Shown piece after piece: positions 1 to 64,000 of a DNA stretch of 64,000 bases. The first letter of the stretch is position 1. Each line of letters opens with the position of its first letter. The stretch covers positions 1 to 64,000 of the forward strand of contig JAKOPZ010000123.1 of the NCBI GenBank assembly GCA_029778615.1. The letters are read 5' to 3'. Made by a program: the position numbers and the translations under genes. The notes beneath the pieces were generated by a model, which ran no database searches, was not told where the DNA came from, and saw only the letters and a program-made list of their open reading frames with translations. Origin of the DNA: Chloroflexota bacterium (lineage in GTDB: Bacteria; Chloroflexota; Anaerolineae; UBA4142; SHND01).

Positions 1-2570
1 AATGTGTGGACGTACTCTTTGATTCGAGGCGTAACATCGCGCGTGCGAAACTTGCGCAACAGCTCTGCCATGGACGCGCCTTCGTCCACAAAAATTCGCA
101 CATAGCCCTCCGGTTCGGCGAGCGTCAGTGCGTTCTCTAATGCGGCAAGCGCGGCGGACATTTCATTGCGCGCGCGATACGCCAGCGCGCGCAGTACAAG
201 AATCTCGATGATGCTTCTCTGCCGCGCCTTTTCCTTTGCCTCTTGCAGCAAACGTTCCAACAGTTTCATCGCCGCGTCAAGCGAGTCGCTTGCCCGTGCG
301 GATTCGGATTGAGCAATCAAGATACGCGCAAATGTAATGTGTTCAAACTCGCGCGCGAAATAGAATTCGCCGTCAACGTCAAGTCCGCGCTCGCTTGCCC
401 ATTCCAACGCGTCGCGCACTTTGCCCTGCCTGAGCCATACCGCCGCGCGCAATGCCGGGATGGGACGACTATCGAGCGTAGGACCGCCGACAAAATTTCG
501 TTCGCCCTCCTTGAGCAAAACCAGCGCGCCATCCAAATTTCCGCGTACTTGTTCAAGACGCGCCATCGCGCAATACCAACGATGCTGCGGTTCGACAAGC
601 GCCGCAAAGGGACCAAGTTCTTTGTATGTTTGTAGATGTTGTTCCGCAAGTTGCAGCTCGTCGCGTTCCAGATGCACCTCGCTCAATACGACGTGCAAGT
701 CCGCCGTTGCTTGCGGAACGGGTGGGCCGTGCTCTGCCACTTGTTGTAACGATTGTTCGGCGGTGCGTTTGGCATCATTCAAGCGTCCTTGTCCGAGCCG
801 AATGTCTGCCAACAGGTATTTCGCGCTGATGGAAAAATTTAGCCCGCCTGCCCTGTGCAAGTCGCGCACGCCCTCCGTAGTTATCTGATGTGCCGCGTCA
901 AGGTTTCCATTGTTCCAATACGCGATGCCCAAAAGTGCCGCCGCCGCGCCGCGCCACAAATGGTCACTCTCGGGCAAAACTTCAAGCGCGCGCCGCGCAT
1001 AGTTCACAATGCCATCCACATCGCCGAGCGCGCCGGCGCGATACGCGCGCGCAATCGAGATGGTGCCCGGCAAAGAACGCAACTCGTCTTGATTCGCAAC
1101 GGTTCGGTTGAACACTCCGTCGTTCAACAATTGTTCGGCTTGGTCGAGACGCACTCCCGCCGCATCGGTATCGGTAGGGAGTTGACCAAACGCGTAATAC
1201 ACATTGACTACGGGTCTCGCGCGCACGAGCTCGTCCGGCAGTTGTTTGACCCAGCCAAGCCACGTCGCCTCCATGCCGCCGAGATACATTGCGCGCAGCT
1301 GCCTTTCAATCAGGTCAGCGGCATGTTCAAAATCTGTCGCGGCAAGCGCGTGACGAATCGCGTCGGACGGCAGATTGTGGTGTTCGTACCACGCGGCGGC
1401 GCGCCGATGCAACAATTGTACCTCTTCCGGCTGCTGTTCCAACAAACGCGCCTGCAGCACTTCTGCAAAGAGATGATGATAACGGTACCACCTACGCCGG
1501 TCGTCGAGTGGAATAACAAACAAGTTGCTGCGCTCGAATGTCTCGAGCATCTCTCCGCCATTTTTTTGTTCCGTGACCGCATCGCACAGCGAACTGCACA
1601 AACGGTCGAGAATGGAGGTTTGCAGCAAAAAGTTCCGTTCATTTTCCGTTCTGCGTTCAAGAACCTCACCTACCAAATAGTCCAGCACATAGCGATGACT
1701 GCCCGCAAAAGAGTTGATGAACTCGGCAATGTCCTGTCGTTCGCGCCGCGGCTGTATTCCCGAAATCGCATCGGGCTGTGATTGAACGAGATACCCTTGC
1801 AGCGCGAGCGCGGCGAGTTGGAGTCCGGCAATCCATCCTTCCGTGCGCGTTTCCAATGCCGCAATGTCATGCGCCGACAAGTCCAGTCCCATGACCCGAT
1901 TGATGAAATCAGCCGCTTCCGTTTGCGTGAACCTCAAGTCCGCCGCGCGGATTTCGACGAGTTGGTCGCGGGCGCGCAGCAAGGCGAGCGGAATATCCGG
2001 GTCTTGACGCGTCGCAATGACCAGATGCATTTGCGGCGGCAGATGTTCGAGCATAAACGCAAGCGCGTCGTCAATCGCTTGCGCCTCGATCACATGATAA
2101 TCATCGAGAACAAGAATCAAGCGATTGGGCAGCGCGGCAATTTCATTCAGCAGCGCGGTGATGAGCGCGTTTGCAGGCGGCGGCTGGGGCGATTGGAGCG
2201 CGGCGAGCGCGCCCGCGCCAATGTTCGGCGCAATCGTCTGCGATGCCGTAACGAGGTAAATCAGAAATCGAACGAGGTCATTGTCCGCTTCGTCGAGTGA
2301 AAGCCAGGCAATGTTTGAAGAATGAAGGATGAAGGATGAAGGATGACGCGCGACTTTTGTTTCATCCCTCATCCCTCCGCTTTCATTTTTCTGATGCGCC
2401 CATTCACTCAACAGAGTAGTTTTGCCGAAACCGGCAGGAGCAGAAATGAGGAGCAGCTTGCGTCCCACCGAGATGCCTTGATTCAGCCGCTCGACGAGGC
2501 GAGGACGAAGCACGCTCTTGTGGCGGAGCGCGGGGACATAGAGTTTGGTGGCAAGCAGCGGCGCAGACAT
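1..2570 (-). CDS. LuxR/MalT-family ATP-dependent transcriptional activator (C-terminus outside window)
   Basis: The minus-strand frame is open from an ATG at 2570 to the window edge, giving about 856 residues. The P-loop APAGFGKTTLL lies near residue 35 and a Walker B-like LVLDDYH near residue 154, followed by an ATR sensor segment and a long helical TPR-like region. This is the MalT/STAND layout: an ATPase that oligomerises on inducer, a TPR sensor, then a C-terminal LuxR helix-turn-helix. The helix-turn-helix should lie just beyond base 1 and is not visible. The start codon is 6 nt from a TATAAT box and has no Shine-Dalgarno, so translation is probably leaderless. A 7-bp repeat array (2314-2391) inserts about 26 residues between the P-loop helix and the IAWLSLDEADND motif. 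Family assignment is firm; the inducer and target genes cannot be read. Confidence 0.9.
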   Translation of the reverse strand, partial: MSAPLLATKLYVPALRHKSVLRPRLVERLNQGISVGRKLLLISAPAGFGKTTLLSEWAHQKNESGGMRDETKVARHPSSFILHSSNIAWLSLDEADNDLVRFLIYLVTASQTIAPNIGAGALAALQSPQPPPANALITALLNEIAALPNRLILVLDDYHVIEAQAIDDALAFMLEHLPPQMHLVIATRQDPDIPLALLRARDQLVEIRAADLRFTQTEAADFINRVMGLDLSAHDIAALETRTEGWIAGLQLAALALQGYLVQSQPDAISGIQPRRERQDIAEFINSFAGSHRYVLDYLVGEVLERRTENERNFLLQTSILDRLCSSLCDAVTEQKNGGEMLETFERSNLFVIPLDDRRRWYRYHHLFAEVLQARLLEQQPEEVQLLHRRAAAWYEHHNLPSDAIRHALAATDFEHAADLIERQLRAMYLGGMEATWLGWVKQLPDELVRARPVVNVYYAFGQLPTDTDAAGVRLDQAEQLLNDGVFNRTVANQDELRSLPGTISIARAYRAGALGDVDGIVNYARRALEVLPESDHLWRGAAAALLGIAYWNNGNLDAAHQITTEGVRDLHRAGGLNFSISAKYLLADIRLGQGRLNDAKRTAEQSLQQVAEHGPPVPQATADLHVVLSEVHLERDELQLAEQHLQTYKELGPFAALVEPQHRWYCAMARLEQVRGNLDGALVLLKEGERNFVGGPTLDSRPIPALRAAVWLRQGKVRDALEWASERGLDVDGEFYFAREFEHITFARILIAQSESARASDSLDAAMKLLERLLQEAKEKARQRSIIEILVLRALAYRARNEMSAALAALENALTLAEPEGYVRIFVDEGASMAELLRKFRTRDVTPRIKEYVHT
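2314..2391. repeat. Heptad array inserted inside the MalT-like gene
   Basis: Read on the plus strand, three GGATGAA-type 7-mers are followed by about 15 bases and then two CATCCCT-type 7-mers. The two halves are partly complementary and could form a hairpin. The array is in frame and encodes a low-complexity segment with SSFILHSS. Confidence 0.75.
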
Positions 2571-2576
2571 GGTGAC

Positions 2577-2582
2577 ATTATA
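2577..2582 (-). promoter_or_regulatory. -10 box TATAAT for the MalT-like gene
   Basis: A perfect TATAAT lies on the minus strand 6 nt before the ATG at 2570, so transcription should begin at or next to the start codon. The -35 region is weak. Confidence 0.55.
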
Positions 2583-2639
2583 CAACGCCCACGTTCAAGA
2601 GGTATTCAAGCTCATCCGAGAATGTGGTGACTTGGGTTT

Positions 2640-3869
2640 TTATTGCGCGCAGCGGAAACCGATGCGGTCCGATGAATAATCGGGCGATTGCGGCTCGCGG
2701 TCAGAATTGCGGCGTGGTTCATCTGCCCACGAACCGCCGCGCACAACTTTGGTCCCCGTTGATTCACTCGGTCCGTACAAATCATTTCCATCGCTGTACG
2801 CGTTTGGGTCGTACCATGTGTTGGTCCATTCCGCGACATTGCCCGCCATGTCAATAACACCGAAACCACTGCTGCTGTCATATTCCGCAAAGCGTCCGAC
2901 CGGCGCAGTGTCGGCAAAGCCATCGTTCACATCACCCCAATAATTCGGCAGCGGACAGCTCGCTTCGCAAAATGAAATCGGTGAGCCGTGAAAAATCGCG
3001 TTCCATTCAAAGTGCATGCCGATGCTGTTGCTCCATGTGTAACGCCAATTTTCTTCGCCCTTTGCCGCGCGTTCCCATTCGCCTTCATGCGGCAAACGCC
3101 GTCCAATCCATTTGCAGTACGCGTCCGCGCCGTACCAGGTCACATTGACGACGGGATAATTTGAAAATTCCGGATTCCCGAAATAAGCATCGCGCGTGTA
3201 CGAACCCGTCTTTGTCGGCGCGGGACAAACCTTTGCGGCGACGCACGCCTGATACTGCGCGTTCGTTACTTCGTACGTGTCAATGCGATATTCGTACACC
3301 GTAACATCGTGAAACGGTTTTTCGTCGGGGTCATCTTCGGGCGCTTTGCCGCCCATGCGCAGAGTACCTTCGGGAATCAAGATTAGTTCTGTCGGCGCAA
3401 ACGACGCGGGCGGGGGAAGGTTTGAATTGTCTTGTGCCGGCGCAGTGGGCGCGTCGGTCGGCGCGAGAGGTGGCTGCGCTGTCGGCGCGTCCGTTGGCGC
3501 GAGGATTGGTTCTTTTGTCGCGGTTTCGGGAGTTGCTGTTGGCGGAATTTCTGTCGGTGGAAGCGCGGTGAAGGTTGGCGGCACGCGCGTTGGCGGGACC
3601 TGTGTCGGCGCAATCGTCGGCGCAGATGTTGGCGTTGGAAATAATGTTGCGGTCGGTTCGGATGTGTTGGTTGCAACAGGGGCGGCAGTCGGAATTTGTG
3701 TGGCGGTTGCGGGTAAATTCGTTGCCACGACGACGACGATGCGTGTGGTGGGCGATGGTGGCGGTAAGGGCGTCGGCGTTTCGCCCGCGCACGCAACGAT
3801 GCTCAACAAAAAGAGAAAAACGAAAAGCGAACCGAGGGCGTTCGCTTTTGATTCATAGATTTTGCTCAT
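2640..3869 (-). CDS. Lipoprotein with C-terminal formylglycine-generating-enzyme-like (SUMF1) domain
   Basis: The 409-residue product begins MSKIYESK, has a hydrophobic signal segment and a lipobox ending SIVAC, so it should be exported and lipid-anchored. Residues of about 30-150 are a Thr/Pro/Ala-rich tether (PTP, PTA, APT words). The last 250 residues are a SUMF1/FGE-type sulfatase-modifying fold: ILIPEGTLRMGG, NVTWYGADAYCKWIG, RRLPHEGEWERAAKG, GNVAEWTN, RGGSW and GFRCA. The cysteine pair used by true FGE enzymes near RGGSW is not evident, so a binding or structural role is as likely as catalysis. The chosen ATG (3869) is 6 nt from a TACAAT box. It lies just downstream of the DUF350-like cassette on the same strand; membership of that operon is possible, but it has its own promoter. 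Confidence 0.88.
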   Translation of the reverse strand: MSKIYESKANALGSLFVFLFLLSIVACAGETPTPLPPPSPTTRIVVVVATNLPATATQIPTAAPVATNTSEPTATLFPTPTSAPTIAPTQVPPTRVPPTFTALPPTEIPPTATPETATKEPILAPTDAPTAQPPLAPTDAPTAPAQDNSNLPPPASFAPTELILIPEGTLRMGGKAPEDDPDEKPFHDVTVYEYRIDTYEVTNAQYQACVAAKVCPAPTKTGSYTRDAYFGNPEFSNYPVVNVTWYGADAYCKWIGRRLPHEGEWERAAKGEENWRYTWSNSIGMHFEWNAIFHGSPISFCEASCPLPNYWGDVNDGFADTAPVGRFAEYDSSSGFGVIDMAGNVAEWTNTWYDPNAYSDGNDLYGPSESTGTKVVRGGSWADEPRRNSDREPQSPDYSSDRIGFRCAQ

Positions 3870-3875
3870 GCGCGC

Positions 3876-3904
3876 ATTGTAGCAACGCATTTCGAAAATG
3901 TCAT
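3876..3904 (-). promoter_or_regulatory. Promoter ATGACA-17-TACAAT for the FGE-like lipoprotein
   Basis: On the minus strand a -35 ATGACA (3899-3904) and a -10 TACAAT (3876-3881) are 17 bp apart. The start codon at 3869 follows after 6 nt, implying a leaderless mRNA. Confidence 0.5.
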
Positions 3905-3912
3905 GTTCCCGG

Positions 3913-4191
3913 CTATTTGTTCAAGACCACATACACCACAAGCGCAACGGCAATGATAAAGGATGACCACAAAATACCGACGGCGATATTGCCCTTGCGC
4001 AATTCTTCCAATTCGGCGACGCCGGGCGTCAAAAAATCCAAGACGCGAAAGGCGATTCCGATGGCTGCGGCGAAACCAATCGCCGCGACAATGGACCATA
4101 AAACCGCGAGGACCATGTTGAGCGCGATGGCGCCAAAATCAGGTCCGGTGCCGGGAAGCGGTGGAATGCCACCTTGCATAAAATTGCCCAC
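3913..4191 (-). CDS. DUF350-like small membrane protein, copy 2
   Basis: The 92-residue protein starts at a GTG (4191) preceded by AAAGGAG at good spacing. The same start in the paralogue at 5184-5462 gives exactly the same length, which supports the choice. After GNFMQGGIPPLPG it has two hydrophobic helices (about residues 22-50 and 70-90) separated by a polar loop with LTPG, then ELRKGN and the C-terminal VVYVVLNK. The loop plus GN(I/M)AVGI motif resembles the DUF350 family of small integral membrane proteins, whose function is unknown. It follows the secreted protein at 4306-5067 on the same strand, just as its paralogue follows the larger secreted protein. Membrane location is near certain; the DUF350 assignment is by motif only. 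Confidence 0.8.
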   Translation of the reverse strand: MGNFMQGGIPPLPGTGPDFGAIALNMVLAVLWSIVAAIGFAAAIGIAFRVLDFLTPGVAELEELRKGNIAVGILWSSFIIAVALVVYVVLNK

Positions 4192-4216
4192 GATGCGATG
4201 CTCCTTTGCGATACAT

Positions 4217-4283
4217 CCCCCCGTGCCAACTCTGACAGTTGCTTGCCAAGCAGGCAATTTTTCAGAGCTGCCAAAATTGGCAG
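4217..4283. repeat. Intergenic palindromic repeat
   Basis: The gap between the 253-residue gene and the DUF350-like gene holds several overlapping inverted words: CAACTCTGACAGTTG, TTGCTTGCCAAGCAGGCAA and TGCCAAAATTGGCA. Together they can fold into a compact hairpin cluster. No coding potential is seen. Confidence 0.55.
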
Positions 4284-4305
4284 AGACAATGTGGATAAAG
4301 AAAGG

Positions 4306-5067
4306 TTAGGGTGAAAACGTGAGGTTGTAGCAACCGCCGCCGGCATAGTCGGTGGGCTGGCTGCCTCGCACCGAGCCGCCAACGCGCGCGGTATAGCCAT
4401 ATCTGCCGGGTGATAGGGACATGCGGTGTTGGGCAGAGTCGCCGGGAATTTTGTACTCGGCAATATAGTAATAGTCGCGATTGAGGGACAACAACAGCTC
4501 CTGTCCAATAAAGTTGTTTTGGACAAAGAGATACGTTTCAAACCTGCTGGCAGAGCAGGGCGGCTGCAACGTGGTACCGAACAAGTCCGGTCCGCTAAAA
4601 TCTTTGGAGCTATAGTACGTGGATGTGCGCGTGTCAAAGATAACCACATTTGCGCGCGTACGGTCCCAAAGGTCTGTCATGGAGGTCTGTTGATACCATG
4701 CCTGTCGGTAGGAATTCGAATCAGTTGTAAACAACAAGCGGTACGGTGACAGATTGAGGGTTGTGACCAGAGTCGGGATTGCGGGGTAATACGTTGCCAG
4801 CGCATTGAATCCGGCGAGGACCTGAACGCGCATGGCAGGATTATTCAGGTCGCTGGTGATGGCTTGCATCACCACATAGATGATGTTGGGCAGAGGATTG
4901 CCCTGCGCGTCGCGATACACATCAACGCCCTGCACAACATAGCCCTGTGTCTCAAGCGTGCGCTTTACTTGTTCGGCGGACGTTGTGTCCTGTGCGTGAA
5001 CCGAATAAGATGAGAGCGCGAGCGCACTGCCAAGCACGACGAAGAAGGTCAAGATTTTTCGCCACAT
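4306..5067 (-). CDS. Secreted protein of unknown function with one copy of the cassette repeat domain
   Basis: The 253-residue product has a Sec-type signal peptide (MWRKILTFFVVLGSALALSS, cleavage likely after VHAQ near residue 26). Residues of about 34-165 match, in pattern, the two repeat domains of the protein at 5540-7300: a GY-V start, a hydrophobic strand (IIYVVMQA), a helix with GFNALATYYP, a strand pair, then VVIFDTRT and a KDF-type ending. A C-terminal segment of about 80 residues with Tyr-rich strands and two late cysteines follows. No known family was recognised. It sits between the two DUF350-like genes on the same strand, so the pair secreted protein plus DUF350 appears twice. 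The product is probably extracytoplasmic. Confidence 0.8.
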   Translation of the reverse strand: MWRKILTFFVVLGSALALSSYSVHAQDTTSAEQVKRTLETQGYVVQGVDVYRDAQGNPLPNIIYVVMQAITSDLNNPAMRVQVLAGFNALATYYPAIPTLVTTLNLSPYRLLFTTDSNSYRQAWYQQTSMTDLWDRTRANVVIFDTRTSTYYSSKDFSGPDLFGTTLQPPCSASRFETYLFVQNNFIGQELLLSLNRDYYYIAEYKIPGDSAQHRMSLSPGRYGYTARVGGSVRGSQPTDYAGGGCYNLTFSP

Positions 5068-5090
5068 TGTCGGGTCCAGTGCGCTAACAA

Positions 5091-5118
5091 TATGGAGCTG
5101 CGTGTTTGCAGCTCCATG
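5091..5118. repeat. Short hairpin between cassette genes
   Basis: ATGGAGCTGC and GCAGCTCCAT form a 10-bp stem around a short loop, between the DUF350-like gene (stop 5184) and the next gene (start 5067). There is no T tract, so it may be a processing or attenuation hairpin rather than a strong terminator. Confidence 0.6.
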
Positions 5119-5183
5119 TTATCAGCGCGCTTGAAGAGTAAGCATGGCTCCGGGCGCGTGCCAAAGGCAGAACACGCGCGGGG

Positions 5184-5462
5184 CTATTTGTTTAAAACGA
5201 CGTACACCACAATCGCCACCGCGAGCACAAACGATGCCCACAAAATGCCGACTGCCATATTGCCTTTGCGGAGTTCTTCCCATTCGTTAATTCCGGGGGT
5301 GAGAACGTTCAACACGCGAAAGCCGATGGCAATCGCGCCGGCGAAACCAATCGCGGCGACGAGCGACCACAATACGGCAAAGAGCATGTTGAGCGCGATC
5401 GAGCCGAAATCGGGACCTGCGCCGGGAAGGGGTGGGAGTCCGCCCTGCAAAAAGTTACCCAT
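5184..5462 (-). CDS. DUF350-like small membrane protein, copy 1
   Basis: This 92-residue protein starts at an ATG (5462) preceded by AAGGAGAAG at ideal spacing. It is highly similar to the protein at 3913-4191 along its length: GNFLQGGLPPLPG, helix one, VLTPG, ELRKGNMAVGI, and an identical VVYVVLNK end. Two hydrophobic helices predict an inner-membrane location. It lies directly downstream of the 586-residue secreted protein. The duplicated arrangement implies that the DUF350-like protein works with the adjacent secreted protein, for instance as a membrane partner; this is inference only. Family function is not known. Confidence 0.82.
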   Translation of the reverse strand: MGNFLQGGLPPLPGAGPDFGSIALNMLFAVLWSLVAAIGFAGAIAIGFRVLNVLTPGINEWEELRKGNMAVGILWASFVLAVAIVVYVVLNK

Positions 5463-5491
5463 ACTGTTCTTCTCCTTGATGATGATTTCGT

Positions 5492-5527
5492 TCCGGGACA
5501 TTTCCGCGCGCGCGAAAATGTCCCGGA
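5492..5527. repeat. Intergenic hairpin
   Basis: TCCGGGACATTT and AAATGTCCCGGA form a 12-bp stem with a GC-rich loop between the secreted repeat protein and DUF350-like copy 1. It is not followed by a T run on the minus strand, so it may modulate rather than end transcription. Confidence 0.6.
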
Positions 5528-5539
5528 CAGCTTGGCGAT

Positions 5540-7300
5540 TTAACCGCCCGTGAAATTTTTGTTGTAGAAATCTTTGAACGTCGAAATCGGATTGCCGTTG
5601 CGGTCTACGTACGCTGCCTTGCCAAAGACCAGACTCAAGAAATTAGTGAACGCCGTATTCTTGGCTTTGTCGTCCGGCGCGGCAGCCAGTTGTTTGGAGA
5701 GATTGTCATATTCCGCCGACGTTGCGGGGAACATGAGCAGATTGTTTTGGTACGGGATGATGACGACGAGCGTCGTCGCTTGCGGATAATTGATGCGCAG
5801 CGCGGTCATGCCATAAATGATGGGACCTGTTACCTGATTGATATTGAACGAGGTGCCCAAATCAACGAGAACGGCAACGGTCGTTTTGGCGCTGTCCAAA
5901 TATCCCGCTTTGCTCGCGTTGTAACCTTGCCCTTGCATAAACGCAATCACATCGTCGGCAGGTTGGTCCGTACTGCCCGAACCAATTGTGACGACGCTCG
6001 AACCTGTGACGCCGTTTGACGTTGCCGTGATGGTCACCGCGCCATTCTTTTTCCCTGCGGTAAGGACTGCATCGGCTTCGCCGTTATCATCCGTCGAAGT
6101 CACGCGCGGACGAATCGAACCTTCACCTGAACCACTGGTGTCGAATTTTACTTCGGCATTCGGGATGGGCTGATTCTTTTTGTCATAAACGTTGACCGTC
6201 ACAATCGCTTTGCTCGTGCCATCGGCGGGCAGTTCGGAAGGCGAAACGCTCACGCGCACGGAACCGATGGTGTTACTGCGCTTGGAGAGCGGCGGATTGG
6301 GCGGGGTCTGATAATTTCCCGCGCCAAAATTCTTGTTGATGAAATCCTTTGAGCTCTTGCCCAAATACGAGTTGGTCTCGTTGTCGTACACATCCACCGT
6401 GATATTGCGCGCAAACGCGTTGAAATCGTTGTTGTCAATGTATGACTGCACATCCACCGCGTCGGCGTAATACGCGACTTCGTACCGTTCACTATACCGG
6501 AGGAAAACGTACAGGGTCCCGGAATCGGGGAAGGATTGCCGCAGGGCAGCCAAGCCGTCCACAATTTGCTGTGTCGTTTCCGAACTGTACAAATCTTGAC
6601 TTGCGGGGAGCATGATGACATAGGCAAAGAGATTGCCGCTTTTGCCTTCGGTCTCGGTGAACTCGACGACATCATAGCCCGCATCCTTTAACGCGTTTTC
6701 GGCGTTGCCCGCGTTATCGGATTGTCCAATGTCGGTGGCATCGGCGAGCGTGAAATTGCCGGTGGCAATCAATTTGCCGCCCACGCGATAATTGACCGTC
6801 CACTGTCCCGTCAATTGCGCGTTCGGCGTGCCCGCGACTTTTATCACGCGGCGCGCAACATTTTTATCGCCAAAAGATTTCGCGTCAGAGGGATACGTCG
6901 TCACCGTCCCTGTATCACTGCCGTACCATTCTGAATCAACCGGCGTACCATCGGGCGCGAGGAACTGCGTCTCGACGGTAAATTGTTTTTCTGCCGCGCC
7001 GTTCTCTTCCACCACCGTCGCCCACGCGTAAATTTCGGCTACGTCGGGCGTAAAGGTGGCAACGTACGTATTGTCTTTGGGGTCTGAGGAAAAACTGTAT
7101 AGCAAGGTATAGCCGGGGCTGGATGACTGCAAGTGAGGCGCGCCATTGCCGGGCGAGTTTTGTCCGTACTCGCGTCCCGCGTCTTGATGAATGCGCGCGC
7201 CGCGAATCGGCGGCTCGGCGTACGTCACTGTCGAGAACACAGCAAACACGCCGACCAATGCAAGCAACATCGCCGCACCGCGTACAAGCCATCGTGTCAC
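5540..7300 (-). CDS. Large secreted protein with two cassette repeat domains and a bacterial Ig-like (BIG_1) domain
   Basis: The 586-residue product starts at a GTG (7300) behind a strong GAGAAGGGAGG ribosome site. A signal peptide (about residues 1-28) precedes AEPPIRGARIH. An N-terminal beta region (about 40-190) ends in TGQWTVNYRVGG. The first repeat domain follows (ALKDAGYDVVEF ... KDFINKNFGAG), then a BIG_1/invasin-type Ig domain (VSVSPSELPADGTSKAIVTV ... VTITATSNGVTG), then a second repeat domain (DDVIAFMQGQGY ... KDFYNKNFTGG). BIG_1 domains are typical of surface-exposed or adhesive proteins. The repeat domain recurs in the neighbour at 4306-5067 and is not one I recognise. It heads a minus-strand group with DUF350-like partners. 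Confidence 0.85.
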   Translation of the reverse strand: MTRWLVRGAAMLLALVGVFAVFSTVTYAEPPIRGARIHQDAGREYGQNSPGNGAPHLQSSSPGYTLLYSFSSDPKDNTYVATFTPDVAEIYAWATVVEENGAAEKQFTVETQFLAPDGTPVDSEWYGSDTGTVTTYPSDAKSFGDKNVARRVIKVAGTPNAQLTGQWTVNYRVGGKLIATGNFTLADATDIGQSDNAGNAENALKDAGYDVVEFTETEGKSGNLFAYVIMLPASQDLYSSETTQQIVDGLAALRQSFPDSGTLYVFLRYSERYEVAYYADAVDVQSYIDNNDFNAFARNITVDVYDNETNSYLGKSSKDFINKNFGAGNYQTPPNPPLSKRSNTIGSVRVSVSPSELPADGTSKAIVTVNVYDKKNQPIPNAEVKFDTSGSGEGSIRPRVTSTDDNGEADAVLTAGKKNGAVTITATSNGVTGSSVVTIGSGSTDQPADDVIAFMQGQGYNASKAGYLDSAKTTVAVLVDLGTSFNINQVTGPIIYGMTALRINYPQATTLVVIIPYQNNLLMFPATSAEYDNLSKQLAAAPDDKAKNTAFTNFLSLVFGKAAYVDRNGNPISTFKDFYNKNFTGG

Positions 7301-7390
7301 AAAAATACCTCCCTTCTCGATTTTTTGCGTCTTGGATTTAATGGACGCTTGAGCTCTGACGAACATATTGTAATGATGAATGGGCGCGTG

Positions 7391-8275
7391 TCAATCGGTG
7401 TTTTTGGATTGCGCCAAATGCGCGACGAACGCGCGCACGTTCACCGGCGCGTCAGCCCAGCCCAACGCATTTGCCAAGCGCACCAACTGCGGCGCGTCCA
7501 AGCCCGCGCGTTTCAGAACCGATTCGTCGTTCAGCACGCGCGCATCGCCGCGCGCAATGACTTGACCTTGCGCCATGACGAGCAGTTCGGGAAACTGTTC
7601 CACGGCAAAATCAAGGTCGTGTGTGACCGCGATGACTGTAACGTGTTCGCGCTCCCACTGCTCTAACAAATCGGCGAGACGCTGCAAACCGAACGCGTCC
7701 TGTCCCGTCGTCGGCTCGTCCAAAACCACAATCGGCGTTTGCATCGCGACGACGGAAGCAATCGTCACCCAACGACGCTGCCACAGCTGCAAATCGTATG
7801 GATGCGTGTCGCGCACATTTTGCAACCCGCATAACTCTAGCGCGCGCGCCACGCGCGCCTCCAACTCTCCAGCCGCCACTTGCAAATTGGTCGGACCGAA
7901 CGCGATTTCCTCGCGCACACTTGTCTTGAACAATTGGTCATCGGGATTTTGAAACACAAAGCCCACGCGGCGCGCCAATTGCGCGATGGAATGTTCGCGC
8001 GTATTCCAATCGCCAATCAAAACATCGCCGCGCGTTGGTTTCAACAAGCCGTTCAAATGTTTGACCAGCGTGGTTTTGCCCGCGCCGTTTTGACCGATGA
8101 CCGCGATGCGCGAACCCGCGCGGATTTCCAACGAAACATCATTCAACGCGCGCGTGCCGTTTGGATAGGCAAAGTCGAGATTGGAAAGTTGGAGGTTCAA
8201 TTTTGGATTGGAATTTTTGAAATTGGATGTTCCGTGCGAGTGATGCGGCTGAAAAAAATCAAAAATGAAAATCAC
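7391..8275 (-). CDS. ECF transporter ATPase (EcfA-type), degenerate signature motif
   Basis: This 294-residue ABC ATPase belongs to an energy-coupling factor vitamin transporter. The Walker A GQNGAGKTT, Q-loop FQNPDDQLF, Walker B IVVLDEPT and switch THD are intact. The signature LSGGQ of ordinary ABC ATPases is replaced by LQLWQ, so its own composite ATP site is atypical. The frame begins with GTG overlapping the upstream stop (GTGA), implying translational coupling. The first 25 or so residues (rich in N, S and F) come from a 7-bp repeat array and precede the domain start LSNLDFAYPNGTRAL. It is the last gene of the S-T-A-A operon and should pair with the canonical ATPase just upstream. Confidence 0.9.
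   Translation of the reverse strand: MIFIFDFFQPHHSHGTSNFKNSNPKLNLQLSNLDFAYPNGTRALNDVSLEIRAGSRIAVIGQNGAGKTTLVKHLNGLLKPTRGDVLIGDWNTREHSIAQLARRVGFVFQNPDDQLFKTSVREEIAFGPTNLQVAAGELEARVARALELCGLQNVRDTHPYDLQLWQRRWVTIASVVAMQTPIVVLDEPTTGQDAFGLQRLADLLEQWEREHVTVIAVTHDLDFAVEQFPELLVMAQGQVIARGDARVLNDESVLKRAGLDAPQLVRLANALGWADAPVNVRAFVAHLAQSKNTD
8176..8232. repeat. Heptad-like array at the start of the second ECF ATPase gene
   Basis: Loosely repeated 7-mers based on TTGGAAA, GTTGGAG, TTTGGAT and TTTGAAA cover the first codons of the gene. They explain the non-conserved N-terminal extension. The units are more degenerate than at other sites. Confidence 0.45.
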
Positions 8276-9108
8276 ACGCGGAAAAAATTCGTCGCCTGCT
8301 CCAACGTCTGCGGCAGCAACACATCCTTTGCAACCAAACCGCGTTCGCGCGCCATCCGCGCCGCGCGCGCATAACGCGTTTCATTCAGCCCCCATTCGTC
8401 GGCGCATTGCAAAATTTCGCGCGGCGCGCCTTGTGCCACCAGTTCGCCGTGATGCAGTACCAATACGCGCGTGGCAAGTTCGGCAATCCATTCGAGTTTG
8501 TGCTCTACCAGAACAATGGTGCGTCCTTGCGCGGCGAGCGTTTGAATTGCTGCCATCACTTCACGCGTGCCTTGCGGGTCCAGCTGCGAGGTCGGTTCAT
8601 CCAACACCATCACGGGCGGCTCCATGACAAAAATGGAGGCGAGCGCGAGCCGCTGCTGCTGTCCACCCGAAAGCGCATAGGGTGATTGATGTGCGACTTG
8701 TTCCAAGCCAAACAATTCCAGCGCGCGTGCGATACGTGTTTCCATTTCGGCGCGCGGCACGCCGAGATTTTCCAGACCAAACGCGATTTCTTCCGATACG
8801 GTAAGTTTCGCGCCGGAAATTTGATTGAACGGATTTTGAAACGCCAGCCCCACTTGCGTAACCAACTGCGCGAGCGGCGTTTGTTTCGAATCCATCCCAT
8901 TCACGCGCACGGCGCCGCGCATGTTTCCTTTGAAAAAATGTGGAATAAAGCCGGCGAGCGCATAGCACAATGTTGATTTGCCCGCGCCGTTTGCGCCAAC
9001 AATTGCTGTTATGGACGACGACGGCACCTCAAACGTAATCCCGCGCAGCGCGTCCGATTTCGCCTGCACGTATTGGAATCCAAGTTGTTCGACAGCGAGA
9101 CTGGACAT
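8272..9108 (-). CDS. ECF transporter ATPase (EcfA-type), canonical
   Basis: The 278-residue ABC ATPase begins MSSLAVEQLGFQY at 9108, where TAATG overlaps the stop of the T component. Walker A VGANGAGKST, Q-loop FQNPFNQIS, signature LSGGQQQR, Walker B VMVLDEPTSQLD and the switch VEHKLE are all present. It should form a heterodimer with the ATPase encoded immediately downstream and power an ECF importer. A longer open frame upstream of 9108 runs antiparallel in phase through the T-component gene and is not coding. The gene order and one- to four-base overlaps indicate a single transcript. Confidence 0.95.
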   Translation of the reverse strand: MSSLAVEQLGFQYVQAKSDALRGITFEVPSSSITAIVGANGAGKSTLCYALAGFIPHFFKGNMRGAVRVNGMDSKQTPLAQLVTQVGLAFQNPFNQISGAKLTVSEEIAFGLENLGVPRAEMETRIARALELFGLEQVAHQSPYALSGGQQQRLALASIFVMEPPVMVLDEPTSQLDPQGTREVMAAIQTLAAQGRTIVLVEHKLEWIAELATRVLVLHHGELVAQGAPREILQCADEWGLNETRYARAARMARERGLVAKDVLLPQTLEQATNFFRV

Positions 9109-9893
9109 TAGCGGATAAAGAGTGGAACGAACACGGAGGCAACGATGAGCAAGATGGAAAACATGACGAGCAGCCAGCGCAGCGCGCGTTGAGCGAGTGT
9201 GTCGCGCAGCACGCGCCAACTGGTTTTTGCGCGCGGCGCGCGGAACGCGCGCGCATCCAACGCGAGCGCGCGCTCTTGAACATTTTCCAACGCGCCGTAC
9301 ACGAGCGGCGCAAGCAATGGCAGCAACGCGCTCACGCGCACGCGCAAACTGCCGGTCGTTTCCAAACCGCGCGCTTGTTGCGCTTTGAGAATTCCGTCCG
9401 CGCGCGCTTGCATTTCGGGCAAGAGTTGAATCGCCGTGACGATAATGTATGCGAGCGGATAGGGCGCGCCGGCTTGCACCAGTGCCAAGGCGAGGTCGGC
9501 GGGATGCGTCGCATACACCACCAACAGACCCGCGCCGGCAATCAACATCAGGCGCGTTCCGGTCACAAAGGCGAATTCCAACCCCTCGCGTTTCAAGGCG
9601 AACGGTCCGATTTGAAACAGGACATCTTGCGCGCCGGGAAAAAAGAAACCTTGAATGAGCGCGAGCGAAACGGCGAGTGGCAAAATGACGGTGAAGGTTG
9701 CGCGCAACACTGGTCGCCAAATGTTTCCCCACACCGCGAAGGGTATTACGACAAACACAAAAAGTGCGACGGAAATAAAATCCCATCGCACACAAAACGC
9801 TGTCACACTCAACGCGAATGCCACCGCGATTTTCGTCAACGGATGCAGCGCGTGCCAACCACTCGCGCGGTCGAGATAGAACGATTGATTCAC
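9108..9893 (-). CDS. ECF transporter T component (EcfT/CbiQ family)
   Basis: The 261-residue integral membrane protein starts at a GTG (9893) overlapping the S-component stop. It has the N-terminal LHPLTKIAVAFALSVTAF segment typical of EcfT, several membrane helices, and two Ala-Arg-Gly type coupling motifs (QARGLE near residue 175 and DARAF near 215) that contact the ATPases in this family. The last hydrophobic helix ends LFIR. It links the substrate-binding S component to the two ATPases. Order and overlaps place it in the same operon as all three partners. Confidence 0.93.
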   Translation of the reverse strand: MNQSFYLDRASGWHALHPLTKIAVAFALSVTAFCVRWDFISVALFVFVVIPFAVWGNIWRPVLRATFTVILPLAVSLALIQGFFFPGAQDVLFQIGPFALKREGLEFAFVTGTRLMLIAGAGLLVVYATHPADLALALVQAGAPYPLAYIIVTAIQLLPEMQARADGILKAQQARGLETTGSLRVRVSALLPLLAPLVYGALENVQERALALDARAFRAPRAKTSWRVLRDTLAQRALRWLLVMFSILLIVASVFVPLFIR

Positions 9894-10690
9894 CGGTCCG
9901 TCACATTTTCGCCGCGCGGGAATTGATTAATGAGACGTTTGGAAAGTCCTCGTACGATAAACCACACCGCAACGTACGAAACGAATTTGTCGAATGGGTC
10001 AGAAATCAACCCTTGCGCCAAGTTCGAGGTGAGCGGATCCAAACCACTGTAGCGAAAGAGCGCGACGAGCAAGTCAGTACCTGCGCCTGTAGCGCCTCCA
10101 AACACTTGGGCGGCAACGGGAGCAGAGATAATTGCAGACACTATACCTAAAAGGACGCCGCCAATCACTATCAATGGTGGGAAGGTGCCGCGCCACGTTA
10201 GAAAAGTTGTGATGACAGTGAGGACAATTCCCATGACGACACCCGTTAACGCCAGCGGCGTAAAGTCCGCGCTGCCGAAAGTTGGGCTCGCAAGGAAAAG
10301 TTGCAGCAATGTCAACAGCATACCCGCGCCCAGTACGTAAGCGATGGCTTGACTCTGCGGCAGCTTGTTTTTGAACCAACCCCAATTCGCAAACAGTCCA
10401 GTCTGGAATCCGATGACCAATGCCGTGCCCCAAAAGGCAGCAGCAACCGGATTCCCAATCGGCGGTGGGAGAACCCAACCCCAAATCAAGTTCGACAAGA
10501 CACCGGTAATCGCTCCCGCGAGGGGACCTGACAAAATTGCAACGAGCATTGTGCCAACCGAATCCATATAGACAGGTATCTTGAGCAGCGCTACAACTTG
10601 GCCAACGACGATATTTATCACAATCGCGACGGGAATGAGCGCGAGGGTGATGGTGGTGAAATCTTTTTGCATGCGTTCCATAAAGGTCAT
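9890..10690 (-). CDS. ECF transporter substrate-binding S component
   Basis: The 266-residue membrane protein begins MTFMERM at 10690 with GGAGG five or six bases upstream. It has about six to seven hydrophobic helices and the S-component hallmark VYMDSVGTMLVAILSGPLAG followed by GVLSNLIWGW, seen in ECF S proteins of the COG4720-like group. Such proteins bind a vitamin or related small molecule. The substrate cannot be assigned, as no riboswitch or biosynthetic gene is adjacent. It starts 22 bp after the relA/spoT stop on the same strand, so the transporter may be read through from that gene. Confidence 0.88.
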   Translation of the reverse strand: MTFMERMQKDFTTITLALIPVAIVINIVVGQVVALLKIPVYMDSVGTMLVAILSGPLAGAITGVLSNLIWGWVLPPPIGNPVAAAFWGTALVIGFQTGLFANWGWFKNKLPQSQAIAYVLGAGMLLTLLQLFLASPTFGSADFTPLALTGVVMGIVLTVITTFLTWRGTFPPLIVIGGVLLGIVSAIISAPVAAQVFGGATGAGTDLLVALFRYSGLDPLTSNLAQGLISDPFDKFVSYVAVWFIVRGLSKRLINQFPRGENVTDR

Positions 10691-10712
10691 GGGTGTCCTC
10701 CAATTGGTTTGC

Positions 10713-12860
10713 TCATCCCGACACGCGCCGCGCATCCAACACATTCGGCAAGCGTTCGATTTTGTTCAAGATACGCGTCAGTTGGTTGGCGTTGCTGATT
10801 TCCAACGTAGCGTTTACCATCGCGGTGTTGTCGCGGCGCGAACGGCTGCTAACCGAACTCATGTTAACGCCTTCCTCCGAAACGACGCCCGACAAATCGT
10901 GCAGCAAGCCCGAACGGTCAAACGCGCGCACTTCAATCGTCACGGGATAGACTTGCTCTTGCTTCATTCCTTTCCACGATAACGCAATCCAACGTCCCTC
11001 GCCGCCTTCGTGGTCAATCACATTTTTGCAATCGCGGCGATGAATCGCAATCCCGCGTCCGTGCGAAATATAGCCGATGATTTCATCGCCAGGCACAGGT
11101 CGACAGCATTGTGCGATGCGGGTGAGCAAATTGCCGACGCCGCCGATTTCCAATCCGACATCGGTTTTTGGTTTCGGGCGCGGTTTGAGCTCGAGCAGCG
11201 GCGGTTCGGGAGGCGCGCTTTTGCTTTGCTCTGCCTCTAACAACTTGACACCGATTTGTTGCAAACCAATATCCGCATAGCCAATCGCTTCGGACAATTC
11301 ATCTATGTTGGAAAAATTGAACAGCTTGGCGATTTCGTCCAAATTCTTGTTGCTCAAGCCGAGCCGATGCAATTCTTTTTCCAAAAGCGTGCGTCCCTCG
11401 ATGCGTGCCACTTCACGTTCTTGTTTGCGAAAATACTGGCGGATTTTTTCTTTGGCGCGCGCGGTGTGCACCAGTCCGAGCGTGGGATTCAACCAATCGC
11501 GCGAAGGTCCGCCCTTTTTCGCGGTGAGAATTTCTACGCGGTCGCCGGTTTTCAACGCGGTTTCGAGCGCCACAATTTTGCCGTTCACTTTGGCGCCGCG
11601 ACAGCGATTGCCGACTTCGGTGTGAATGTGATACGCAAAATCAATCGGCGTCGCGCCCGATGCCATTTCGATAATGTGTCCTTTGGGCGTAAACACATAC
11701 ACCTGGTCTTTGAAAATGTCCGTCTTGAGCGCGTTGACAAAATCGCTCGCCGTCGTCACTTCGGCGCGCCACTCTTGCAGTTGACGCAGCCAATTGATTT
11801 TTTCTTCCAGACGCGGGTCACGTTTGCCGCCCGGTTCTTTGTAACGCCAATGCGCGGCGACACCATATTCCGCGATTTGGTGCATCTCTTTGGTGCGGAT
11901 CTGTACTTCGAGCGCTTTGCCGCCGGGACCGATGACGGCAGTGTGTAGAGATTGATAGCCGTTCTCTTTGGGTTTCGCAATGTAATCGTCAAATTCGCCG
12001 GGAATAGGTGTCCACAAGGAATGCACAATGCCGAGCACGAGATAACATTGACTCTTGTCTTGCACGAGACAGCGAATCGCGCGAATGTCGTAAATGTGCG
12101 AAAGGTCGCGGCGTTTCGCCATCATTTTCTTGTGAATGGAATAAATGTGTTTCGGACGTCCCGTAATCTCTGCTGCCACGCCGTCTGCCAACAAGCGTTC
12201 GCGCAATTGTGTAATCGCCTGTCCGATGTACGAAGGACTGTCGTCGCGGTCGTCCGCGAGATATTCTTCAATTTCGTGATATTTTTCCGGGTCGAGATAT
12301 TTGAGTGAGAGGTCCTCGAGCTCGCGCCGAATGTTGTAAATGCCGAGCCGATTCGCGAGCGGCGCGAAAATTTCCAACGTCTCGCGCGCAATCTTTTGCT
12401 GCTTGTCTCCCGTTTTATAACCGAGCGTGCGCATATTGTGCAAGCGGTCGGCGAGTTTAATCAACACCACGCGAATATCTTCTGCCATCGCCAAAAACAT
12501 TTTGCGCAGCGATTCCGCTTCCACCTGGTCCTTGCCGTAACGCAGCTGTGAGAGTTTGGTCACGCCGTCAACCAATTGCGCGACATCTTCGCCAAATTGC
12601 GCGCGCAATTCATCGAGCGTCACTGCCGTATCTTCCGGCACGTCATGCAGTAACGCCGCGATGATAGAGTCCTCGTCCATGTACAAATCGGCGAGAATGC
12701 GCGCGGTCGCGAGCGGATGCGTCACGTAGGGTTCGCCCGACGCGCGCACTTGTCCCGCATGCGCTGCTTCGGCAACGTGATACGCGCGTTCAATGCGTGC
12801 GGTGCTTAAATCGGGGTTGTACGATTTAACCAATTCTAACAACAGTTCCAAGTCGGTCAT
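10713..12860 (-). CDS. rel: Bifunctional (p)ppGpp synthetase/hydrolase, RelA/SpoT family
   Basis: The 715-residue protein has the full long-RSH layout. An HD hydrolase domain contains HDVPEDT at residues 72-78 (canonical HDVVEDT) and KLADRLHNMRTL. A synthetase domain carries DIRAIRCLV and GYQSLHTAV. A TGS domain begins VYVFTPKGHIIEMASGATPIDFAYHIH, here cited by position about 395-455, and a C-terminal ACT domain closes the protein. It makes and degrades the alarmone from GTP/GDP and ATP in response to starvation and ribosome state. It starts next to, and divergent from, the lipoprotein promoter at 12941. The ECF transporter genes follow closely on the same strand, which may link uptake to the stringent response. 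Confidence 0.97.
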   Translation of the reverse strand: MTDLELLLELVKSYNPDLSTARIERAYHVAEAAHAGQVRASGEPYVTHPLATARILADLYMDEDSIIAALLHDVPEDTAVTLDELRAQFGEDVAQLVDGVTKLSQLRYGKDQVEAESLRKMFLAMAEDIRVVLIKLADRLHNMRTLGYKTGDKQQKIARETLEIFAPLANRLGIYNIRRELEDLSLKYLDPEKYHEIEEYLADDRDDSPSYIGQAITQLRERLLADGVAAEITGRPKHIYSIHKKMMAKRRDLSHIYDIRAIRCLVQDKSQCYLVLGIVHSLWTPIPGEFDDYIAKPKENGYQSLHTAVIGPGGKALEVQIRTKEMHQIAEYGVAAHWRYKEPGGKRDPRLEEKINWLRQLQEWRAEVTTASDFVNALKTDIFKDQVYVFTPKGHIIEMASGATPIDFAYHIHTEVGNRCRGAKVNGKIVALETALKTGDRVEILTAKKGGPSRDWLNPTLGLVHTARAKEKIRQYFRKQEREVARIEGRTLLEKELHRLGLSNKNLDEIAKLFNFSNIDELSEAIGYADIGLQQIGVKLLEAEQSKSAPPEPPLLELKPRPKPKTDVGLEIGGVGNLLTRIAQCCRPVPGDEIIGYISHGRGIAIHRRDCKNVIDHEGGEGRWIALSWKGMKQEQVYPVTIEVRAFDRSGLLHDLSGVVSEEGVNMSSVSSRSRRDNTAMVNATLEISNANQLTRILNKIERLPNVLDARRVSG

Positions 12861-12940
12861 GGCAGTCCTTTGCTGTAAAAAAAGATTTTACAATTCCGTC
12901 CCCTTTTTTGCAAGGAAAATTTTCGCGGAAAAAGATTCTA

Positions 12941-12969
12941 TTGACACGCCGTGGGCATGTCTATACACT
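12941..12969 (+). promoter_or_regulatory. Promoter TTGACA-17-TACACT
   Basis: TTGACA (12941-12946) and TACACT (12964-12969) are separated by 17 bp. The predicted start of transcription is within two bases of the ATG at 12978. Confidence 0.7.
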
Positions 12970-12977
12970 TGGACACG

Positions 12978-14021
12978 ATGCGCGGACTCTTCTTACTTGC
13001 CGTTCTTTTCCTTTCGGGCTGTCTCGCCCAAGCCACGCCAACGCCGATTGAGGTGCAGCAATATCCCGCCACATGGACGCCGGCGCCCACACCAACCAAT
13101 ACGCCGCCCGGTCCGACGGCGACGTTGGTGATTCAGCGCACACCGGGCGCCCTGCCGACGCGTGACCCGAACGCGCGCGTGTTGCCGAACGCGCCGCGCA
13201 CGGGAATTGGGATTTGGATGTCGGTCAATGCGGAAACGCCGCCAGTGCTTGATTCGTTGAGCGCACGCGCGAACGTAATTGTCACGGATGGCAGTGGCAA
13301 TGTGCCGCGCAGTGCGAACACGTTTGTTTTGTTCGCGCCCGAAGCGGGGACGTTCGATGCCAAAACGTCGCTGGCGTCCGAGTACGCCGGCGTCGTGATT
13401 GCGCCTCTGTCAAGTGAACAAGCGCAAGGAATGCGCGACGCGCTCAAGCCGCGTGTGCTGCTGGCGCGTTTGCCCGTGACGGGAACGGCTACCTACCAAA
13501 ACCTTTCCAATAATTTGGACGGCGTGTTGGTCGAAAATTTTCTGACGGATGCGAACACGCCGCTATCCAAATTTGCGAACGAAGTCGAGTGGAAGCGCGA
13601 CGTGGAATTTGTGGCAACTGTGACGCGCAACCCGAATCATGTCGTGTTGGTACAGACCCAAGTCGGAGAGGACAAGGGGGACGCGTCGGCTACGGTTGAA
13701 CAATGGCACAGCTACGCGCTCGCGTCCTATTTGCTCGGCATCAATAACGCACATGCCTTTTTTGGATTTGCCAGCGCGAACGCGCCGCAGGCGGCAGATA
13801 GTCCGCTGCTGAATTTGGAGCTGGGTAGTCCGACCGGTGGAACTATCAAACAAAATGGAGTGTACCAAAGACGCTTTCTGCACGGGCTCGTGTTGGTGAA
13901 CCCGACAGAGGACACGCACGCGTTTACACTGCCGCGCAATCATGTGGATGCAAACGGCGCACGCGTGAATGTGGTGAACATGGCGCCGCACACGGGCATG
14001 CTTCTCCTCAATACCGAATAA
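12978..14021 (+). CDS. Lipoprotein, possible glycosyl-hydrolase-like fold
   Basis: The 347-residue product begins MRGLFLLAVLFLSGC, a textbook lipoprotein signal. A PT-rich tether (PTPIEV to PTATLV) follows. The rest resembles putative glycoside hydrolase-like proteins: a GIGIWMSV start, a central EQWHSYALASYLLGINNAHAFF-like helix, LGSPTG, and a C-terminal RRFLHGLVLVNPT strand segment. These features recall the hypothetical glycosyl hydrolase family 15-type clan, but catalytic residues cannot be named. The ATG at 12978 has no Shine-Dalgarno and lies 8 nt after a -10 box; the in-frame GTG at 12951 lies upstream of the predicted transcript start. A strong terminator follows. Confidence 0.82.
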   Translation: MRGLFLLAVLFLSGCLAQATPTPIEVQQYPATWTPAPTPTNTPPGPTATLVIQRTPGALPTRDPNARVLPNAPRTGIGIWMSVNAETPPVLDSLSARANVIVTDGSGNVPRSANTFVLFAPEAGTFDAKTSLASEYAGVVIAPLSSEQAQGMRDALKPRVLLARLPVTGTATYQNLSNNLDGVLVENFLTDANTPLSKFANEVEWKRDVEFVATVTRNPNHVVLVQTQVGEDKGDASATVEQWHSYALASYLLGINNAHAFFGFASANAPQAADSPLLNLELGSPTGGTIKQNGVYQRRFLHGLVLVNPTEDTHAFTLPRNHVDANGARVNVVNMAPHTGMLLLNTE

Positions 14022-14023
14022 GC

Positions 14024-14059
14024 AAAATCCGCTGTCCCATGGGACAGCGGATTTTTTTT
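14024..14059. terminator. Bidirectional terminator
   Basis: A 15-bp perfect stem (AAAATCCGCTGTCCC and its complement) with an AT loop is flanked by A and T runs, between the lipoprotein gene and the convergent pgk. Confidence 0.9.
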
Positions 14060-14152
14060 GCTAACTTGATTGAAAATCTCTCGAAGCGGAAAACAAAAAT
14101 GACACACCGCTGCCCGCGATATGTCATTTTTTCATTCTCTCTGTTCTTTGCA

Positions 14153-15331
14153 TCATTTATTCTGTAATGCTTCCACCCCCGGCAAGACGCGTCCTTCCAT
14201 AAATTCCAAGCTTGCGCCGCCGCCTGTCGAAACGTGCGACATCTTGTCCGCGACCTCGGCTTGTTCCACTGCCGACGCGGAATCGCCGCCGCCAATAATA
14301 GTAATCGCGTCGCGCAATTGCGCGAGATATTTGGCAATCGCCAGCGTGCCTTGCGCGAATTTTGGAAATTCAAACACGCCCATCGGTCCATTCCACACAA
14401 CGGTTTTGGCATCTTGCAAATAGCCCTCGAACAATGTGACGGATTCGGGTCCGATGTCCAGAATGCGCCAACCTTCGGGGACGCTTTGCACATCCACCAC
14501 TTTTGCTTCCGCGTCCGCCGCGAATTTGTTCCCGACAATCCAATCCACAGGAAACACGAGTTTCCCTTGACTCGCATTCATCAGTGCGCGTGCGACATCC
14601 ATTTTGTCGTCTTCGACGAGCGAGTCGCCGACAGGATAGCCGTTCGCTTTGGCGAATGTATTTGCCATGCCGCCGCCAATGAGAAGGTGCTCCACTTTCG
14701 GCAAAAGATTTTCAATGACGCCAATCTTGTCGCCGATTTTTGCGCCGCCGAGAATCGCGATAAACGGATGTTTCGGATTTTCCAACGCGCCGCCGAGATA
14801 GTTCAATTCTTTTTCCATCAAGAATCCCGCGACGGCAGGTAGATAATCCGCGACGCCGCGTGTGGACGCGTGCGCGCGATGTGCGGAACCGAACGCGTCG
14901 TTGACATACACATCGCCCAATTTGGCGAGTTGCGCCGCGAACGCTGTGTCATTTTTTTCTTCTTCGGGATAAAAGCGCACATTTTCCAAAAGCAGCACAT
15001 CGCCCGGTTTCAACGCGTGCGCCTGCGCGGTCACCGCGTCGCCAATCACATCATCCGCCATTTGGACGGAACGCCCAAGCAATTCCTGCAAACGCGCGGC
15101 AACGGGCTTGAGCGAAAATTTTTCGTCGCGACCTTTTGGACGTCCGAGATGCGACATGAGGACGAGTGCGGCGCCATGTTCCAACAAAAATTTCAACGTT
15201 GGCAGCGATTCACGGATGCGGCGGTCATCGGTGATATGCAAATCTTTTTTGTCTTGCGGGACATTGAAATCCACGCGCACGAGGACGCGTTTGCCATGGA
15301 CATCCATGTCGCGAATTGTTTTCTTGTTCAT
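14153..15331 (-). CDS. pgk: Phosphoglycerate kinase
   Basis: The 392-residue enzyme begins [20 protein letters not shown] at 15331. It has the substrate-binding RVDFNVP and SHLGRPKGR motifs, [14 protein letters not shown], the [12 protein letters not shown] region, and the nucleotide-binding GPMGVFEF and [11 protein letters not shown] segments near the C-terminus. It transfers phosphate from 1,3-bisphosphoglycerate to ADP in glycolysis. It lies 45 bp downstream of gap on the same strand, the usual glycolytic pair, with a 28-bp palindrome in the gap. The Shine-Dalgarno is weak (GGAAAA). Confidence 0.97.
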
Positions 15332-15343
15332 TTTTCCATAAAC

Positions 15344-15371
15344 GTAGGGGCGTAACATGTTACGCCCCTAC
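15344..15371. repeat. 28-bp perfect palindrome between gap and pgk
   Basis: GTAGGGGCGTAACA is followed directly by its reverse complement. It fits the class of GTAGGGGCG palindromes dispersed in some bacterial genomes, and may also act as an mRNA processing hairpin between the two glycolytic genes. Confidence 0.85.
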
Positions 15372-15376
15372 CAAAA

Positions 15377-16474
<1,098 letters not shown>

Positions 16475-17875
16475 TTAATGGTATACCGTTTCTCGACTGC
16501 CTTGCTTTTGCTGCTGCAATTCAAGTTGCCTCGAATTGTCGCGCGGCGAGGGTGCGATTTTGGTTTGTTTTGTGTACCAACGCAGTACTGCGCGCGCGAG
16601 TTTTTCCGAATCGTGTCGCCACGGACGTTCGTCATCTACCACGTCGGCAAATGTGTATGGAACTTCTCCCGCCGCGTTCCCGTCCGCGCCCGTTCTCACA
16701 AATTCGATGTGCGCTTGCGCGGGAAGTTTGCCAGAGGTATTGGTGTTAATCAAAACGCCGTCCGGCGCTAAACCCCGACAATGTTTTTCCAACGCATGCA
16801 AATAATCCGGAACGGCATAACCGTCCGTTTCGCCGTGTTCGGTGGCAACGTTCGCGACGAACAATTTCAACGCAGGTGAAACCGTCACCGCCGCGCAAAT
16901 GTCCTCGACCAAAAGATTGGGCAGCACGCTTGTATACAGACTGCCCGGTCCCAAAATAACCAAGTCCGCGTCGAGAATTGCGCGCGTCGCGCCCGGATAG
17001 GCAGGCACGCGTTCGGGCTCTAAATATACGCGCTCGACGGGTTGTCCGAATTTGGCAATTTGCGATTCGCCCATCACGTGCGCGGTTTGTGCTTGATGGG
17101 TGCCGCGCACTTCGGCGCAGAGCGTCACATTTTCCAACGTGCTCGGCAAAATACGTCCGCGCACGGCGAGCACGCGCGAAGATTCCAATAACGCGCGTTC
17201 CGAGTTGCCTGTAACTCCCGCCATCGCCGCGATGAATAGATTGCCGAATGCGTGTCCGCCGAGTCCCGAATCGTTGGGAAAACGATATTCAAGCAAGCGC
17301 GCCATCAACGGCTCCGAGTCGGCAAGCGCGGCAATGCACTGGCGAAAATCGCCGGGCGGGAGGACGCCGAGTTCCGCGCGCAGTTTTCCGGAACTGCCGC
17401 CGTCGTCGGCGACGGTAATAATCGCCGTGAGATTTTCGGAATAATTTTTTAATCCGCGCAGCAGCGTGGACATTCCCGTTCCGCCGCCGATGCACACAAT
17501 TTTCAAACCGCGCTGGCGCAGGCGGCGGCGATACAAATTATCCACGAGCGAAAAAGGACGCGCGGGGAAACCGGCGAGCAAAGTTTGATTGAGTTTGTAC
17601 AACGCAAACAGTACTATGCCCAAGCCAAGCGCGGCAAACAAAATTGCGCGCACCGCACGCGGAAAAAATTGTAGGGTGAGATAATAGACAAAATCGGGAA
17701 ACGGTTGTTCGCGATACAATTCTACAAGCACATACGCCGCGCCAAACGCCAACAGCATCATTCCCGCGCCCAACACCAAAAGCCAGCGTTTGACGCCGAT
17801 GCCAACAGAGAGCCATTTCCAAGCAGACGTGTGGCTGGACGCAAAGCGACGGAGCAAAGCAAGCAAGTTAGACAT
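16475..17875 (-). CDS. yvcK: YvcK-type gluconeogenesis factor (CofD-like), membrane-anchored
   Basis: The 466-residue protein has two N-terminal membrane helices (about residues 30-55 and 75-100) joined to a CofD-like domain: KIVCIGGGTGMSTLLRGLK, ITVADDGGSSGKLRAELGVLPPGDFRQC, LLEYRF, GHAFGNLFIAA and DLVILGPGSLYTSVLPNLL. YvcK proteins bind UDP-sugars and affect central carbon flux and cell-wall balance in Firmicutes. The membrane extension is an extra relative to the Bacillus protein. It is divergent from the antiporter; the promoters are back-to-back. It has only a short leader and no clear Shine-Dalgarno. Confidence 0.93.
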   Translation of the reverse strand: MSNLLALLRRFASSHTSAWKWLSVGIGVKRWLLVLGAGMMLLAFGAAYVLVELYREQPFPDFVYYLTLQFFPRAVRAILFAALGLGIVLFALYKLNQTLLAGFPARPFSLVDNLYRRRLRQRGLKIVCIGGGTGMSTLLRGLKNYSENLTAIITVADDGGSSGKLRAELGVLPPGDFRQCIAALADSEPLMARLLEYRFPNDSGLGGHAFGNLFIAAMAGVTGNSERALLESSRVLAVRGRILPSTLENVTLCAEVRGTHQAQTAHVMGESQIAKFGQPVERVYLEPERVPAYPGATRAILDADLVILGPGSLYTSVLPNLLVEDICAAVTVSPALKLFVANVATEHGETDGYAVPDYLHALEKHCRGLAPDGVLINTNTSGKLPAQAHIEFVRTGADGNAAGEVPYTFADVVDDERPWRHDSEKLARAVLRWYTKQTKIAPSPRDNSRQLELQQQKQGSRETVYH

Positions 17876-17892
17876 GGCGCGAGACCCGGATG

Positions 17893-17928
17893 ATTATAGC
17901 ATAGCTAATTTTGAAAAGCTGCTATAAT
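17893..17928. promoter_or_regulatory. Symmetric divergent promoter pair
   Basis: A minus-strand TATAAT (17893-17898) points to yvcK and a plus-strand TATAAT (17923-17928) points to the antiporter. The surrounding sequence is itself an inverted repeat, with ATTATAGC on the left and GCTATAAT on the right. Confidence 0.65.
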
Positions 17929-17955
17929 CCGCAGAGCACACTTGCGGAATTCATC

Positions 17956-19182
17956 ATGACTGCAACTCTACAACTTGTACTCGCACTCGCGCTTGTCATC
18001 TTGGCTGCCAAAGCCGGCGGCTATGCCGCGACGCGCCTACATCAACCGGCGGTGCTCGGCGAATTGCTCGTCGGTTTGCTGCTCGGTCCTTCGCTCGTGG
18101 ACATGTTTCATATCGGACCGTTTGCGGGCGGACACACGGACGAAATTATTTATGAACTCGCCGAAGTCGGCGTGATTTTTCTGATGTTTGTCGCGGGACT
18201 CGAAGTGGACATTCAGGAAATGTTGAAATCGGGCAAGGTCGCGTTGTTCGCAGGCAATCTCGGCGTCATTGTGCCGCTGGTATTTGGCACACTGGTCGCG
18301 TTGATGTTTGGGCAAGAGCTGTATCCCGCGCTGTTTGTGGGAATGATTCTCACGGCGACGAGCGTGAGCATCTCGGCGCAGACGCTGCTCGAACTCGGCG
18401 TGCTCAAGAGCAAAGAAGGACTCGCACTGTTGGGCGCGGCGGTGGTGGATGATGTGGTCGCCATTCTCGTGCTCTCGGTTTTTCTTGCCATCACCGGCAC
18501 GGGCGATACGGCGCGTCCGGTGTGGCTCGTCGTGGTTTTGATGGTGTTGTTTTTTGTCGTCGCGATATTGTTTGCCGCCCGCTTTTTTGCGCCGCTCACG
18601 CGCTTTGTTGATTCATTGCCCATCAGCGAAGGCGTACTCTCGTTCGTGATTGTGGTGACGTTATTGTTTGCGTGGTCGGCAGAAGTGGTCGGCGGCGTCG
18701 CGGCGATTACGGGCGCATTCATCGCGGGCGTCTTTTTCGCGCGCACAAAATTTCGCGAAGAAATTGAAAACGGCATGCACACCATTACGTATTCATTTTT
18801 CGTGCCGATTTTTTTGGTGAGCATTGGTCTGCGCGCAAACATTCGCGATATTGACGCGAACGGTCTCGTCTTTTTGCTCGCGTTGATTGTGGTCGCGGTG
18901 CTTTCCAAAGTGTTGGGCAGCGGCGTGGGCGCGCGGCTCGGCGGGTTTGATAATCTTGGCTCGTTCCGTGTCGGGCTGGGCATGATTTCGCGCGGCGAAG
19001 TCGGCTTGATTATTACGACGATTGGGTTGAACGCCGGGCTGGTATCGAGCGAAGAATATTCACAAGTGGTCATCATGGTTTTGGTCACGACGTTGCTTAC
19101 GCCCTTGCTGTTGCGATGGGCATATTCCTTGACGCGGCGCCCGACTGCGCGCGCGGCGAACACCGAGATTGGGGGTCAATGA
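17956..19182 (+). CDS. CPA2-family cation/proton antiporter
   Basis: The 408-residue protein begins MTATLQLVLALALV and has about 12-13 membrane helices. It shows HQPAVLGELLVGLLLGPS, the conserved GLE in FVAGLEVD, the VVDDVV ion-binding pair in LLGAAVVDDVVAIL, and SRGEVGLI in the late half, all typical of the KefB/GerN CPA2 group. It exchanges Na+ or K+ for protons at the inner membrane. It lacks the C-terminal TrkA-N regulatory domain of Kef proteins. Instead a small PII-like protein begins three bases after its stop, probably supplying regulation. Confidence 0.93.
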   Translation: MTATLQLVLALALVILAAKAGGYAATRLHQPAVLGELLVGLLLGPSLVDMFHIGPFAGGHTDEIIYELAEVGVIFLMFVAGLEVDIQEMLKSGKVALFAGNLGVIVPLVFGTLVALMFGQELYPALFVGMILTATSVSISAQTLLELGVLKSKEGLALLGAAVVDDVVAILVLSVFLAITGTGDTARPVWLVVVLMVLFFVVAILFAARFFAPLTRFVDSLPISEGVLSFVIVVTLLFAWSAEVVGGVAAITGAFIAGVFFARTKFREEIENGMHTITYSFFVPIFLVSIGLRANIRDIDANGLVFLLALIVVAVLSKVLGSGVGARLGGFDNLGSFRVGLGMISRGEVGLIITTIGLNAGLVSSEEYSQVVIMVLVTTLLTPLLLRWAYSLTRRPTARAANTEIGGQ

Positions 19183-19185
19183 GTT

Positions 19186-19554
19186 ATGACACAAGTGCTT
19201 GTCTTGGTCATTGATGAAGAAGATGTCACGCCGGAGATTTTGACGGAATGGGAACGGCTGGGCGTGCCCGGCGTCACGATGATTGACAGCGCGGGCAGTC
19301 AGCACGAACATATCAACTCGCGCGATGATTTGCCTCTGATTGTTTCGCTGCGCTCGGTGTTGGAAAGCGAAGAAAAACGGACGCGCACATTTTTTTCCGT
19401 CATCGAAGATGACGCGCTGTTGAATCAGGCAGTTGCCGCCGTTTTGAACATCATCCCCGATTTCAATCAAGGACATCGCGGTATTTTGTTTGCCGTACCT
19501 GTGGCGCAGGTGTGGGGCTATACAAGTGTGCCGGCATCCCAAAATCAAGATTAA
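19186..19554 (+). CDS. Small PII-like (GlnB-superfamily) protein paired with antiporter
   Basis: The 122-residue protein has alternating strands and helices of a ferredoxin-like fold: VLVLVIDEED, then a helix to GVPGVTMID, a flexible segment with HINSRDD where a T-loop would sit, then TRTFFSVIEDD, LLNQAVAAVLNII and GILFAVPVAQVWG. These match PII-like proteins in pattern, not by conserved signature, so the assignment is tentative. It follows the antiporter stop by three bases (TGAGTTATG), an arrangement that implies co-translation and joint function. A role as a nucleotide-sensing regulator of the antiporter is inferred. Confidence 0.72.
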   Translation: MTQVLVLVIDEEDVTPEILTEWERLGVPGVTMIDSAGSQHEHINSRDDLPLIVSLRSVLESEEKRTRTFFSVIEDDALLNQAVAAVLNIIPDFNQGHRGILFAVPVAQVWGYTSVPASQNQD

Positions 19555-19602
19555 GTCGTCCCGGTTTCTCATTTTCTTTTCAGAATTGTAGGGTATCCTT
19601 TT

Positions 19603-19630
19603 TTGCCAAAATCAGCGCTCCGCATATAGT
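19603..19630 (+). promoter_or_regulatory. Promoter TTGCCA-16-TATAGT
   Basis: TTGCCA (19603-19608) and TATAGT (19625-19630) are 16 bp apart and end 6 nt before the ATG at 19637, consistent with a leaderless transcript. Confidence 0.6.
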
Positions 19631-19636
19631 ACTTGA

Positions 19637-20461
19637 ATGTCTTGGAAACGATATACGCAGCTGGCAGCGATTTTCGCCATCCTCATATTCATACTGGCTT
19701 GCCGCACTGCCGACACAATTGCCATGCTGCGCGCACAACCGACGAGTACGCGTCCTCGCGCAACTCGCACTGTCACCCGCCGTCCCACCCGCGATATTTC
19801 TCAGGTCCAACGCAATCTGACGCCGACGGCGATTCTGGCAATAACCGATGTGCCGCCGCCCACCAACGCGCCTGCACCGCGCAACACCGTTAGACCGCCC
19901 GCCACCACCGCCCCGACGAAACGTCCCGCCGTACCGCAAGCGACCCAGCGCCCGCCGAACACACCTATCCCGCAGCCAACGACGCCCCAGTATCCCTATC
20001 GCATCAAAGAATCGCGCTGCGGTCCGAACGTGCGGACATACATTGAAGGTTATGTGTACGAAGGCAGTGTGGGCAAAGATGGTTTGCTCGTGCGAATTTC
20101 GCAGGGACCGGACGGATTGCCGGACCCGAACGATGATTACAAAACGGGCACCGACCCGCGCCGCAAGGGCTATTACTATCAAAACATTGATGCGAACGCG
20201 CCGCACGACGGCACATGGTACCTGTGGGTCATAGACCCCGCGACGCAGCAGCGCATTTCCGATATTGCCATTGTCAAGACTGACAAAGAACGCGTTGAAG
20301 ACAGCGGCAACAGCGCGGGTTCGTGTCAATCGGCAACGGTGAACTTTACGACCGCGCCGCCGCCGCCCACCGCGCGTCCGACGAATACTCCGCGCAGTGG
20401 AGGCAACGACGCGACACCGCGACCTTCGCCAACCCAAGACCCATTGGACGACAGCAACTAA
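19637..20461 (+). CDS. Pro/Thr-rich lipoprotein of unknown function
   Basis: The 274-residue product has a signal segment ending FILAC (lipobox near residue 22). A long basic Pro/Thr/Arg-rich stretch runs to about residue 120. A globular segment of about 110 residues follows (YRIKESRCGPNVRTYIEGYV to DIAIVKTD, with YYYQNIDANAPHDGTWYLWV and a late cysteine), then another PT-rich tail. The core looks like a small beta domain exposed outside the membrane. No family was recognised. It has its own near-leaderless promoter and is followed by a strong terminator, so it is probably monocistronic. Confidence 0.82.
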   Translation: MSWKRYTQLAAIFAILIFILACRTADTIAMLRAQPTSTRPRATRTVTRRPTRDISQVQRNLTPTAILAITDVPPPTNAPAPRNTVRPPATTAPTKRPAVPQATQRPPNTPIPQPTTPQYPYRIKESRCGPNVRTYIEGYVYEGSVGKDGLLVRISQGPDGLPDPNDDYKTGTDPRRKGYYYQNIDANAPHDGTWYLWVIDPATQQRISDIAIVKTDKERVEDSGNSAGSCQSATVNFTTAPPPPTARPTNTPRSGGNDATPRPSPTQDPLDDSN

Positions 20462-20485
20462 CACGACCTGTTGTGCGCGCACATC

Positions 20486-20521
20486 AAAAATGGCGGCGGG
20501 AAGATTCCCGCCGCCATTTTT
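20486..20521 (+). terminator. Rho-independent terminator
   Basis: A 17-bp stem (AAAAATGGCGGCGGGAA and its complement) with a two-base loop ends in a T run, 25 bp after the lipoprotein stop. The A run on the left lets it act on both strands. Confidence 0.9.
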
Positions 20522-20552
20522 GGTGTCCGTTAGTGCTACTTTCATTTTACGG

Positions 20553-20683
20553 TTGGGCGATTCAAATCGCGGCAACCCAGAGCGAAATCGGTCTCCGCTG
20601 ATTGAGATTTTGCATAATTTTGAGCCGTTTCATGTCTGCGTAGGCAGACTTGGCTTTGCGTGGCTGCGATTTCTAATCGCCAA
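20553..20683. repeat. Noncoding hairpin element of about 130 bp
   Basis: The ends are complementary with a few bulges: GGGCGATTCAAATCGCGGC on the left, GGCTGCGATTTCTAATCGCC on the right. Inside is a smaller GTCTGC/GCAGAC hairpin. No reading frame is seen. The left-end core recurs elsewhere in the window (near 59550, 60355 and 60440), suggesting a dispersed family. Confidence 0.6.
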
Positions 20684-20705
20684 AAATTGAACTGACGAAA
20701 TAGTA

Positions 20706-23042
20706 TTAGGGTGGACGAACATCAATTTGGTCGAGCGTTTGCGTATTCGATTGGAACGGGAGTGCCAAACTCTCGCGCACGCTCACGCGCACAAAATATT
20801 TGGCTTGTGCCAATGTGGCGGGCAGTGGAATTTCGAGCGTCTGCCGCACGTATTGTCCCGCCGCGCCGCTCACACTTGACGTCTGTGTCGCCACAATTTT
20901 TCCAAACTCATCCGCGACCGTGACATCATATTCGCGCGGACTGTTTTCCTGCAAAACGCGCCACAACAACGTCAACGGCACGGTGCGCCCCGCAATGTAC
21001 GCGTCACCCGTATCCAAATCGAAGCCGCTCAATTCGAGTCCGCCCAAATCGCGCACAATGGTTTTATTCATGCCCAACAATTCGCGCGGCACGTTCGCGG
21101 TTTGCGGAGAGACCGTTACGCGTTCCAATTCTTGCTGACCAAACACTTTGCCCGATTCAGGGTCGTACAATGTGACTTGAAGTGTATACTCGCCGGGCAA
21201 TGCGCCGACAAAAATCGGAACCTCGTACGCGTCGGCAATGTATTCGTTCGCGCGCCACGCGGTCGTGGGATACGCGTCCAGGACGGGTTGACGGTCAAGC
21301 TGTCCCGCGAGCTTGCCATCCGCGTCAATCAGCTTCAATGACACCAGACGCGCGTCCGAAATTTTTTTCTGCGGCTGCCAAAAGAGGATAACCGGCACCG
21401 CGTGCGCGGAAGCGGCGACGCGCGTGTACCCCAACAATTTCACATCGCCAAAATCGGCGTTTAAAACATTTGTCGGGGTTGGCGCGTTCTGACGATTCGG
21501 TTTGGGGTGCACTTGGATCAGTGCGCCCAGTGATGACAACGAATTTTTTGCTTCGATTCCCGCCAACGGGCGTGTGAGAAAAACGGTGCGTTCGCGTTTC
21601 CGCGCATCCTCAATTGCATTCAAACGTTCCGCTTCTTTGTCCGCCGCAATCGTTTCGACATCGGGACGCAGGTTTTGTGTTTCCTGCACATAACGCAGCA
21701 GCGACATTTCGCCGAGAATGCCAATGATGGTCGCGTTGTTGGGCAGTGGTTGCGAGAGGACTGCGCGCCCATACACTATCACATCATTTTTGTTTGACAG
21801 GTCCACTTGCGCGTAATGTTCACGCAGCAGCGCGAAGGGCAGCAGCAGCAAGAGCAGCGCGCCGACACTCGCCGCAAGCGTCGCCCCGCGCGCGGGCAGC
21901 GCGTAATAGGCGAACCATAACAGTCCGGCAAGTCCCGCCGCGAGAAAAAGCGCCACAATCACGAACGATGGAATGAAAAAAACATTAATGTCCGCGACGC
22001 GATACGTCAACACAAAAATCAAATTCGCCAGCAGCGCGAGCGCGAGCAGAATCCATTCGCGCCACGCGCGCATAAAGAGCGCGACCAAGCCCGCGCACGC
22101 GGCGAGCAAGCCGAGCGCGCCAAAATCATTTACAAACAAATTGAAATAGTACGCCGCGTCGCGCGTTTCGTTGAACGGATTTTGCGAAAGAAACACTGTG
22201 TACGCCGTTCCCAAAATCCAATTCAAAAAACCTTCCGGCGTATTTTGATACGCGCCGTCGAGCGAACTCGTCACCATCCCGCGAATTGGCAAGTACACAT
22301 ACAAAAGCAGCGGCAGCGCGAACACTGCGACCAATTTCAAGAGCAATATGGGCTGCTTGAGAATTTTCCAATCGTAACTCAACACATACACTGCAAGTGC
22401 GGGATACAACAATACGGACATGCGGTGATGCGTGAGCAAGAGACCCGCGAAAAACGCGAGTGCGACAAGTGATGGGGATTGGGGGTTAGGAGTCAGTCGG
22501 TTGTTCCCTATCCCTGGCTCCCTGTCCGCCATTCCCCACCGCAGCACCAACCACAACATCACCGCTGTCAACAATGCTTGCAGCGTGTACACTTCGGCAA
22601 GAATCGCCTGAGACCAAAATGTTTCGCCGAACGCGAGCGTGAGCGCGGCGATGAGCGCGGGCGCACGCGTCAAAATTTCGCCGCGCAGATTGTTGGAATG
22701 AAAAAAACGTACTGTGATGAGGCGCGCGGCGAGATAGGTGAACCATACCGCGCCCGCGCCGCTCAACGCGGAAACGAGATTCACGCGATACGCGACATCG
22801 CCAACGGGGAAAAACGTCGCAAGCTTGATAAGAAGGGAATAGAGCGGATAGCCCGTCGGATGCGCGATTGCCATGCGCGCCGCGAGCAACTGAAATTCCA
22901 ACGAATCGTCAAAGAGGTACGCGACGGTGGGAGCGAGCGTGCGGAGATAAATAAAGAGTGTGAAAACAAAAAGCGCCGCGCCTACGAGCCAATCTAAACT
23001 CGCCCGGGCGCGGTCCGAAAAATTCGATTGGAAATGTCGCAT
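20706..23042 (-). CDS. DUF2723-family multi-pass membrane protein (glycosyltransferase-like)
   Basis: The 778-residue protein begins MRHFQSNFSDRARASLDW. It has about 11-13 membrane helices over the first 450 residues, opening with the DUF2723 signature LRTLAPTVAYLFDDSLEFQ and HPTGYPLYSLL. The C-terminal 330 residues are a soluble beta-rich region. DUF2723 proteins are related in fold to protein O-mannosyltransferases and are thought to move lipid-linked sugars. A loop insertion (REPGIGNNRLTPNPQSPS) comes from a 7-bp repeat array at 22471-22527. The start codon follows a TATAGT box by 7 nt. The gene is divergent from the serS T-box promoter. Confidence 0.88.
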   Translation of the reverse strand: MRHFQSNFSDRARASLDWLVGAALFVFTLFIYLRTLAPTVAYLFDDSLEFQLLAARMAIAHPTGYPLYSLLIKLATFFPVGDVAYRVNLVSALSGAGAVWFTYLAARLITVRFFHSNNLRGEILTRAPALIAALTLAFGETFWSQAILAEVYTLQALLTAVMLWLVLRWGMADREPGIGNNRLTPNPQSPSLVALAFFAGLLLTHHRMSVLLYPALAVYVLSYDWKILKQPILLLKLVAVFALPLLLYVYLPIRGMVTSSLDGAYQNTPEGFLNWILGTAYTVFLSQNPFNETRDAAYYFNLFVNDFGALGLLAACAGLVALFMRAWREWILLALALLANLIFVLTYRVADINVFFIPSFVIVALFLAAGLAGLLWFAYYALPARGATLAASVGALLLLLLPFALLREHYAQVDLSNKNDVIVYGRAVLSQPLPNNATIIGILGEMSLLRYVQETQNLRPDVETIAADKEAERLNAIEDARKRERTVFLTRPLAGIEAKNSLSSLGALIQVHPKPNRQNAPTPTNVLNADFGDVKLLGYTRVAASAHAVPVILFWQPQKKISDARLVSLKLIDADGKLAGQLDRQPVLDAYPTTAWRANEYIADAYEVPIFVGALPGEYTLQVTLYDPESGKVFGQQELERVTVSPQTANVPRELLGMNKTIVRDLGGLELSGFDLDTGDAYIAGRTVPLTLLWRVLQENSPREYDVTVADEFGKIVATQTSSVSGAAGQYVRQTLEIPLPATLAQAKYFVRVSVRESLALPFQSNTQTLDQIDVRPP
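22471..22527. repeat. Heptad array inserted inside the DUF2723 gene
   Basis: G-rich 7-mers (plus-strand GGGATTG, GGGGTTA) are followed by C-rich ones (CCCTATC, CCTGGCT), giving two partly complementary halves. It is translated in frame into a Pro/Asn-rich loop between membrane helices. Confidence 0.6.
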
Positions 23043-23049
23043 TGCCAAA

Positions 23050-23055
23050 ACTATA
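23050..23055 (-). promoter_or_regulatory. -10 box TATAGT for the DUF2723 gene
   Basis: A minus-strand TATAGT ends 7 nt before the ATG at 23042. No good -35 box is seen. The mRNA would be leaderless. Confidence 0.45.
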
Positions 23056-23082
23056 GCATGAAATTCGCATAGCCGAAAGAAT

Positions 23083-23111
23083 TTGACACGAGCGCGCGGG
23101 CATGGTAGGAT
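23083..23111 (+). promoter_or_regulatory. Promoter TTGACA-17-TAGGAT of the T-box operon
   Basis: A consensus -35 TTGACA (23083-23088) is 17 bp from TAGGAT (23106-23111). Transcription would start near 23118, just ahead of T-box stem I. Confidence 0.75.
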
Positions 23112-23312
23112 TTCCAACACTTGAGTAAGCGTTGCCGAATCAAGTAGCCGCGCGAATTTCTAGCGAGTTGCAGAAAGGTGGAACTGCGACAGTTGGCGCA
23201 AGCGAAAATCCAATTCGGCAGTGATGACACGATGTTCGGGTCATCACAACGCAACTGCGACGAGCAGTTTCGGTTCGCTCCCGTTATCGAGCCATTGAGG
23301 TTGTGACTCGAT

Positions 23313-23386
23313 TGTCATTTCGAGCGCAGTGAGAAATCTCATTACTGGACAAGCAAGATTTCTCGCAACGGCGGCTCGAAATGACA
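23313..23386. repeat. REP-like palindrome inside the T-box leader
   Basis: TGTCATTTCGAGC and GCTCGAAATGACA form the outer stem; GAGAAATCT and AGATTTCTC form an inner one. This matches in style a palindrome family (TGTCATTTCGAGCG... type) widely scattered in unrelated bacteria. It lies between the T-box stem III region and the antiterminator. Confidence 0.85.
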
Positions 23387-23424
23387 ACGCATGGCACAAC
23401 AAACAAAGGTGGCACCGCGAGCGA

Positions 23425-23455
23425 CGCTCGCCCTTTCGAGGGCGGGCGTTTTTGT
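23425..23455 (+). terminator. T-box terminator
   Basis: CGCTCGCCC and GGGCGGGCG form a 9-bp stem (one G-U) around a TTTCGA loop, followed by TTTTT. It directly follows the T-box sequence and competes with the antiterminator. Confidence 0.88.
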
Positions 23456-23485
23456 TTCCGGTGACGAATTCATTCGTCAATAAAA

Positions 23486-24016
23486 ATGTTACCCGATTAT
23501 CTTGCGCCAGATTTGGAAATCGTCTTTATTGGTCTGAACCCCGGCACATATTCTGACAAAATGGGACACTATTTTGCGCGCTCGACCAATTTGTTTTGGA
23601 CAGCATTGTACGAATCGAAATTGGTCAATGAAAAACTCACACCCCAAGACGACGTTCGCATGAACGAATTTGGGTTCGGACTCACCGACCTTGTCGCGCG
23701 TCCCACGCCGAACATTGACGGGCTCGCGCGCGATGAATTTGTCGCGGGCGGGAAAGTTTTGCGCGCGAAAATTTTAAGGTTTGCGCCGCGCATCGCGTGT
23801 TTTGTCGGCATCACCGGCTTTCGCCACGCGTTTAATCCGCGCGCAGAATTTGGCTCGCAATCCTCCCCCGTGTGGGGGAATACAAAAATTTTCATCGTTC
23901 CGTCCACCAGTCCGCGCAACGCCTATTATCGTCCGCACGTGATTGATTGGTTCAAGAAACTCAAACTCTTGAGCGATGCACTGCGCGATGAAAAATCTGC
24001 AATCTGCAATCTGTAA
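23486..24016 (+). CDS. mug: Mismatch-specific uracil/thymine-DNA glycosylase (Mug family)
   Basis: The 176-residue enzyme has the Mug/TDG motifs FIGLNPGTYS near residue 14 and VPSTSPRNAYYR near 140. These form the base-flipping pocket that removes U or T mispaired with G. The active-site Asn of the GLNPG motif is present. The start ATG has no clear Shine-Dalgarno but follows a small GACGAAT/ATTCGTC hairpin. The last residues (EKSAICNL) and the stop codon are supplied by a 7-bp repeat array at 23994-24041. It lies between the serine T-box and serS, so its expression should follow tRNA-Ser charging, which is odd for a repair gene. Confidence 0.93.
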   Translation: MLPDYLAPDLEIVFIGLNPGTYSDKMGHYFARSTNLFWTALYESKLVNEKLTPQDDVRMNEFGFGLTDLVARPTPNIDGLARDEFVAGGKVLRAKILRFAPRIACFVGITGFRHAFNPRAEFGSQSSPVWGNTKIFIVPSTSPRNAYYRPHVIDWFKKLKLLSDALRDEKSAICNL

Positions 24017-24041
24017 TCTGAAATCTGCAATCTGCAATCTC
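23994..24041. repeat. AATCTGC heptad array between mug and serS
   Basis: Six to seven units of AATCTGC and close variants (AATCTGT, AATCTGA) run in tandem. They provide the last codons and stop of mug and end just before the GGAGG ribosome site of serS. Confidence 0.88.
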
Positions 24042-24053
24042 ACCGGAGGCACC

Positions 24054-25319
24054 ATGAACGACATTCGACTCATCCGCGAAAAACCCGAAGTGATGCGCGA
24101 GGCACTGGCGAAACGCCAAATGGATACCGCGCCCGTTGACCGCATCCTCGCGCTGGATGAAGAACGCCGCGCGAAACTTTCGGAACTGGAAGCGTTGCGC
24201 GCGCAACGCAACAGCGCGTCCAAAGAAATCGGACGCATGAAAGAGCAAGCGCAACGCGAAACTATGAAAGACCAGGTGCGCGTTATCAATATCCAGATTG
24301 ACGCGCTCGACACGCTCGTCGGTGAACTCGACGCGCAATTGCAAGAAGCAATGTACGAACTGCCAAACATCCCCGACGCCGATGTCCCAATTGGCAAAGA
24401 CGACAGTGAAAATGTGGTCATCAAAACGGTTGGCACGCTGCGCGAATTCGCGTTCACACCGCTGCCGCATTACGAACTTGGCACAAAACTCGGCTATCTC
24501 GATTTCGAGCGCGGCGTAAAACTCGCCGGCACACGTTTTTACGTGACGAGCGGACCGCTCGCCAAATTGCAGCGCGGGTTGATTCAATGGCTGCTCGACC
24601 ATCACATCGCGCGCGGCTATCGCGAATTTGGTTTGCCGTTCATGACCAAAGAAGAAATCATGCTCGGCGCGGGGCAACTGCCAAAATTCCGCGAAAATTT
24701 ATATCACGATGTCGAACGCGACGCGTGGTTCGTACCGACGGCGGAAATCCCGCTCACCGGTTTGCACATGAACGACATCTTGAATGGCGACGACCTCCCA
24801 CTGAACTACACCGCGTATACGCCGTGCTTTCGTAAAGAAAATCTCGCGGCAGGCAAAGACACGCGCGGCATCAAACGCGGCTTTCAATTCGACAAAGTGG
24901 AAATGTACAAATACTGCAAACCCGAAGATTCGGAACAGGAATTGCAAAACATGGTCGCGGACATTGAAGACATTCTCGTGCAGTTGCAAATTCCATATCG
25001 CGTCAAAGAACTTTGCACCGGCGACCTCGGCGCGAATTCGACCAAAACGTATGACCTCGAAGTGTGGGCGCCGGGCATTGGCGAATGGCTCGAAGTGTCG
25101 AGTGCGTCCAATGTGCGCGATTTTCAAGCCCGCCGCAGCAATATTCGTTTTCGTCGCGCGCCCGGTGCCAAACCCGAATTCGTTCACACGCTCAACGGTT
25201 CGGGTCTCGGCGTCCCGCGCACCATGATTGCGATTCTGGAAAATTACCAGCAAGAAGATGATTGGATTGAGGTGCCGCAAGTGTTGCGCGAGTATGTAAG
25301 GTTGGACGCCATCAAGTAG
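24054..25319 (+). CDS. serS: Seryl-tRNA synthetase
   Basis: The 421-residue class II synthetase begins MNDIRLIREKPEVMREALAK at 24054 behind CCGGAGGC. An N-terminal antiparallel coiled coil of about 100 residues binds the tRNA-Ser long arm. The catalytic core shows GTRFYV, PTAEIPLTGLHMNDIL, motif 2 with FRKENLAAGKDTRGIKRGFQF and motif 3 GLGVPRTMIAILENYQ. It charges tRNA-Ser with serine. It is the expected target of the upstream serine T-box. The stop codon is immediately followed by a tandem repeat block. Confidence 0.97.
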   Translation: MNDIRLIREKPEVMREALAKRQMDTAPVDRILALDEERRAKLSELEALRAQRNSASKEIGRMKEQAQRETMKDQVRVINIQIDALDTLVGELDAQLQEAMYELPNIPDADVPIGKDDSENVVIKTVGTLREFAFTPLPHYELGTKLGYLDFERGVKLAGTRFYVTSGPLAKLQRGLIQWLLDHHIARGYREFGLPFMTKEEIMLGAGQLPKFRENLYHDVERDAWFVPTAEIPLTGLHMNDILNGDDLPLNYTAYTPCFRKENLAAGKDTRGIKRGFQFDKVEMYKYCKPEDSEQELQNMVADIEDILVQLQIPYRVKELCTGDLGANSTKTYDLEVWAPGIGEWLEVSSASNVRDFQARRSNIRFRRAPGAKPEFVHTLNGSGLGVPRTMIAILENYQQEDDWIEVPQVLREYVRLDAIK

Positions 25320-25638
25320 GGAACGTTCGCCGCAACGTTCCATCGCCGCAACGTTCCATCACCGCAACGTTCCATCACCGCAACGTTCCGTGCAACATCA
25401 ACCGTAGGGAACGTTCGCCGCAACGTTCCATCGCCGCAACGTTCCATCACCGCAACGTTCCATCACCGCAACGTTCCGTGCAACATCAACCGTAGGGAAC
25501 GTTCGCCGCAACGATCCATCGCCGCAACGATCCATCGCCGCAACGATCCATCGCCGCAACGATCCATCGCCGCAACGATCCATCGCCGCAACGATCCATC
25601 GCCGCAACGTTCCGTCACCGCAACGTTCCGTGAAACGT
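25317..25638. repeat. 16-bp tandem repeat block after serS
   Basis: About twenty contiguous copies of a 16-bp unit (CGCCGCAACGTTCCAT, later CGCCGCAACGATCCAT) fill the region. A higher-order unit of about 88 bp beginning GTAGGGAACGTTC is present twice and starts a third time before the block turns uniform. Most copies carry the palindrome AACGTT. Apparent reading frames across it are repeat artefacts. It contains no gene. Confidence 0.93.
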
Positions 25639-25690
25639 CAAACGTGAAACGTCAAATCCTGTGTCAAATCAAAAATCCGAAACCTTGAAT
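25627..25690. repeat. AACGTCA-type heptad array at the rumA start
   Basis: AACGTCA, AACGTGA, AACGTCA and then progressively diverged 7-mers run into the first codons of the methyltransferase gene. The GTG start at 25661 lies within it. Confidence 0.6.
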
Positions 25691-26929
25691 CTAAAATTCG
25701 AGAGAATGGCGCAAGGGGGCGAGGCATTGGCGCGCGCCGAAAACGGACGCGTCATCTTTGTCCCCTATGCTATCGCGGGCGAAACCGCGCGTGTGGAAAT
25801 TGTTGAATCGCGTCGCGGTTTCGCGCGCGGACGCGTGCTTGAAATTCTGGAACCCTCGCCGCAGCGCATCACGCCGCGCTGTCCCCACTTTCCGCCGTCC
25901 TTGGGCATTCGTCATTCGTCGTTCTGTGGCGGCTGTCAATGGCAGCACATTTCGTACGCGGCGCAATGCGAATTCAAAACCCAAATCGTTCGCGACCAAT
26001 TCGCGCGCGTAGCAAAAATTCCTGACGCGCCTGTTTTGCCCATCATCCCTGCGCGCACCGAATGGTTTTATCGCAACAACATGCAGTTTGTCGTGAATGA
26101 GAACGGAGAATTATGTCTGCTCGCGCCGGATTCACACACGCGAGTTCCGATTCACGAATGTTTTGTTGCAGACGAACCGATTCGCGAAATGTTCAAAACG
26201 CTCGAACTCGATGCCGAAAGTTTTGACGGTGTCACCTTGCGCGCCGGTGAAAACACAGGCGAAAAATTTATCATTCTCGAATCCGACGACCCCGAAACGC
26301 CAGAGATTGAAACCGACGAAGCGGTCTCGATCGCGTTTCGTTCGGGCGACATGACGGTCCCAATTTTGGGGAACGAATTCTTGCATGAAAAAATCGGCGC
26401 GCGCGTTTTTCGTATTTCGCCCGATTCATTTTTCCAGGTCAACAGCGCGATGGCGCCAACGCTCGTCGAACTCGTGACCGAATTTCTCGCGCCGCGCGTG
26501 ACGGATATTTTGCTCGACGCGTATGGCGGTGTGGGACTCTTTGGCTTGTCGCGAGCAGATAAAGTTTTGCGTGTGATTGAGGTCGAAGAAAATCCAAACA
26601 CGGTCGAGGACGCAAAATCCAACGCGCAAGCTTTGAACAATATAGAGTTTCACGTCGGGCGCGTCGAATCCATTTTGCCCCAAATAGAATCCGGAATCGA
26701 TATTGCCGTGATTGACCCGCCGCGCGCAGGTCTGGAACGCGCCGCGCTGGATGCGCTCGCCGCAAAAAGACCGCGCACCATCGCGTATGTTTCATGCGAT
26801 ACCGCAACGCTCGCGCGCGATGTGGCGCGTTTTATTGAACACGGTTATCGTCTCGAACGCGTGCAGCCGGTGGATTTGTTTCCGCAGACCTATCATATCG
26901 AGTGTGTGACCAAGTTGGTACTGTTGTAA
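25661..26929 (+). CDS. 23S rRNA (uracil-5)-methyltransferase, RumA/RlmD family
   Basis: The 422-residue enzyme has an N-terminal TRAM-like domain (KFERMAQGGEALARAENGRV), an iron-sulfur cysteine motif, and an SAM-dependent methyltransferase core with DAYGGVGLFGL, a catalytic-type IDPPRAGLE, and AYVSCDTATLARD, where Cys is the nucleophile. It methylates uridine C5 in rRNA. The cluster region reads CPHF...FCGGCQWQ; about eleven residues (PPSLGIRHSSF), encoded by a 7-bp repeat array, separate the first Cys from CGGC where relatives have only one or two. The start is uncertain because the array covers it: GTG 25661 or a later codon. Confidence 0.93.
   Translation: MSNQKSETLNLKFERMAQGGEALARAENGRVIFVPYAIAGETARVEIVESRRGFARGRVLEILEPSPQRITPRCPHFPPSLGIRHSSFCGGCQWQHISYAAQCEFKTQIVRDQFARVAKIPDAPVLPIIPARTEWFYRNNMQFVVNENGELCLLAPDSHTRVPIHECFVADEPIREMFKTLELDAESFDGVTLRAGENTGEKFIILESDDPETPEIETDEAVSIAFRSGDMTVPILGNEFLHEKIGARVFRISPDSFFQVNSAMAPTLVELVTEFLAPRVTDILLDAYGGVGLFGLSRADKVLRVIEVEENPNTVEDAKSNAQALNNIEFHVGRVESILPQIESGIDIAVIDPPRAGLERAALDALAAKRPRTIAYVSCDTATLARDVARFIEHGYRLERVQPVDLFPQTYHIECVTKLVLL
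25902..25923. repeat. ATTCGTC heptads inside the rumA Fe-S motif
   Basis: GCATTCGTCATTCGTCGTTC holds two to three ATTCGTC units in frame between CPHF and CGGC. Confidence 0.7.
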
Positions 26930-26932
26930 AAT
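26905..26932 (+). promoter_or_regulatory. Promoter TGTGAC-16-TAAAAT
   Basis: The -10 TAAAAT (26927-26932) overlaps the rumA stop codon and ends 7 nt before the ATG of the Nudix gene. The -35 is TGTGAC (26905-26910). Confidence 0.45.
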
Positions 26933-26939
26933 AGCGCAT

Positions 26940-27380
26940 ATGGTTAACAAAGTTTGGCTGTACGTTTTGCGTAAATGCGCGGAACAGGTTGAACTTTTGG
27001 TTTTTGACCATATAGACGTTCAAGCAGGCACACAAATTCCCGCAGGAACGGTTGAACCAAACGAGGATATAGAAATTGCCGCACACCGCGAATTGTTTGA
27101 AGAAGCGGGCATTCGCGTCGAGACGTTGACGCCACTGGGGACGATTGAGCGCAATGGGTACGGGCAAGATGTGCGCGCACACCTTTTCGCGGCGATGGCA
27201 CTTGCCAACGCGGCGGACGAGTGGGTTCATCAGGTCAGCGGCAAGGGTGAAGATGAGGGCATGGCGTTTCGATTCTTTTGGCTGCCGCGCGCGCAATGGC
27301 AAAACGTGTGGGGCGATTTCAAGTTGGGCTGTCCCGCGCTCGAATCGTTGATCTCGAATTCTCTGAACCATCAAATATGA
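26940..27380 (+). CDS. Nudix hydrolase
   Basis: The 146-residue protein has a perfect Nudix box, G-TVEPN-E-DIEIAAH-RELFEEAGI, at about residues 36-58. These residues bind metal and hydrolyse a nucleoside diphosphate linked to some other group; the substrate is not evident from sequence. The ATG at 26940 lies 7 nt after a -10 box and lacks a Shine-Dalgarno. Its stop overlaps the start of the pentapeptide-repeat gene (ATGA), so the two are co-translated. Confidence 0.93.
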   Translation: MVNKVWLYVLRKCAEQVELLVFDHIDVQAGTQIPAGTVEPNEDIEIAAHRELFEEAGIRVETLTPLGTIERNGYGQDVRAHLFAAMALANAADEWVHQVSGKGEDEGMAFRFFWLPRAQWQNVWGDFKLGCPALESLISNSLNHQI

Positions 27381-27886
27381 ACGCACAAGAACTCGTAAAA
27401 AAATACGCCGCCGGGGAACGCGATTTTTCCAACGCGGAATTAAAAGGCGCAAATCTCGCCGAAGCAAAATTGCGCGGGATTATTCTGCGCGGCGCGAATT
27501 TGGAAAAGGCGAATCTCGGGTGGTGCAATCTGGAACACGCGGACTTGTCCAACGCGATTCTCAAAGGCGCCACGTTGAACGCCGCGCATTTGCACAATGC
27601 AAATTGCGCGGGCGCGGATTTTTCGGATGCGAAAATGAAAACGTGCGGTTTGCGCGAAGCGAATCTCGAAAACGCGAACTTGCGCGGCGCGGTCCTCGTG
27701 GGCGCAAAATTGATGGGCGCCAATTTACGCGGCGCGAATTTGTCCAAGACGCATCTCGACGGCGCGGATTTTAGCGACGCGGACACCGAAGGCGCGGATG
27801 TGAGTTTTACTGAAACGACAAATACTGTGGGGCTGAAAATGTCGCAGGACAAAGTTTCGTTGAAACGGATTGACCGTTCGTCGTGA
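27377..27886 (+). CDS. Pentapeptide-repeat protein
   Basis: The 169-residue protein consists mostly of pentapeptide repeats of the A(D/N)LXX form (ANLAEAKLRG, ANLEKANLGW, ADLSNAILKG, ANLRGANLSK). About twenty repeats would give a right-handed quadrilateral beta helix. Some family members mimic DNA and protect gyrase, but most have no known role. The ATG overlaps the Nudix stop, a coupling that may mean a shared role. A short polar tail ends RIDRSS. Confidence 0.93.
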   Translation: MNAQELVKKYAAGERDFSNAELKGANLAEAKLRGIILRGANLEKANLGWCNLEHADLSNAILKGATLNAAHLHNANCAGADFSDAKMKTCGLREANLENANLRGAVLVGAKLMGANLRGANLSKTHLDGADFSDADTEGADVSFTETTNTVGLKMSQDKVSLKRIDRSS

Positions 27887-27899
27887 GAGGAGGCAAACG

Positions 27900-28622
27900 A
27901 TGGGACAGACTTTTGAAATTGTAAAACCGTTGCCCGCCACGCCAGAGATTCATTACCCGGAAACGGATGGACAACCCATGGGTGAAACTGCATACCACAT
28001 TCTGGCAATTATGTATTTGTTGAATGCGCTGCGGTACTATTTTCGCGCGGCGACAGATGTGTATGTCGGCTCGAATATGCTGATGTATTATGAAAAAGAT
28101 GACAACAGCGTATTTGTCGTTCCGGATGTTTTCGTTACCAAGAACACCTCGACTGAGGAGCGCCGCGTGTGGAAAACATGGGCGGACGGGGTGCCAGCGG
28201 TCATTTTCGAAATGACCTCCCGAAGTACCCGCTTGCAAGATATTGCGACCAAGCGCGGGCTGTACGAGTTGCTCGGTGTACGCGAATACATTTTGTTCGA
28301 CCCGCTCGAAGAATATCTTGAACCCCAATTGCAAGGATTTCGTTTGGTGGGGGACGAATTTCATCGCATCGCGCTTGAACCCAATGGCGATTTATTCAGC
28401 GCCGAGCTTGGTTTGTTCTTGCGGCGCGATGGAAAATTGTTGCGCGCAGTTGACCCCACTTCATTGACTCCACTTCCGACACTTGAAGAGGCGATGGAGC
28501 GCGCGGAGCAAGAGCAACAACATGCACAAGCCGAAGCCGAACGCGCAAATACAGCCGAGCAACAAGTGCTGCAACTGCGCGCCGAAATTGAACGTCTGCG
28601 CGGAGAGATTCAAGGCGATTGA
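27900..28622 (+). CDS. Uma2-family protein (PD-(D/E)XK-like, DUF820) with C-terminal coiled coil
   Basis: The 240-residue protein begins MGQTFEIVKPLP behind GAGAGGAGGC. The Uma2 core is clear: VFVVPDVFVT (catalytic Asp), VIFEMTSRST, a following D..TKRGLY Lys, and LGVREYILFDP. Uma2 proteins are expanded in cyanobacteria and Chloroflexota and are predicted nucleases of unknown target. The last 50 residues (EEAMERAEQEQQHAQAEAER and on) form a charged coiled coil that could mediate dimerisation. It is 13 bp after the pentapeptide gene and followed by a hairpin terminator. Confidence 0.9.
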   Translation: MGQTFEIVKPLPATPEIHYPETDGQPMGETAYHILAIMYLLNALRYYFRAATDVYVGSNMLMYYEKDDNSVFVVPDVFVTKNTSTEERRVWKTWADGVPAVIFEMTSRSTRLQDIATKRGLYELLGVREYILFDPLEEYLEPQLQGFRLVGDEFHRIALEPNGDLFSAELGLFLRRDGKLLRAVDPTSLTPLPTLEEAMERAEQEQQHAQAEAERANTAEQQVLQLRAEIERLRGEIQGD

Positions 28623-28627
28623 ACCAA

Positions 28628-28662
28628 AAGCGCCGCACCGAAAAAGTTTCGGTGCGGCGCTT
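28628..28662. terminator. Hairpin between convergent genes
   Basis: A 16-bp perfect stem (AAGCGCCGCACCGAAA and complement) with a three-base loop separates the Uma2 gene from convergent rdgB. The T tail is short. Confidence 0.75.
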
Positions 28663-28679
28663 GTACAGTATGACCATTC

Positions 28680-29327
28680 TCACATTTCCACATCGCGCAG
28701 CAATGTCTGCAGAATTTCGCGCGCCTTGACCGCCGCGCGCCCGCGATGACTGATTTTATTTTTTTCCTCTGACGAAAATTCTGCCAAATGCTTTCCCGTG
28801 TCGCCGACGATAAAAATTGGGTCGTAACCGAAACCATTCGTCCCGCGCGGCTCGAACGCGATTTCGCCTTTGCATGTTCCTTCTGTTTTCCAGACGCGCA
28901 GCACGCGTACATGCGCTTTGCCCATCTGCATTTCCTCGAACGGTTCCGCGTCCTGCATGACAATGACGCACCGAAAACGCGCTGTCCGTTTTTCGCGCGG
29001 CACCCCGCGCATTTTTTCCAAGAGGTACGCATTGCGTTCGGCGTCCGTTTTTTCATCCCCCGCATAGCGTTTGGAAAACACGCCCGGTTCGCCGTTCAAC
29101 GCATCCACTTCCAGTCCCGAATCATCCGCGAGCGTGAGCAAACCGCTCATCTCGGAATACGTGATGGCTTTCAGGAATGCGTTTTCCTCGAACGTGGCGC
29201 CCGTTTCTTCTACATCGTCCGCGATGCCAACATCGTCGAGCGTCAACAGTTGCAGCGGCAAATCGTCCAGAATTTCTTGATACTCGCGCAATTTGCCGCG
29301 ATTGTGAGTGGCAATGAGAAGCTTCAT
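28680..29327 (-). CDS. rdgB: XTP/dITP pyrophosphatase (Ham1/RdgB)
   Basis: The 215-residue enzyme opens with the family motif LLIATHNRGKLREYQ, then LTLADDSGLEVDALNG, GVFSKRYAGD and GFGYDPIF near residue 160. It hydrolyses non-canonical purine triphosphates such as XTP and dITP to keep them out of DNA. Start ATG 29327 matches family starts. It is divergent from the DUF4446 gene and convergent with Uma2. Confidence 0.95.
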   Translation of the reverse strand: MKLLIATHNRGKLREYQEILDDLPLQLLTLDDVGIADDVEETGATFEENAFLKAITYSEMSGLLTLADDSGLEVDALNGEPGVFSKRYAGDEKTDAERNAYLLEKMRGVPREKRTARFRCVIVMQDAEPFEEMQMGKAHVRVLRVWKTEGTCKGEIAFEPRGTNGFGYDPIFIVGDTGKHLAEFSSEEKNKISHRGRAAVKAREILQTLLRDVEM

Positions 29328-29449
29328 GGTGAAATGGACTGCTCTTTGGGCAGGTACAGAATAGAAACTTACTATCGCACTATCGCACGAATTTTGTATT
29401 TTGTGAAACCTTCGTTAGAATCGCCGCACCCTTTGACACAAGGAAGCTT

Positions 29450-29935
29450 ATGGATTTCTCACGCGGGTTTTCGCTCGTCGAGCTGCTCCTCTTTTTGATT
29501 CTCGGCGTGCTGTTGGTTTGGATTGGGACGCTCGAGTATCGTTTGCTGCGCCTCACGCGCACCCTGCGCTACATGTTTACGGGGCGCACCGGCGGCGATT
29601 TGGAGCAAGTGCTCCGTGAGTACATGGAACGCATGGACCGTACGGATGAAACCATCAGACAGTTTAATCAGCGCGCGACGTTGATTGAACAAAAAGCGCC
29701 GTTCAATGTTTCACATGTCGGCGTCGTGCGTTTCAATCCGTTTGCCGACAAGGGCGGCGACCAAAGTTTTGCCGTCGCGTTTTTGGACGACCATCAGGAC
29801 GGTGTCGTTTTCACCGGACTGCATTCGCGCTCCGATGTCCGTGTCTATGCCAAACCGATTGTCGGCGGGACCTCCACTTATCCCCTCACCAACGAAGAAG
29901 CCGAAGCCATCAACCGCGCGGTGATGAAAAAATAA
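29450..29935 (+). CDS. DUF4446-family membrane protein
   Basis: The 161-residue protein has one N-terminal membrane helix (about residues 9-27), a charged coiled coil (about 45-85) and the DUF4446 signature HVGVVRFNPFADKGGDQSFAVAFLDDHQDG, here at about 92-120, followed by GLHSRSDVRVYAKP and a late LTNEEAEAINRA helix. The family is common in Firmicutes and other Gram-positive-like lineages, with no known function. A good AAGGAAG ribosome site precedes the ATG. Confidence 0.92.
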   Translation: MDFSRGFSLVELLLFLILGVLLVWIGTLEYRLLRLTRTLRYMFTGRTGGDLEQVLREYMERMDRTDETIRQFNQRATLIEQKAPFNVSHVGVVRFNPFADKGGDQSFAVAFLDDHQDGVVFTGLHSRSDVRVYAKPIVGGTSTYPLTNEEAEAINRAVMKK

Positions 29936-29952
29936 GCGCGGCAGGAATATGC

Positions 29953-29958
29953 TATAAT
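29953..29958 (+). promoter_or_regulatory. -10 box TATAAT for the GT2-HDAC pair
   Basis: TATAAT lies 30 bp before the glycosyltransferase ATG; the leader carries a weak TAGGAAC ribosome site. Confidence 0.5.
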
Positions 29959-29988
29959 CGCGCAGCCATTTTTGAATGTGTAGGAACC

Positions 29989-30939
29989 ATGCGTTGCGCG
30001 CTGATCATGACGGTCAAGAACGAAGCAAATTCGCTGCCGCGTTTGTTCGAGACACTCGCTTTACAAACCAAACAACCTGACGAAATCATTGTTGCCGACG
30101 GCGGTTCCACCGATAATACGGTGGAACTCTTGCGCGCCGCGTCGCCCAAGTTTAACTTGCGCGTGCTGGAATGTCCGGGCGCGAATATTTCGCAAGGACG
30201 CAATGCCGCGATTCGCGCGACGAACGCGGACCTTGTCGCGAGCATGGACGCGGGTGTGCGGCTCGACGCGCGTTGGTTTCAAAACATCACCGCGCCATTT
30301 TCCCAAACCGACGCGCCGGATGTCGTGAGCGGTTTTTTTCTTCCCGACCCGCACGGCGCGTTCGAGACGGCGCTCGCCGCGACGACATTGCCCGAACTGC
30401 GCGACATTTGCCCCGCAACCTTTTTGCCTTCTTCGCGTTCCATTGCCTTTCGCAAACGCGCGTGGGAAAAAATCGGCGGCTATCCCGAATGGTTAGATTA
30501 CTGCGAGGATTTGATTTTTGATTTCGATTTGAAACGCGCGGGGTTTCGTTTTCAATTTCAATCCGACGCGTTGGTCTATTTTCGCCCGCGTCCCACGCTC
30601 GGAAAATTTTTCATGCAGTATTATTTGTACGCGCGGGGAGACGGCAAAGCGAATTTGTGGTGGAAGCGGCATCTCATTCGCTATGCCACCTATCTGTTCG
30701 CCATTCCGCTTTCGTTCGCACTCGTTTCGTTCGTGCCGCTCGTTTCCGTTTTGATGTGGCTGGTCGGCGCATACGCGTTGTTTGGTACGCCGTACCGTCG
30801 TCTATTTCATTCATGGCAGCCGTTGACGCGCGCGGAAAAAATCGCCGCGTTTCTTTATGTGCCCGTCATTCGCATCAGCGGCGATGTGGCAAAAATGATT
30901 GGCTATCCGGTTGGTGTAGCGTGGAGATGGCAGAGATGA
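29989..30939 (+). CDS. Family 2 glycosyltransferase
   Basis: The 316-residue enzyme has a GT-A fold: CALIMTVKNEANSLPRLFETL, IIVADGGSTDNTVEL with the first acidic motif, and VASMDAGVRLD in place of the DXD sequence. Two hydrophobic segments near residues 230-265 suggest membrane attachment. It should move a nucleotide-activated sugar to a lipid or glycan acceptor; the sugar is not determinable. Its stop overlaps the next start (ATGA). Confidence 0.9.
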   Translation: MRCALIMTVKNEANSLPRLFETLALQTKQPDEIIVADGGSTDNTVELLRAASPKFNLRVLECPGANISQGRNAAIRATNADLVASMDAGVRLDARWFQNITAPFSQTDAPDVVSGFFLPDPHGAFETALAATTLPELRDICPATFLPSSRSIAFRKRAWEKIGGYPEWLDYCEDLIFDFDLKRAGFRFQFQSDALVYFRPRPTLGKFFMQYYLYARGDGKANLWWKRHLIRYATYLFAIPLSFALVSFVPLVSVLMWLVGAYALFGTPYRRLFHSWQPLTRAEKIAAFLYVPVIRISGDVAKMIGYPVGVAWRWQR

Positions 30940-31967
30940 AAATCGGCTATGTGTATTCTCCCATTTTTTTGATGCACTCGGCAGCGGGACATCCCGAAGC
31001 GCCGCAGCGCTTGGAAGCCATTATGCAGGTGTGGCAAGACACGCACTTGATTGACGATTTGGTTTTCATCGAGCCAACGCCCGCGAGTGACCAACAAATT
31101 TTGCGCGTGCATTCGCAAAAACATATCAACACCATCGAGTACGCCGACCGTCGCGGCGGTCTGCAAATTGACGGCGATACGTACATGAATGAATATTCGC
31201 GCGAGGCGGCGTACCTTGCGGCGGGCGCCGCGCTCAACGCGGTGGATGCGGTGATGACGGGGATTGTGGAAGCGTCGTTTTCGCTTGCGCGTCCACCCGG
31301 GCATCACGCCACGCGCGATTTGGCGATGGGCTTTTGCTTGTTCAACAACATTGCCGTCGCCGCACAGTATGCGGTGGACCGTTACAATTTGGAACGTGTG
31401 CTGGTGATGGATTTCGACGTGCATCACGGCAACGGGACACAGGATATTTTTTACGATTCGCCGAACGTTTATTATTTTTCGACGCATCGCTATCCGTTCT
31501 ATCCCGGTTCAGGGCATTGGCGCGATATTGGCGCAGAGCAAGGACGCGGTACCACATTCAATGTACCCATGCCGCATAGTGTCGGGAATGAACAATTTGC
31601 GCGCGTGTTTGACGACTTGTTGTATCCCGCGATGGCGCGCTATCAACCGCAGCTCGTTCTTGTTTCGGCGGGGTACGACGCGCATTGGGCTGACCCGCTC
31701 GGCGCGCTGACATTGCTCGACGCGACGGGCTATGCGTACATGACGCAGGTGCTTCACGGCATCGCGCGAGAATTCGCCCAAGGGCGCATTGTTTTTGTCC
31801 TCGAAGGCGGATACAATTTCGACGCGCTCGGCTGGTCGAGCTATGCGACGGTGCAAGCTCTACTCGGCAAACGCATTGAACAAGACCCGGTGGGCGCACC
31901 GCCGCGCGCAGAGCGCGATATTACGGAACTGGTCGAACATCTGCAAGGGATTCATCAACTCGTCTGA
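30936..31967 (+). CDS. Histone deacetylase-family (class II-like) amidohydrolase
   Basis: The 343-residue enzyme begins MKIGYVYSPIFLMHSAAGHP at 30936. It has the zinc and charge-relay motifs of the arginase/deacetylase fold: RPPGHHAT (His pair), FCLFNNIAVAAQYA, VMDFDVHHGNGTQDIF (zinc Asp and His), FYPGSG, VSAGYDAHWADPLG (zinc Asp), and LEGGYN. In bacteria such proteins deacetylate acetylpolyamines, acetoin-pathway proteins or other acyl amides; substrate unknown. The start overlaps the glycosyltransferase stop by four bases. A longer in-phase frame upstream is not coding. Confidence 0.94.
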   Translation: MKIGYVYSPIFLMHSAAGHPEAPQRLEAIMQVWQDTHLIDDLVFIEPTPASDQQILRVHSQKHINTIEYADRRGGLQIDGDTYMNEYSREAAYLAAGAALNAVDAVMTGIVEASFSLARPPGHHATRDLAMGFCLFNNIAVAAQYAVDRYNLERVLVMDFDVHHGNGTQDIFYDSPNVYYFSTHRYPFYPGSGHWRDIGAEQGRGTTFNVPMPHSVGNEQFARVFDDLLYPAMARYQPQLVLVSAGYDAHWADPLGALTLLDATGYAYMTQVLHGIAREFAQGRIVFVLEGGYNFDALGWSSYATVQALLGKRIEQDPVGAPPRAERDITELVEHLQGIHQLV

Positions 31968-31980
31968 AACCACCGCACTA

Positions 31981-32008
31981 TTGCGTTATTCCACTAACGC
32001 ATTATAAT
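31981..32008 (+). promoter_or_regulatory. Promoter TTGCGT-16-TATAAT overlapping a hairpin
   Basis: TTGCGT (31981-31986) and TATAAT (32003-32008) are 16 bp apart and end 8 nt before the ATG at 32017. TGCGTTA and TAACGCA (31982-32001) form an inverted repeat within it, a possible operator. Confidence 0.6.
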
Positions 32009-32016
32009 TTTTTCGT

Positions 32017-34398
32017 ATGGCAGACGTTTTACTCCGCGATTCGGTTGACCAACTGCGCGCGCTGGTACGCGAGGGCAATTATTCGCAAGCGCTTGCGCTC
32101 GGACAGCACATCCTCTCGTTTTTCCCCAAACATATCGAAACGTACACCGTCCTCGCCCAGCTGAGTTTAACGACCAATGACCTCGCGGGCGCGAACGATT
32201 TATTGAAACGCGTTTTGAGCGCGGACCCCGAAAATGTGTTGGCGCTGGCGGGCATGGCGCTCATCAGTGAGGCGCAGGAAAAGCATGACGACGCGTTGTG
32301 GTATCTGGAACGCGCGTACGAAATCCAGCCCGCGAATGACGAACTCCGCAGTGAACTTTTGCGCGTGCGCGAAATGTTTTATGGCGCGGCGCCCGGACGG
32401 ATTGAATTGACCGCCGGCGCGTTGGCACGCGTGTACGCGCGACAGGGACAATACGCGCAAGCTATCAATGAATTTCGACGGATATTGCGGAACGATTCCA
32501 AACGCTACGACGCGCGCGTCGCCCTCGCCGAAGTGTTGTATCGCGCAGGGCGCACGGACGAAGCCGCCCAAGTCGCCCAACAGGTGATGGCGGATGCGCC
32601 GTATTCTTTGAAACCAAATTTGATACTCGGCGCATTGTGGACAGAAAACGCGGTGCCCGAAGGGCAACAATTTTTGCAGCGCGCGCATCAACTCGACCCC
32701 GAACATCGTGTGGCGCGCGCCCTGCTCGGCGAACGGTTTGACGGCACTCACGCGCCGCGTTTGCCCGAACTCGGCGACCGTGCGGCGGGCGCGCCCGAAC
32801 CCGCGCGCGAATCGGCGGAACCTTACGTGGTAGATTCGGAAACTGCGCGCGCGGTGCAAATGTGGAACGAAATCGAACGCGCCCAAGAAATGGACGCGGC
32901 GCTCGAGGAACCATTATTTGCCGACCCCGAAGCGTTGGAGCGCGTCGCGCAAGAACCGCCGCCATCCGCCGCACCACCGCCGCGCGCCGCCGAACCTTCC
33001 ATTGACCTTGCCGCGCGCCTCGCCGCCGTAAGTGCCCCTGCGACGCCTGCCGTTGAAAGCGACGATGCAACGCTTCAAGAAATTTTGTTGGCGGAAAAAA
33101 TGCAGACCGCCGAACAAAATATCGCGGCTCCCGCTTTGCCGGAAAACGCGCAGCTGCCGCCGGAATTGGCTGAACCGACTTTACCTGCGCCATCTGTGAC
33201 GACCGAAACCCCCGCGCCTGCGCCCGCATCCAACGCCCCGCCCGCACCTCCCCAGCCCTCTACCAAATTTGCGGAACGTTTGAGCCGGGGCAAAAGCGGC
33301 GAAGGTCTTTCGACGGATGCCATTGCTGCCGCCGCCGCCGCGCTCGCCTCGAGCATCGCTCTCGACAAGGCGAATCAGCCGTCACCCACGCGCCGTGCCC
33401 ATCCCGCAATTCCCAAAGTGCGTCCGGTGATTCGCGGGGCGCAGGAAAAATTACCTACATGGCTTTTCATCACCGGCACGCAAGCGCGTGCGCCCGCCTC
33501 ATTTGAACAAGAGGCGCCATCAACTGCCGACCAAGGTGCGCCGACGCCCGCCGTCAAAGACGACCGTCCCGAATGGTTGGTAGAAGCGCAAGCCGTGAGC
33601 ACACAAGAACATCTTGCCCCTGCTGTGGACAGCGAATTGCCGGATTGGCTGAAACCGTCCGCACCGTCTGAAAACGCAGTCCCGCGCGCGGAACCTCCTG
33701 CAGCGCCCGCAAATATTCCGACTTGGTTGAGCGACCAAGCTCCGCAAGAATCTCCGCCCGCGCCGGAACACGCCGTCTCTGAACAACCATCCGTCGTCGC
33801 GCTCCCCGAATGGTTGCAAGACGAAACGCCGACGACGCAAAACATCGCGCCCGTCATTCAAGCAACACCAACGGTTGCAGAAGATTGGACGAACGAACCG
33901 ACAGAAAAACTTGCGGATGAATTTGCCGGCAAGACCGCAATTGAAAACGAATTGACGCCCCTACGCGCACACGACACGCGCGCAACGGTTGAGGCGCCGA
34001 ACGCAGCCGATGGCGTCGAAATTCCTGTACAAGCGGCGGGACCCGAAACACAACCTGCATCCGTTTCCGAAACAACAAGCGAGCTACCAAGCGAAACTCC
34101 GGCGGAACAAATTGCTCAAGAACGCGCGCCGACGCAAGCGATGCCCGATTCCGCGACCATGCTGCAAATGGCGCGCGACAAACGCGCGGCGGGCGATTTG
34201 AAAGGCGCATTGGAATTGTATGAACGTGTGATGCACCGCCGCCCCAATTACCTGGACGATGTGACGAACGATTTGCAGGAAATCATTCAGAACGAAAACG
34301 CGCCGACGAGCGCAAACCGCTTGCTCGGCGAAGCATACGCGATGGCGGGACGCTTCAAGGAATCCCTCGCGCAATATCGTATCGCGATGGGCAAATAA
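32017..34398 (+). CDS. TPR protein with long disordered region carrying repeated PxWL motifs
   Basis: The 793-residue protein has N-terminal TPR repeats (about residues 10-240, such as YSQALALGQHILSFFPKHIE and ARVYARQGQYAQAINEFRRIL). A 450-residue Pro/Ala/Glu-rich disordered region follows. Within it are five similar short motifs: KLPTWLF, RPEWLVE, LPDWLKP, IPTWLSD and LPEWLQD. The C-terminus returns to TPR-like helices (DLKGALELYERVMHRRPNYLDDV). No signal peptide is present, so it is cytoplasmic. A scaffold role is inferred from TPRs and repeated motifs. The mRNA is predicted leaderless. Confidence 0.88.
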   Translation: MADVLLRDSVDQLRALVREGNYSQALALGQHILSFFPKHIETYTVLAQLSLTTNDLAGANDLLKRVLSADPENVLALAGMALISEAQEKHDDALWYLERAYEIQPANDELRSELLRVREMFYGAAPGRIELTAGALARVYARQGQYAQAINEFRRILRNDSKRYDARVALAEVLYRAGRTDEAAQVAQQVMADAPYSLKPNLILGALWTENAVPEGQQFLQRAHQLDPEHRVARALLGERFDGTHAPRLPELGDRAAGAPEPARESAEPYVVDSETARAVQMWNEIERAQEMDAALEEPLFADPEALERVAQEPPPSAAPPPRAAEPSIDLAARLAAVSAPATPAVESDDATLQEILLAEKMQTAEQNIAAPALPENAQLPPELAEPTLPAPSVTTETPAPAPASNAPPAPPQPSTKFAERLSRGKSGEGLSTDAIAAAAAALASSIALDKANQPSPTRRAHPAIPKVRPVIRGAQEKLPTWLFITGTQARAPASFEQEAPSTADQGAPTPAVKDDRPEWLVEAQAVSTQEHLAPAVDSELPDWLKPSAPSENAVPRAEPPAAPANIPTWLSDQAPQESPPAPEHAVSEQPSVVALPEWLQDETPTTQNIAPVIQATPTVAEDWTNEPTEKLADEFAGKTAIENELTPLRAHDTRATVEAPNAADGVEIPVQAAGPETQPASVSETTSELPSETPAEQIAQERAPTQAMPDSATMLQMARDKRAAGDLKGALELYERVMHRRPNYLDDVTNDLQEIIQNENAPTSANRLLGEAYAMAGRFKESLAQYRIAMGK

Positions 34399-34414
34399 TT
34401 GTTTGTGTAAAACA

Positions 34415-34457
34415 AGCGCGGGCAAGTACGGGACCGGTTTCCGCGCTTGCCCGCGTT
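34415..34457 (+). terminator. Possible terminator between the TPR gene and ndk
   Basis: CGCGGGCAAG and CTTGCCCGCG form a 10-bp stem with a 19-nt loop, followed by TTTAT. Confidence 0.5.
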
Positions 34458-34487
34458 TATCGCAATCTCAAATTTTGGAGGCATTCA

Positions 34488-34937
34488 TTGCAACGCACAC
34501 TGGTCATCATCAAGCCCGACGGCGTACAGCGCGCGCTCACGGGAAAAATTCTCGCCCGCTTTGAGGAACGCGGTTTCAAAATCGTCGCACTGAAAATTGT
34601 TTCGGTGGACACTGACCTCGCCGAAGCGCACTATGCGGTACACAAAGGGAAATTTTTCTATCAAGGACTCGTGGATTACATCACGTCCAGTCCCGTCGTC
34701 GTGCTCGTGCTGGAAGGACACGAAGCCATTGGCGCAGTCCGCAAAATGGTCGGCGCGACGCGTCCATGGGAAGCCGAAGCGGGAACGATTCGCGGCGACA
34801 TGGCGCTGATGGGTTTGCGAAATTTGATTCACGCGTCGGATGCGCCCGAAACCGCCGCGAGCGAAATTGCGCTGTGGTTCAAGCCGGAAGAATTGGTCGA
34901 GTATACGCGCGAGCTGGACAAGTGGATTAACGAGTAA
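34488..34937 (+). CDS. ndk: Nucleoside diphosphate kinase
   Basis: The 149-residue enzyme starts at TTG (34488) behind TTTTGGAGGC. It shows RTLVIIKPDGVQRALTG, the FF.GLV region, TRPWEAEAGTIRGDMAL and the active-site His in NLIHASDAPETAA near residue 115. It moves the terminal phosphate between nucleoside triphosphates and diphosphates through that phosphohistidine. The TTG start is supported by alignment to the family N-terminus. A strong terminator follows. Confidence 0.96.
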   Translation: MQRTLVIIKPDGVQRALTGKILARFEERGFKIVALKIVSVDTDLAEAHYAVHKGKFFYQGLVDYITSSPVVVLVLEGHEAIGAVRKMVGATRPWEAEAGTIRGDMALMGLRNLIHASDAPETAASEIALWFKPEELVEYTRELDKWINE

Positions 34938-34973
34938 AAACCTTCGAGGTCAAAAGACCTCGAAGGTTTTTTT
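34936..34973. terminator. Terminator after ndk
   Basis: AAAAACCTTCGAGGTC and its complement form a 16-bp stem with a four-A loop and a seven-T tail. Confidence 0.9.
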
Positions 34974-34995
34974 AGGCGCGCGGAACCTCTATGGG

Positions 34996-35001
34996 TAAAA
35001 T
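34996..35001 (+). promoter_or_regulatory. -10 box TAAAAT for the PA14 gene
   Basis: TAAAAT ends 9 nt before the ATG at 35011. No clear -35 is seen. Confidence 0.4.
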
Positions 35002-35010
35002 TGCGTCTTG

Positions 35011-36753
35011 ATGATAATTCGTTTTCACGTTGAACATTTGTTGATGCGTCTACAGATACGGCTCGGGTTGGCAATTTCCGGCGCGCTGGTTGCGTCTCTT
35101 TTTCTTTGCACTCCTTTTTCGTTGCACGCGCAGACTCCCTCCAACACGTTTCAAGCAACGTACTTTGCCGGGCGAACTCTACAGGGCGCGCCGTTGCTCA
35201 CGCGTCTCGAACCTGTTGTGAATTGGACCTACGACGAAGGCGGTTCGCCCGCCCCCGGCGTTGTGCCTACGACGGACTTTTCCGCGCGTTGGGAAGGTTG
35301 GTATTCGATAGACCGCGCGGGCAAGTGGACGTTCACTTTTACCTCAGACGACGGTGGGCGCGTCTGGCTCGATAACGACCTCGTCATGGACATGTGGTAC
35401 GACCACGCGCCGCTCACGCGCGCGATTTCACGCGAATTGACGACGGGTTTTCATTTATTGCGCGTCGAATATTTTCAGCACACCGGCGGCATGACCTCCC
35501 AATTGACGATTACACCGCCCGGCGTTTTTCCGGATTGGATGGGCGAATACTTTGACAATCCGTACCTCCTCGGCGAACCGCGCTTGCGCGTCAACAACGT
35601 GGACATTAATTTCAATTGGGGCGCGAGCAGTCCTGACCCGCGCCTCGCGTCGGATAATTTTTCCGTGCGTTGGACGCGCATATACAATTTCGCGGCGGGC
35701 AATTACACCTTTATCGCAACGGCGGACGATGGGATTCGCGTGTGGGTGGGCGACACACTGGCGATTGACGGCTGGGTCCCGCAGCAAGCGCGCACGTACT
35801 CGAAAACACTTTATCTCGACGGAACGTATCCATTGCGCGTGGAATATTTCGAGCAGGGCGGCGAGGCGGTGGTCAATTTTGCATTTCAAGCCGCGAACGC
35901 GTCCGCCTCTTCCGCAGCCAACGAAAACTGGCACGGACAATTTTTCAACAATGTCAATCTCACTGGGCCTGCCCTATGCGAACAAAACAACTCCTCCATT
36001 CGTTTCGATTGGGGAACGAATTCGCCGGGCTGCGGCATCGCCGGACAATTTTTTTCCGCGCGCTGGGAATCCACACCGCGCACACCCGCGACCGGATTTT
36101 ACACAGTCTATTTAACCGTTGATGATGGCGCGCGCGTTTTTGTGGACGACAAATTGATTTTGGATGCGTGGCGCGAACAGCCGCCCACGAATTATTCGAC
36201 GACGCTCTATTTGAATGCGGGCTTGCATAATTGGCGCGTGGACTATTTTCAAGCTGTCGGCAGCGCGCAGATTTCGCTCCAAGTGGTCGCAGGGGTTATG
36301 CCGCGCGCAACAACATTGCCGCCTTCCAATGAGCTGGTCGTAGATGCGCTCGGCGCGGGCTGGACCCAAGGCGGCAACGGCACAGCATGGCGCGCGGCGT
36401 CGAACGGTTATGGCGGCAGCGCGTTGGTGACAAGCAACAACGCATTCATTCAGCCGCTCTACAATTGGGGCAGGTGGTATCCGCCATTGACGCAGGCGCG
36501 CAATTATCAAGTGCTGGTCTATATTCCTGAAAAGCTCGCGACGACAAATAACGCGCGCTATTGGATTTTTCACAACGGGCAATTCGATGCAGTGGCGCTT
36601 GCGCAGGCAGCGTACAACAACGCATGGGTCTCGCTCGGCACATTTTTTTTCAACGCGCAAGGCGGTGAATTTGTATCGCTCTCGGATGTGACGTACGAAC
36701 CATTCGGTGCGACGACGCTGGTATACGACGCCGTGAAATTCGTTCCACAATGA
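35011..36753 (+). CDS. Secreted protein with three PA14 domains
   Basis: The 580-residue product has a signal peptide (RLGLAISGALVASLFLCTPF, cleavage likely after LHAQ near residue 43). Three PA14-type domains follow, at about 48-165, 170-285 and 300-420, each with a YF(A/D)(G/N) opening, an FSARW or FSVRW strand, a TFTSDDGGRVWLD or TATADDGIRVWVG core and an LRVEYF end. PA14 domains bind sugars and occur in surface lectins and glycosidases. The C-terminal 130 residues form a separate beta sandwich (LVVDALGAGW, YQVLVYIPE) resembling a golvesin or CBM-like domain. The start could instead be the ATG at 35044. Confidence 0.88.
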   Translation: MIIRFHVEHLLMRLQIRLGLAISGALVASLFLCTPFSLHAQTPSNTFQATYFAGRTLQGAPLLTRLEPVVNWTYDEGGSPAPGVVPTTDFSARWEGWYSIDRAGKWTFTFTSDDGGRVWLDNDLVMDMWYDHAPLTRAISRELTTGFHLLRVEYFQHTGGMTSQLTITPPGVFPDWMGEYFDNPYLLGEPRLRVNNVDINFNWGASSPDPRLASDNFSVRWTRIYNFAAGNYTFIATADDGIRVWVGDTLAIDGWVPQQARTYSKTLYLDGTYPLRVEYFEQGGEAVVNFAFQAANASASSAANENWHGQFFNNVNLTGPALCEQNNSSIRFDWGTNSPGCGIAGQFFSARWESTPRTPATGFYTVYLTVDDGARVFVDDKLILDAWREQPPTNYSTTLYLNAGLHNWRVDYFQAVGSAQISLQVVAGVMPRATTLPPSNELVVDALGAGWTQGGNGTAWRAASNGYGGSALVTSNNAFIQPLYNWGRWYPPLTQARNYQVLVYIPEKLATTNNARYWIFHNGQFDAVALAQAAYNNAWVSLGTFFFNAQGGEFVSLSDVTYEPFGATTLVYDAVKFVPQ

Positions 36754-36814
36754 GCGAGTTGTGGTAAAATCATTTCACTCCGCCGCAAATTGAAAAATCC
36801 CACATTTTTCATCC

Positions 36815-38806
36815 ATGGCTGACCAAGAATTTCAACCCTTTCACTCGTTACCCTCACGCAGACGAAATTCCACGCGCACTAAAAATGCGACGCCTGTCGC
36901 GCGTCCCGTCGCGCCTCCGCCGCCGGACCTGACACCCGAAGCGCGCATCGAGCTGCGGCGCGCGCGGCGCACGGCGAAACGCGGCGCGCCCAAAATCGCC
37001 GCGCCGTTGTTGCTGGTTGCCTTTGTCGCGCTGTGCATTGCGGGCGCGTTCTTGGCGTACCAATTTTATTTGCAAGACCGCGCCGTGCCGGGCGTGCGCG
37101 TGTTGGGCGAAGAAATCGGCGGGATGACGCGCCCGCAAGCGGACGCGCGCATCCGCGAAAAATTAGGCGACCCGAATGTTTTATTACAGCGTTTTGGCGG
37201 CGAACAAATTATTTTGCGCGACGGCTCGAATGTTTATCGCGCCTGGCCCTGGGAACTTGGCTTTCGCAGTGATTTGAAACCCGCGCTCGATGCCGCATTT
37301 CAAATCGGACATCGCAGTGATTTCATGCTTTCATGGATGGAACAAGCGCGCGCCCTCGTGCTCGGCGCGGATGTGAACGCGTCGTCCGCGTTCGACGACA
37401 CAGTGGCAAAGCAGTACGTCAGCGTGCTCGCTTTACAAATTGACCGTCAGCCGCGCGACGCATCGTATCGTCTGGAGGGAACGAAGTTAATCGAAAATCC
37501 CGCGCAGGCGGGACGACGTTTGGATGGTGAGGAAACGTTCAAACGTATCAAGGCGTTTGCGGCGAACCCGGTAGGTATGGTCACTTTGCCCGTTCAAGAA
37601 CTCGCGCCGCACGCGGTGGATGCCGCGCGCGCACAAGCGCAAATCAACAACTTGCTCGCCGCGCCGCTCGTGCTTGAATTTCAAGACCGCGCGTGGGCGA
37701 TTGACCAAGCCGCGCTCGCGCAGATGCTGACGCTCCAGCCCGTTTCCAACGCGGATGGTTCGTTGAGCTACAAAGCGGTGTTGAACCAGGATGCGCTGCG
37801 TGCCAAAGTGGAGGCGCTCGCGCGCGAAATCAACCAAGCGCCGCGCGACGCGCGTTTTCATTTTAACGACGGGACTTTGACACCGACGGTAATGAGTCAA
37901 GAAGGACGCGAACTCGACATTGACGCGTCGGTTCAAGCGATTGCGACAAAATTTCAGCAAGCGACGGCAATCTCGCGTGTCCATGGCAACGCGTCGCCCG
38001 ATGTCTCGCCCATCAATGCGCTGCGCGCGAATACGATTGAACTCGCGGTCAAGGTGACGAAACCGCAAGTGGACGCGCGCGACGCGCCGAATTTTGGCAT
38101 CAAGGAATTGGTGTCCAGCGGCACGAGCAATTTTTATCACTCGATTCCGAACCGCATTCAAAACATCAAGACCGCGCAAGCGTCGTTCGACGGTGTGGTC
38201 ATCCCGCCGGGCGCGACCTTTTCGTTCATCAAGTATCTTTCGGAAATCGTGGAAGCGAATGGCTATGCTGACGCGTACGTGATTTTTGGCGACCGCACCG
38301 TATTGGGTCCGGGCGGCGGTGTGTGCCAAGTTTCGACGACAATGTTTCGCGCGGCGTTCTTTGCCGGCTTTCCCATCACCGAACGGTGGGAGCACGCGTA
38401 TCGCGTGGGTTACTATGAACCGCCCAAAGGTCTGGACGCGGCGGTCTTTGTGCCGAGCGCGGACATGAAATTTGTCAACGACACGCCGAATTATATTTTG
38501 ATTGAACCGGTCTTTGACGAAAAGAATCTGAAACTGACGTTCAATTTCTATGGCACGAAACCGAACGGGCGCCAAGTGAAAATGACCGAGCCCGTCGTTT
38601 CGAATCCCGTGCCGCATCCGCCCGCAAAATATATTGACGACCCAACTCTGCCGCGCGGGACGACCAAGCAAATTGATTTCGCAGTGGATGGCGAGGACGT
38701 GACGCTGTATCGCGAGATTTATCAAAACGACCAACTCGTCTTGCGCGAAAAATTTTTTAGCCACTATGACCCGTGGCAAGCGATTTTCTTGCGCGGAACA
38801 AAGTAA
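36815..38806 (+). CDS. VanW-family protein with peptidoglycan-binding-like repeats, membrane-anchored
   Basis: The 663-residue protein has a basic N-terminus and one membrane helix (about 68-92). The middle (about 100-420) contains two copies of a PG_binding_4-like domain that often precedes VanW. The VanW domain covers about 430-590, with IPNRIQNIKTAQASFDGVVIP near its start, TFSFIKYLSE, DRTVLGPGGGVCQVSTTMFRA, WEHAYRVGYYEPPKGLDAAV. Family members sit at the cell wall; the activity is unknown although the fold is linked to glycopeptide-resistance operons and L,D-transpeptidase partners. It lies just after the PA14 gene and is followed by a strong terminator. Confidence 0.92.
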   Translation: MADQEFQPFHSLPSRRRNSTRTKNATPVARPVAPPPPDLTPEARIELRRARRTAKRGAPKIAAPLLLVAFVALCIAGAFLAYQFYLQDRAVPGVRVLGEEIGGMTRPQADARIREKLGDPNVLLQRFGGEQIILRDGSNVYRAWPWELGFRSDLKPALDAAFQIGHRSDFMLSWMEQARALVLGADVNASSAFDDTVAKQYVSVLALQIDRQPRDASYRLEGTKLIENPAQAGRRLDGEETFKRIKAFAANPVGMVTLPVQELAPHAVDAARAQAQINNLLAAPLVLEFQDRAWAIDQAALAQMLTLQPVSNADGSLSYKAVLNQDALRAKVEALAREINQAPRDARFHFNDGTLTPTVMSQEGRELDIDASVQAIATKFQQATAISRVHGNASPDVSPINALRANTIELAVKVTKPQVDARDAPNFGIKELVSSGTSNFYHSIPNRIQNIKTAQASFDGVVIPPGATFSFIKYLSEIVEANGYADAYVIFGDRTVLGPGGGVCQVSTTMFRAAFFAGFPITERWEHAYRVGYYEPPKGLDAAVFVPSADMKFVNDTPNYILIEPVFDEKNLKLTFNFYGTKPNGRQVKMTEPVVSNPVPHPPAKYIDDPTLPRGTTKQIDFAVDGEDVTLYREIYQNDQLVLREKFFSHYDPWQAIFLRGTK

Positions 38807-38808
38807 AA

Positions 38809-38844
38809 AAAACTGCGCCGTACCATGCGGCGCAGTTTTTTTTT
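38809..38844. terminator. Terminator after the VanW gene
   Basis: AAAACTGCGCCG and CGGCGCAGTTTT with a seven-base loop end in nine T. It lies between convergent genes. Confidence 0.9.
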
Positions 38845-38895
38845 GTATCCCGTGAGCGACAGACCCATACGACCTCGAACAAATTGGGAAATGCT

Positions 38896-40065
38896 TTACC
38901 CGGCGCGCAATTTTTGAAATGTCTTGCGCCATAAAAAGTGTGGCAAGCGACGTAGTCCTTTGCCGACGACCGCGTGATAATCCATATCGGCGTGTGCGAT
39001 TTCTTCAGTAAAGTGTTTGAGGATGTTGGACTGCGCGTAGGTTTTCAGCAGCGTAACAGGCATGCGATAAAAGACCATGCCCAAGCCGCCCGCGTAGCGA
39101 TAATCGCGCGTGAACTCGCGTTGAACGTGCGCGGTATATTCCGCGAAATCAAGCTTGCCCGCGTCCAAGCCGCGCGCGATATGTTCGGCTGCCAGTCCCC
39201 CGCTTTTGATTGCCGCGTAAATGCCTTCCCCTGAAAACGGGTCCACCAAATTTGCCGCGTCGCCGGCGAGCACAACGCGCGTACCGCTCACTTGACGCCG
39301 ATACCCGCCGAGCGGCAGGGTGTGCCCGTGCAGCGCGATTTTTTTCGCATGATGCAAAGTCGGCTCCGACGCGATGTATTGATTCAACAACGCGCGGAAA
39401 TCCAACTTTTGTCCGTAATGGACAAATGCGCCGACGCCGACGGAAAGATGTTCCGCTTTGGGAAAAATCCACGCATAGCCAAACGGCACCGCGCCAAAAT
39501 CGAAATGCCACACGCCGCGCCAATGTTCGACGGATTCGTTGGGCAATTCCATTTCCGCTTCGAGCGCGGCGGCGAGGCGGCGTTCACGATGCAAACCGGC
39601 GGCGCGCGCGACCAAGCCATTCGCCCCGTCCGCGCCAACAATCACTTGCGCGCGGAATTCGTCGCCATTCACTTGTACGCGCACGCCATCATCCGCAATG
39701 TCCACGCGCGTGACCTTTGACGCATCGCGAACTTGCGCGCCCGCCTTTGCCGCATGCTCGGCGAGCAGCGCGTCAAATTTGTCGCGCATGACGGACCAGC
39801 CGACGGGCGCGCTGAATTGAACCGGGAAACGAATCTGGTCGCGAAACGCGACGGACGCGTGTGCGATGGTGTCTTCAATCGTGGGCGAAAAATCGAGGTC
39901 GAGGACGTTCTTGACTTTGGCGGTGACGCCGCCGCCGCACGGTTTATAGCGCGGCAGTTTTTCTTTTTCGAGCAAGAGTGTTTTCACGCCCGCGCGCGCG
40001 AGATGCCGCGCAGCAGTCGTGCCGCTCGGTCCCGAACCTACAATGATTACGTCGTAATCGAACAT
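38896..40065 (-). CDS. FAD-dependent oxidoreductase, geranylgeranyl reductase family
   Basis: The 389-residue enzyme opens with the FAD-binding DVIIVGSGPSGTTAARHLAR, followed by the family motif PRYKPCGGG, a VIVGADGANGLVARAA segment, and the second FAD motif RVVLAGDAANLVDPFSGEGIYAAI. This group reduces polyprenyl chains or related unsaturated lipids. In bacteria it may act on menaquinone side chains or archaeol-like lipids; the substrate cannot be assigned here. The ATG arises within a 7-bp array (AAATCAT, AAATCAT, AAATGTT). It is the last gene of the yebC-ruvC-ruvA run on this strand. Confidence 0.9.
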   Translation of the reverse strand: MFDYDVIIVGSGPSGTTAARHLARAGVKTLLLEKEKLPRYKPCGGGVTAKVKNVLDLDFSPTIEDTIAHASVAFRDQIRFPVQFSAPVGWSVMRDKFDALLAEHAAKAGAQVRDASKVTRVDIADDGVRVQVNGDEFRAQVIVGADGANGLVARAAGLHRERRLAAALEAEMELPNESVEHWRGVWHFDFGAVPFGYAWIFPKAEHLSVGVGAFVHYGQKLDFRALLNQYIASEPTLHHAKKIALHGHTLPLGGYRRQVSGTRVVLAGDAANLVDPFSGEGIYAAIKSGGLAAEHIARGLDAGKLDFAEYTAHVQREFTRDYRYAGGLGMVFYRMPVTLLKTYAQSNILKHFTEEIAHADMDYHAVVGKGLRRLPHFLWRKTFQKLRAG

Positions 40066-40144
40066 TTATGATTTTTGATTTATGATTTCCGAATCACGGA
40101 CGCGCGCTCAAAATCATAAATCGTAAATCCGAAATCAAAAATCA
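40064..40144. repeat. Heptad hairpin between ruvA and the reductase gene
   Basis: TGATTTT, TGATTTA and TGATTTC units on the left mirror AAATCAT, AAATCGT, AAATCCG, AAATCAA and AAATCAT on the right. The outermost ATGATTTTTGATTT is perfectly complementary to the right end. The reductase start codon lies in it. Confidence 0.85.
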
Positions 40145-40705
40145 TCCCCCCAAGTATTGCAGTGCCGCGCGCAATTTGTCTTCGAGCGTTGTTCCTTGCA
40201 CGGAACGCGCGGCGCGCTGCGCTTCGGCTGCGCTGTATCCCAAATTGATGAGCGTGGCGGCAACTTCGCCGTCGAGCGGTGAGAGTTCGCTGATTTCTTC
40301 GCCCACTTGGACTTTGCCCTTGAGCTCGAGAACGAGACGCTGCGCGGTTTTTTTTCCGATGCCCTTGATGCCGCCCAGAATTTCGAGATTGCCTTGTCCG
40401 ATGGCGTTGCGAATTTCGTTCGGCGGCGCGGAGGAAAGAATTCCCAACGCGACTTTGGGTCCGATGCCCGATACGCTCAACAACATTTCGAACAAATCGA
40501 GTTCGTCTTGGGTGGCAAAACCAAAGAGGGACATGTCATCTTCGCGCACGTGCAGATGAGTGTACAGTTCCGCGTGCGTTCCCAAATCGCCGAGCGAAGC
40601 AAGCGTCGTAGTAGGAATACGCACGCGATAGCCGACGCCATTCACATCAAGGAGAATGGAATCGGGCAGGCGTTGGAGCAGCACTCCGCGTAAAAATCCA
40701 ATCAT
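40142..40705 (-). CDS. ruvA: Holliday junction DNA helicase subunit RuvA
   Basis: The 187-residue protein begins MIGFLRGVLLQRLPDSILLD at 40705. It has the OB domain, then helix-hairpin-helix motifs LSVSGIGPKVALGIL and LGGIKGIGKKTAQRLVLELK at about residues 75-125, and a C-terminal helical domain that binds RuvB (AATLINLGYSAAEAQRA). It tetramerises on Holliday junctions and loads the RuvB motor. It follows ruvC by five bases. ruvB is not in the window. Confidence 0.97.
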   Translation of the reverse strand: MIGFLRGVLLQRLPDSILLDVNGVGYRVRIPTTTLASLGDLGTHAELYTHLHVREDDMSLFGFATQDELDLFEMLLSVSGIGPKVALGILSSAPPNEIRNAIGQGNLEILGGIKGIGKKTAQRLVLELKGKVQVGEEISELSPLDGEVAATLINLGYSAAEAQRAARSVQGTTLEDKLRAALQYLGG

Positions 40706-40710
40706 AATTT

Positions 40711-41208
40711 TTAACTCTGTGACTCTATCAGTTCGCGCAAGCGCGCGCCTTGCAAATGACAAATGGCAATCGCCACCGCGTCCGCCGCGTCATCGGGTTT
40801 TGGCACATCGTCGAGATGAAGCAACATTCGGACCATTTGCTGCATTTGATGTTTGTCCGCGCCGCCGTAACCAGAGACAGCTTGTTTAATTTCGTTCGGC
40901 GTGTATTCGGTGAGAGGAATTTTTGCTTGCGCGACGGCGAGCATGGCGACACCGCGCGCATGTCCAACCGAAATCGCAGTGGTGATATTGCGCGCGAAAA
41001 AAAGTTTTTCAATCGCGGCTTGGTCGGGTTGATACTCCCGAATCAATTCCACCAAGTCCGCGTGAATTTTGACGAGGCGTTGGTCGAGCGGAGTTTTAGG
41101 CGGCGTTGAAATCGCGCCGCAGGTGACGAGTTCGTAATCATCACCTGTGGCGCGGACAATTCCATAACCGCAGAGCGCGGTGCCGGGGTCAATTCCTAAA
41201 GCAATCAA
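40711..41208 (-). CDS. ruvC: Crossover junction endodeoxyribonuclease RuvC
   Basis: The 165-residue resolvase shows LGIDPGTALCGYGIV with the first catalytic Asp, AIEKLFFARNITTAISVGHARG with the catalytic Glu, and the C-terminal DDAADAVAIAICH with the last two Asp. It cuts Holliday junctions symmetrically. The best start is TTG at 41208 (M-IALGIDPG), matching the family length. Upstream sequence is a 7-bp array, so the start region and any ribosome site were remodelled by it. An earlier TTG at 41229 is also in the array. Confidence 0.95.
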   Translation of the reverse strand: MIALGIDPGTALCGYGIVRATGDDYELVTCGAISTPPKTPLDQRLVKIHADLVELIREYQPDQAAIEKLFFARNITTAISVGHARGVAMLAVAQAKIPLTEYTPNEIKQAVSGYGGADKHQMQQMVRMLLHLDDVPKPDDAADAVAIAICHLQGARLRELIESQS

Positions 41209-41270
41209 GTAGCAGGTATATTGTAGCAAGTAGCAGGGCGTTCACTTGCTACCTGCTACCTGCTACCTAT
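41209..41270. repeat. GTAGCAG heptad hairpin between yebC and ruvC
   Basis: AAGTAGC and GTAGCAA units face three CTACCTG-type 7-mers. TAGCAAGTAGCAGG and CTTGCTACCTGCTACC can pair. It fills the whole gap between the yebC stop and the ruvC start. Confidence 0.88.
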
Positions 41271-42035
41271 TTATGCCGTCGCCTTTTCAAATTCTGCCAG
41301 CGCTTCTTCGGTGATGTCGAGATTGGTGATAACTTTTTGCACGTCGTCGAGTTCTTCAAGTTCCTCGATGAGCTGCATCGTTTTCGCCGCGTCTTCAGGA
41401 CTTACCGCAGCGGTGTTTTTGGCGATGAGCGAAATTTGCGCGTCTTCAATCGGGATGTGGCGTTTTTGCAATTCTTCGCGGACGGGGCGCAAATGTTCGG
41501 GCGCAACGTACGCTTCCACATGTTCATCTTCGGCTTGAATGTCGTCGACGCCCGCGTCAATCAATTCCAATTCCAAATCTTCCGCGTTTTTTTCTTTGAC
41601 GGGTATTGTAAAAACTCCGCGCTTTTCAAACATCCACGCGACGGAACCTGCGGACGCGAAATTCGCGCCCGCGCGTGTAATGACGCGGCGCACTTCCGCC
41701 GCGGCGCGATTGCGATTGTCGGTGAGGACTTGGACAATCAGTGCCGCGCCGCCTGGACCGTACGCTTCGTAAGAAATATCTTCGAGCTGTCCGCCTTCGC
41801 CCGTATGCCCGAGTCCGCGTTGAATCGCGCGCTCGATATTGTCTTTGGGCATATTTGCACCGCGCGCCTTGTCCACTGCGAGCCGCAAGGAAAAATTCGC
41901 GTCGGGGTCGCCGCTGCCGCCTTCGCGTACGGCGATGGTGATGTCACGCGCGTACCGCGTAAAGATTTGTCCGCGCTTGGTGTCGTTCACACCCTTTTTG
42001 CGCTTGATTTGCGCCCATTTACTATGACCAGACAT
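41271..42035 (-). CDS. yebC: YebC/PmpR-family protein (TACO1-like)
   Basis: The 254-residue protein begins MSGHSKWAQIKRKKGVNDTK at 42035 behind CTGAGGAGG. YebC marks RGQIFTRYARDI, GDPDANFSLRLAVDKARGANMPKDNIERAI, GPGGAALIVQVLTDN and SVAWMFEKRGVFTI are all present. The family includes DNA-binding regulators and ribosome-associated factors that relieve stalling. Its place upstream of ruvC and ruvA is the conserved one. A long leader runs back to a promoter near 42300. Confidence 0.96.
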   Translation of the reverse strand: MSGHSKWAQIKRKKGVNDTKRGQIFTRYARDITIAVREGGSGDPDANFSLRLAVDKARGANMPKDNIERAIQRGLGHTGEGGQLEDISYEAYGPGGAALIVQVLTDNRNRAAAEVRRVITRAGANFASAGSVAWMFEKRGVFTIPVKEKNAEDLELELIDAGVDDIQAEDEHVEAYVAPEHLRPVREELQKRHIPIEDAQISLIAKNTAAVSPEDAAKTMQLIEELEELDDVQKVITNLDITEEALAEFEKATA

Positions 42036-42051
42036 TGTGGACCTCCTCAGA

Positions 42052-42160
42052 CCAGAGACCTGACAGGTACTTGGCGCGCGAGTTTCCGTTGGCGCGTTCG
42101 CGCTGTTTTGTCGCGCCCGCGCCATAAAAACATTGGATGCGGAAACCTGTCAGGTGTTGT
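42052..42160. repeat. Inverted-repeat element upstream of yebC
   Basis: ACCTGACAGGT (42058-42068) and ACCTGTCAGGT (42145-42155) flank TTTCCG (42083-42088) and CGGAAA (42140-42145), forming two nested arm pairs. It belongs to the yebC 5' leader. The rest of the gap to 42489 holds small hairpins and the two promoters. Confidence 0.7.
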
Positions 42161-42298
42161 ACGCGACAAAAAACACGCTGGCTATTTATTCGCAGGCGCG
42201 AGAAATAGCAACAGCGTGTCGCTCGGAGGTTTGCGTAAACGCAATCCGCGACGTTGTTGCGGCTTGAATAAAATTGCAAACGAATTCATTGCATTTTG

Positions 42299-42304
42299 AT
42301 TATA
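42299..42304 (-). promoter_or_regulatory. -10 box TATAAT for yebC
   Basis: A minus-strand TATAAT lies 264 bp upstream of the yebC start, giving a long leader that contains the inverted-repeat element. Confidence 0.5.
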
Positions 42305-42335
42305 CCACGCGGGAAATAAAAGTCTGAAATTTATC

Positions 42336-42365
42336 TTGACGCGCGCGTCACGAAAATGATATAAT
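42336..42365 (+). promoter_or_regulatory. Promoter TTGACG-18-TATAAT
   Basis: TTGACG (42336-42341) and TATAAT (42360-42365) with an 18-bp spacer precede the large surface protein gene, leaving a leader of about 118 nt. Confidence 0.75.
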
Positions 42366-42489
42366 TCCAGCACATCGCGACCGGTTCGAATCTGCGTAAA
42401 CTTCCTCGTTCGTCTCGTGTTGGCCGTTTGATTGCCTCCGTATAAACAATCCACGATGGTTCATCCCCCGTACAAGAAAGGAGCCGCCG

Positions 42490-45400
42490 ATGAAGCCGGA
42501 GCACCGTTCTATAGAAAGTTTCCGCATTCGCGTTGTCGTCACTGCCACGCTCGCGTTGGTCGGACTATTGATCTGGGTTCTCGCGCGCCAACCGCTTGGC
42601 GCCGCGACCAGCCCCGTTGCGGGTGATCACTTGCAAGGGTCGAATGTCGCACAAGCTCCAACCCAAGTCCCAACGCCAACCTCAACCCCGCTCCCGCCCG
42701 GCGCGACCGACCCCATCGGTCCGCCGAGCAGCTATACCCTTTTCCCAGACGATGAAGTGTGGGTGACCACCATCACGCAATACACCCAATATGCTCAAGA
42801 TGTGGTAATGCCCGGCGCGACGCTCAATATGACGGGGACGATTGCGCTGAATGATGGCTACGATGATATGGTGGGTTACTTCGTACCAATGATTTTTGCG
42901 ACGAGCGGGCGAATCACGACACAAGAGTATGACCAAGTAGTGTACGCGCGGCGCGACAGCGGCGGTCAATCCGCAGACTTGTTCCTAAACGATCGAATGC
43001 TTTTCGACCCCGTTCAGACCCAATCCACCTATCTCGGTCCGCAGGTGGACGGCTATATTGATTTCTTGGCGCTCGCCGCAGGAGACCTGGACAAGCTTGC
43101 CGACAGCGCAGGCAACAATCATGATGAAGTGGTCGTCGTGTACAACGATAATCTTTCCGCAAATACGCCTGGCTTGAGCATGGTTGTCTTTGACTATACC
43201 GACCCTTCAACGGCGACGAGTCACACGCCGATTGGTTTTGCGCAGCTGAACGATTTTGTCACGTACGACAGCAACTTGACCAATGTCCTTCCAATTGACA
43301 CCATCGTGGATGTCGCAATCGGCGATATTGACGCCGACGGCATGAATGAAATTATTGTTGCGAGCGTACCGGCGGCGAACCAATTCGTGCTCAGCACTTT
43401 TCGGTACACGAACGATGGCTCTGGCAATCGCACCATCACGTTGGCGGCGACCAACACGTTCTCGCCGCCGGCGGGGGGAACCTATATGGGCGGCAGCATC
43501 TCTGTTGCCACGGGCGACCTCAACGGCGATGGCGCGGCGGAAGTGATTGTGGGACTGGTCGTCTACAAGCCCGAATCCGGTACGAAAGCGAATGTGAATC
43601 ACGGGTTTGCGATTTTTTCCAGTGACCCGAATCTCGTACTCTCGCTTCAAGGCACGCCGCAGTTCGGCGGATTCTATGAGATAGTCAATGTTTCGCTCGC
43701 GCCCAAAGTCAAGGTCTTGACCGGCATGTTCAAGTATGACCCGCCGAATGGATTCAATTTCGGTCAGTCGCAATTTGTTTTCGTACACAACAGTTCGGAT
43801 GGGCACCTCAAATTCAATACCTATGCGGCTTCGAACGACTTGCAAAGCGTTTCGTCATTGTACAGCGAGGTTGACATCTCCATTTCAACAATGGGAATGC
43901 AATCGTATTCCGCTGTCGCGGGCGAATTTCGCGGTGTGGGCGACACGCAAAACCCGGTCTGGTCGGTTGCTTATCTAACTTTTCCGTACGAGACCGTTGT
44001 CGAAGATATGACCATCGGCTTGATTGATGTGGTCGCGGGCAATGTGACCGCGACGACGCAGGTCAAGAATTATTGTGCGGGGTGCGTGGGCGACGGCAAT
44101 GTCGGGACGCGCGTGCCGCTCGTCGCGTTCGATTACGACGGCGATTCTTTTTTTCTCGGCTCGCCGATTCAATTGACGGTGGAACAAGTTATCAACACGG
44201 ATACGATTTTGTACGAACCGCCCAAGCACGCGTTTTATGACAGCAATCCCAACGCGACGAATAATTATTCGCCAACGTATCAAATCGTCAACGTGAGCCG
44301 TTACGCGAATTTCAATATCCAAATGACCGACAGCAATGGCACCAGTCTCGCGAGTTCCAGCACCGACAATTCGAATTGGAGCATTGGCGGTTCGGTCGCC
44401 GTCTCGGCGCATGCTTCGGTGGAAACGGGCGACGCGGAGGAAGAAGGCGCGAAAATTTCAGTCGAGGACACGGACAAGTTTGGGTACACGAACGACGACA
44501 TCTCTGCCAAAACAAAAAACTATTACAGCTCGCGTACCGTTTCGTACGCCGCAAGTACCGACAATGACGATTGGGTGGCGGGACGCGCGCAGCTATTTGA
44601 CATCTGGCGCTATCGCATTTACGGCGTGGACGCGACGGACAATAACAACAATCCGACCAATGGATTCTTGGATTACATTTTTCCGGGACCGACCACAATG
44701 TTTCAAGGCGGCGGTACGACGATGGACTGGTATGAACCCGAACATGAAAACGGCAACATCCTCTCGTACCCACAATTGAGCGCATCCGATAATGGGTTTT
44801 TCAATCCGCCCGATTTGGGAAGTTTCCAACTGCCCGGCGGTCAGACGTACAACGGCGCGCTGCTCTCGAATGACTTGGAAACGTACGACAGCGACAGCAG
44901 CAACAAGAGCATTCAATTCAATAGCTCGCAAGGCACCAATACGTCACGCACGTACTCGCACACGCTGACCGAGAGCGTGGATGTCAAGACCTCTTTCGAC
45001 GCGTGCGAGAGCGAAGTTCTCGCTACAGAATGTGCGGGCGGCAGTATTGACCTCTCCTTCAACAATAGCAACAGCTGGAGCAACACGACGACGAGTACGA
45101 CCACGACCAACAATGCAGAAGGCATTACCTTGAACATTCCTGCGGGCAGCAACGATCAAGCATATTCGTTTACACCTGTGATTTACATGTCGCAAGACGG
45201 AACGTTGAAAGCGGCGCATGCTGTCGTTCTCCCCGCGCCCGAAGATGTCTCTTATTGGGTGGACATTTATGGGCAGAAATCGGACCCCGCGCTCGCACTG
45301 CCAAAGCGATATAGCTGGCAGCAGAACGCCGACAATTTTTTCGCGTGGTTCGTCGAACAAGACGACGACCGCAAACTGATTCGCGGCTTTTCCATTATTG

Positions 45401-46563
45401 ACGCCAATCAGAATCCCATCTCTTCGCAGTACGACAATATTCCGAGTTCAATCCCCGCAGGCGAACAGGTTTTGCTGCAAGCGAATGTGTACAACTACAG
45501 CGTGAGTCAACCAATCCCTTCGCCGCTCCAAGTGCAATTTCAAATTGTGCAGTACGATGCAGGCACGGGCAATGAAGTGGGTTCGCGCGTCACGCTCGGT
45601 ACGGCGACGATTAATACAATGCAGCCGCTGCAAGTCGTGCCCGCGCAAATCAGTTGGAACACGACGGGCTATGGTCCTGCCACACCGTGCGCGTCCATCG
45701 AGTATCGCTTTATCGTCACGCTCGACCCGAACAACACGATTGACGAATTGTACGATTCCGAAAATCCGAATCAGACGTACACGTGGGTGGACAGCTTGAA
45801 CGTCACGCACTATCTCAACGGCATTGACCCGGGGCAAAATAACGAGGGTTATAGCTACATCAACGTCACCGCGCCGAATCCGAACGGAACGTGTTCCCCC
45901 GGCTTTGACGCCGATGTGTTCATGAAAAAATCGAGCGTAGCGATGCTCGAGACGAATGGAAGTTTGGTGACGAAAAACGCGACGGCGCTGCTCAATCACC
46001 CCGTGCGCCTGCGCTTTACAGTCAAATCGAATACCCCGCACGGACTGTACAGCTATTTGATGGTCTATGACGGAAATCCCCAGCACGGCAAGTTGATTGC
46101 GATGAAGCGAATCCACAGCGGCAGTCCGAAGGGGAGTCACGTGTGGGTAGATTGGACGCCGACGACACCGGGCAAGCACAAAATCGTTGCCCAAGTCCTA
46201 GAGCGTCGTTTCGACCCCGTGCATGGAAACAACCACGATGGTTTGCGCGTGGATGTGACCGCGTGTGGCGGGAACCCGGCAACGCCGACCTTGCTTGCGC
46301 CGAGTACCGGCAGCATCTTGAATCATCAACGACAGTTGTTGAAATGGGAGGCAGACTCGTGCGCGACGCATTACCAAGTGGTGCTGCGCAAGGTGACGGC
46401 AAAGCGCCCCCTCGTTCTCAAAGAAACCGCACTCGCCAACACCGCATTGAAAACACCAGAACTCAAACAAGGTGCAAAATACGTGTGGCGCGTGCGCGCG
46501 TGCCGCGTGAACAAATGCAGCGATTGGAGCAAACGCTCCCGTTTTGAAATCGCAAAAGAATAA
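42490..46563 (+). CDS. Very large secreted protein with FG-GAP/VCBS repeats and C-terminal Ig/Fn3-like domains
   Basis: The 1357-residue product has an N-terminal membrane segment (about 13-32), then a PT-rich stretch. FG-GAP/VCBS calcium-binding signatures occur at VAIGDIDADGMNEIIVASV (near 275) and VATGDLNGDGAAEVIVGLV (near 338), part of a likely beta propeller. A Ser/Asn/Thr-rich region of about 300 residues follows. The C-terminal third has a CARDB-like domain (EQVLLQANVYNYS) and a terminal fibronectin-like domain (YVWRVRACRVNKCSDWS). The only enzymatic clue is absent, so adhesion or binding is more likely than catalysis. GAAAGGAGCC precedes the ATG. Confidence 0.88.
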   Translation: MKPEHRSIESFRIRVVVTATLALVGLLIWVLARQPLGAATSPVAGDHLQGSNVAQAPTQVPTPTSTPLPPGATDPIGPPSSYTLFPDDEVWVTTITQYTQYAQDVVMPGATLNMTGTIALNDGYDDMVGYFVPMIFATSGRITTQEYDQVVYARRDSGGQSADLFLNDRMLFDPVQTQSTYLGPQVDGYIDFLALAAGDLDKLADSAGNNHDEVVVVYNDNLSANTPGLSMVVFDYTDPSTATSHTPIGFAQLNDFVTYDSNLTNVLPIDTIVDVAIGDIDADGMNEIIVASVPAANQFVLSTFRYTNDGSGNRTITLAATNTFSPPAGGTYMGGSISVATGDLNGDGAAEVIVGLVVYKPESGTKANVNHGFAIFSSDPNLVLSLQGTPQFGGFYEIVNVSLAPKVKVLTGMFKYDPPNGFNFGQSQFVFVHNSSDGHLKFNTYAASNDLQSVSSLYSEVDISISTMGMQSYSAVAGEFRGVGDTQNPVWSVAYLTFPYETVVEDMTIGLIDVVAGNVTATTQVKNYCAGCVGDGNVGTRVPLVAFDYDGDSFFLGSPIQLTVEQVINTDTILYEPPKHAFYDSNPNATNNYSPTYQIVNVSRYANFNIQMTDSNGTSLASSSTDNSNWSIGGSVAVSAHASVETGDAEEEGAKISVEDTDKFGYTNDDISAKTKNYYSSRTVSYAASTDNDDWVAGRAQLFDIWRYRIYGVDATDNNNNPTNGFLDYIFPGPTTMFQGGGTTMDWYEPEHENGNILSYPQLSASDNGFFNPPDLGSFQLPGGQTYNGALLSNDLETYDSDSSNKSIQFNSSQGTNTSRTYSHTLTESVDVKTSFDACESEVLATECAGGSIDLSFNNSNSWSNTTTSTTTTNNAEGITLNIPAGSNDQAYSFTPVIYMSQDGTLKAAHAVVLPAPEDVSYWVDIYGQKSDPALALPKRYSWQQNADNFFAWFVEQDDDRKLIRGFSIIDANQNPISSQYDNIPSSIPAGEQVLLQANVYNYSVSQPIPSPLQVQFQIVQYDAGTGNEVGSRVTLGTATINTMQPLQVVPAQISWNTTGYGPATPCASIEYRFIVTLDPNNTIDELYDSENPNQTYTWVDSLNVTHYLNGIDPGQNNEGYSYINVTAPNPNGTCSPGFDADVFMKKSSVAMLETNGSLVTKNATALLNHPVRLRFTVKSNTPHGLYSYLMVYDGNPQHGKLIAMKRIHSGSPKGSHVWVDWTPTTPGKHKIVAQVLERRFDPVHGNNHDGLRVDVTACGGNPATPTLLAPSTGSILNHQRQLLKWEADSCATHYQVVLRKVTAKRPLVLKETALANTALKTPELKQGAKYVWRVRACRVNKCSDWSKRSRFEIAKE

Positions 46564-46571
46564 ATGAACCG

Positions 46572-46609
46572 AGGACCTCCCACAATGACAAGTGTGGGAG
46601 GTCCTTTTT
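46572..46609 (+). terminator. Terminator after the large surface protein gene
   Basis: AGGACCTCCCACA and its complement form a 13-bp stem, eight-base loop, then TTTTT. Confidence 0.9.
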
Positions 46610-46679
46610 CCTATGCTAAAATGCTAATCTCGCTTTCATCTCTTGCTTTGGCGGCTGGAGTACAAAGCGCGTTGCCTTT

Positions 46680-48395
46680 ATGAATTCTCGTCAAAAACGT
46701 TGGATTCTCGTCCTCGTTGTGCTCAATCTAGTCATTTCTTGCGCGCTCGCCTCTGCGCTGGTGCTCCAACGGAACGTGATTCGCCAAACCCTTGCGGATG
46801 TCACAGGTGAAGAAGATTCCTCGTACCAACTTCGCGCGTTGGGATTCCTTGCACTGTCTCTTTTTCAATCGCCGCGCGAGACTGGTGATTACGCGCCGAT
46901 GCCGTACACCGATATGCCGCCGTTCGGCGTGAATACTTTTTTTGAGCAAGAGGTCGAGGAGGCAAAAATTCGCCAGAGCATGGAATTGATTCGCGACGCG
47001 GGTTTCAAGTTTATTCGTCAAGAATTTCCGTGGGAAGATTTGGAACCAAATCGCAAGGGCGAATTTTATGACACCAAGTTCAATCATCCGACGTGGGACA
47101 AGTATGACCGCATCGTGGAATTGGCGAACGAGTACGATTTGGAAATCATCGCGCGCCTCGACCATCCGCCCGCGTGGACGCGCGCCGATGGAAATGCGCG
47201 CGGAAATTTCGCGCCGCCCGATGATTTTGAAAATTATGGCGATTTTGTGAACGCGGTCGTTTCGCGTTATCGCGGCAAAATCAAGTTTTATCAGTTGTGG
47301 AACGAGCCGAACATTTATCCCGAATGGGGTGAGCAAGATGTCAACGCGAACGATTACACGCGCCTGTTGAAAATTGGTTACGCAAGAGCAAAAGAAGCAG
47401 ACCCGAACGCGGTGATTATCAGCGCAGGACTCGCGCAAACGTTGGAGACGGGTCCGCGCAATGTGAGCGATTTGATTTTTCTCCAGCAAATGTACGACGC
47501 GGGTGCGAAAGATTATTTCGATATTCTTGCGGTGATGAATTACGGCTTGTTCACCGGACCCGGCGACCATCGCGCGGATGCGTCACGCACCAATTTTTCG
47601 CGTCCCGTTCTGGTTCGCGAAATCATGGTGAAAAATGGCGACGCGAACAAACCCATCTGGGCAATGGAAATTGGTTGGAATGCGCTACCGTCAAGTTTTG
47701 AGAATGCGCCGTATGGACGTGTGACGGAACAACAGCAGGGCAGGTATGCAGCACAAGCGTACCAACGCGCGCAAAGCGAATGGGGATGGATGGGCGTAAT
47801 GAATTATTGGTTTTTCAAACGCGCGTATGACAATGAGCGCGAGCAGCCATTTTTCTATTTTCGCTTGTTCGACCCCGATTTCACTCCGCGCCCCGCGTAT
47901 GAGGCGATCAAAAATTACACGCCCACCGCACGCTGGCTCGGCAACGGCTTTCATCAAGAAACAAATTGGACGCTCGAATATCTTGGAGACTGGAGGAGCG
48001 GAGACTATGGAAAGCAAGTCACTGATAGGTATGCGATTGGAATCCCGAACGATATTATGCGCTTTACCTTTCGCGGCAATGCGGTAGAGCTCGCGCTCGC
48101 GCCGAATCCGTATTATGGAATCATCGAAGCGCGTGTGGATGAGGGCGAATTTCAAAAATACGATTTGCGCGCGACGGACGCAAATTCTGAACATCGCGTC
48201 ACTTTGGCGAAAAATTTACTGCCCGGCGAACATCGTGCCGAAGTGCGCGTCCTGCAAGGGGAATTGTGGTTGGATGGAATGGTAGTGAAACAATCGAACG
48301 ATTGGCTGTTGGCGCGGTTGATTCCTATTGCGCTGCTCATTCTGGTAGGTGTAATGGGAATTTTTGGATGGCGATTCATTTTACGCGGAGGATAA
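46680..48395 (+). CDS. Membrane-anchored clan GH-A glycoside hydrolase
   Basis: The 571-residue protein has an N-terminal membrane helix (about 9-28) and a second at the C-terminus (about 540-565). Between them is a TIM-barrel domain like the GH39/GH5 groups: FGVNTFFEQEVEE, FKFIRQEFPWEDLEP, FYQLWNEPNIYPEW with the acid/base Glu of the NEP motif, and KPIWAMEIGWN with the nucleophile Glu. A beta domain of about 120 residues follows the barrel. It should hydrolyse a beta-linked glycan outside the membrane. The substrate is unknown. The cupin gene begins at the base after its stop. Confidence 0.9.
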   Translation: MNSRQKRWILVLVVLNLVISCALASALVLQRNVIRQTLADVTGEEDSSYQLRALGFLALSLFQSPRETGDYAPMPYTDMPPFGVNTFFEQEVEEAKIRQSMELIRDAGFKFIRQEFPWEDLEPNRKGEFYDTKFNHPTWDKYDRIVELANEYDLEIIARLDHPPAWTRADGNARGNFAPPDDFENYGDFVNAVVSRYRGKIKFYQLWNEPNIYPEWGEQDVNANDYTRLLKIGYARAKEADPNAVIISAGLAQTLETGPRNVSDLIFLQQMYDAGAKDYFDILAVMNYGLFTGPGDHRADASRTNFSRPVLVREIMVKNGDANKPIWAMEIGWNALPSSFENAPYGRVTEQQQGRYAAQAYQRAQSEWGWMGVMNYWFFKRAYDNEREQPFFYFRLFDPDFTPRPAYEAIKNYTPTARWLGNGFHQETNWTLEYLGDWRSGDYGKQVTDRYAIGIPNDIMRFTFRGNAVELALAPNPYYGIIEARVDEGEFQKYDLRATDANSEHRVTLAKNLLPGEHRAEVRVLQGELWLDGMVVKQSNDWLLARLIPIALLILVGVMGIFGWRFILRGG

Positions 48396-48752
48396 ATGAA
48401 AATCAGCAGATTCGATTCCGGCGTCGGCAGACGCGTGGCTGAATATGGCAGTCAAAATCTCACCATCTCGCGCATTGCCCATCTGACGCGCGAAGCGGTT
48501 GTGCTGTGCATGGTGCTGGAAGCGGAGGGGCAAGTTGGATTCCATCAAGCGGTGCAAAATCAATTGTTTCTGGTTGTAAACGGCGCGGGTTGGGTGCGCG
48601 GCGCGGAGGAAGCGGAAGTCGCGATTTCGGCAGGCGAAGCGGCATTTTGGCACGCGGGCGAATGGCATGGCGCGCGCACCGAACAAGGATTGACCGCGCT
48701 GGTGTTCGAGGGTCCGGATGTCACCGCGCTGGAAACGAGCGCCCCAAGCTGA
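48396..48752 (+). CDS. Small cupin-domain protein
   Basis: The 118-residue protein is a single cupin barrel: EAEGQVGFHQAVQNQLFLVVNG and FWHAGEWHGARTEQGLTALVFEG. The classical metal ligands are incomplete (one His in motif 1, H-x3-H in motif 2), so metal binding is uncertain. The start codon abuts the glycoside hydrolase stop, implying co-translation. A role in binding a small sugar-related ligand is inferred only from neighbours. Confidence 0.85.
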   Translation: MKISRFDSGVGRRVAEYGSQNLTISRIAHLTREAVVLCMVLEAEGQVGFHQAVQNQLFLVVNGAGWVRGAEEAEVAISAGEAAFWHAGEWHGARTEQGLTALVFEGPDVTALETSAPS

Positions 48753-48765
48753 GGTTTCCGCAGTC

Positions 48766-51189
48766 ATGGCTTTTGCAACACACTCTCGCCCGCTGTTTCG
48801 TCTCGCGCGCTCGTATGCGGCGCAAGCGATGGACGGCGCGTGGCTCTCGTGCAAGAATTACATCTGGCTCTTGGTCACGCTTGCCGTCGGATTTTTTGTG
48901 CGCGTGAACGAATTGGGCGCGCAGAGTCTGTGGAACGACGAAGGCACGTCGGTGGCGCTCGCCCAGCGGAGCATCTCTGCGATTGTGAACGCCGCCGCGC
49001 GCGATATTCACCCCCCCCTCTATTATCTCTTGCTCAGCGCGTGGATTCCGTTCAGCGGTATTGGCGAATTTGCTGTACGCTTTCTCTCGGTCTTGGCGGG
49101 CGTGTTGGTCATTGCGCTCACGTTTCGCATCGCGCGCGAATTTTTTGACCAGGATGTTGCGCTGCTTGCGGCAGTCTTGTCCGCGCTGAACCCGTTTCAA
49201 ACATATTATGCGCAAGAGACGCGGATGTATATTTGGGTGACGTTGTTTGTGTGTTTGTCGGTGTGGGCATTGATAAAAATGTTCAATCCACCGCGTGAGA
49301 GAACATCGTCGGCAACACGGGGCATTCGCCGCCGCACCGCGTTTTGGTTTCTCTACATTTTTGCCACGCTCGCCGCGCTGTATACAAATTACTATGCGTT
49401 CACGCTGCTCCTTGTCGAGAATCTCGCGTTCGTCGCGTGGCTGCTATGGGCGTGGCGCGCGCGTCGAACGGGCATCGGTCATTCGTTCCTCTTTTGGTTC
49501 GCCGCACAAATTTTGATTGTGCTCGCGTATGTGCCCTGGCTGAATTTTGCGCGCCAGTCGCTCACGAGTTGGCCCGGCATCAGTGAACCGCTGACATTGT
49601 GGGACATGGCGTGGCGCATCGTCAGCGCGTTTGCGCTTGGATTCGACCAAGTTCAGGTTGTCCAGGTGGTCTTTGTCGCCGCATATATTTTATTTTTCGT
49701 TGGCGGGTTGCTGCCTTCGCGTGATTTATTCACCCAAAGCGTTTGGGGCATCGTCGTCTGTGCGTTGTGGGCGGTTGTGCCGCTGCTCGCCATGTATTTC
49801 CTTTCGTTAGCCCGCCCCGCGTACAATCCGAAATTTTTGCTGCTGGCGACGCCGGGTTTTTTGATTTGTGTGGCGCGCGGCGTTTCGGTTTTGTATCCGG
49901 GTTTGTTTTTGCGCGAGCGCGCGCCATATGCGACGATTCACGATCCACTCAAAACGCGTTTGACGCGGCAGTGGGTGAATACCGCAAAAATGCTCGTGGG
50001 CGGATTGTTCGCCGCGGGGCTTGTGTTGGCGTTACAAAATTTGTACGGCGACCCGCATCTGCAGCGCGACGATTATCGCGGCATTGTGAATTATATCAAC
50101 GCGGTGGCGACAGAGCGAGACGCGGTTTTGGTGAACGCGCCGGGGCAAATGGATGTGGTGCGTTATTACTATCACAGTCCCGCGCAGTTGGTCGGTCTGC
50201 CAATTGGGCGTCCGATACAGCGTGAGGCGACGCAAACCGCATTGAATGAATTGTCCGCGCGCGAAAATCTGTACGGAATCTTTTGGGCGACGGAACAAGC
50301 CGACCCGGAAAATTTAATCGAACGCGTTTTAGCGCAAACGACGTACAAGGCGCGCGACGAATGGCACGGCAATGTGCGGTTGACCGAATACGCTCGCGCG
50401 CGCGCGTCGCGAACAGTTCAATCCGGCGTTTCGTTTGGCGACGAAATTCTTTTGCGCCGCTATCTGCTGGACGCCAAGCCGCTTGCGGGCGGGGATATTC
50501 TGCCATTCGAATTGGTTTGGATGGCGCAGAAATCGCCATTGCCGAATTACAAAATTTTCGCGCATCTGCTGGACGCGAACGGACGCATTGTGGCACAGCG
50601 CGACAGCGAGCCGCAAAACGGATTTGCGCCCACGAGCCAATGGAAAACCGGCGTCGAGGTCTCTGACAAAGTTGGCTTGCTGATTCCGCCCGGCACCCCG
50701 CCCGGCGCGTATTCGTTGGTCATTGGTGTCTATCGCGGCGATAGCGGCGAACGTTTAACGCGCCGAGACGGTTCGGACACTTTGATACTCGATGCGATAA
50801 CAATCGGCAAACGCATACTGCCGCGCGCGGCGGTCTTTGCCCAGTCCATCCCAGCGGCTGTGTTTCGAGAGGTGGCGCTGCTCGGGTATCAAGTGGAACG
50901 CATCGAGTTTGCGCGCGGTGAATTCATTCCCCTCGTGCTATACTTTCAAGCGTGGACAAAACCAACCGCCGATGCTCAAATGGAGGTGCAATTGCGCGAC
51001 CAAGGTGATAACGTAATTGCTTCCGCGCGCGCATTTGAGAATTATCCCACCACGCGGTGGGATGCGGAGGAAATTGTGCGTGATGTTCAGACTCTGAACA
51101 TTCCACTCAACGCGCTGCTTGGCGAATACAAAATCGTCGTAACGGACGGCGCGCAGACATTTGAGGTCACGCGCGTACAAGTGCGCTAA
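48766..51189 (+). CDS. Multi-pass membrane glycosyltransferase (GT39/ArnT-like)
   Basis: The 807-residue protein begins MAFATHSRPLFRLA behind TGAGG. It has about 11 membrane helices. The first periplasmic loop carries LWNDEGTSVAL, where the WxDE acidic pair fits the catalytic Asp/Glu of the GT-C fold. HPPLYYLLLSAW and YYAQETRMYIW are further family marks. A soluble C-terminal region of about 300 residues (beta-rich, FAHLLDANGRIVAQRD) resembles that in the DUF2723 protein at 20706-23042. It should transfer a lipid-linked sugar to a lipid or protein outside the membrane. It follows the cupin gene by 13 bases. Confidence 0.9.
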   Translation: MAFATHSRPLFRLARSYAAQAMDGAWLSCKNYIWLLVTLAVGFFVRVNELGAQSLWNDEGTSVALAQRSISAIVNAAARDIHPPLYYLLLSAWIPFSGIGEFAVRFLSVLAGVLVIALTFRIAREFFDQDVALLAAVLSALNPFQTYYAQETRMYIWVTLFVCLSVWALIKMFNPPRERTSSATRGIRRRTAFWFLYIFATLAALYTNYYAFTLLLVENLAFVAWLLWAWRARRTGIGHSFLFWFAAQILIVLAYVPWLNFARQSLTSWPGISEPLTLWDMAWRIVSAFALGFDQVQVVQVVFVAAYILFFVGGLLPSRDLFTQSVWGIVVCALWAVVPLLAMYFLSLARPAYNPKFLLLATPGFLICVARGVSVLYPGLFLRERAPYATIHDPLKTRLTRQWVNTAKMLVGGLFAAGLVLALQNLYGDPHLQRDDYRGIVNYINAVATERDAVLVNAPGQMDVVRYYYHSPAQLVGLPIGRPIQREATQTALNELSARENLYGIFWATEQADPENLIERVLAQTTYKARDEWHGNVRLTEYARARASRTVQSGVSFGDEILLRRYLLDAKPLAGGDILPFELVWMAQKSPLPNYKIFAHLLDANGRIVAQRDSEPQNGFAPTSQWKTGVEVSDKVGLLIPPGTPPGAYSLVIGVYRGDSGERLTRRDGSDTLILDAITIGKRILPRAAVFAQSIPAAVFREVALLGYQVERIEFARGEFIPLVLYFQAWTKPTADAQMEVQLRDQGDNVIASARAFENYPTTRWDAEEIVRDVQTLNIPLNALLGEYKIVVTDGAQTFEVTRVQVR

Positions 51190-51242
51190 CAAAATCGAGG
51201 CGGACGATTTGTCCAATCTCTGAGCGCGAGTCTCCAGTCTTT

Positions 51243-52451
51243 ATGTACTTAGGCAGAAAACCGCAACGTCTCCCCTGGCTGCGCAGCTGTTTGCTGATTC
51301 TTGTAATCGTCATCGGCACCGCGTACGCGAGTTTTCTATTGCTCGCGACACGCGGCGTCTATGTCGCACCGACATCACTGCTCCCCGAAGCGCTGCAACC
51401 GACAGCAACCGTGACGCCCACCCCAACCGAACCTGCCATCAACATTGTGAATCGCGCCGACGGTTATTTTCAAAATGGGCAGGTGGACAAGGCAATTGCG
51501 GAATATCGCCGCGTGATTGAACTCGACCCGAACAATGACACCGCGCTGGCGCGTTTGGCGCGCCTCTTGATTATTCGCCGCAAGTACGCCGAAGCGGAAG
51601 AGAACGCGCGGCTCGCTGTCGAATTGAATCCGGATGAAGCGTACAACAGCGCGGTGCTCGGACTCGCGCTCGATTGGCAAGGACAGTACGACGAAGCGCT
51701 GCCGCATAATTTGCGCGCGATTGAATTGGACGAAAACAATGTGTACGCGCAAGCGTGGTTGAGCGAACTGTATTCTGACATCGGTCGCGTGGACAAATCG
51801 GTGCCCACCGCGCGGCTCGCCGTTCAACTTGACGACAACAATTGGGAAGCGCATCGCGTGCTCGGCTATGCGTACGAAACATCCGGTAAATATCGCAACG
51901 CGATTACGGAATATCAGCGCGCGATTCAGATTCAACCAAACTTGGGATTCTTGTACGTCGCCGCCGCGCGCAACCTGCGCGCGATTGGACAATATCGCAA
52001 CGCGCTCGCGTTGATTCAACAGGCGATTCAAGCCGACCCGAATTCTGCCGAAGTGTATGATGAATTCGGGTGGATTTATTATTTTCTCGGCGACTATGAC
52101 GCGGCGATTTCACAACTGCGCCGCGCGGTGCAAATTGATGATTCGTATGCGCCGGCGTACGGACATTTGGGCATTATTTATTTTGTGCTGCAAAATTGGG
52201 AGCAGGCGGTGCCGAGTTTTGAAAAAGCCATCGCGTTGGGCGGCGACCGCGCGGAATATTATTATTCGTTGGGACTGTCGTACGTGAATTTGGACAATTG
52301 CCCCAAAGGACGCGAGTGGATTGATAAAGCGTTGAATGTAAACGCGGAGGATACCGCCGTGCAAGCGGCAGAAGAATATTACAATGAAAATTGTTTGGGC
52401 AGTCAAGCGCCGCCGACACGCAGACCTGCAACGGCAGTGCCGCAGCCGTAA
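51243..52451 (+). CDS. TPR protein anchored by an N-terminal membrane helix
   Basis: The 402-residue protein has one membrane helix (about 13-33), a short TVTPTPTEP tether, and nine or so TPR units over residues 65-375 (NRADGYFQNGQVDKAIAEYR, ARLLIIRRKYAEAEENARLA, DEFGWIYYFLGDYDAAISQL). The end is QAPPTRRPATAVPQP. The topology suggests the TPR domain lies outside the membrane as a protein-binding platform. It is 50 bp after the GT39-like gene, in the same direction. A strong terminator follows. Confidence 0.9.
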   Translation: MYLGRKPQRLPWLRSCLLILVIVIGTAYASFLLLATRGVYVAPTSLLPEALQPTATVTPTPTEPAINIVNRADGYFQNGQVDKAIAEYRRVIELDPNNDTALARLARLLIIRRKYAEAEENARLAVELNPDEAYNSAVLGLALDWQGQYDEALPHNLRAIELDENNVYAQAWLSELYSDIGRVDKSVPTARLAVQLDDNNWEAHRVLGYAYETSGKYRNAITEYQRAIQIQPNLGFLYVAAARNLRAIGQYRNALALIQQAIQADPNSAEVYDEFGWIYYFLGDYDAAISQLRRAVQIDDSYAPAYGHLGIIYFVLQNWEQAVPSFEKAIALGGDRAEYYYSLGLSYVNLDNCPKGREWIDKALNVNAEDTAVQAAEEYYNENCLGSQAPPTRRPATAVPQP

Positions 52452-52458
52452 AGAAATT

Positions 52459-52500
52459 CGACGAAAAAATTCGTGACCAACGTCACGAATTTTTTCGTCG
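52459..52500. terminator. Bidirectional terminator
   Basis: A 19-bp perfect stem (CGACGAAAAAATTCGTGAC and complement) with a CAAC loop separates two convergent genes. Confidence 0.9.
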
Positions 52501-52506
52501 GGTATC

Positions 52507-54405
52507 TCACACCGGCGGCGCTTTGGTGTCGCGCTGTTCCATCTGCTGCACCACTTTGGCGACTTCTTGAATCGCGACGCGTTGTTTGCGATACAAATCG
52601 CTTTCGCTCATCGCGAGTTTCTGCGCGATTTCGCGAATTTTCATTCCCTGAATCACTTTGAGTTCAAGAATGTTGTACAGCACCCATTCGGGCGCGGTCA
52701 GCGAACGCGTGCCGTCGGGGCGCAGTTCTTCGATGGCTTGAACGAGAATTGCGCGCAGCGCACGCGTCGGATTTTGGTCGTACTCGTCAAGCGATTGCTG
52801 GACAATGTTCAATTGCAAAAGCGGCGAGTGTGTCAATTTTGGTCCGCCCCAATAATGCGCGAGCGCGTCCTGCACGGCGCGGTTGAAATCGGGCGAAGCG
52901 ACCAGTTCCTCTTCGACACGTTCTTTGGCGGTTTCGCCGACCACGCGCGGTTTGGCTTGCACGCGCTGTAACGCCTCCACCTGACTGCCAATCTGTTCCA
53001 ACGCGTCAAAGACATTTTTCTGTAACGCGCGGTCTTCGAGCGCCAGCTCGGCTTGCAGCGCGAGGGCGTCAACGAGTTCGCGTTCGTGTTCCGTCAAATC
53101 GGGCTCCGCTGAACGCGCGGCGACGCCGATAACGCCGACGAGCGCGTCGCCTCCATTGACCTTGAGCGGATAGAGCCAGTAATCACCGTTCGCGAAAAAA
53201 TGCGGCGCGTTCTCGCCGTTGGTGAGAGAGGGGGGGGTGTTTTGTCCCGCCAGAAATTTTTGAATCGGTTCGCGTCCGCCAACCAATGCTTCGAGTTTCC
53301 ATTCGTCCGCATCGGCTGCCAGCACAAAGCCATTTTCCACGCGCAAGAGGTCGCACATTGCCGCGAGGATGTTTTCGAGAATTTGGCGCAGGTCGCTCGT
53401 GGTCAACAAACGCGCGTCGAGCTCTTGAATCTGTTTCACTTCGCGCCGGTTTTGCCAAAAGAGCAAACGGTCCAGATACGGTTTGCTGCGGCTGATGAGC
53501 ATTTCAAAAACGATGATGCCCACAATGACCGTCGCGGCGAGCAGGGTTTCACGATTGAGCTGCAACCAATCTTCAATCGTCGGCACAATCGCGAGCGCCG
53601 TGACAACCCCGACTGCCACAATGGGACCGCGCAGAATAAAGTGAATAAACTTTTGTTTGATGATGCGGTCGGATTGGAGCGCGCCTTGATACGTCACGGT
53701 GTATGCCATCACCACGAGCATGATAATGAGCCCAATCGTTCCAAAAAATGTAAGCAGGAGTAGAACGATGGGCGGCATGAGCGCGGGAAAACCCGAAAAG
53801 ACCAGATAGGGAAAAACTCCGAATGCGGGCGCGAGGAACGCAAAACCCAAGCGGCGCAAGCGGCGGCGTGAGGTGGGCGTCAGCGTGCGCCGCCGCGCGA
53901 GTTCGATGTTGTAAATCCCCCACGCGGTGGTCGCAAAGAAATAGATGGCAAAGAGATAAAAGAGCGGACCCGCGCGCAGTTGGGTGGCAAACGGATAGTT
54001 AAAGGGTGTGCTGACGACGAGGTTGGTGAAAATGACGAGCGCGAGAAAAATGATGCCGACGACATAGGCGGCGCCCGTCGCAAGGCGACGCACGCGCGAG
54101 TCGTAAAACGTGGAACGCAAGACTGCGTTGGAGAAATGCAGATACGCGGCGGGAACGAATGCAATGCCAATCCACTTGAAGCGCAGCCACACTTCGGCGG
54201 ACTCGAGCGTTTGGGTGCGGAGCAAGAAAACTTGTCCGACGTAGACGATGGCAACAAAGGTGAGCAGCGCGCTAAAGCCGCGCTGTACCGGATTGCGCCA
54301 ACTCGCAGGAAAGAGCCACAGTAAAAGGGCAAAGGTGATAATGACGAGTGCAGCGGCGAGGAGAAAATTCAAGAGCGAAAAAATCTGAAATAACAGGTCG
54401 AACAT
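52507..54405 (-). CDS. Membrane-integral sensor: 7TM region, GAF domain and C-terminal HTH-like domain, no kinase
   Basis: The 632-residue protein begins MFDLLFQIFSLLNF. It has about eight N-terminal membrane helices like the 7TM region of some sensor histidine kinases, then a linker, then a GAF domain (about 325-460; LRQILENILAAMCDLLRVENGFVL). In place of HisKA and HATPase domains there is a 170-residue C-terminal domain ending with a helix-turn-helix-like ILELKVIQGMKIREIAQKLAMSESDLYRKQR. This makes it a candidate one-component regulator reading DNA from the membrane. The ligand is unknown. The start is 6 nt from a TATACT box. Confidence 0.85.
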   Translation of the reverse strand: MFDLLFQIFSLLNFLLAAALVIITFALLLWLFPASWRNPVQRGFSALLTFVAIVYVGQVFLLRTQTLESAEVWLRFKWIGIAFVPAAYLHFSNAVLRSTFYDSRVRRLATGAAYVVGIIFLALVIFTNLVVSTPFNYPFATQLRAGPLFYLFAIYFFATTAWGIYNIELARRRTLTPTSRRRLRRLGFAFLAPAFGVFPYLVFSGFPALMPPIVLLLLTFFGTIGLIIMLVVMAYTVTYQGALQSDRIIKQKFIHFILRGPIVAVGVVTALAIVPTIEDWLQLNRETLLAATVIVGIIVFEMLISRSKPYLDRLLFWQNRREVKQIQELDARLLTTSDLRQILENILAAMCDLLRVENGFVLAADADEWKLEALVGGREPIQKFLAGQNTPPSLTNGENAPHFFANGDYWLYPLKVNGGDALVGVIGVAARSAEPDLTEHERELVDALALQAELALEDRALQKNVFDALEQIGSQVEALQRVQAKPRVVGETAKERVEEELVASPDFNRAVQDALAHYWGGPKLTHSPLLQLNIVQQSLDEYDQNPTRALRAILVQAIEELRPDGTRSLTAPEWVLYNILELKVIQGMKIREIAQKLAMSESDLYRKQRVAIQEVAKVVQQMEQRDTKAPPV

Positions 54406-54411
54406 ACTGCA

Positions 54412-54440
54412 AGTATATCGGTATTTTTGCAAAGAGTGAA
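54412..54440 (-). promoter_or_regulatory. Promoter TTCACT-17-TATACT for the 7TM sensor gene
   Basis: On the minus strand TTCACT (54435-54440) and TATACT (54412-54417) are 17 bp apart; the ATG follows the -10 by 6 nt. Confidence 0.5.
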
Positions 54441-54511
54441 AAAAAAACGCTTGCAAACAGATTACCGAAACAACGCCATCGAATTGGCGCGGAGTGCCGA
54501 CGCTTTATGGT

Positions 54512-55312
54512 TTAACGGTAGCCCAAGAGCAAAGTGAAATAAAAATACGCAAAGGTCAACGGAATAAACATGCTGTCGAGACGGTCAAACGCGCCGCCAT
54601 GCCCTGCAATCAGGGTGCCCGAATCTTTGACGCCGAGATTGCGTTTGATGAGCGATTCCGTGAGGTCGCCGGCGGTGGTCAAACAGGCGATGATGATGCC
54701 GCCGGGGAGTGCTAACAGTACAGGGATTCCATAAATCGAACCGAGAATGGTAAATGCAAGCGTGCCCGCGACGATTCCGCCCACCGCGCCCTGTCGCGTT
54801 TTCTTGGGGCTGATGGAGGGAAAGAATGGGTCTTTGCCCCAAATCCGTCCTGCCAGATAAGCAAAAATATCCGTTAGCCACGTCGCCAAGAGTGGAATAA
54901 ACAAGAGCTGCACACCATTTTCCAAATTACGCAGGGCAAACATGTACGAACCCAAGACGCCGATGTACATGACGCCCAACACCATGAGCGCCCAATCCAA
55001 CAAAAACCCCTGATGATTTTTGCGCGAGAGTTCCCACATCGGCGGAAGCGAAATGATGGTTACCAAAATCAGCGCGGTAAAGTCGTAGGGCAGAAAAGGT
55101 TTCAGCGACGCGTTCAAGAGCAAGAGCGCAATCGCAACAAGTGCGGGAATCCACAGTGGTCTGTGACTGCCCAAACGGGTCATGTTGAAATACTCGTATG
55201 CGGCAATCAACATGCCCACGCCGTACAGCGCCAAGAGCGCCCATCCGCCGAGCCAGACGGCGAGGGCGGCGAGAACGACGAGAATGTTGGCAGAGATGAG
55301 GCGCAAGAGCAC
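54512..55312 (-). CDS. cdsA: Phosphatidate cytidylyltransferase
   Basis: The 266-residue enzyme has about eight membrane helices and the CdsA signature near the C-terminus: SLIKRNLGVKDSGTLIAGHGG then FDRLDSMFIPL. It makes CDP-diacylglycerol from phosphatidate and CTP for all phospholipid synthesis. It is the last gene of the uppS-cdsA pair. The start used is GTG at 55312, without an obvious Shine-Dalgarno. The gap to uppS contains a palindrome. Confidence 0.95.
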   Translation of the reverse strand: MLLRLISANILVVLAALAVWLGGWALLALYGVGMLIAAYEYFNMTRLGSHRPLWIPALVAIALLLLNASLKPFLPYDFTALILVTIISLPPMWELSRKNHQGFLLDWALMVLGVMYIGVLGSYMFALRNLENGVQLLFIPLLATWLTDIFAYLAGRIWGKDPFFPSISPKKTRQGAVGGIVAGTLAFTILGSIYGIPVLLALPGGIIIACLTTAGDLTESLIKRNLGVKDSGTLIAGHGGAFDRLDSMFIPLTFAYFYFTLLLGYR

Positions 55313-55338
55313 GGGAACAAGAGGCGGTCAGGGTCAAC

Positions 55339-55405
55339 GTCATGGCGAGTCAAGCGAGAACCCGTTTCCCGTGCTGAAAGGATTTTCGGCTTGCCTCGCC
55401 ATGAC
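55339..55405. repeat. REP-like palindrome between uppS and cdsA
   Basis: GTCATGGCGAGTCAAGC and GCTTGCCTCGCCATGAC pair with one mismatch around a 33-base interior. It fills the junction. Confidence 0.8.
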
Positions 55406-55409
55406 CAAT

Positions 55410-56147
55410 TCAAGGTTTCAAAACTTTGCCAAAACGGCGTTCACGCTGACTGTATTCCAGCAGCGCTTTGTACAATTCCGCTTTGTCGAAATCGGGCCAG
55501 TAGGTTGGCGTGGCATAGTATTCCGCATACGCGGACTGCCAAATCAGATAATTCGACAGACGCATTTCGCCCGCTGTCCGAATGACCAAATCGGGGTCCG
55601 GTGTCTCGGCGGTGTAGAGATAGTGCGTAAACAATGCTTCGGTGATGTTTTCTACCGGCACTTTGTCGGCGATGATGCGCTTGACGGCATCAATGATTTC
55701 CGCGCGTCCGCCATAGTTGAATGCGACGTTGAGGGTGAGCCGCGTATTGTTTGCCGTTAACGCGACCGCGTCGGCAATCAGTTTTACCAACTTGGCGGAA
55801 AGGTGGTCAGTGCGTCCGAGATGGCGAATGCGAACACCGTTCTTGTGCAATTCGGGTGTCTCGCGCTGGATGGACTGTTCGAGAATGGTCATCAAGCCGC
55901 GCACTTCGTCGAGCGGACGATTCCAGTTTTCGGTCGAAAAGGCATAAATGGTGAGGTACTGAATGCCAAATTCCACCGCCGCGTTCAAAAGCGGACGAAT
56001 GTTTTCGACGCCTTGACGGTGTCCCATCACGCGCGGCAACCCGCGCGCCTGTGCCCAGCGTCCGTTGCCGTCCATGATGATGGCGACATGCGTGGGGATG
56101 CGCGTGAGTTCCGTTGGCGGAGAATTCTCTTCGAGAACAGCAGACAT
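55410..56147 (-). CDS. uppS: Isoprenyl transferase (undecaprenyl diphosphate synthase)
   Basis: The 245-residue enzyme shows [19 protein letters not shown] with the catalytic Asp, [20 protein letters not shown] and [15 protein letters not shown]. Relatives usually have RTSGExRLSNFLLWQ. It condenses isopentenyl diphosphate into the lipid carrier for wall synthesis. It lies between frr and cdsA, the conserved order. The 7-bp hairpin at 56154-56213 occupies its leader and no clear ribosome site is seen. Confidence 0.96.
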
Positions 56148-56153
56148 AAGGGG

Positions 56154-56213
56154 GACTAGAGATTAGAGATTAGAGAAAGTTGGGAAAATTCCAATCTCCA
56201 ATCTCCAATCGTT
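56154..56213. repeat. GATTAGA/CCAATCT heptad hairpin between frr and uppS
   Basis: GATTAGA units on the left face CCAATCT units on the right; the halves pair imperfectly. The array covers the entire intergenic gap. Confidence 0.85.
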
Positions 56214-56769
56214 ATACAGCCATCACTTCTTCTTCTTTTTTCGCGCTGACGGCGTTTGCTTCGGCGACGTACTGGTCGGTGAGCTTTTGCAAAATGTCTT
56301 TGCCGCGCTTGTGCTCGTCTTCCGTAATCATTTTCTCTTTTTCAAATTCTTCGAGGTCTTTCATTCCCTGATGCCGGATGTTGCGAATCGCGACGTGCGC
56401 TTCTTCGTTGCGCTGCTTGACGAGTTTGACCATCCTTTTGCGATTCTCTTCGGTCATCGGCGGCAAGGGCAGGCGAATAATTTTGCCGTCGTTGTTGGGC
56501 GTGAGTCCCAATTCCGATGCGAGAATGGCTTTTTCAATCGCCTTGATGGTCGAAGGGTCATGCGGTTTGATGGTGATGAGTCGCGCTTCGGGAACGGAAA
56601 TGGTGGCGAGCTGTTGCAGTGGTGTCGGTTCGCCGTAATAGTCCACTTTGAGCGGCTCGACAAGCGATGGGGACGCGCGTCCGGTGCGCATACTCTGAAA
56701 ATCGTGGCGCATTGCTTCAATCGCCTTTTTCATTTTGAGTTCTACTTCGGATTTTACGTCGTCTATCAT
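56212..56769 (-). CDS. frr: Ribosome recycling factor
   Basis: The 185-residue protein matches RRF throughout: MRHDFQSMRTGRASPSLVEPL, DYYGEPTPLQQLATISVPEARL, IKPHD, and RLPLPPMTEENRKRMVKLVK. With EF-G it splits the post-termination ribosome. It follows pyrH on the same strand, separated by a heptad hairpin. Confidence 0.97.
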   Translation of the reverse strand: MIDDVKSEVELKMKKAIEAMRHDFQSMRTGRASPSLVEPLKVDYYGEPTPLQQLATISVPEARLITIKPHDPSTIKAIEKAILASELGLTPNNDGKIIRLPLPPMTEENRKRMVKLVKQRNEEAHVAIRNIRHQGMKDLEEFEKEKMITEDEHKRGKDILQKLTDQYVAEANAVSAKKEEEVMAV

Positions 56770-56780
56770 AATTGAGGTAT

Positions 56781-56832
56781 CAGGAAGCAGCTAGCAGCAG
56801 GATAACGCGAGTCCTGCTGCGCGCTGCTTGCG
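56781..56832. repeat. AGCAGC heptad hairpin between pyrH and frr
   Basis: AAGCAGCTAGCAGCAGGA (56785-56802) and TCCTGCTGCGCGCTGCTT (56812-56829) pair at 16 of 18 positions. The 7-bp units are AAGCAGC, TAGCAGC and AGGATAA. Confidence 0.8.
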
Positions 56833-56834
56833 CG

Positions 56835-57557
56835 CTACTTGCCAATTACCGTTCCCACGCTTTCACCCATTACAACGCGTTCGATGGCGCGGTGGTCATT
56901 GAGGTCGAAAACGATAATGGGCAAATCGTGTTCTTTGCAAATGGTAATTGCCGTGTCGTCCATCACGGTGACTTGTTCCGACAACAGCGCGTCGTTATAC
57001 GAGATATGGTCGAATTTTTTCGCGTCGGCGAAACGATGCGGGTCCTTGTCATAGACGCCATCCACTTTGGTTGCTTTGAGCAGAATCTGCGCGTTGATTT
57101 CTTGCGCGCGCAGTGCGGCGGCGGTGTCGGTAGTGAAAAAGGGATTGCCGGTGCCGGCGGCAAAAATGACAATGTAGCCTGCTTTCAAGTGATGAATGGC
57201 GCGGCGGCGGATGTACGGTTCGGCGATTTGGTGCATTTCAATCGCGGTCATGACGCGCGTTTCAAAGCCGCGTTTTTCCAGTGCGTCTTGCAGCGCGAGG
57301 GCGTTAATCACCGTCGCCAACATGCCCATGTAATCGGCGGTGGCACGGTCAATTTGTTTGGCGTAGGGGTCATTGCCGCGCCAAAAATTGCCGCCGCCGA
57401 TGACAATGGCAATTTGAACCTCATGGTCTTTGACGGCGAGAATTTCATCGCTCACCAGTGCGACCATTTCGGGGTCAATGCCTTGTTCGCCGCGCCCCGA
57501 AAGCGATTCGCCGCCGAGTTTCAAAAGGATGCGGTTGTATTTGGGTTCATTTGCCAT
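56835..57557 (-). CDS. pyrH: Uridylate kinase (UMP kinase)
   Basis: The 240-residue enzyme has [65 protein letters not shown] and VDGVYDKDP, all typical of bacterial UMP kinase. It phosphorylates UMP to UDP and is regulated by GTP and UTP in this family. AAGGAGAAGG precedes the ATG. It has its own promoter (-10 at 57572) because a terminator lies upstream after tsf. Confidence 0.97.
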
Positions 57558-57571
57558 GCCTTCTCCTTGAG

Positions 57572-57577
57572 ATTATA
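57572..57577 (-). promoter_or_regulatory. -10 box TATAAT for pyrH
   Basis: A minus-strand TATAAT is 14 nt before the pyrH ATG, leaving a leader of about 8 nt; the -35 region is AT-rich without a good match. Confidence 0.5.
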
Positions 57578-57688
57578 CAACAACGTAAATAAAATTTGTC
57601 GCGCGCCATGTGCCAAATCCTTTGCAACGCCGCACAGCCCAAACTGACCCGCGCGCAAAATTTTTTTGGCTCACTCTCCGGACAGGCG

Positions 57689-57732
57689 AAAAAAAAGGGA
57701 ATTGAGAGATTTCATTGCCCTCATTTCCCTTT
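57689..57732 (-). terminator. Terminator after tsf
   Basis: On the minus strand AAAGGGAA pairs with TTCCCTTT, with an inner TGAG/CTCA stem, then eight T. Confidence 0.85.
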
Positions 57733-57742
57733 GTTCTTGATT

Positions 57743-58342
57743 CTATTCTTCACCTAACACATAGCGGGTGAATCTTCGCACGACAATTTTTTCGCCGGTC
57801 TGTGCGCTGGCAGACTTGACCACTTGCTCCATCGTCTGCTTGTCGTCCTTGATGTAGGGTTGATTCATCAACACCGTTTCGGCGAAATATTTGTCGAGTT
57901 TGCCCGACACAATTTTTTCGACAATGTTTGCGGGCTTGCCTTCCGCGAGCGATGCGTCAGCGAAGGTTTTCTTGTGCGCTTCCAATTCCTCTGCCGGAAT
58001 ATCTTGGACCGAAACGTACTGTGGATTCATTGCCGCGATTTGCAGCGCGACCGCGTGGGCTGCTTCGCGGAACTGCGGTGTGCGCGCAACGAAATCGGTT
58101 TCACAATTCAGTTCCACCATCACGCCCACTTTACCGTTGTGCACGTACGTTTCGATGATGCCATCTTTGGCAGTGCGTTCCGCTGCTTTTTTGTCCGCTT
58201 TGGCGAGACCTTTGGCTTTGAGAATGTCCAACGCTTTGTCGAAATCGCCGCCGACTTGTTCCAAAGTTTTTTTGGCGTCCAAAATGCCCGCGCCGGTTTC
58301 TTCGCGTAATTTTTTAATCAATTCAGTTGCGGTTGCCATCAT
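57743..58342 (-). CDS. tsf: Translation elongation factor Ts (short form)
   Basis: The 199-residue EF-Ts begins [20 protein letters not shown]. It has [35 protein letters not shown] and [16 protein letters not shown]. It is about 200 residues, as in the short Thermus-like form with one dimerisation module, versus about 280 in E. coli. It exchanges GDP for GTP on EF-Tu. The start overlaps the rpsB stop (ATGATG), so it is translationally coupled. Confidence 0.97.
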
Positions 58343-59202
58343 TCACCTTCAGTCTGCGCTACAGGTTCGGGTTCCGTTTCAACGGGCGCGAGCTCGACCG
58401 TTTCGCCTTCGCTCAGCAAATCGGAATCGCCCGGTTCAAACGACAATGCTTGTTCCAATTCGGTTTGCAGCTCTGCGCTTGCGCCTTCTTCGAGCTGCTC
58501 GGCGGCGACGACGCCGCGAATATTTTTGCCCTCGATAACGGCATCGGCGATTTTCGCCGTGATGAGTTTGATGGCGCGAATCGCGTCGTCGTTCGCGGGA
58601 ATGGGATATTGAATCGGGAACGGATTGCTGTTGGTATCACACAGCGCGACGATGGGAATGTCGAGCGTGGTCGCTTCGTCAATCGCAATCGTTTCGTGCA
58701 GCGTGTCAATGATAAACAACAATTTGGGCAAACGTTTCATTTCGCGCAGCCCGCCGACGCGCATTTCGAGTTTTGCCAATTCGCGTGTCAACAACAGCGC
58801 TTCTTTTTTCGGCAGCTTGTCCAGTTCGCCCATCGCCTGTCGTTCTTCGAGACGAATCATGTAATCAATCCGCCCGCGAATGGTGCGAAAGTTGGTGAGC
58901 GTGCCGCCGAGCCAGCGATTGTTGACAAAGGGCATTCCGCAACGCACTGCTTCTTGCTGTACGGTTTCTTGCGCTTGCTTTTTGGTGCCGACGAAAAGAA
59001 TCGTCCCGCCTTCCGCGACGTTATCGCGCACAACTTTGTACGCCTCTTCGAGGCGCTGCATCGTTTGTTGTAAATCAATAATGTGAATGCCGTTGCGTTC
59101 CGTAAAGATGAATTGCTTCATCTTGGGGTTCCAACGTCGCGTGCGGTGACCGAAATGAACCCCTGCTTCAAGCAGGGATTTCATGGGGAGAATACTAGCC
59201 AT
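58339..59202 (-). CDS. rpsB: 30S ribosomal protein S2
   Basis: The 287-residue protein begins [20 protein letters not shown] behind AAAGGAGCC. It has [67 protein letters not shown] and [11 protein letters not shown]. The last 50 residues are an acidic tail beyond the usual S2 length. S2 is the late-assembling head protein of the small subunit. It leads the rpsB-tsf operon. Confidence 0.97.
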
Positions 59203-59573
59203 GTGGCTCCTTTGTGTTATTGCGCCGGGCAGGTTGCGTTCTCGGCAACACCAAGCGCCTGCGACAACCCACATTGCGACGCGCATTGCATTTTTCGGGC
59301 GCAACACACACGTCGCGGAGAGGTGTCTGGTTGATTAAATTCCGTCGCAACGAATTGCTTCGTTCACACGGCAACGACTCGTTATTTTATGCAAAATTGG
59401 AAATTGGGCAAGCTTCGCGTCACCGCGAATCTGACAAGCGAATCGAATTCGCAGCAACGCATCGCAAATCGGCCTTCGCCGATTAGTGAACGCAGGTTCG
59501 CTTGGCGCTGGGTGGCGATGCCGTGCATCGCACGCGATCTTGAATCGCCCGCCCCCAATGTGAATTGCACCCG
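59203..59573 (-). promoter_or_regulatory. rpsB promoter and leader; hairpin-rich noncoding region
   Basis: On the minus strand TTGCCC (59406-59411) and TAAAAT (59384-59389) are 16 bp apart, giving a leader of about 175 nt before rpsB. Upstream (59400-59570) are inverted words including AATCGGCCTTCGCCGATT and, on the minus strand, GGGCGATTCAAGATCGCG, related to the element at 20553. No gene is seen. A ribosomal-protein feedback structure is possible but not shown. Confidence 0.65.
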
Positions 59574-60266
59574 TCACCGCAAAATACTCAACGCGCGTCC
59601 TGCCAGTACCACAATAATAATCAGCGACAATAAAGCTTGTGTCAGCATCAACAATTTTGCGCGGTGCGTCAGCGGAAGGGTGTCCGTCGGACCGAACGCG
59701 GTGGTTGTGGTAAACGCGAGAAATAAATAGTCCACATAGCCCGGCTGCCAATGCGCAAATTTCGGCGTCGAGAGACCGTACTGGGGAAAAAGAAAATCGC
59801 TCGGTTTGGGAATCGTAGGACGGTCAAGAATCGGTTCGGCGTCTATCACCCAATACCACAACGAATAAACGAGGATATTTATCAAGCCAACCGCTATCGT
59901 GTCGCGAATCAACCCCACTGCTTGACGCGAGGTATCCGATGCGAGCGAGATGGTCAGAAACGCGACGCTCACCAACAATTCAATCGTCAACAACGCCAGA
60001 CTCACCACCAGCGCGCGGCGCAGCATCCTGCGACGGTCGAGCAGCCAGAAAAGAATGATGGGCACCAGCACCAAAATCTTGACCCCCAGCCAAATCTGAT
60101 TGGTCAACGCGATTTCCAAATCGCCGCGCAAGTTGCGCGGGATAGCATGTCCAATCGAAATTTCTTCGGCGAGCGTGTTTTGCAGCAAAATGATGAGCAC
60201 CAAAATCAGCAGAATCCAAATCGTGAGATTCAGGCGCGAGAGAAAGGATTTACGGAATGTGTCCAT
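59574..60266 (-). CDS. Membrane protein with ion-channel-like pore segment
   Basis: The 230-residue protein has five or six membrane helices. Near the end, FTTTTAFGPTDTLPLTHRAK resembles the TxGFGD-type pore loop and following helix of two-TM ion channels, with G-P in place of G-D; this looks degenerate, so conductance is uncertain. It is divergent from plsC. The ATG lies 6 nt from a TATAAT box. Function is tentative. Confidence 0.78.
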   Translation of the reverse strand: MDTFRKSFLSRLNLTIWILLILVLIILLQNTLAEEISIGHAIPRNLRGDLEIALTNQIWLGVKILVLVPIILFWLLDRRRMLRRALVVSLALLTIELLVSVAFLTISLASDTSRQAVGLIRDTIAVGLINILVYSLWYWVIDAEPILDRPTIPKPSDFLFPQYGLSTPKFAHWQPGYVDYLFLAFTTTTAFGPTDTLPLTHRAKLLMLTQALLSLIIIVVLAGRALSILR

Positions 60267-60272
60267 AAATCC

Positions 60273-60278
60273 ATTATA
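60273..60278 (-). promoter_or_regulatory. -10 box TATAAT for the channel-like gene
   Basis: The -10 ends 6 nt before the ATG at 60266. The -35 is weak. Confidence 0.5.
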
Positions 60279-60346
60279 TTCATTTTCCGCGTGGCGAAAC
60301 CACCCTTTTTCATTTTAGCCGTTTCAGCGAATGGAATTCGCGCTCT

Positions 60347-60516
60347 CAATAAAGTTCAAATCGCGCAATGATTCGTAATGCGGAGCATTTGCCATTTTTC
60401 AGTCGTGAAATTCTATTTCATGCGAGATGCGCAATAAAGTTCAAATCGCGCGGCGATTCGTAATGTGGAGCATTTTGCCATTTTTCGATGGTGAAATTCT
60501 ATTTCATGCGAGTTGC
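60347..60516. repeat. 85-bp tandem duplication in the plsC upstream region
   Basis: Two copies of an 85-bp unit (60347-60431 and 60432-60516) begin CAATAAAGTTCAAATCGCG and include GAAATTCTATTTCATGCGAG. They differ at roughly ten positions. No coding potential is apparent. The remainder of the gap holds the two divergent promoters. Confidence 0.9.
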
Positions 60517-60553
60517 ACAATTTCAAATGCGTTTGCCCTACCCCGTTTTCATT

Positions 60554-60583
60554 TTGACGCGCGCGCGCAACTCGAAATATAAT
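60554..60583 (+). promoter_or_regulatory. Promoter TTGACG-18-TATAAT for plsC
   Basis: TTGACG (60554-60559) and TATAAT (60578-60583); the ATG at 60591 is at the predicted transcription start. Confidence 0.75.
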
Positions 60584-60590
60584 CGCGTGC

Positions 60591-61379
60591 ATGAGTGACG
60601 CATTGCCGCTTCGCAGTGAGCCCAAGACAGGATTGTTGGTTGCCCCCGACGCGTTGGACACACCGGGGCATCGTCGTTTCATTCGGTACGGCGCAAAATT
60701 TGCCGACTGGTTGATTCACGCGTTTTTTGACTGGCGCATTTCGGGCACCGAGCATGTTCCCAAAACGGGACCGCTGCTTGTCACCATCAATCATCTTTCG
60801 GTGATGGACGTGCCGACGCTCGGCACGGTGTTGATAAAATTGGGTTGGCAGCCGGGTGTGAACATGTTCACCATTTCCAAACAAGAATTGTTCGAGAAAC
60901 CTATCCTGCCATTCTTGATGGGACAACTCGGCATGTTCCCCGTTTATCGCAATCAAGTAGACCTCAACGCGATGCGAACGATTCTCGCGATTTTCAAACG
61001 CGGCGCGCTGCTCGGCATCGCACCCGAAGGCGCGCGCAGTCCGACCGGACATTTGCAATTGTTTCAACCGGGCGTGGCAAAGATTGCGATTCAAAAAAAG
61101 ATTCCGATTTTGCCGGTTGGCTTGGTGGGCATGGAAAAAGTTTTACCCATCGGCGCGAAACTGCCGCGCCGCGTGCCGATTGAGATTCGCTTTGGGCGCG
61201 TGTACGAATTGAGCGAATACTATGGCAAAGAATTGACGCCCGAAGCATTGGAGCAGGCGGCATGGGAGATGCGCGCGCGGGTTGCCGAACTCTTGCCGGA
61301 ATGGATGCGCGAATTGCCGCCCGAAGGCGCCGAAACGCGTTTTGGCAGTGTTCTCTCGGCGAGTCACGCGCGTCCGTGA
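60591..61379 (+). CDS. plsC: 1-acyl-sn-glycerol-3-phosphate acyltransferase (PlsC family)
   Basis: The 262-residue enzyme has the acyltransferase motif NHLSVMD (HX4D) at about residue 64-70, FTISKQELFEKPILPFL, the substrate-binding GIAPEGARSP near 142, and a late IPILPVGLVGM. It acylates lysophosphatidate to phosphatidate, feeding CdsA. The mRNA should be leaderless, with a strong promoter. A long C-terminal helical tail follows. The terminator is shared with sulP. Confidence 0.92.
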   Translation: MSDALPLRSEPKTGLLVAPDALDTPGHRRFIRYGAKFADWLIHAFFDWRISGTEHVPKTGPLLVTINHLSVMDVPTLGTVLIKLGWQPGVNMFTISKQELFEKPILPFLMGQLGMFPVYRNQVDLNAMRTILAIFKRGALLGIAPEGARSPTGHLQLFQPGVAKIAIQKKIPILPVGLVGMEKVLPIGAKLPRRVPIEIRFGRVYELSEYYGKELTPEALEQAAWEMRARVAELLPEWMRELPPEGAETRFGSVLSASHARP

Positions 61380-61403
61380 CGCGGTGAAAAATTCTCGACG
61401 GGC

Positions 61404-61438
61404 AAAAAAATCGCAGTGCTCAGCACTGCGATTTTTTT
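61404..61438. terminator. Bidirectional terminator between plsC and sulP
   Basis: AAAAAAATCGCAGTGCT and its complement form a 17-bp stem with a one-base centre, between convergent genes. Confidence 0.9.
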
Positions 61439-63096
61439 CATGCGCCCTTGGCGCTCGCGGCAAGAATTGCCTGGTCGGCGCTCCAGAAAAAATTCTGTTC
61501 GCCAATCTCTTGCGTCAAACGGGAACGGTCAAGATATTTTCTCACCGCCGGTTGGACCGCGCAGAGCAAAAGTTCGCCGCCGTGTTTCCTTTGGCGCTCG
61601 TGCAGTTCTTCGATAAATTCCAAGCCGCTCACATCCATCAGCGGCACGCCGCGCATCGAAAGAATCACAATCGGTATCGGGTCGCGTTCCAAATCCTCGG
61701 CGGTCTTGCGGAGCGTTGCTGCCGCGCCAAAGAACATCGGTCCTGTGAGATACGCGACGCGAATATGTTCGTGCGCGCCGTTCAGCTTGATGCCGCGCGC
61801 TTCCAAAATGTCCACATCCACATCGCTCAACGAAATGTCAATCGAACTGATGCGGTTGATGAAAATCATCGCGCTCAAGGCGACGCCAATAATCACTGCC
61901 TGCGTCAAATCCAAATATGCCGTCGCGAGCATCGTCAGCGTGAACGCGGCAAGCGCACTTTTGAAACGATGTCGCAGCATCCAGCGAATTTCACTCCATT
62001 CGTTCATCCGCAGCGCGGTCACAATCAAGACGCCGGACAATGCGGCGAGCGGGACTTGCCCAATCACCGGCGCGAAAAGAAATGCCGCCGCGAGCATAAA
62101 GACAGCGTGGAAAATGCTGGTCAAGCGCGTTTGTCCGCCGCTCGCCACGCCGACGCTCGAACGCGCAATCGCCGCGGTGGCGGGCACGCCGCCAAAGAAC
62201 GGAATCACAATGTTACCTATGCCTTGCGAAATCAATTCTTGGTCGCCGTCCATTTTTTTGCCGGTCATGTTGCCTGCCACCGCGCCGCATAATAAGGATT
62301 CGATTGCGCCCAACGCGGCAACGCTCAACGCAGGTACTATCAAGTCGGGCAAACGTTCAAGTGTTTGCGGACTGAACAAAGTCAGCGGCGCGAGGCGATT
62401 ATCCAAAAGCAGTGTGCCGGGAATATCGCCGATGACAGGTTCTCGCAATTGAAACGCGACGACCGCGAGCATCGCAAGCGCGATGCCAATGAGAGAACCG
62501 GGCACGCGCTTGGTCACCGATTTTGGCAAAAGGAACATTGCCGCGATGACAATGCCGCCCGTTAGCACCGTTTGCCAATTTGGCGCATAACCGCCTTGCA
62601 CAATGTTCCACAGTTTGAGAACGGCGTTCTCGGCGGCGGGCGTTTTCACGCCGAGCAAGTTGTCAAGCTGCCCGACAAAAATAATAATGGCGATGCCGCT
62701 GGTAAAACCGGTAACGACGGGTCGCGGGATAAAAGAGACGATGCGCCCCAAACGAAAAATCCCAATGAGAAAAATCACCACGCCCGCGAGGACGCCGACA
62801 AGCCAAATTCCATCGAGTCCATATTTTCCTGCGAGCACAATCAAGACCGCGCTCATCGCCCCCGTGGGTCCGGAAATTTGATACGGCGCGCCCGACAACG
62901 CTCCAATCAAAAAACCCGCCAAAATCGCGGTAACGAGTCCGGCGGCAGCATCCGCTCCGGACGCGATGCCAAACGCGAGGGCAAGCGGCAGCGCGACGGC
63001 GCCGACGGTAACCCCCGCCAGCAAATCTTGACGCAAGGAATGTGCGTTGTATCCGCGAAATTCTTCGCGCAGCAGATTCAAGAATGAGAGCTTCAA
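61438..63096 (-). CDS. SulP-family anion transporter with STAS domain
   Basis: The 552-residue protein has about 12-14 membrane helices with the SulP marks QDLLAGVTVGAVALPLALAFGIASG near the start, GPTGAMSAV, FSSIPxPVVxGFTxGI-type VTGFTSGIAI, and RSSVGVASGGQTRLTS. A C-terminal STAS domain follows (about 430-545, with VVILSMRGVPLMDVSG). It imports or exchanges sulfate, bicarbonate or other anions; substrate unknown. TTG at 63096 is preferred because GAGGAAGG lies just upstream; a GTG at 63111 would make that the coding start. Confidence 0.92.
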   Translation of the reverse strand: MKLSFLNLLREEFRGYNAHSLRQDLLAGVTVGAVALPLALAFGIASGADAAAGLVTAILAGFLIGALSGAPYQISGPTGAMSAVLIVLAGKYGLDGIWLVGVLAGVVIFLIGIFRLGRIVSFIPRPVVTGFTSGIAIIIFVGQLDNLLGVKTPAAENAVLKLWNIVQGGYAPNWQTVLTGGIVIAAMFLLPKSVTKRVPGSLIGIALAMLAVVAFQLREPVIGDIPGTLLLDNRLAPLTLFSPQTLERLPDLIVPALSVAALGAIESLLCGAVAGNMTGKKMDGDQELISQGIGNIVIPFFGGVPATAAIARSSVGVASGGQTRLTSIFHAVFMLAAAFLFAPVIGQVPLAALSGVLIVTALRMNEWSEIRWMLRHRFKSALAAFTLTMLATAYLDLTQAVIIGVALSAMIFINRISSIDISLSDVDVDILEARGIKLNGAHEHIRVAYLTGPMFFGAAATLRKTAEDLERDPIPIVILSMRGVPLMDVSGLEFIEELHERQRKHGGELLLCAVQPAVRKYLDRSRLTQEIGEQNFFWSADQAILAASAKGA

Positions 63097-63118
63097 TGTA
63101 TCCTTCCTCACAATAAAG

Positions 63119-63150
63119 TGACCGCGTGCAAATTTATTTGCACGCGGTCA
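63119..63150. terminator. Hairpin upstream of sulP
   Basis: TGACCGCGTGCAAAT and its complement form a 15-bp stem with a TT loop, between the GT2 stop and sulP. It may end the GT2 transcript or act in the sulP leader; the T tail is poor. Confidence 0.6.
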
Positions 63151-63187
63151 TTGCGTGTTGTAATGAAAAATTTGACAGAGCCGATTT

Positions 63188-63892
63188 CTATTTTGTTGCT
63201 TGCTGTTGTGTTTGCCGCCGTCGGTCCATCGCGGCTTTGAGTACGCGCGCAAAATCGCCGCGTTCCGTCTGTGCGCGAATGCTCAAATTCTTTCCGTGAA
63301 TGCGTCGGCGCAATACAACATCGGGAATCAACGCGATGCGGAGCGGCAGCTCCTGCGCGCGCGCGTACCAGTCCAAAAATTCACCCATCGTATACTCGGC
63401 GCGAAAGTGTCCCACACGTTCGAACGTCGCGCGGCGTAACAACATTGCCGTCACCATCAGCCCCGGCAGCGGCTTGGGCGGACACACATAGCGCGCGCGG
63501 TCTGCCGCGGGCATGTCCGGACTGAAAAAATTTTGCACGTGCCCGAAAACAATATCCGGCGCGGGTTGTTGTCGGAAAGCAGCAAACTGTTTTGCCAAAC
63601 GCCCCGGTTCCCAAACGTCATCCGCCGCGCAGAACGCGAGCCACTCGCCTTGCGCGGCATCGAGTCCCAAATTCATTGCCGCACCCACGCCGCGATTCGG
63701 TTGGGAAAGCACCGTGACGCGCGCGCCAAAACGCGCGGCGACTTGAGCGGTATCGTCTGTTGAACCGTCGTTGACTATGATGACATGCAGCGCGGGATAA
63801 TTTTCAGCGAGGACGCTGGCAATCGCTTCGCCCAAATAACGCGCCGCGTTGTACGCGGGAATGATGACGCTGAGGGATTCTGCGCCGCTCAT
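63188..63892 (-). CDS. Family 2 glycosyltransferase
   Basis: The 234-residue enzyme has a GT-A fold: LSVIIPAYNAARYLGEAIASV, VIIVNDGSTDDTAQVA, NLGLDAAQGEWLAFCAADDVWEP with the DXD-like ADD, and a late LDWYARAQELPL. It should transfer a nucleotide sugar in cell-surface glycan synthesis; substrate unknown. Its ATG overlaps the stop of the next gene upstream (ATGA). Confidence 0.92.
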   Translation of the reverse strand: MSGAESLSVIIPAYNAARYLGEAIASVLAENYPALHVIIVNDGSTDDTAQVAARFGARVTVLSQPNRGVGAAMNLGLDAAQGEWLAFCAADDVWEPGRLAKQFAAFRQQPAPDIVFGHVQNFFSPDMPAADRARYVCPPKPLPGLMVTAMLLRRATFERVGHFRAEYTMGEFLDWYARAQELPLRIALIPDVVLRRRIHGKNLSIRAQTERGDFARVLKAAMDRRRQTQQQATK

Positions 63893-64000
63893 GTTTGTTC
63901 CTCGGCGCGATAACGCCGCATTTGATTGCGCATGATGGCAAGCAGCTCGTGATTGTGCACGGGCGCGGCGCGAGGCGAAGTGGACAAGTTGTTGGCGTGG
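63889..64000 (-). CDS. C-terminal end of an unidentified gene (N-terminus outside window)
   Basis: An open minus-strand frame of 37 codons runs to the window edge and ends TGA overlapping the ATG of the glycosyltransferase. Visible end: HNHELLAIMRNQMRRYRAEE. Coupling to the GT2 gene supports it as real. It is too short to identify. Confidence 0.5.
   Translation of the reverse strand, partial: HANNLSTSPRAAPVHNHELLAIMRNQMRRYRAEEQT

Follow-up and report, generated by a model that had tools for sequence, protein, structure and literature searches.

Hairpin-forming heptamer arrays in an uncultured Anaerolineae genome recur at orthologous sites, mostly with different words

At orthologous spacers in an Anaerolineae genus, short tandem arrays of heptameric units recur from species to species, and the repeated word is mostly replaced, in both arms of the hairpin together. 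As far as the searched open-licence literature shows, this recurrence with replacement is new: no description was found in open-licence PMC articles of heptamer hairpins whose word changes from one orthologous site to the next, nor of such arrays in Anaerolineae, and none of six terms sought was found in the text of a 2025 short-tandem-repeat survey (PMC12699852). The window in which the arrays were noticed is a 64,000-nucleotide stretch from an uncultured Anaerolineae (Chloroflexota) MAG. An array that is kept at the same place and spelled in a different word points to a DNA-level copying process rather than to a fixed regulatory signal, and we regard the chances as evenly balanced that these arrays, of heptamers and less often of octamers, form and re-form through processes acting on the DNA itself.

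Gene calls (with starts taken from coding score), sampling and thresholds were in-house choices. In a lag scan of the window, in which a segment was defined by a score of at least 11, eight period-7 segments were found, and none in any of 50 dinucleotide shuffles. Other periods between 4 and 15 gave no segments except one at period 11 and four at the multiple 14, and period 16 gave four, three of which form a separate repeat block (25327-25630); at a score threshold of 9, about 0.4 period-7 segments are expected by chance across the window. Period spectra were computed from samples of three groups (550,051, 480,153 and 367,309 bases). The 550,051 bases sampled from the genome itself held 65 segments at period 7 and at most 10 at any other non-multiple period from 4 to 13, so that the sharp peak at 7 with many words, for which the earlier note had asked, is present, as are the tandem 7-nt units beyond chance that characterize heptanucleotide simple sequence repeats. 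Octamer segments also occur (10 in the own-genome sample and 22 in the sister family); the proposal that the word changes and the length stays at 7 is therefore right about the words, which differ between window sites, but not strictly about the length. No period-7 segment was found in a Chlorohelix plasmid or a Chroococcidiopsis plasmid (50 kb each), and 80 named frr loci totaling 1.24 Mb contained five, two of them within a congener's record. A plasmid protein search with a 1357-aa protein of the window as query gave no match, and the window contains no tRNA and no Rfam match at gathering score.

Nine tandem sites had been listed in the window, many of them as hairpins, and each was compared with 300 local shuffles for periodicity and foldback arms. 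Periodicity exceeded all 300 shuffles at seven sites (beginning at 2314, 23994, 25627, 25902, 40064, 41209 and 56154), though 25902 scores only 9, and was weak at 22471 (23 of 300 shuffles equally good) and 56781 (8 of 300). Foldback arms exceeded all shuffles at the five sites beginning at 2314, 40064, 41209, 56154 and 56781, and did not rise above them at 22471, 23994, 25627 and 25902, where the hairpin description does not hold.

Two of the listed sites, 2314-2391 and 22471-22527, are not intergenic but lie in frame within genes. The hairpin array GGATGAA ... CATCCCT (2314..2391; period-7 score 21, stem 15, 0/300 for both) falls in a predicted MalT/LuxR-type STAND ATPase regulator (3..2570, minus strand, running off the window; Pfam TPR_MalT, 5.9e-63; MalT chain 8bob_C, 4.1e-51), between Walker A and the WLSLDE strand, and adds about 21-23 residues that are absent from the distant homologues compared (E. 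coli MalT and five homologues aligned). The second is a degenerate, weak heptamer pattern (22471..22527), not significant in the 300 local shuffles, in a loop at residue 192 of a TMEM260-like membrane protein (20706..23120, minus strand; Pfam PF11028, 1.2e-37), where the orthologues of congeners G001 and G003 bear clear arrays. Across the clusters, 34 of 156 are intragenic; homologues were available for 16 of these 34, several of them without extra length.

Directly upstream of serS, which encodes seryl-tRNA synthetase (24054..25319, plus strand; assigned by Pfam, start from coding score), a single-arm array of AATCTGC (23994..24041; period-7 score 31, 0/300, no stem) occupies a divergent spacer, and the nearest congener, G003, carries nearly the same word upstream of serS, the gene being on the plus strand at both loci compared (window and L193). 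A short AACGTCA/AACGTGA array (25627..25690; score 12, 0/300, no stem) lies at the end of the 16-bp repeat block, and a marginal 18-bp run of ATTCGTC (25902..25923) lies in a methyltransferase gene identified by Pfam. The hairpin array ATTTATG ... AAATCAT (40064..40144; score 12, stem 17.5, 0/300) fills the spacer between ruvA and an FAD-oxidoreductase gene, both assigned by Pfam, from start codon to stop codon. Likewise, GTAGCAG ... CTGCTAC (41209..41270; score 15, stem 13, 0/300) fills the yebC-ruvC spacer, in which five congeners show, by eye, 7- or 8-mer repeats with other words. The frr-uppS spacer holds GATTAGA ... TCCAATC (56154..56213; score 14, stem 11, 0/300), with other array words in G001, G002 and G003, and the pyrH-frr spacer (genes by Pfam) holds a hairpin with a weak heptamer pattern, AGCAGCT ... 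GCTGCTT (56781..56832; stem 13, 0/300; score 6). Several of the window arrays sit within conserved gene clusters.

The words are diverse but not without structure. Among 77 own-genome segments there are 33 distinct canonical words, and among 187 segments of the three groups 86, of 1172 possible necklaces. The earlier note had held that the sites share no word and that its idea would fall if all words were copies of one family; neither extreme was found, since one family, RGAGAYT, accounts for 35 of the 77 own segments (488 overlapping three-unit matches genome-wide) and identical words are roughly 4 to 5 times as frequent between groups as among random spacer heptamers. STRR and GGGGAYT-type repeats are marked by one or few conserved words per genome, which the 33 words do not resemble, although the dominant family comes closer. 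Dominant word families are species-specific. A word-core test covering 10 two-mers, 32 three-mers and 136 four-mers revealed a weak preference for AATC (in 17 of 86 distinct words versus 5.6 expected, z 4.3) and moderate enrichment of TCA (z 3.6); RTC/GAY as a core common to all words was dropped, only AATC and TCA being moderately enriched.

Inverted partners match their arrays word by word. Counting one array per cluster, such partners were found in 24 of 57, 14 of 40 and 16 of 42 clusters of the three groups, compared with 7.4, 2.8 and 5.8% when flanks were swapped between sites, which bears out the proposed foldback arms. Within arrays, unit identity falls with separation from one to six units (0.844, 0.808, 0.773, 0.741, 0.713 and 0.668) and then stays level near 0.70 (44 arrays), and none of 300 runs with shuffled unit order reached the neighbor-unit identity observed. 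Identity is higher among units of the same arm (0.860) than between units of opposite arms (0.808), with the within-arm value higher in 37 of 48 untied comparisons among 49 pairs, a comparison that can favor the within-arm value because arms were chosen by periodicity. When the unit order was shuffled in one of the arms, the two arms matched each other no worse than observed in 200 of 200 trials, although the way units are cut may affect this test. The second arm may have been founded by foldback, but neither the unit-order shuffles nor the within- and between-arm comparison gives any sign that foldback keeps copying it, and ongoing mirror copying of the arms is not supported.

Orthologous spacers were compared in six congeners with orientation taken into account, for spacers of at least 35 bp, gaps of no more than 350-500 bp and species with at most two spacer versions at a site. 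Over 66 orthologous sites of the genus, array presence was concordant in 36 species pairs, compared with 11.7 (SD 3.2) under the null, a value reached in 0 of 2000 permutations. In these 36 same-site species pairs one word was identical and three were one base apart, proportions to be set against 0.8% and 3.1% at different sites. Correspondingly, arm complementarity had a median of 14.75 within species and 4.0, equal to background, when arms were taken across species (121 non-independent orthologous hairpin pairs). Median spacer lengths with and without an array were similar (103 vs 88.5 in 52 genus pairs; 96 vs 101 in 19 pairs). Simple net growth would not predict this similarity, but the MalT-like gene did gain length.

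A hairpin kept at the same spacer with both arms changed is also what would be expected if operon spacers needed a stem-loop in the RNA, acting on mRNA stability, on processing or on pausing in the way suggested for REP/BIME elements, with heptamers as easy building material; selection would then preserve the hairpin and not the word. The distribution of arrays fits this explanation, in that among 45-160-bp spacers they occupy 75 of 342 co-directional but 1 of 52 convergent and divergent ones, and co-directional spacers with arrays are predicted to fold more stably than their shuffles (median z -3.41, -2.97 and -3.95 in the three groups). The avoidance is strong only in that length range; over all spacer lengths, 15 of 156 clusters, including the serS array, lie in convergent or divergent spacers. 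The fold was stronger in the sense strand in 60 of 101 unselected co-directional clusters and in the antisense strand in 41, a bias that is not significant (signed-rank p 0.61). An orthology-checked strand test (73 array hairpins and 77 array-free controls; 1 of 275 spacers omitted for N) counted 102 G-U and 116 A-C pairs in array hairpins (22 vs 30 spacers; sense fold stronger in 39, weaker in 34), without the excess expected of a structured RNA that tolerates G-U but not A-C on its transcribed strand, whereas array-free hairpins gave 115 and 86 (35 vs 15 spacers; sense stronger in 51 vs 26, p 1.5e-4). With an excess of sense-strand G·U pairs in the controls and none in the arrays, no RNA-level selection is seen, and sense-strand RNA folding was set aside as an explanation. 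An intrinsic-terminator role was likewise rejected, as TTT within 8 nt after the stem follows 12% of co-directional array stems, 32% of array-free co-directional stems and 45% of stems in convergent spacers, and several arrays lie inside conserved gene clusters. Many arrays, moreover, lack a partner arm (33 of 57 own clusters fall below the cut), and others lie within genes. Selection for RNA hairpins is an unlikely account.

We judge it similarly unlikely that the arrays descend from a mobile palindromic element, that is, from copies of a small transposable hairpin (like a MITE, a REPIN or a Rickettsia palindromic element) that a transposase spread and slippage later degraded. Such an origin would suit the species-specific word families, the extra in-frame stretches in genes and a composite array found at three unlinked loci (L217, L218 and L230), two copies of which are 91% alike over 78 bp between unrelated flanks. 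The arrays nonetheless have no common ends, loop or core of the kind that unites REP, BIME and REPIN copies, which also bear a GTAG or CGTC end tag (PMC3733652) and are associated with a RAYT transposase: there are 86 different words, and among 68 own clusters at least 15 non-periodic bases are common to both members in 16 of 404 matching pairs, 12 of them at less than 80% identity. Insertion of a MITE or Rickettsia palindromic element would be marked by terminal inverted repeats, target-site duplication and empty sites, and the similar spacer lengths with and without arrays tell against it as well. The composite array also speaks against copying that is purely local and takes up any heptamer that a site happens to have. 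Local slippage of the ordinary sort and nothing else, put forward by Mrazek and colleagues (as reported in PMC4679880 and PMC4692102), accords with the dominance of period 7, the drift of units along arrays and the many words, but would yield neither word-specific inverted partners, nor octamers at the same slots (seen by eye), nor the same composite array at three loci, and we hold it to be improbable. At least as improbable is that loss of the SbcCD hairpin nuclease in this order has let fold-back arrays survive. SbcD passed the cut-off in none of 5 congeners and none of 14 genomes of the sister family but in 29 of 40 genomes of other families, and SbcC matches with E <1e-38 occurred in 0 of 19 versus 31 of 40 genomes, with the MutL control above cut-off in 55 of 60. 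However, G000 itself has an SbcD above the cut-off (on contig C143, possibly contamination), no genome passes the SbcC cut-off among the 10 candidates scored per genome, and most genomes of the order match both proteins weakly, in some at neighboring places. Furthermore, 20 kb of G034 contain no array even though that genome has neither SbcD above cut-off nor a strong SbcC match, 20 kb of G037 contain five period-7 segments even though it has SbcD, and clade and trait are confounded.

In the reading that we put forward, slippage at replication in steps of 7-8 nt would enlarge and homogenize each arm. The inverted copy would arise now and then through foldback or a switch of strand, and occasional copying between sites would spread favored words in the genome. 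Decay followed by regrowth would replace the word, and selection would purge arrays that damage promoters, terminators or folded protein, leaving others to persist in free slots. The arrays would then need no particular sequence and probably no function in the RNA, and the reading as a whole stands at the even chance given above. A more specific version, which we consider doubtful, is that a dedicated process in this order writes 7-8-nt fold-back arrays into permissive slots (spacers and protein loops) with words from a drifting, genome-specific pool, so that what is inherited is geometry (unit length, two complementary arms and position) rather than letters. That bacteria have heptamer repeats in excess was recognized in 2007, and in the parts of the literature examined its explanation is a hypothesis only. 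In the present clade a repeat keeps its shape at a given position although its letters change, and the array-free hairpins serve as an internal control against RNA-level selection. How period 7 arises thus becomes testable through strain comparison, and in-frame arrays offer a route for protein loops to gain new residues.

Heptamer arrays as such are already known, and in Xanthomonas a single word also occurs in inverted pairs. Heptanucleotides are the most abundant 5-11-nt repeats in most genomes, and polymerase slippage has been proposed for them (Mrazek 2007, as cited in PMC4679880 and PMC4692102); heptamer abundance and the slippage proposal are common ground, but those citations say nothing of inverted partners, of slots conserved while the word changes, or of in-frame arrays in protein loops. 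The earlier view of STRR repeats as limited to one word and in general not hairpins is too narrow: three words are reported in one Calothrix (PMC4692102), two Xanthomonas genomes contain 70 and 75 inverted heptamer pairs (PMC4692102, section 10), and in the Nostoc trnL intron two word classes build the P6b stem (PMC4476775). The GGGAATC and GGGGA(C/T)T repeats of Xanthomonas and Nostoc resemble the present arrays in lying mostly in co-directional spacers, in forming inverted pairs and in having no role identified in the sections used (PMC4692102). There, one G-rich word type per genome was studied and discussed in terms of G-quadruplexes, whereas here the words are many, mostly not G-rich and replaced between species. 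In the Nostoc P6b stem, complementary heptamers of either of two words (TDNGATT or NNTGAGT) can be used, and the words found here share its GATT/AATC enrichment; that stem, however, is one intron position at which the fold matters (PMC4476775), as opposed to many spacers with no RNA strand signal. A range of heptamers is reported for Microcystis (PMC4679880), and the TAACTGA repeats of Beggiatoaceae likewise form heptamer arrays between genes, including some in operons for ribosomal proteins, but consist of one word that in most cases lies immediately before a start codon (169 direct sets and one indirect; PMC4679880), whereas hairpins are common here and strand does not matter. Within the same phylum, the (GATAGRA)n satellites of Chloroflexus aurantiacus are dispersed heptamer arrays of one word, for which the parts of the source used describe no hairpins (PMC6749651). 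Rickettsia palindromic elements likewise place palindromic DNA in frame within genes, but form families of about 150 bp with a conserved peptide (PMC10969869), where the arrays described here have no conserved sequence.

The window forms part of a 94,871 b contig (C229) of a 6.0-Mb metagenome-assembled genome (MAG), and among named sequences its ribosome recycling factor is closest to those of Chloroflexi and Anaerolineae MAGs, the best at 90% identity. Lag scanning (match +1, mismatch -2) recovers from the window eight period-7 segments that score at least 11; 50 shuffles yield none. Nine sites had been listed in an earlier note as heptamer arrays, often hairpins (starting at 2314, 22471, 23994, 25627, 25902, 40064, 41209, 56154, and 56781); seven are clearly periodic and those at 22471 and 56781 are weak, while hairpins are found at five of the nine and not at the rest. 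The same genome (G000) was sampled over 550,051 b, ∼9% of its length and including the window (contigs chosen by number; segment threshold 12): 65 segments lie at period 7, 10 at period 8, and 0–6 at the other periods from 4 to 13, with peaks at 14, 21, and 28 that are multiples of 7. The excess at 7 anticipated by the earlier note is thus borne out by the period spectrum, with a minority of 8. Directly before the heptamer array at 25627, and abutting it, is a 16-bp repeat of ∼20 copies (25316–25629; Tandem Repeats Finder) between serS and a methyltransferase gene.

The genomes searched comprise G000, five congeners (G001–G005), 14 from a sister family (f2) belonging to the same order, and 40 from other families of the class. 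The congeners contain 48 period-7 segments in 480,153 b, and the sister family (367,309 b) has 53 such segments beside 22 at period 8, octamer arrays being common beside heptamers in samples L053–L060, L236–L242, and L250–L253. Ten genomes of other families gave six period-7 segments in 240,000 b, and shuffled controls (one per locus, periods 5–9) gave 0–1 segments per group and period. In G000, the congeners, and f2, the lag spectrum of spacers, lags 1–2 aside, peaks at 7, 14, and 21, and additionally at 8 in f2, with multiples of 3 taking the place of the sevens in coding DNA. Dense arrays mark this order within the sample, with at least one exception, G037, a genome of another family.

Canonicalized by rotation and strand (1172 possible words), the units represent 33 distinct words from 77 own segments, 36 from 49 congener segments, and 40 from 61 f2 segments, or 86 altogether. 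The idea of a different word at each site therefore holds in part: G000 has 33 words, but 35 of its 77 segments belong to one family, RGAGAYT. Identical words occur in 0.6–0.95% of between-group pairs, roughly 4 to 5 times the 0.16–0.20% of random spacer heptamers, and given this recurrence and the dominance of RGAGAYT, the words are not independent draws. Overlapping matches to three-unit RGAGAYT runs number 488 in G000, 314 in G004, 98 in G001, 18 in G003, 6 in G005, and 1 in G002, and are found in only two of the 40 other-family genomes (4 and 1 matches); the reversed pattern gives at most 20 in any genome.

Orthologous adjacent gene pairs from an all-against-all comparison show that the position of an array is shared between species more often than by chance. 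At 66 sites with at least two of the six congeneric species (217 spacers of at least 35 bp, 39 carrying arrays), 36 species pairs are concordant for array presence, against 11.7 (SD 3.2) when permuted within species and length class, and none of 2000 permutations reaches 36. The best-word distance at these 36 pairs is 0 bases once, one 3 times, two 11 times, three 16 times, and four 5 times, compared with 0.8, 3.1, 19.1, 48.2, and 28.4% at different sites, so that same-site words are only slightly nearer. Examined by eye, the yebC-ruvC spacer carries 7- or 8-nt repeats in all six species. The unit is GTAGCAG in G000 and GTGTCAR/GTATCAA in G003, and the other four have octamers or mixtures; five of the six look like hairpins, and G002 resembles a one-armed run. 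At thrS, GGAGAYT is common to G000 and G004 and AGTCAAC to G002 and G003, while G001 has another word and G005 has no array; at serS, nearly the G000 word is retained in G003. Among 121 orthologous hairpin pairs (non-independent; 30 within the genus), arms score a median of 14.75 with their own partner and 4.0, equal to background, with the partner of the other species, 12 of 121 reaching 10. Spacer lengths differ little between the two states (medians with and without an array of 103 and 88.5 in 52 genus pairs, and 96 and 101 in 19 pairs).

A partner arm (a complementary stretch scoring at least 10 within 80 bp) accompanies 24 of 57 own, 14 of 40 congener, and 16 of 42 f2 clusters, against 7.4, 2.8, and 5.8%, respectively, when flanks are exchanged between sites, which indicates that a partner is specific to the word at its site. 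Along 44 arrays, unit identity is 0.844 between neighbours, has fallen to 0.668 by a separation of six units, and stays at ∼0.70 beyond that, and the observed neighbour identity is reached in none of 300 order-shuffled runs. Units are more alike within their own arm (0.860) than to the other arm (0.808; 49 pairs, with arms picked by periodicity, which favours the own arm). All nine fixed differences between arms are transitions, compared with 337 transitions and 230 transversions between units within arrays. Shuffling the unit order of one arm matched or bettered the observed mirroring in 200 of 200 runs, giving no sign of unit-by-unit mirror copying between the arms; the earlier note had suggested slippage with foldback. 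The simplest history would be a founding inversion after which each arm slips independently; we infer this mechanism, whereas the findings on slots, words, and strands come from computation.

If the hairpin were important as RNA, the sense strand would tolerate G-U but not A-C. This strand asymmetry was scored in 274 of 275 orthology-checked co-directional spacers. It is visible in 77 array-free hairpins (G-U 115, A-C 86; 35 versus 15 spacers), whose sense fold is stronger in 51 and weaker in 26 (p 1.5e-4). The signal is absent from the 73 array hairpins of period 7 or 8 (G-U 102, A-C 116; 22 versus 30 spacers; sense fold stronger in 39, weaker in 34, p 0.92), and 101 unselected clusters likewise show no significant bias in their sense fold (stronger in 60, weaker in 41, signed-rank p 0.61). 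Since the species are related these p values are generous, and it is the contrast between array and array-free hairpins that counts; we read it as evidence for DNA-level generation and maintenance of the array arms.

Based on our own coding-score gene calls, 156 clusters from the three groups fall into 101 co-directional, 12 divergent, and 3 convergent spacers, 34 intragenic positions, and 6 contig edges. Among spacers of 45–160 bp, period-7 arrays occupy 75 of 342 where the flanking genes are co-directional and 1 of 52 where they converge or diverge (p 0.0002), an avoidance that weakens once long spacers are included; the serS array of the window (23994–24041) occupies a divergent spacer. Other window arrays lie between yebC and ruvC, ruvA and an oxidoreductase gene, frr and uppS, and pyrH and frr. 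Stems in co-directional array spacers start a median of 4 nt past the upstream stop, and TTT follows closely in 12%, compared with 32% of array-free co-directional and 45% of convergent-spacer stems.

The 34 intragenic clusters, a few of them at the very gene ends, speak against a purely spacer-bound function and show that in-frame arrays are tolerated in loops. The array at 2314–2391 inserts 21–22 extra residues between Walker A and the next strand of a MalT/LuxR-type ATPase, relative to five homologues out of 296 matching records (from Acaryochloris, Gemmatirosa, Deinococcus, Chlorohelix, and Chroococcidiopsis plasmids), or ∼23 relative to E. coli MalT as read from the alignment. One loop of a TMEM260-like membrane protein carries arrays in G001 and G003, coincides with the weak pattern at 22471 in the window, and varies in length by more than 10 residues. 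For 16 of the 34 cases, homologues aligning at least partly across the array were available. Twelve residues of a G008 protein are lacking from its G000 and G012 homologues, and the L055 and L239 arrays add no length. Urocanase has a short array in a stretch of divergent residues at unchanged length. A 1039-residue gene (L014:4987–5417) contains two long heptamer arrays, each of which falls in a repeated segment of the protein, and in a 685-residue G009 gene (L252:4580–5480) five distinct in-frame array segments are spread along the gene.

Some arrays have probably also been copied from one site to another. A composite array of RGAGATT units followed by GGGTGATT octamers is present at three unlinked loci (L217:10723, L218:6125, and L230:10592; ranges L217:10693–10796 and L218:6109–6141), with a third word at two of them, and has no occurrence in the samples of other species. 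The L217 and L218 copies are 91% identical over 78 bp, reaching through the third word, in unrelated flanks, a succession that local slippage poorly explains. Most matching site pairs share the word only, with 16 of 404 sharing at least 15 non-periodic bases. The loop at L227:10921–10996 contains a short sequence close to GAACGGAGTGAGGAATCT, which may be a dispersed repeat of its own: allowing up to three mismatches, it recurs 10 times in 624 kb of G000, 5 times in 709 kb of the congeners, and once in 367 kb of f2.

SbcCD cleaves DNA hairpins, and its loss might therefore let hairpin arrays persist. SbcD passes its cut-off in none of the five congeners or 14 f2 genomes and in 29 of 40 other-family genomes, and SbcC matches at E < 1e-38 follow the same division (0 of 19 versus 31 of 40; 10 candidates scored per genome), with a MutL control passing in 55 of 60 genomes. 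The SbcC model's own cut-off, however, is passed by no genome on the same candidates, and G000 itself has SbcD over cut-off on contig C143, although this contig may be a contaminant; the congeners give weak SbcD and SbcC matches only. On C143, SbcD lies beside a short SbcC fragment (8155–8883 and 7479–7721). Moreover, G034 lacks SbcD over cut-off and a strong SbcC match yet has no arrays in 20 kb, and G037 possesses SbcD yet has five period-7 segments in 20 kb. The link between SbcCD and the arrays remains a correlation within one clade.

In searches of the open-licence PMC literature, we did not find multi-word heptamer arrays with slot conservation described, nor concerted replacement of both arms, a strand test, or in-frame loop arrays for heptamer arrays; relative to the literature found, these are new. 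Already known are a bacterial heptamer excess and the polymerase-slippage idea (Mrazek 2007, as reported in PMC4679880 and PMC4692102). For one word type in Xanthomonas, PMC4692102 describes inverted pairs, a co-directional placement, and differences between two species at shared gene pairs. In Nostoc, one intron stem is built by two interchangeable heptamer words (PMC4476775). AATC/GATT is present in 17 of our 86 words (5.6 expected), an enrichment reminiscent of the TDNGATT class of heptamers in the trnL intron of Nostoc (PMC4476775).

Follow-up and report, generated by a model that had tools for sequence, protein, structure and literature searches.

The window, that is, the whole stretch of 64,000 nucleotides that was analyzed, contains at 23118-23455 a leader that precedes a mug-like uracil-DNA glycosylase family gene and serS, the seryl-tRNA synthetase gene, as shown in Table 1. 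An earlier note on this DNA had read in this leader a serine T-box of a likely Chloroflexota gene, and this was borne out, the genome belonging to Chloroflexota (Anaerolineae): the promoter, the pairing that closes stem I, the TCC specifier with serS downstream, the bulge that matches the GCCA end of tRNA-Ser and the terminator just ahead of mug-serS are all present. Its description of the T-box as complete stood for the promoter, specifier, bulge and terminator, but a K-turn is not recognisable at the base of stem I and a repeat lies inside stem III. The mug-like gene sits between the T-box and serS, with the T-box core 646 nt before serS; the same gap measures 649-732 nt in the genus-mate leaders L040-L042, but only 151 nt in L043 and 87 nt in L044. 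Directly after serS, a tandem array of short units around CCGCAACGTTCCATC was seen by eye (25320-25620).

Table 1. Features of the serS leader and of the genes that follow it; positions are those of the window.
Feature	Position	Strand	Description	Basis
Promoter	23083..23111	+	TTGACA 23083-23088, 17 nt, TAGGAT 23106-23111	sequence; same spacing in 6/6 genus leaders
Three-way junction at stem I base	23129..23252	+	outer helix 23129-23132/23249-23252; inner helix 23133-23140/23213-23220; side hairpin 23221-23247	single-sequence fold; RNAalifold, 6 genus leaders; pair counts
Stem I	23133..23220	+	closed by TGCCGAAT 23133-23140 with ATTCGGCA 23213-23220; AGTA 23143-23146; AG bulge 23162-23166; distal loop GGTGGAA 23177-23183	Rfam alignment
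Specifier	23209..23211	+	UCC (serine), fits tRNA-Ser(GGA)	invariant in 6 genus leaders; tRNA-Ser genes
Extra hairpin X, in the place of a K-turn	23221..23247	+		perfect 8-bp base
Stem II	23253..23269	+	short	RNAalifold
Stem IIA/B pseudoknot	23271..23292	+	CGG/CCG (by reading); GCUC 23277-23280 with GAGC 23289-23292	RNAalifold: IIB helix
Stem III	23300..23400	+	GTTGTG 23300-23305 with CACAAC 23395-23400; enlarged by insert	fold -43.5 kcal/mol
Palindromic repeat	23312..23387	.	76 bp, 14-bp perfect inverted ends, MITE-like	inverted ends; genome copies
Antiterminator	23405..23436	+	A1 AAAGG/CCUUU, A2 GCGAG/CUCGC; order AAAGG-UGGCACC-GCGAG-CGACG-CUCGC-CCUUU; T-box bulge UGGCACC 23410-23416, with TGGC 23410-23413 within AAAGGTGGCACCGCG	sequence
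Intrinsic terminator	23425..23453	+	hairpin 23425-23448, then T5; exclusive with antiterminator	-18.5 kcal/mol hairpin then T5
mug-like uracil-DNA glycosylase family gene	23486..24016	+		PF03167, E 4.9e-21
serS, seryl-tRNA synthetase	24054..25319	+		PF02403 + PF00587

In the Rfam covariance search the whole length of the T-box model RF00230 aligned to 23123-23438, scoring 48.8 bits (E 1.3e-9; 2.5e-9 against the whole genome of 6.0 Mb). Since this score is below the gathering score of 93, the default Rfam scan of the window came back empty, and to read that scan as a refutation would be wrong in view of the full-length match below the threshold; the Rfam thresholds are described as too stringent for T-boxes in the text consulted of PMC12452182. 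The fold of the leader is far below that of shuffled sequence (z -5.27, with 0 of 100 shuffles reaching it). The genome has seven clear T-boxes, one of which is above the gathering score, while five of the six besides that of the window are below it; these six precede genes for aspartokinase, pheS, a valS-like protein, an AlaX-like protein, an alpha/beta-hydrolase-like ORF and trpE, as named by eye from the downstream ORFs. An eighth RF00230 match in the genome (12.7 bits, E 5.17) was taken as chance, as was a minus-strand match to the atpB RNA (15.1 bits, E 0.76) that overlaps the inserted palindrome. By eye, the T-box L005 (G000 contig C311, 896-1213, minus strand) has a probable CUC (Leu) specifier and a UGGU bulge, with the alpha/beta-hydrolase-like ORF as its unusual target, and L004 (G000 contig C180, 5443-5786, plus strand), with a specifier that is perhaps AUC and a UGGU bulge, precedes the AlaX-like editing protein, specifier and target having no obvious match.

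Relatives of the serS product at 84-95% identity were from metagenome-assembled Chloroflexi and Anaerolineae genomes. A T-box precedes serS in all 16 loci fetched from the genus and the order, comprising 5/5 genus-mates and 11/11 order-mates (the latter from 14 other genomes of the order, with G013, G014 and G015 having fragments), and in 8 of the 13 loci fetched from 40 genomes of other orders of the class. T-boxes of Chloroflexota have been in print since 2008, according to the parts consulted of PMC2494555 and PMC3766115, so that the phylum is by itself not news.

All six genus leaders share the 17-nt promoter spacing, with the -10 box being TATCAT in L042, and the conservation of UCC is cited from their alignment (n = 6) and not from the script placement, in which the triplet was UCC in 91 of 97 serS leaders by a script that favored triplets starting with UC. 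The window has one extra A before the specifier compared with the five other genus leaders, and the specifier loop is non-standard in L043 and L044. The genome carries four tRNA-Ser genes, of which tRNA-Ser(GGA) fits UCC and ends, by reading, in G73-CCA, matching the UGGC bulge; over the 97 serS leaders the bulge is UGGC in 89 and UGGU in six, with two unread. The IIB helix GCUC/GAGC is replaced by GCCC/GGGC in L042, and no S-turn was seen by eye in stem II of the window leader.

Transcriptional T-boxes usually have the terminator as the default, with the antiterminator forming once an uncharged tRNA has bound at the specifier as well as at the bulge. The antiterminator and terminator of the window share bases and are mutually exclusive. 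The antiterminator structure is computed at -7.8 kcal/mol, while the same stretch alone folds otherwise at -10.4 kcal/mol, and therefore the antiterminator would need the tRNA to form. The stem I specifier UCC would pair with the anticodon of uncharged tRNA-Ser(GGA), and the UGGC of the bulge with the GCCA end of that tRNA; a tRNA so bound would hold the antiterminator and let RNA polymerase pass, whereas charged tRNA would leave the terminator to form.

In the standard T-box K-turn, at the base of stem I, the 5′ strand carries GA together with a short bulge, and the 3′ strand carries GA as well. The window leader has a three-way junction at this place: the outer helix GCGU/ACGC joins the inner helix directly on the 5′ strand, and hairpin X stands between them on the 3′ strand. 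The junction is present in the minimum-energy fold of the window leader. Single-sequence pair probabilities are 0.93-1.0 in the outer helix and the hairpin and 0.87-1.0 along the inner helix, except at its junction pair (0.52), and RNAalifold on the six genus leaders gave the junction unprompted. Over the 19 named pairs of the junction, 93.6% of the cells are paired in the six leaders, falling to 28-47% when the columns are slid by one to three; eight pairs changed on both sides, which 4 of 500 shuffles equalled, and the covariation score was reached by none of 500. The covariation within the genus comes mostly from hairpin X (both sides changed in six of eight pairs; 87.0% of its cells paired) because three of the four outer and five of the seven inner pairs never vary, and the six genomes behind it are probably all metagenome assemblies. 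The junction would take over the job of the K-turn, which is to fold the leader so that its 3′ half returns to the tRNA. We regard it as highly probable that the leader at 23118-23455 is a transcription-attenuating serine T-box for mug-serS, in which a three-way junction, with its added hairpin, has taken the place of the stem I K-turn.

One and the same test, of whether the stem I base admits a K-turn, was applied to all groups of 97 distinct serS leaders, which were obtained from 74 serS loci (45 with a usable T-box core, minus six duplicates, leaving 39) and from 90 more loci (58). The K-turn was placeable in 10 of 11 order-mate leaders of family f2 and in five of seven leaders of other class members, while it was placeable in only one of the six leaders of the window genus, one of 14 from the named genomes (L117-L150) and two of the 59 serS leaders from the order of genome G046, referred to below as the second clade. 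None of the placings in these poor groups (L044, L134, L182 and L220) is at the stem I base. The test yields false negatives, as K-turns it missed were seen by eye in L057, L123, L124, L002 and L003. For about 14 of the second clade's 59 leaders, in which the first classifier placed stem I badly or not at all, the placement test is the sole source for the absence of a K-turn. The totals of that classifier (17 with a K-turn, 78 without and two unplaced of 97) were dropped, stem I being misplaced in, for example, L040, L041, L134, L160 and L181. Two leaders from elsewhere, L047 and L065, have a partly degenerate K-turn with CAG for GAG. As a control set, 72 T-box matches in ten genomes of the G046 order were considered, from which 30 loci were fetched and 28 kept after removal of one serS leader and one unreadable core, their targets being named by eye; the K-turn was placeable in 25 of these 28. 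A loss from all T-boxes of these genomes is therefore rejected, and within the limits of the test the loss concerns the serS leaders. In the window's genome, the K-turn was placeable in three of the six T-boxes besides that of serS; L002 and L003 show one by eye, and L006 has no clear stem I.

The serS leaders of the second clade lack the K-turn and mostly have a junction of their own with a covarying outer helix. Their 5′ strand runs GAC, about four bases and the inner helix GCGGAG, and their 3′ strand runs inner helix, one base, hairpin X, no or one base and GUC. Alignment A2 holds the 25 of 32 leaders that passed the script filters; seven leaders of family f29 (L060, L157, L161, L166, L169, L191 and L209), which by eye have no X, were left out of it, though the script flagged some hairpin in L060, L161, L169 and L209. 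The outer helix is 95.8% paired over the 25 leaders, with three of three pairs changed on both sides (variants GC/AU/GU, AU/CG/GC and CG/UA/UG), and hairpin X has 81.9% of its cells paired. At the junction end of the inner helix, the position of the non-Watson-Crick pairs of a K-turn, the pair is GC in 16 leaders, AU in seven, GU in one and unpaired in one. The structure as a whole is 92.4% paired versus 77.7% in shuffled alignments (reached by none of 500), and 32-50% when slid. X and the outer helix were both named by hand, as RNAalifold on the gappy alignment of the second clade called neither.

An outer helix of 3 bp might arise by chance, which is opposed by these covariation counts and by a permutation test independent of A2. 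At least three outer pairs were found in 30 of 37 leaders versus a mean of 20.4 (one of 2000 permutations as high), and with fixed spacing in 15 of 26 leaders without GAC versus a mean of 6.5 (none of 5000); 50 leaders had been picked for this test by script score, the 37 being those with a script-called hairpin, of which some calls are doubtful. Most readable f29 leaders (L157, L166, L191, L060 and others) have no X by eye, and several of them retain an outer helix that resembles GAC/GUC, together with an internal loop. Hairpin X is thus not indispensable.

A quick tree of 62 SerRS proteins was examined for the presence or absence of the K-turn, and the two states need two changes on it; seven of the 62 rows have no state, the second-clade rows not set aside were all scored as having no K-turn, and L047, L057, L065, L123 and L124 were scored by eye as having a K-turn. 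The proteins of the six genus leaders form one starred branch that groups with f2 (99, starred), which keeps the K-turn, and the second clade falls in another part of the tree (moderate support, 91). The tree is most simply read as two separate replacements, assuming that the leaders descend with the gene. We lean toward the view, as probable, that the K-turn of the serS T-box was exchanged independently in two Anaerolineae lineages for two differently built three-way junctions that do its work, with no other T-box affected within the sample. If this is true, T-box sensing would not require K-turn geometry, not even where a stem II region is present, and some feature of the serine leader, or of the long variable arm that tRNA-Ser has, would favor such a replacement.

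The T-box itself is genuine and ordinary in kind, while the variant at the base of its stem I looks new. The leader resembles RF00230 in its promoter, stem I with specifier loop, AG bulge, distal loop, IIA/B pseudoknot, stem III, antiterminator and terminator, and differs from it in the dispersed repeat that stem III carries. It shares the serine specifier with the serine T-boxes of Firmicutes, in which serS is a common target, and differs from the Paenibacillus serA T-box, where a kink-turn is found at the bottom of stem I in the place of which the window has a three-way junction (both from the consulted text of PMC8002221). The accessible text of PMC7583486 describes the K-turn in 'nearly all' T-boxes, hence as common and not defining, and says that whether any T-box functions without one would be interesting to see; it cites Grundy 1997 for the S. 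aureus ileS T-box, likewise proposed to have no K-turn, and mentions no three-way junction for it. When an extended stem I helix took the place of the K-turn in B. subtilis glyQS, the second step of tRNA binding became strongly unfavorable, as given in the part consulted of PMC6197855; the inner helix of the window is extended too, but a junction is added. A search by titles and starts of abstracts, with the subscription literature mostly outside it, found no paper on a K-turn-less T-box with a three-way junction. The serS leaders provide a natural test of whether T-boxes can work without the K-turn bend, and with their K-turn-bearing relatives as controls the junction leaders make the question directly testable.

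The junction might instead be a k-junction, meaning a K-turn (tandem G.A pairs beside a 3-nt bulge) with a third helix on the non-bulged strand, so that the K-turn would be hidden and not lost. Such k-junctions are known from the TPP riboswitch, and together with the pk-turn of RNase P they are precedents for a K-turn replaced by another element in related species (both from the consulted text of PMC4316175 and PMC5061560); they belong to other RNA families, and no G.A pairs were seen in the serS leaders with a junction. Hairpin X does lie on the 3′ (non-bulged) strand, as in these k-junctions, and the second clade keeps a 5′ linker of about four nt where the bulge would be. This reading is nonetheless unlikely: no tandem G.A step was seen next to the inner helix (though a non-standard K-turn without G.A pairs is possible), the junction-end pair of the second clade covaries as Watson-Crick, and the window and most genus leaders have no 5′ linker. 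It is also improbable that the T-box is an ordinary one with a decayed K-turn, the extra hairpin being a neutral spacer. The degenerate K-turns of L047 and L065 reveal that decay occurs, and X is missing from most readable f29 leaders, but the junction helices covary and the other T-boxes of the second-order genomes keep the K-turn in 25 of 28 cases.

The inserted repeat raises the further alternative of a dying leader, in which the T-box has been disabled and serS is now constitutive or off. The repeat, of 76 bp, would have entered the stem III loop and left both the stem and the antiterminator unbroken; too short for a transposase, it is found at no fewer than 40 other places of the genome (a hand count from a table of 78 matches on both strands), with both ends recognisable by a strict pattern in 11 of the 26 copies checked and no target-site duplications seen by eye. 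The insertion, the extra base in the specifier loop and the low Rfam score would each suit a disabled leader. Set against them, the base of stem III, T-box, antiterminator, terminator and promoter are all intact, the sister species (L040) has the same insert at the same place with an intact T-box, and the insert occupies a hairpin tip, this hairpin being one that differs freely in sequence among the genus leaders, so a dying leader is very improbable. Nor does the insert account for the low score, since similarly low or lower scores are seen in leaders that lack it (L043 56.7 bits, L044 33.8), low scores being general in the genus with or without it (33.8-72.3 bits in the five mates, four of which have no insert); L041-L044 have hairpins there without the repeat, by reading.

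We favor the junction-bearing serine T-box over these alternatives, and the repeat is taken as tolerated because the base of stem III and all the 3′ parts are intact and because insertions of unknown function occur in every T-box domain, as the accessible text of PMC7583486 has it. In the window leader a dispersed repeat thus makes up part of the stem of a riboswitch, and T-box hairpins may often be tolerant of palindromic repeats. Two order-mates were seen by eye to have palindromic inserts as well: L053 (reverse complement, ~3412-3778) harbors a similar one, TGTCATTCTGAG...AGAATGACA, in the stem II region, and L052 (1137-1468) has one in the distal loop of stem I.

Follow-up and report, generated by a model that had tools for sequence, protein, structure and literature searches.

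The leader upstream of the seryl-tRNA synthetase gene serS in the window (the whole 64,000-nucleotide stretch of Chloroflexota DNA analysed here) contains a 74-nucleotide palindrome, raising the question of whether a T-box switch carrying such an insert merely has a longer stem III, or has been changed by it. The original prediction had proposed both possibilities for a 74-bp REP-like palindrome lying between the specifier region and the antiterminator, on the premise that T-box folding leaves little room there. The fold of the segment (z −6.5) and a match to the Rfam model RF00230 confirmed a palindrome of this type at 23313-23386 inside a T-box leader, and the RF00230 alignment located it at the apex of stem III; the premise of little room did not hold, stem III being among the most length-variable parts of these leaders. 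The features of the locus are as follows, with G000 denoting the genome of the window and G003 its closest relative compared.

23083..23111, + strand: promoter-like site TTGACA-17-TAGGAT with an extended −10 (consensus scan)
23123..23438, + strand: serine T-box leader (RF00230, 48.8 bits, E 1.1e-9, whole model 1-219 matched)
23134..23219, + strand: T-box stem I, with the distal loop GGTGGAA at 23177-23183 (RF00230 alignment, sequence)
23209..23211, + strand: specifier codon UCC (Ser) in the context GAAAA-UCC-AAUUCGGC (sequence)
23221..23247, + strand: stem II hairpin GTGATGAC...GTCATCAC, variable
23250..23289, + strand: stem IIA/B pseudoknot region, conserved (94% between G000 and G003)
23297..23305, + strand: purine flank GAG and 5' base of stem III (GTTGTG)
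23313..23386, + strand: REP-like palindromic element, 74 nt, at the stem III apex (fold, genome repeat search, relatives)
23395..23403, + strand: 3' base of stem III (CACAAC) and AAA flank
23405..23421, + strand: T-box sequence AAAGGTGGCACCGCG (RF00230 alignment, sequence)
23423..23454, + strand: intrinsic terminator competing with the antiterminator (terminator scan, leader fold)
23486..24016, + strand: uracil-DNA glycosylase superfamily gene (PF03167, E 4.9e-21), between the T-box and serS
24054..25319, + strand: serS, seryl-tRNA synthetase (PF02403, E 2.2e-25; PF00587, E 2.9e-34)

Judged by the features that sequence can test, the leader is a T-box, and we infer its regulatory role from them. 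It shares with serine transcriptional T-boxes (RF00230) stem I and the specifier UCC, the GGTGGAA distal loop, stem II, the IIA/B pseudoknot, stem III, the UGGC T-box, the terminator and the place upstream of serS. The specifier amino acid, serine, is that of the downstream gene, the specifier context ATCCA is retained in congener leaders, and the promoter-like motif (TTTGACAC...TAGGATT) is also kept in the leaders of G001, G002 and G003. The T-box bulge UGGC occupies 23410-23413 within AAAGGUGGCACCGCG and is expected to pair with the 3' GCCA of tRNA-Ser. A default Rfam scan of the window did not report the T-box because the leader does not reach the curated gathering score of 93 and emerges only at a lenient threshold. 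Unlike the usual serine T-box, this leader holds a 74-nt multicopy genomic repeat in stem III and is separated from serS by a uracil-DNA glycosylase gene. The distance from T-box to serS is 646-732 nt in G000, G003, G001 and G005, into which such an intervening gene fits, and 87-151 nt in G002 and G004, which leaves no room for one; given these distances, serine T-box regulation may extend to a DNA repair gene in some species of the genus.

The segment 23313-23386 is a near-perfect palindrome that folds into a single long hairpin of −33.8 kcal/mol, while shuffled versions reached −15.5 ± 2.8 kcal/mol and none of 200 was as stable; pairing goes one base beyond each end, joining T23312 with A23387. 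Flanked by the stem IIA/B pseudoknot on the 5' side and the antiterminator on the 3' side, it lies in the terminal loop of stem III: RF00230 aligns there as GGUUGUGA..[87]..GCACAACAAA, and the helix GGUUGUGA..GCACAAC encloses the element. In the fold of the whole leader, element bases pair outside the element with a probability of at most 0.001. When the leader was folded in both versions, the element present or removed, as the original prediction had proposed, the terminator was identical and a competing fold appeared each time. The palindrome is thus predicted to prolong stem III while pairing with itself alone. Its possible role as a terminator was rejected, the T tract being absent 3' of the element.

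The element belongs to a dispersed repeat family. BLAST against its own genome returned at least 69 matches with 40 of 241 candidates scored, most of them at 77-86% identity, and the 13-nt element end TGTCATTTCGAGC has 248 exact matches (132+116) in 6.0 Mb, with none for a reversed control. These counts are lower bounds for a family of more than 100 copies, and roughly 200 were used for estimates. The 68 copies examined in detail are 55-117 nt long and consist of two inverted units (here TGTCATTTCGAGCGnAGCGAGAAATCTC) about a short loop; in some, another palindrome is nested within the units, and some form the inner part of larger elements bounded by separate inverted ends and 8-10 bp target repeats. 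Each of the genus's six genomes contains exact copies of the element end (2-248), and so do most genomes of the order; elsewhere in the class the pattern is almost absent. Mapping of empty sites for other copies gave one clean presence/absence site, in a haem-peroxidase-like gene, with flanks too diverged for exact junctions. The literature searched, of which coverage was partial, held no description of this repeat by title or abstract, and none of a T-box invaded by a dispersed repeat.

Several observations on the family stand beside these counts. Composite elements at L058-L117 form at least three families with inverted ends TCAYSTTACGCA, CTAATGTGCAAC and AAGGCAACTGCAAAGTC, all with 8-10 bp target repeats and with a palindrome of the 74-nt type at the centre. 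One copy (L002:1501-1573) lies in frame within a di-haem peroxidase-like protein gene, where it adds about 24 residues (CHFERSEKSQFWLARFLATTARND) with no stop, and four congeners are without it. Another (L057:1779-1851), inside a larger palindromic element with AATGTGCAAC ends, splits a Y1 transposase gene. In G004 many contigs (e.g. L118-L124) start inside one and the same palindromic element with the flank GTTTGCGCGACTTTGTGCCAGCCCTA; this family, which spread recently, seems to fragment the assembly. In a Chloroflexia MAG (L142:5092-5312), a unit copy immediately precedes a TPP riboswitch. Two further MAGs, one Bacteroidales and one Clostridia (L138, L144), contain runs of the unit CGCTCGAAATGACA, and similar repeats are therefore spread over phyla.

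With REP, BIME and REPIN sequences mobilised by RAYT transposases, the element shares an inverted pair of hairpin units, high copy number and dispersal. GTAG or CGTC tags have been named as marks of REP unit ends (PMC3733652). Such a tag is absent from the element's unit ends, which begin TGTCATTTCGA. Among 13 Y1_Tnp loci examined in the genus none is flanked by element units and one is interrupted by a copy, and no intact RAYT-like Y1 transposase was found beside element copies. Lacking both this tag and a RAYT gene bordered by copies, the element is described here as REP-like on its sequence and is not classed as REP or REPIN. An adjacent Y1/RAYT transposase as its driver was likewise rejected, the one adjoining gene being split by the copy. 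Short palindromes free of genes are shared with MITEs and Rickettsia palindromic elements: the composite families A-C have inverted ends and 8-10 bp target repeats, but target duplication is not evident in solo copies, including the one in the T-box, and the in-frame copy inside a protein gene recalls the Rickettsia elements. Possible T-box-like motifs have been mentioned for the BOX elements of Streptococcus pneumoniae (PMC10969869), which are similar as a dispersed repeat linked to a riboswitch-like RNA; in BOX, however, the suggested T-box motif would be part of the repeat, whereas here the repeat entered a genuine T-box.

Comparison of the serS leaders in the genus separated two carriers from four species without the element. 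The leader of G003 (SerS 95% identical) carries the same element in the same place and orientation, while in G001, G005, G002 and G004 (SerS 88-82%) it is absent and stem III is shorter; the distance from pseudoknot to T-box is 120-121 nt in the carriers versus 43-76 nt in the four non-carriers. The base of stem III pairs in six of six species despite differing sequence, with 34 of 36 cells paired (a count that omits one bulged T in G004), versus a mean of 26 and a maximum of 31 of 36 when arms were swapped between species. GAG[AG] on the 5' side and AAA on the 3' side of stem III are kept in all six leaders, the register relative to the 5'-RRRxG ... AA-3' motif being approximate. Between G000 and G003, identity is 80% in stem I, 94% in the pseudoknot and 96% in the antiterminator/terminator, and because of this difference the switch core looks constrained since the insertion. 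The element itself is 82% identical between the two, with fully identical 13-nt ends (26 bases), and the segment between element and antiterminator has diverged (6 of 14 identical). The identical ends may result from selection on the hairpin or from conversion among copies. Scanning 84,980 GTDB genomes, a collection that may omit the window's own genome, for an element end just before a T-box gave 10 matches, one of them a T-box (uncultured Chloroflexi bacterium SRR6670122_bin.22, with a T-box region matching that of G003) and nine in other contexts or by chance. The insertion is known in two species, from one event; both carrier genomes are draft assemblies of many contigs, and the two agree independently.

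Palindromes were also found in stems II and III of other T-boxes. In the serS leaders of G012, G011, G019 and G006, stem III is in each case a dispersed palindrome that is multicopy in its own genome and unrelated to the window's element, while stem III of the G007 serS T-box is not a multicopy repeat in its own genome. When the six other T-box leaders of the window's genome were searched whole, 31 of the 36 non-self matches among those listed were in stem III or directly ahead of the antiterminator (25 of them in the valS-like leader) and five in stem II, with none of these 36 in stem I, pseudoknot or antiterminator; the stem III insert of the valS leader is a multicopy repeat of another family. 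As a control, the serS leaders of G006, G011, G012 and G019 without stem III contained repeats at one place, stem II of G019, the remaining matches being T-box relatives and one weak match. That stem II holds a full-length cousin of the window's element, of about 98 nt (TGTCATTCTGAGCGGAGCGAAGAATCT...) with dozens of copies in G019, and the leader itself (L030) carries two different dispersed palindromes, TGTCATTCTGAGC in stem II and one of the AGTCGAATAGTC type in stem III. Single units of the element superfamily lie in stem II of T-boxes of G001 and G003, with no matches in 500 shuffled leaders. These searches score the best 40 candidates per genome and so show location, not true copy number, and several of the other families are short tandem-like units with weaker matches. 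About seven independent insertion events were counted in stems II or III, which appear as landing pads where palindromes are tolerated.

Combining these results, we favor as the probable explanation that the ancestor shared by this species and G003 acquired a copy of the REP-like repeat in the terminal loop of stem III, where it was tolerated by a switch that still reads tRNA-Ser, with T-box stems II and III in this order repeatedly accepting multicopy palindromes. In the RNA, the palindrome would fold on itself as a long hairpin atop the old stem III, leaving the stem base, the purine flanks and the antiterminator/terminator pair undisturbed, so that the leader could still read tRNA-Ser; the switch therefore probably still works. 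Stem III is required for the discriminator domain, its stem and loop being variable and its flanking purines conserved (PMC7583486), and an insertion there would be accepted if, as we infer, its length is free. By contrast, a copy arriving in stem I, the pseudoknot or the antiterminator should disrupt recognition of the tRNA and be eliminated, and the confinement of palindromes to stems II and III would therefore be explicable by selection alone. Given about 200 copies, an insertion somewhere in the 2.3 kb of T-box leaders is in itself no unlikely outcome, with an estimated probability of 0.08 if insertion is uniform and up to about 0.6 if it is intergenic only. Of the two possibilities raised at the outset, an extended and tolerated stem III is the one supported, in two species, by self-pairing and by the preserved stem base, flanks, antiterminator and terminator.

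The strongest alternative, though unlikely, is that the insert altered the switch, the 74 nt and their stable hairpin delaying RNA polymerase or stabilising the discriminator and thereby shifting the threshold of readthrough on uncharged tRNA-Ser. Stem III is integral to the discriminator that senses aminoacylation, and insertions in it are described as frequent, and possibly functional, in translational T-boxes (PMC7583486). Transcribing a further 74 nt necessarily takes some time before the decision point is reached, making a quantitative effect possible, and 26 terminal bases unchanged while stem I differs by 20% has an estimated chance of about 0.003, suggesting that the hairpin may not decay freely. 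However, identity of the arms could equally be due to conversion from other copies, terminator and competing fold are predicted whether or not the element is present, and, judging from sequence, a short stem III suffices for the congeners.

An element that seeks hairpin loops, with stem III a preferred target rather than a merely tolerated one, is improbable. It was suggested by nested copies, the core also forming the centre of bigger palindromes that have inverted termini themselves (families A-D) and another palindrome being nested in the element's own units; but nested families spread as units and so represent few events, and around 11 independent solo copies the sequences on either side of the junction paired no better than those at random positions, leaving such targeting unsupported there. 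More doubtful still is a decaying, non-functional T-box gathering insertions. Its Rfam score is below gathering and the carriers reach 48.8 and 50.7 bits versus 56.7-72.3 in three of the four non-carriers (33.8 in the fourth), but the two carriers share the specifier, are 94-96% identical in the pseudoknot, T-box and terminator, and retain pairing at the base of stem III. Finally, that the segment is a native stem III lengthened by local mutation with no insertion can be practically dismissed: stem III length is highly variable in this order, but the sequence belongs to a genome-wide family whose copy number excludes a native origin, and, rather than being conserved in all relatives and single in the genome, it is missing from four congeners and the search for other copies that the original prediction had proposed found more than 100.

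This locus offers a natural insertion experiment, together with comparable relatives that lack the insert. A 2020 review noted insertions in every T-box domain and listed their structure and function as an open question, with stem III required yet variable (PMC7583486); several of the T-box insertions described here are dispersed palindromic repeats. Across the order, it is plausible, though we hold it tentatively, that unrelated mobile palindromes routinely make T-box stems II and III, being kept since any hairpin suffices there and supplying lineage-specific insertions, some of which perhaps tune the switch. The tolerated insertion predicts that the length and sequence of stem III beyond its base are free.
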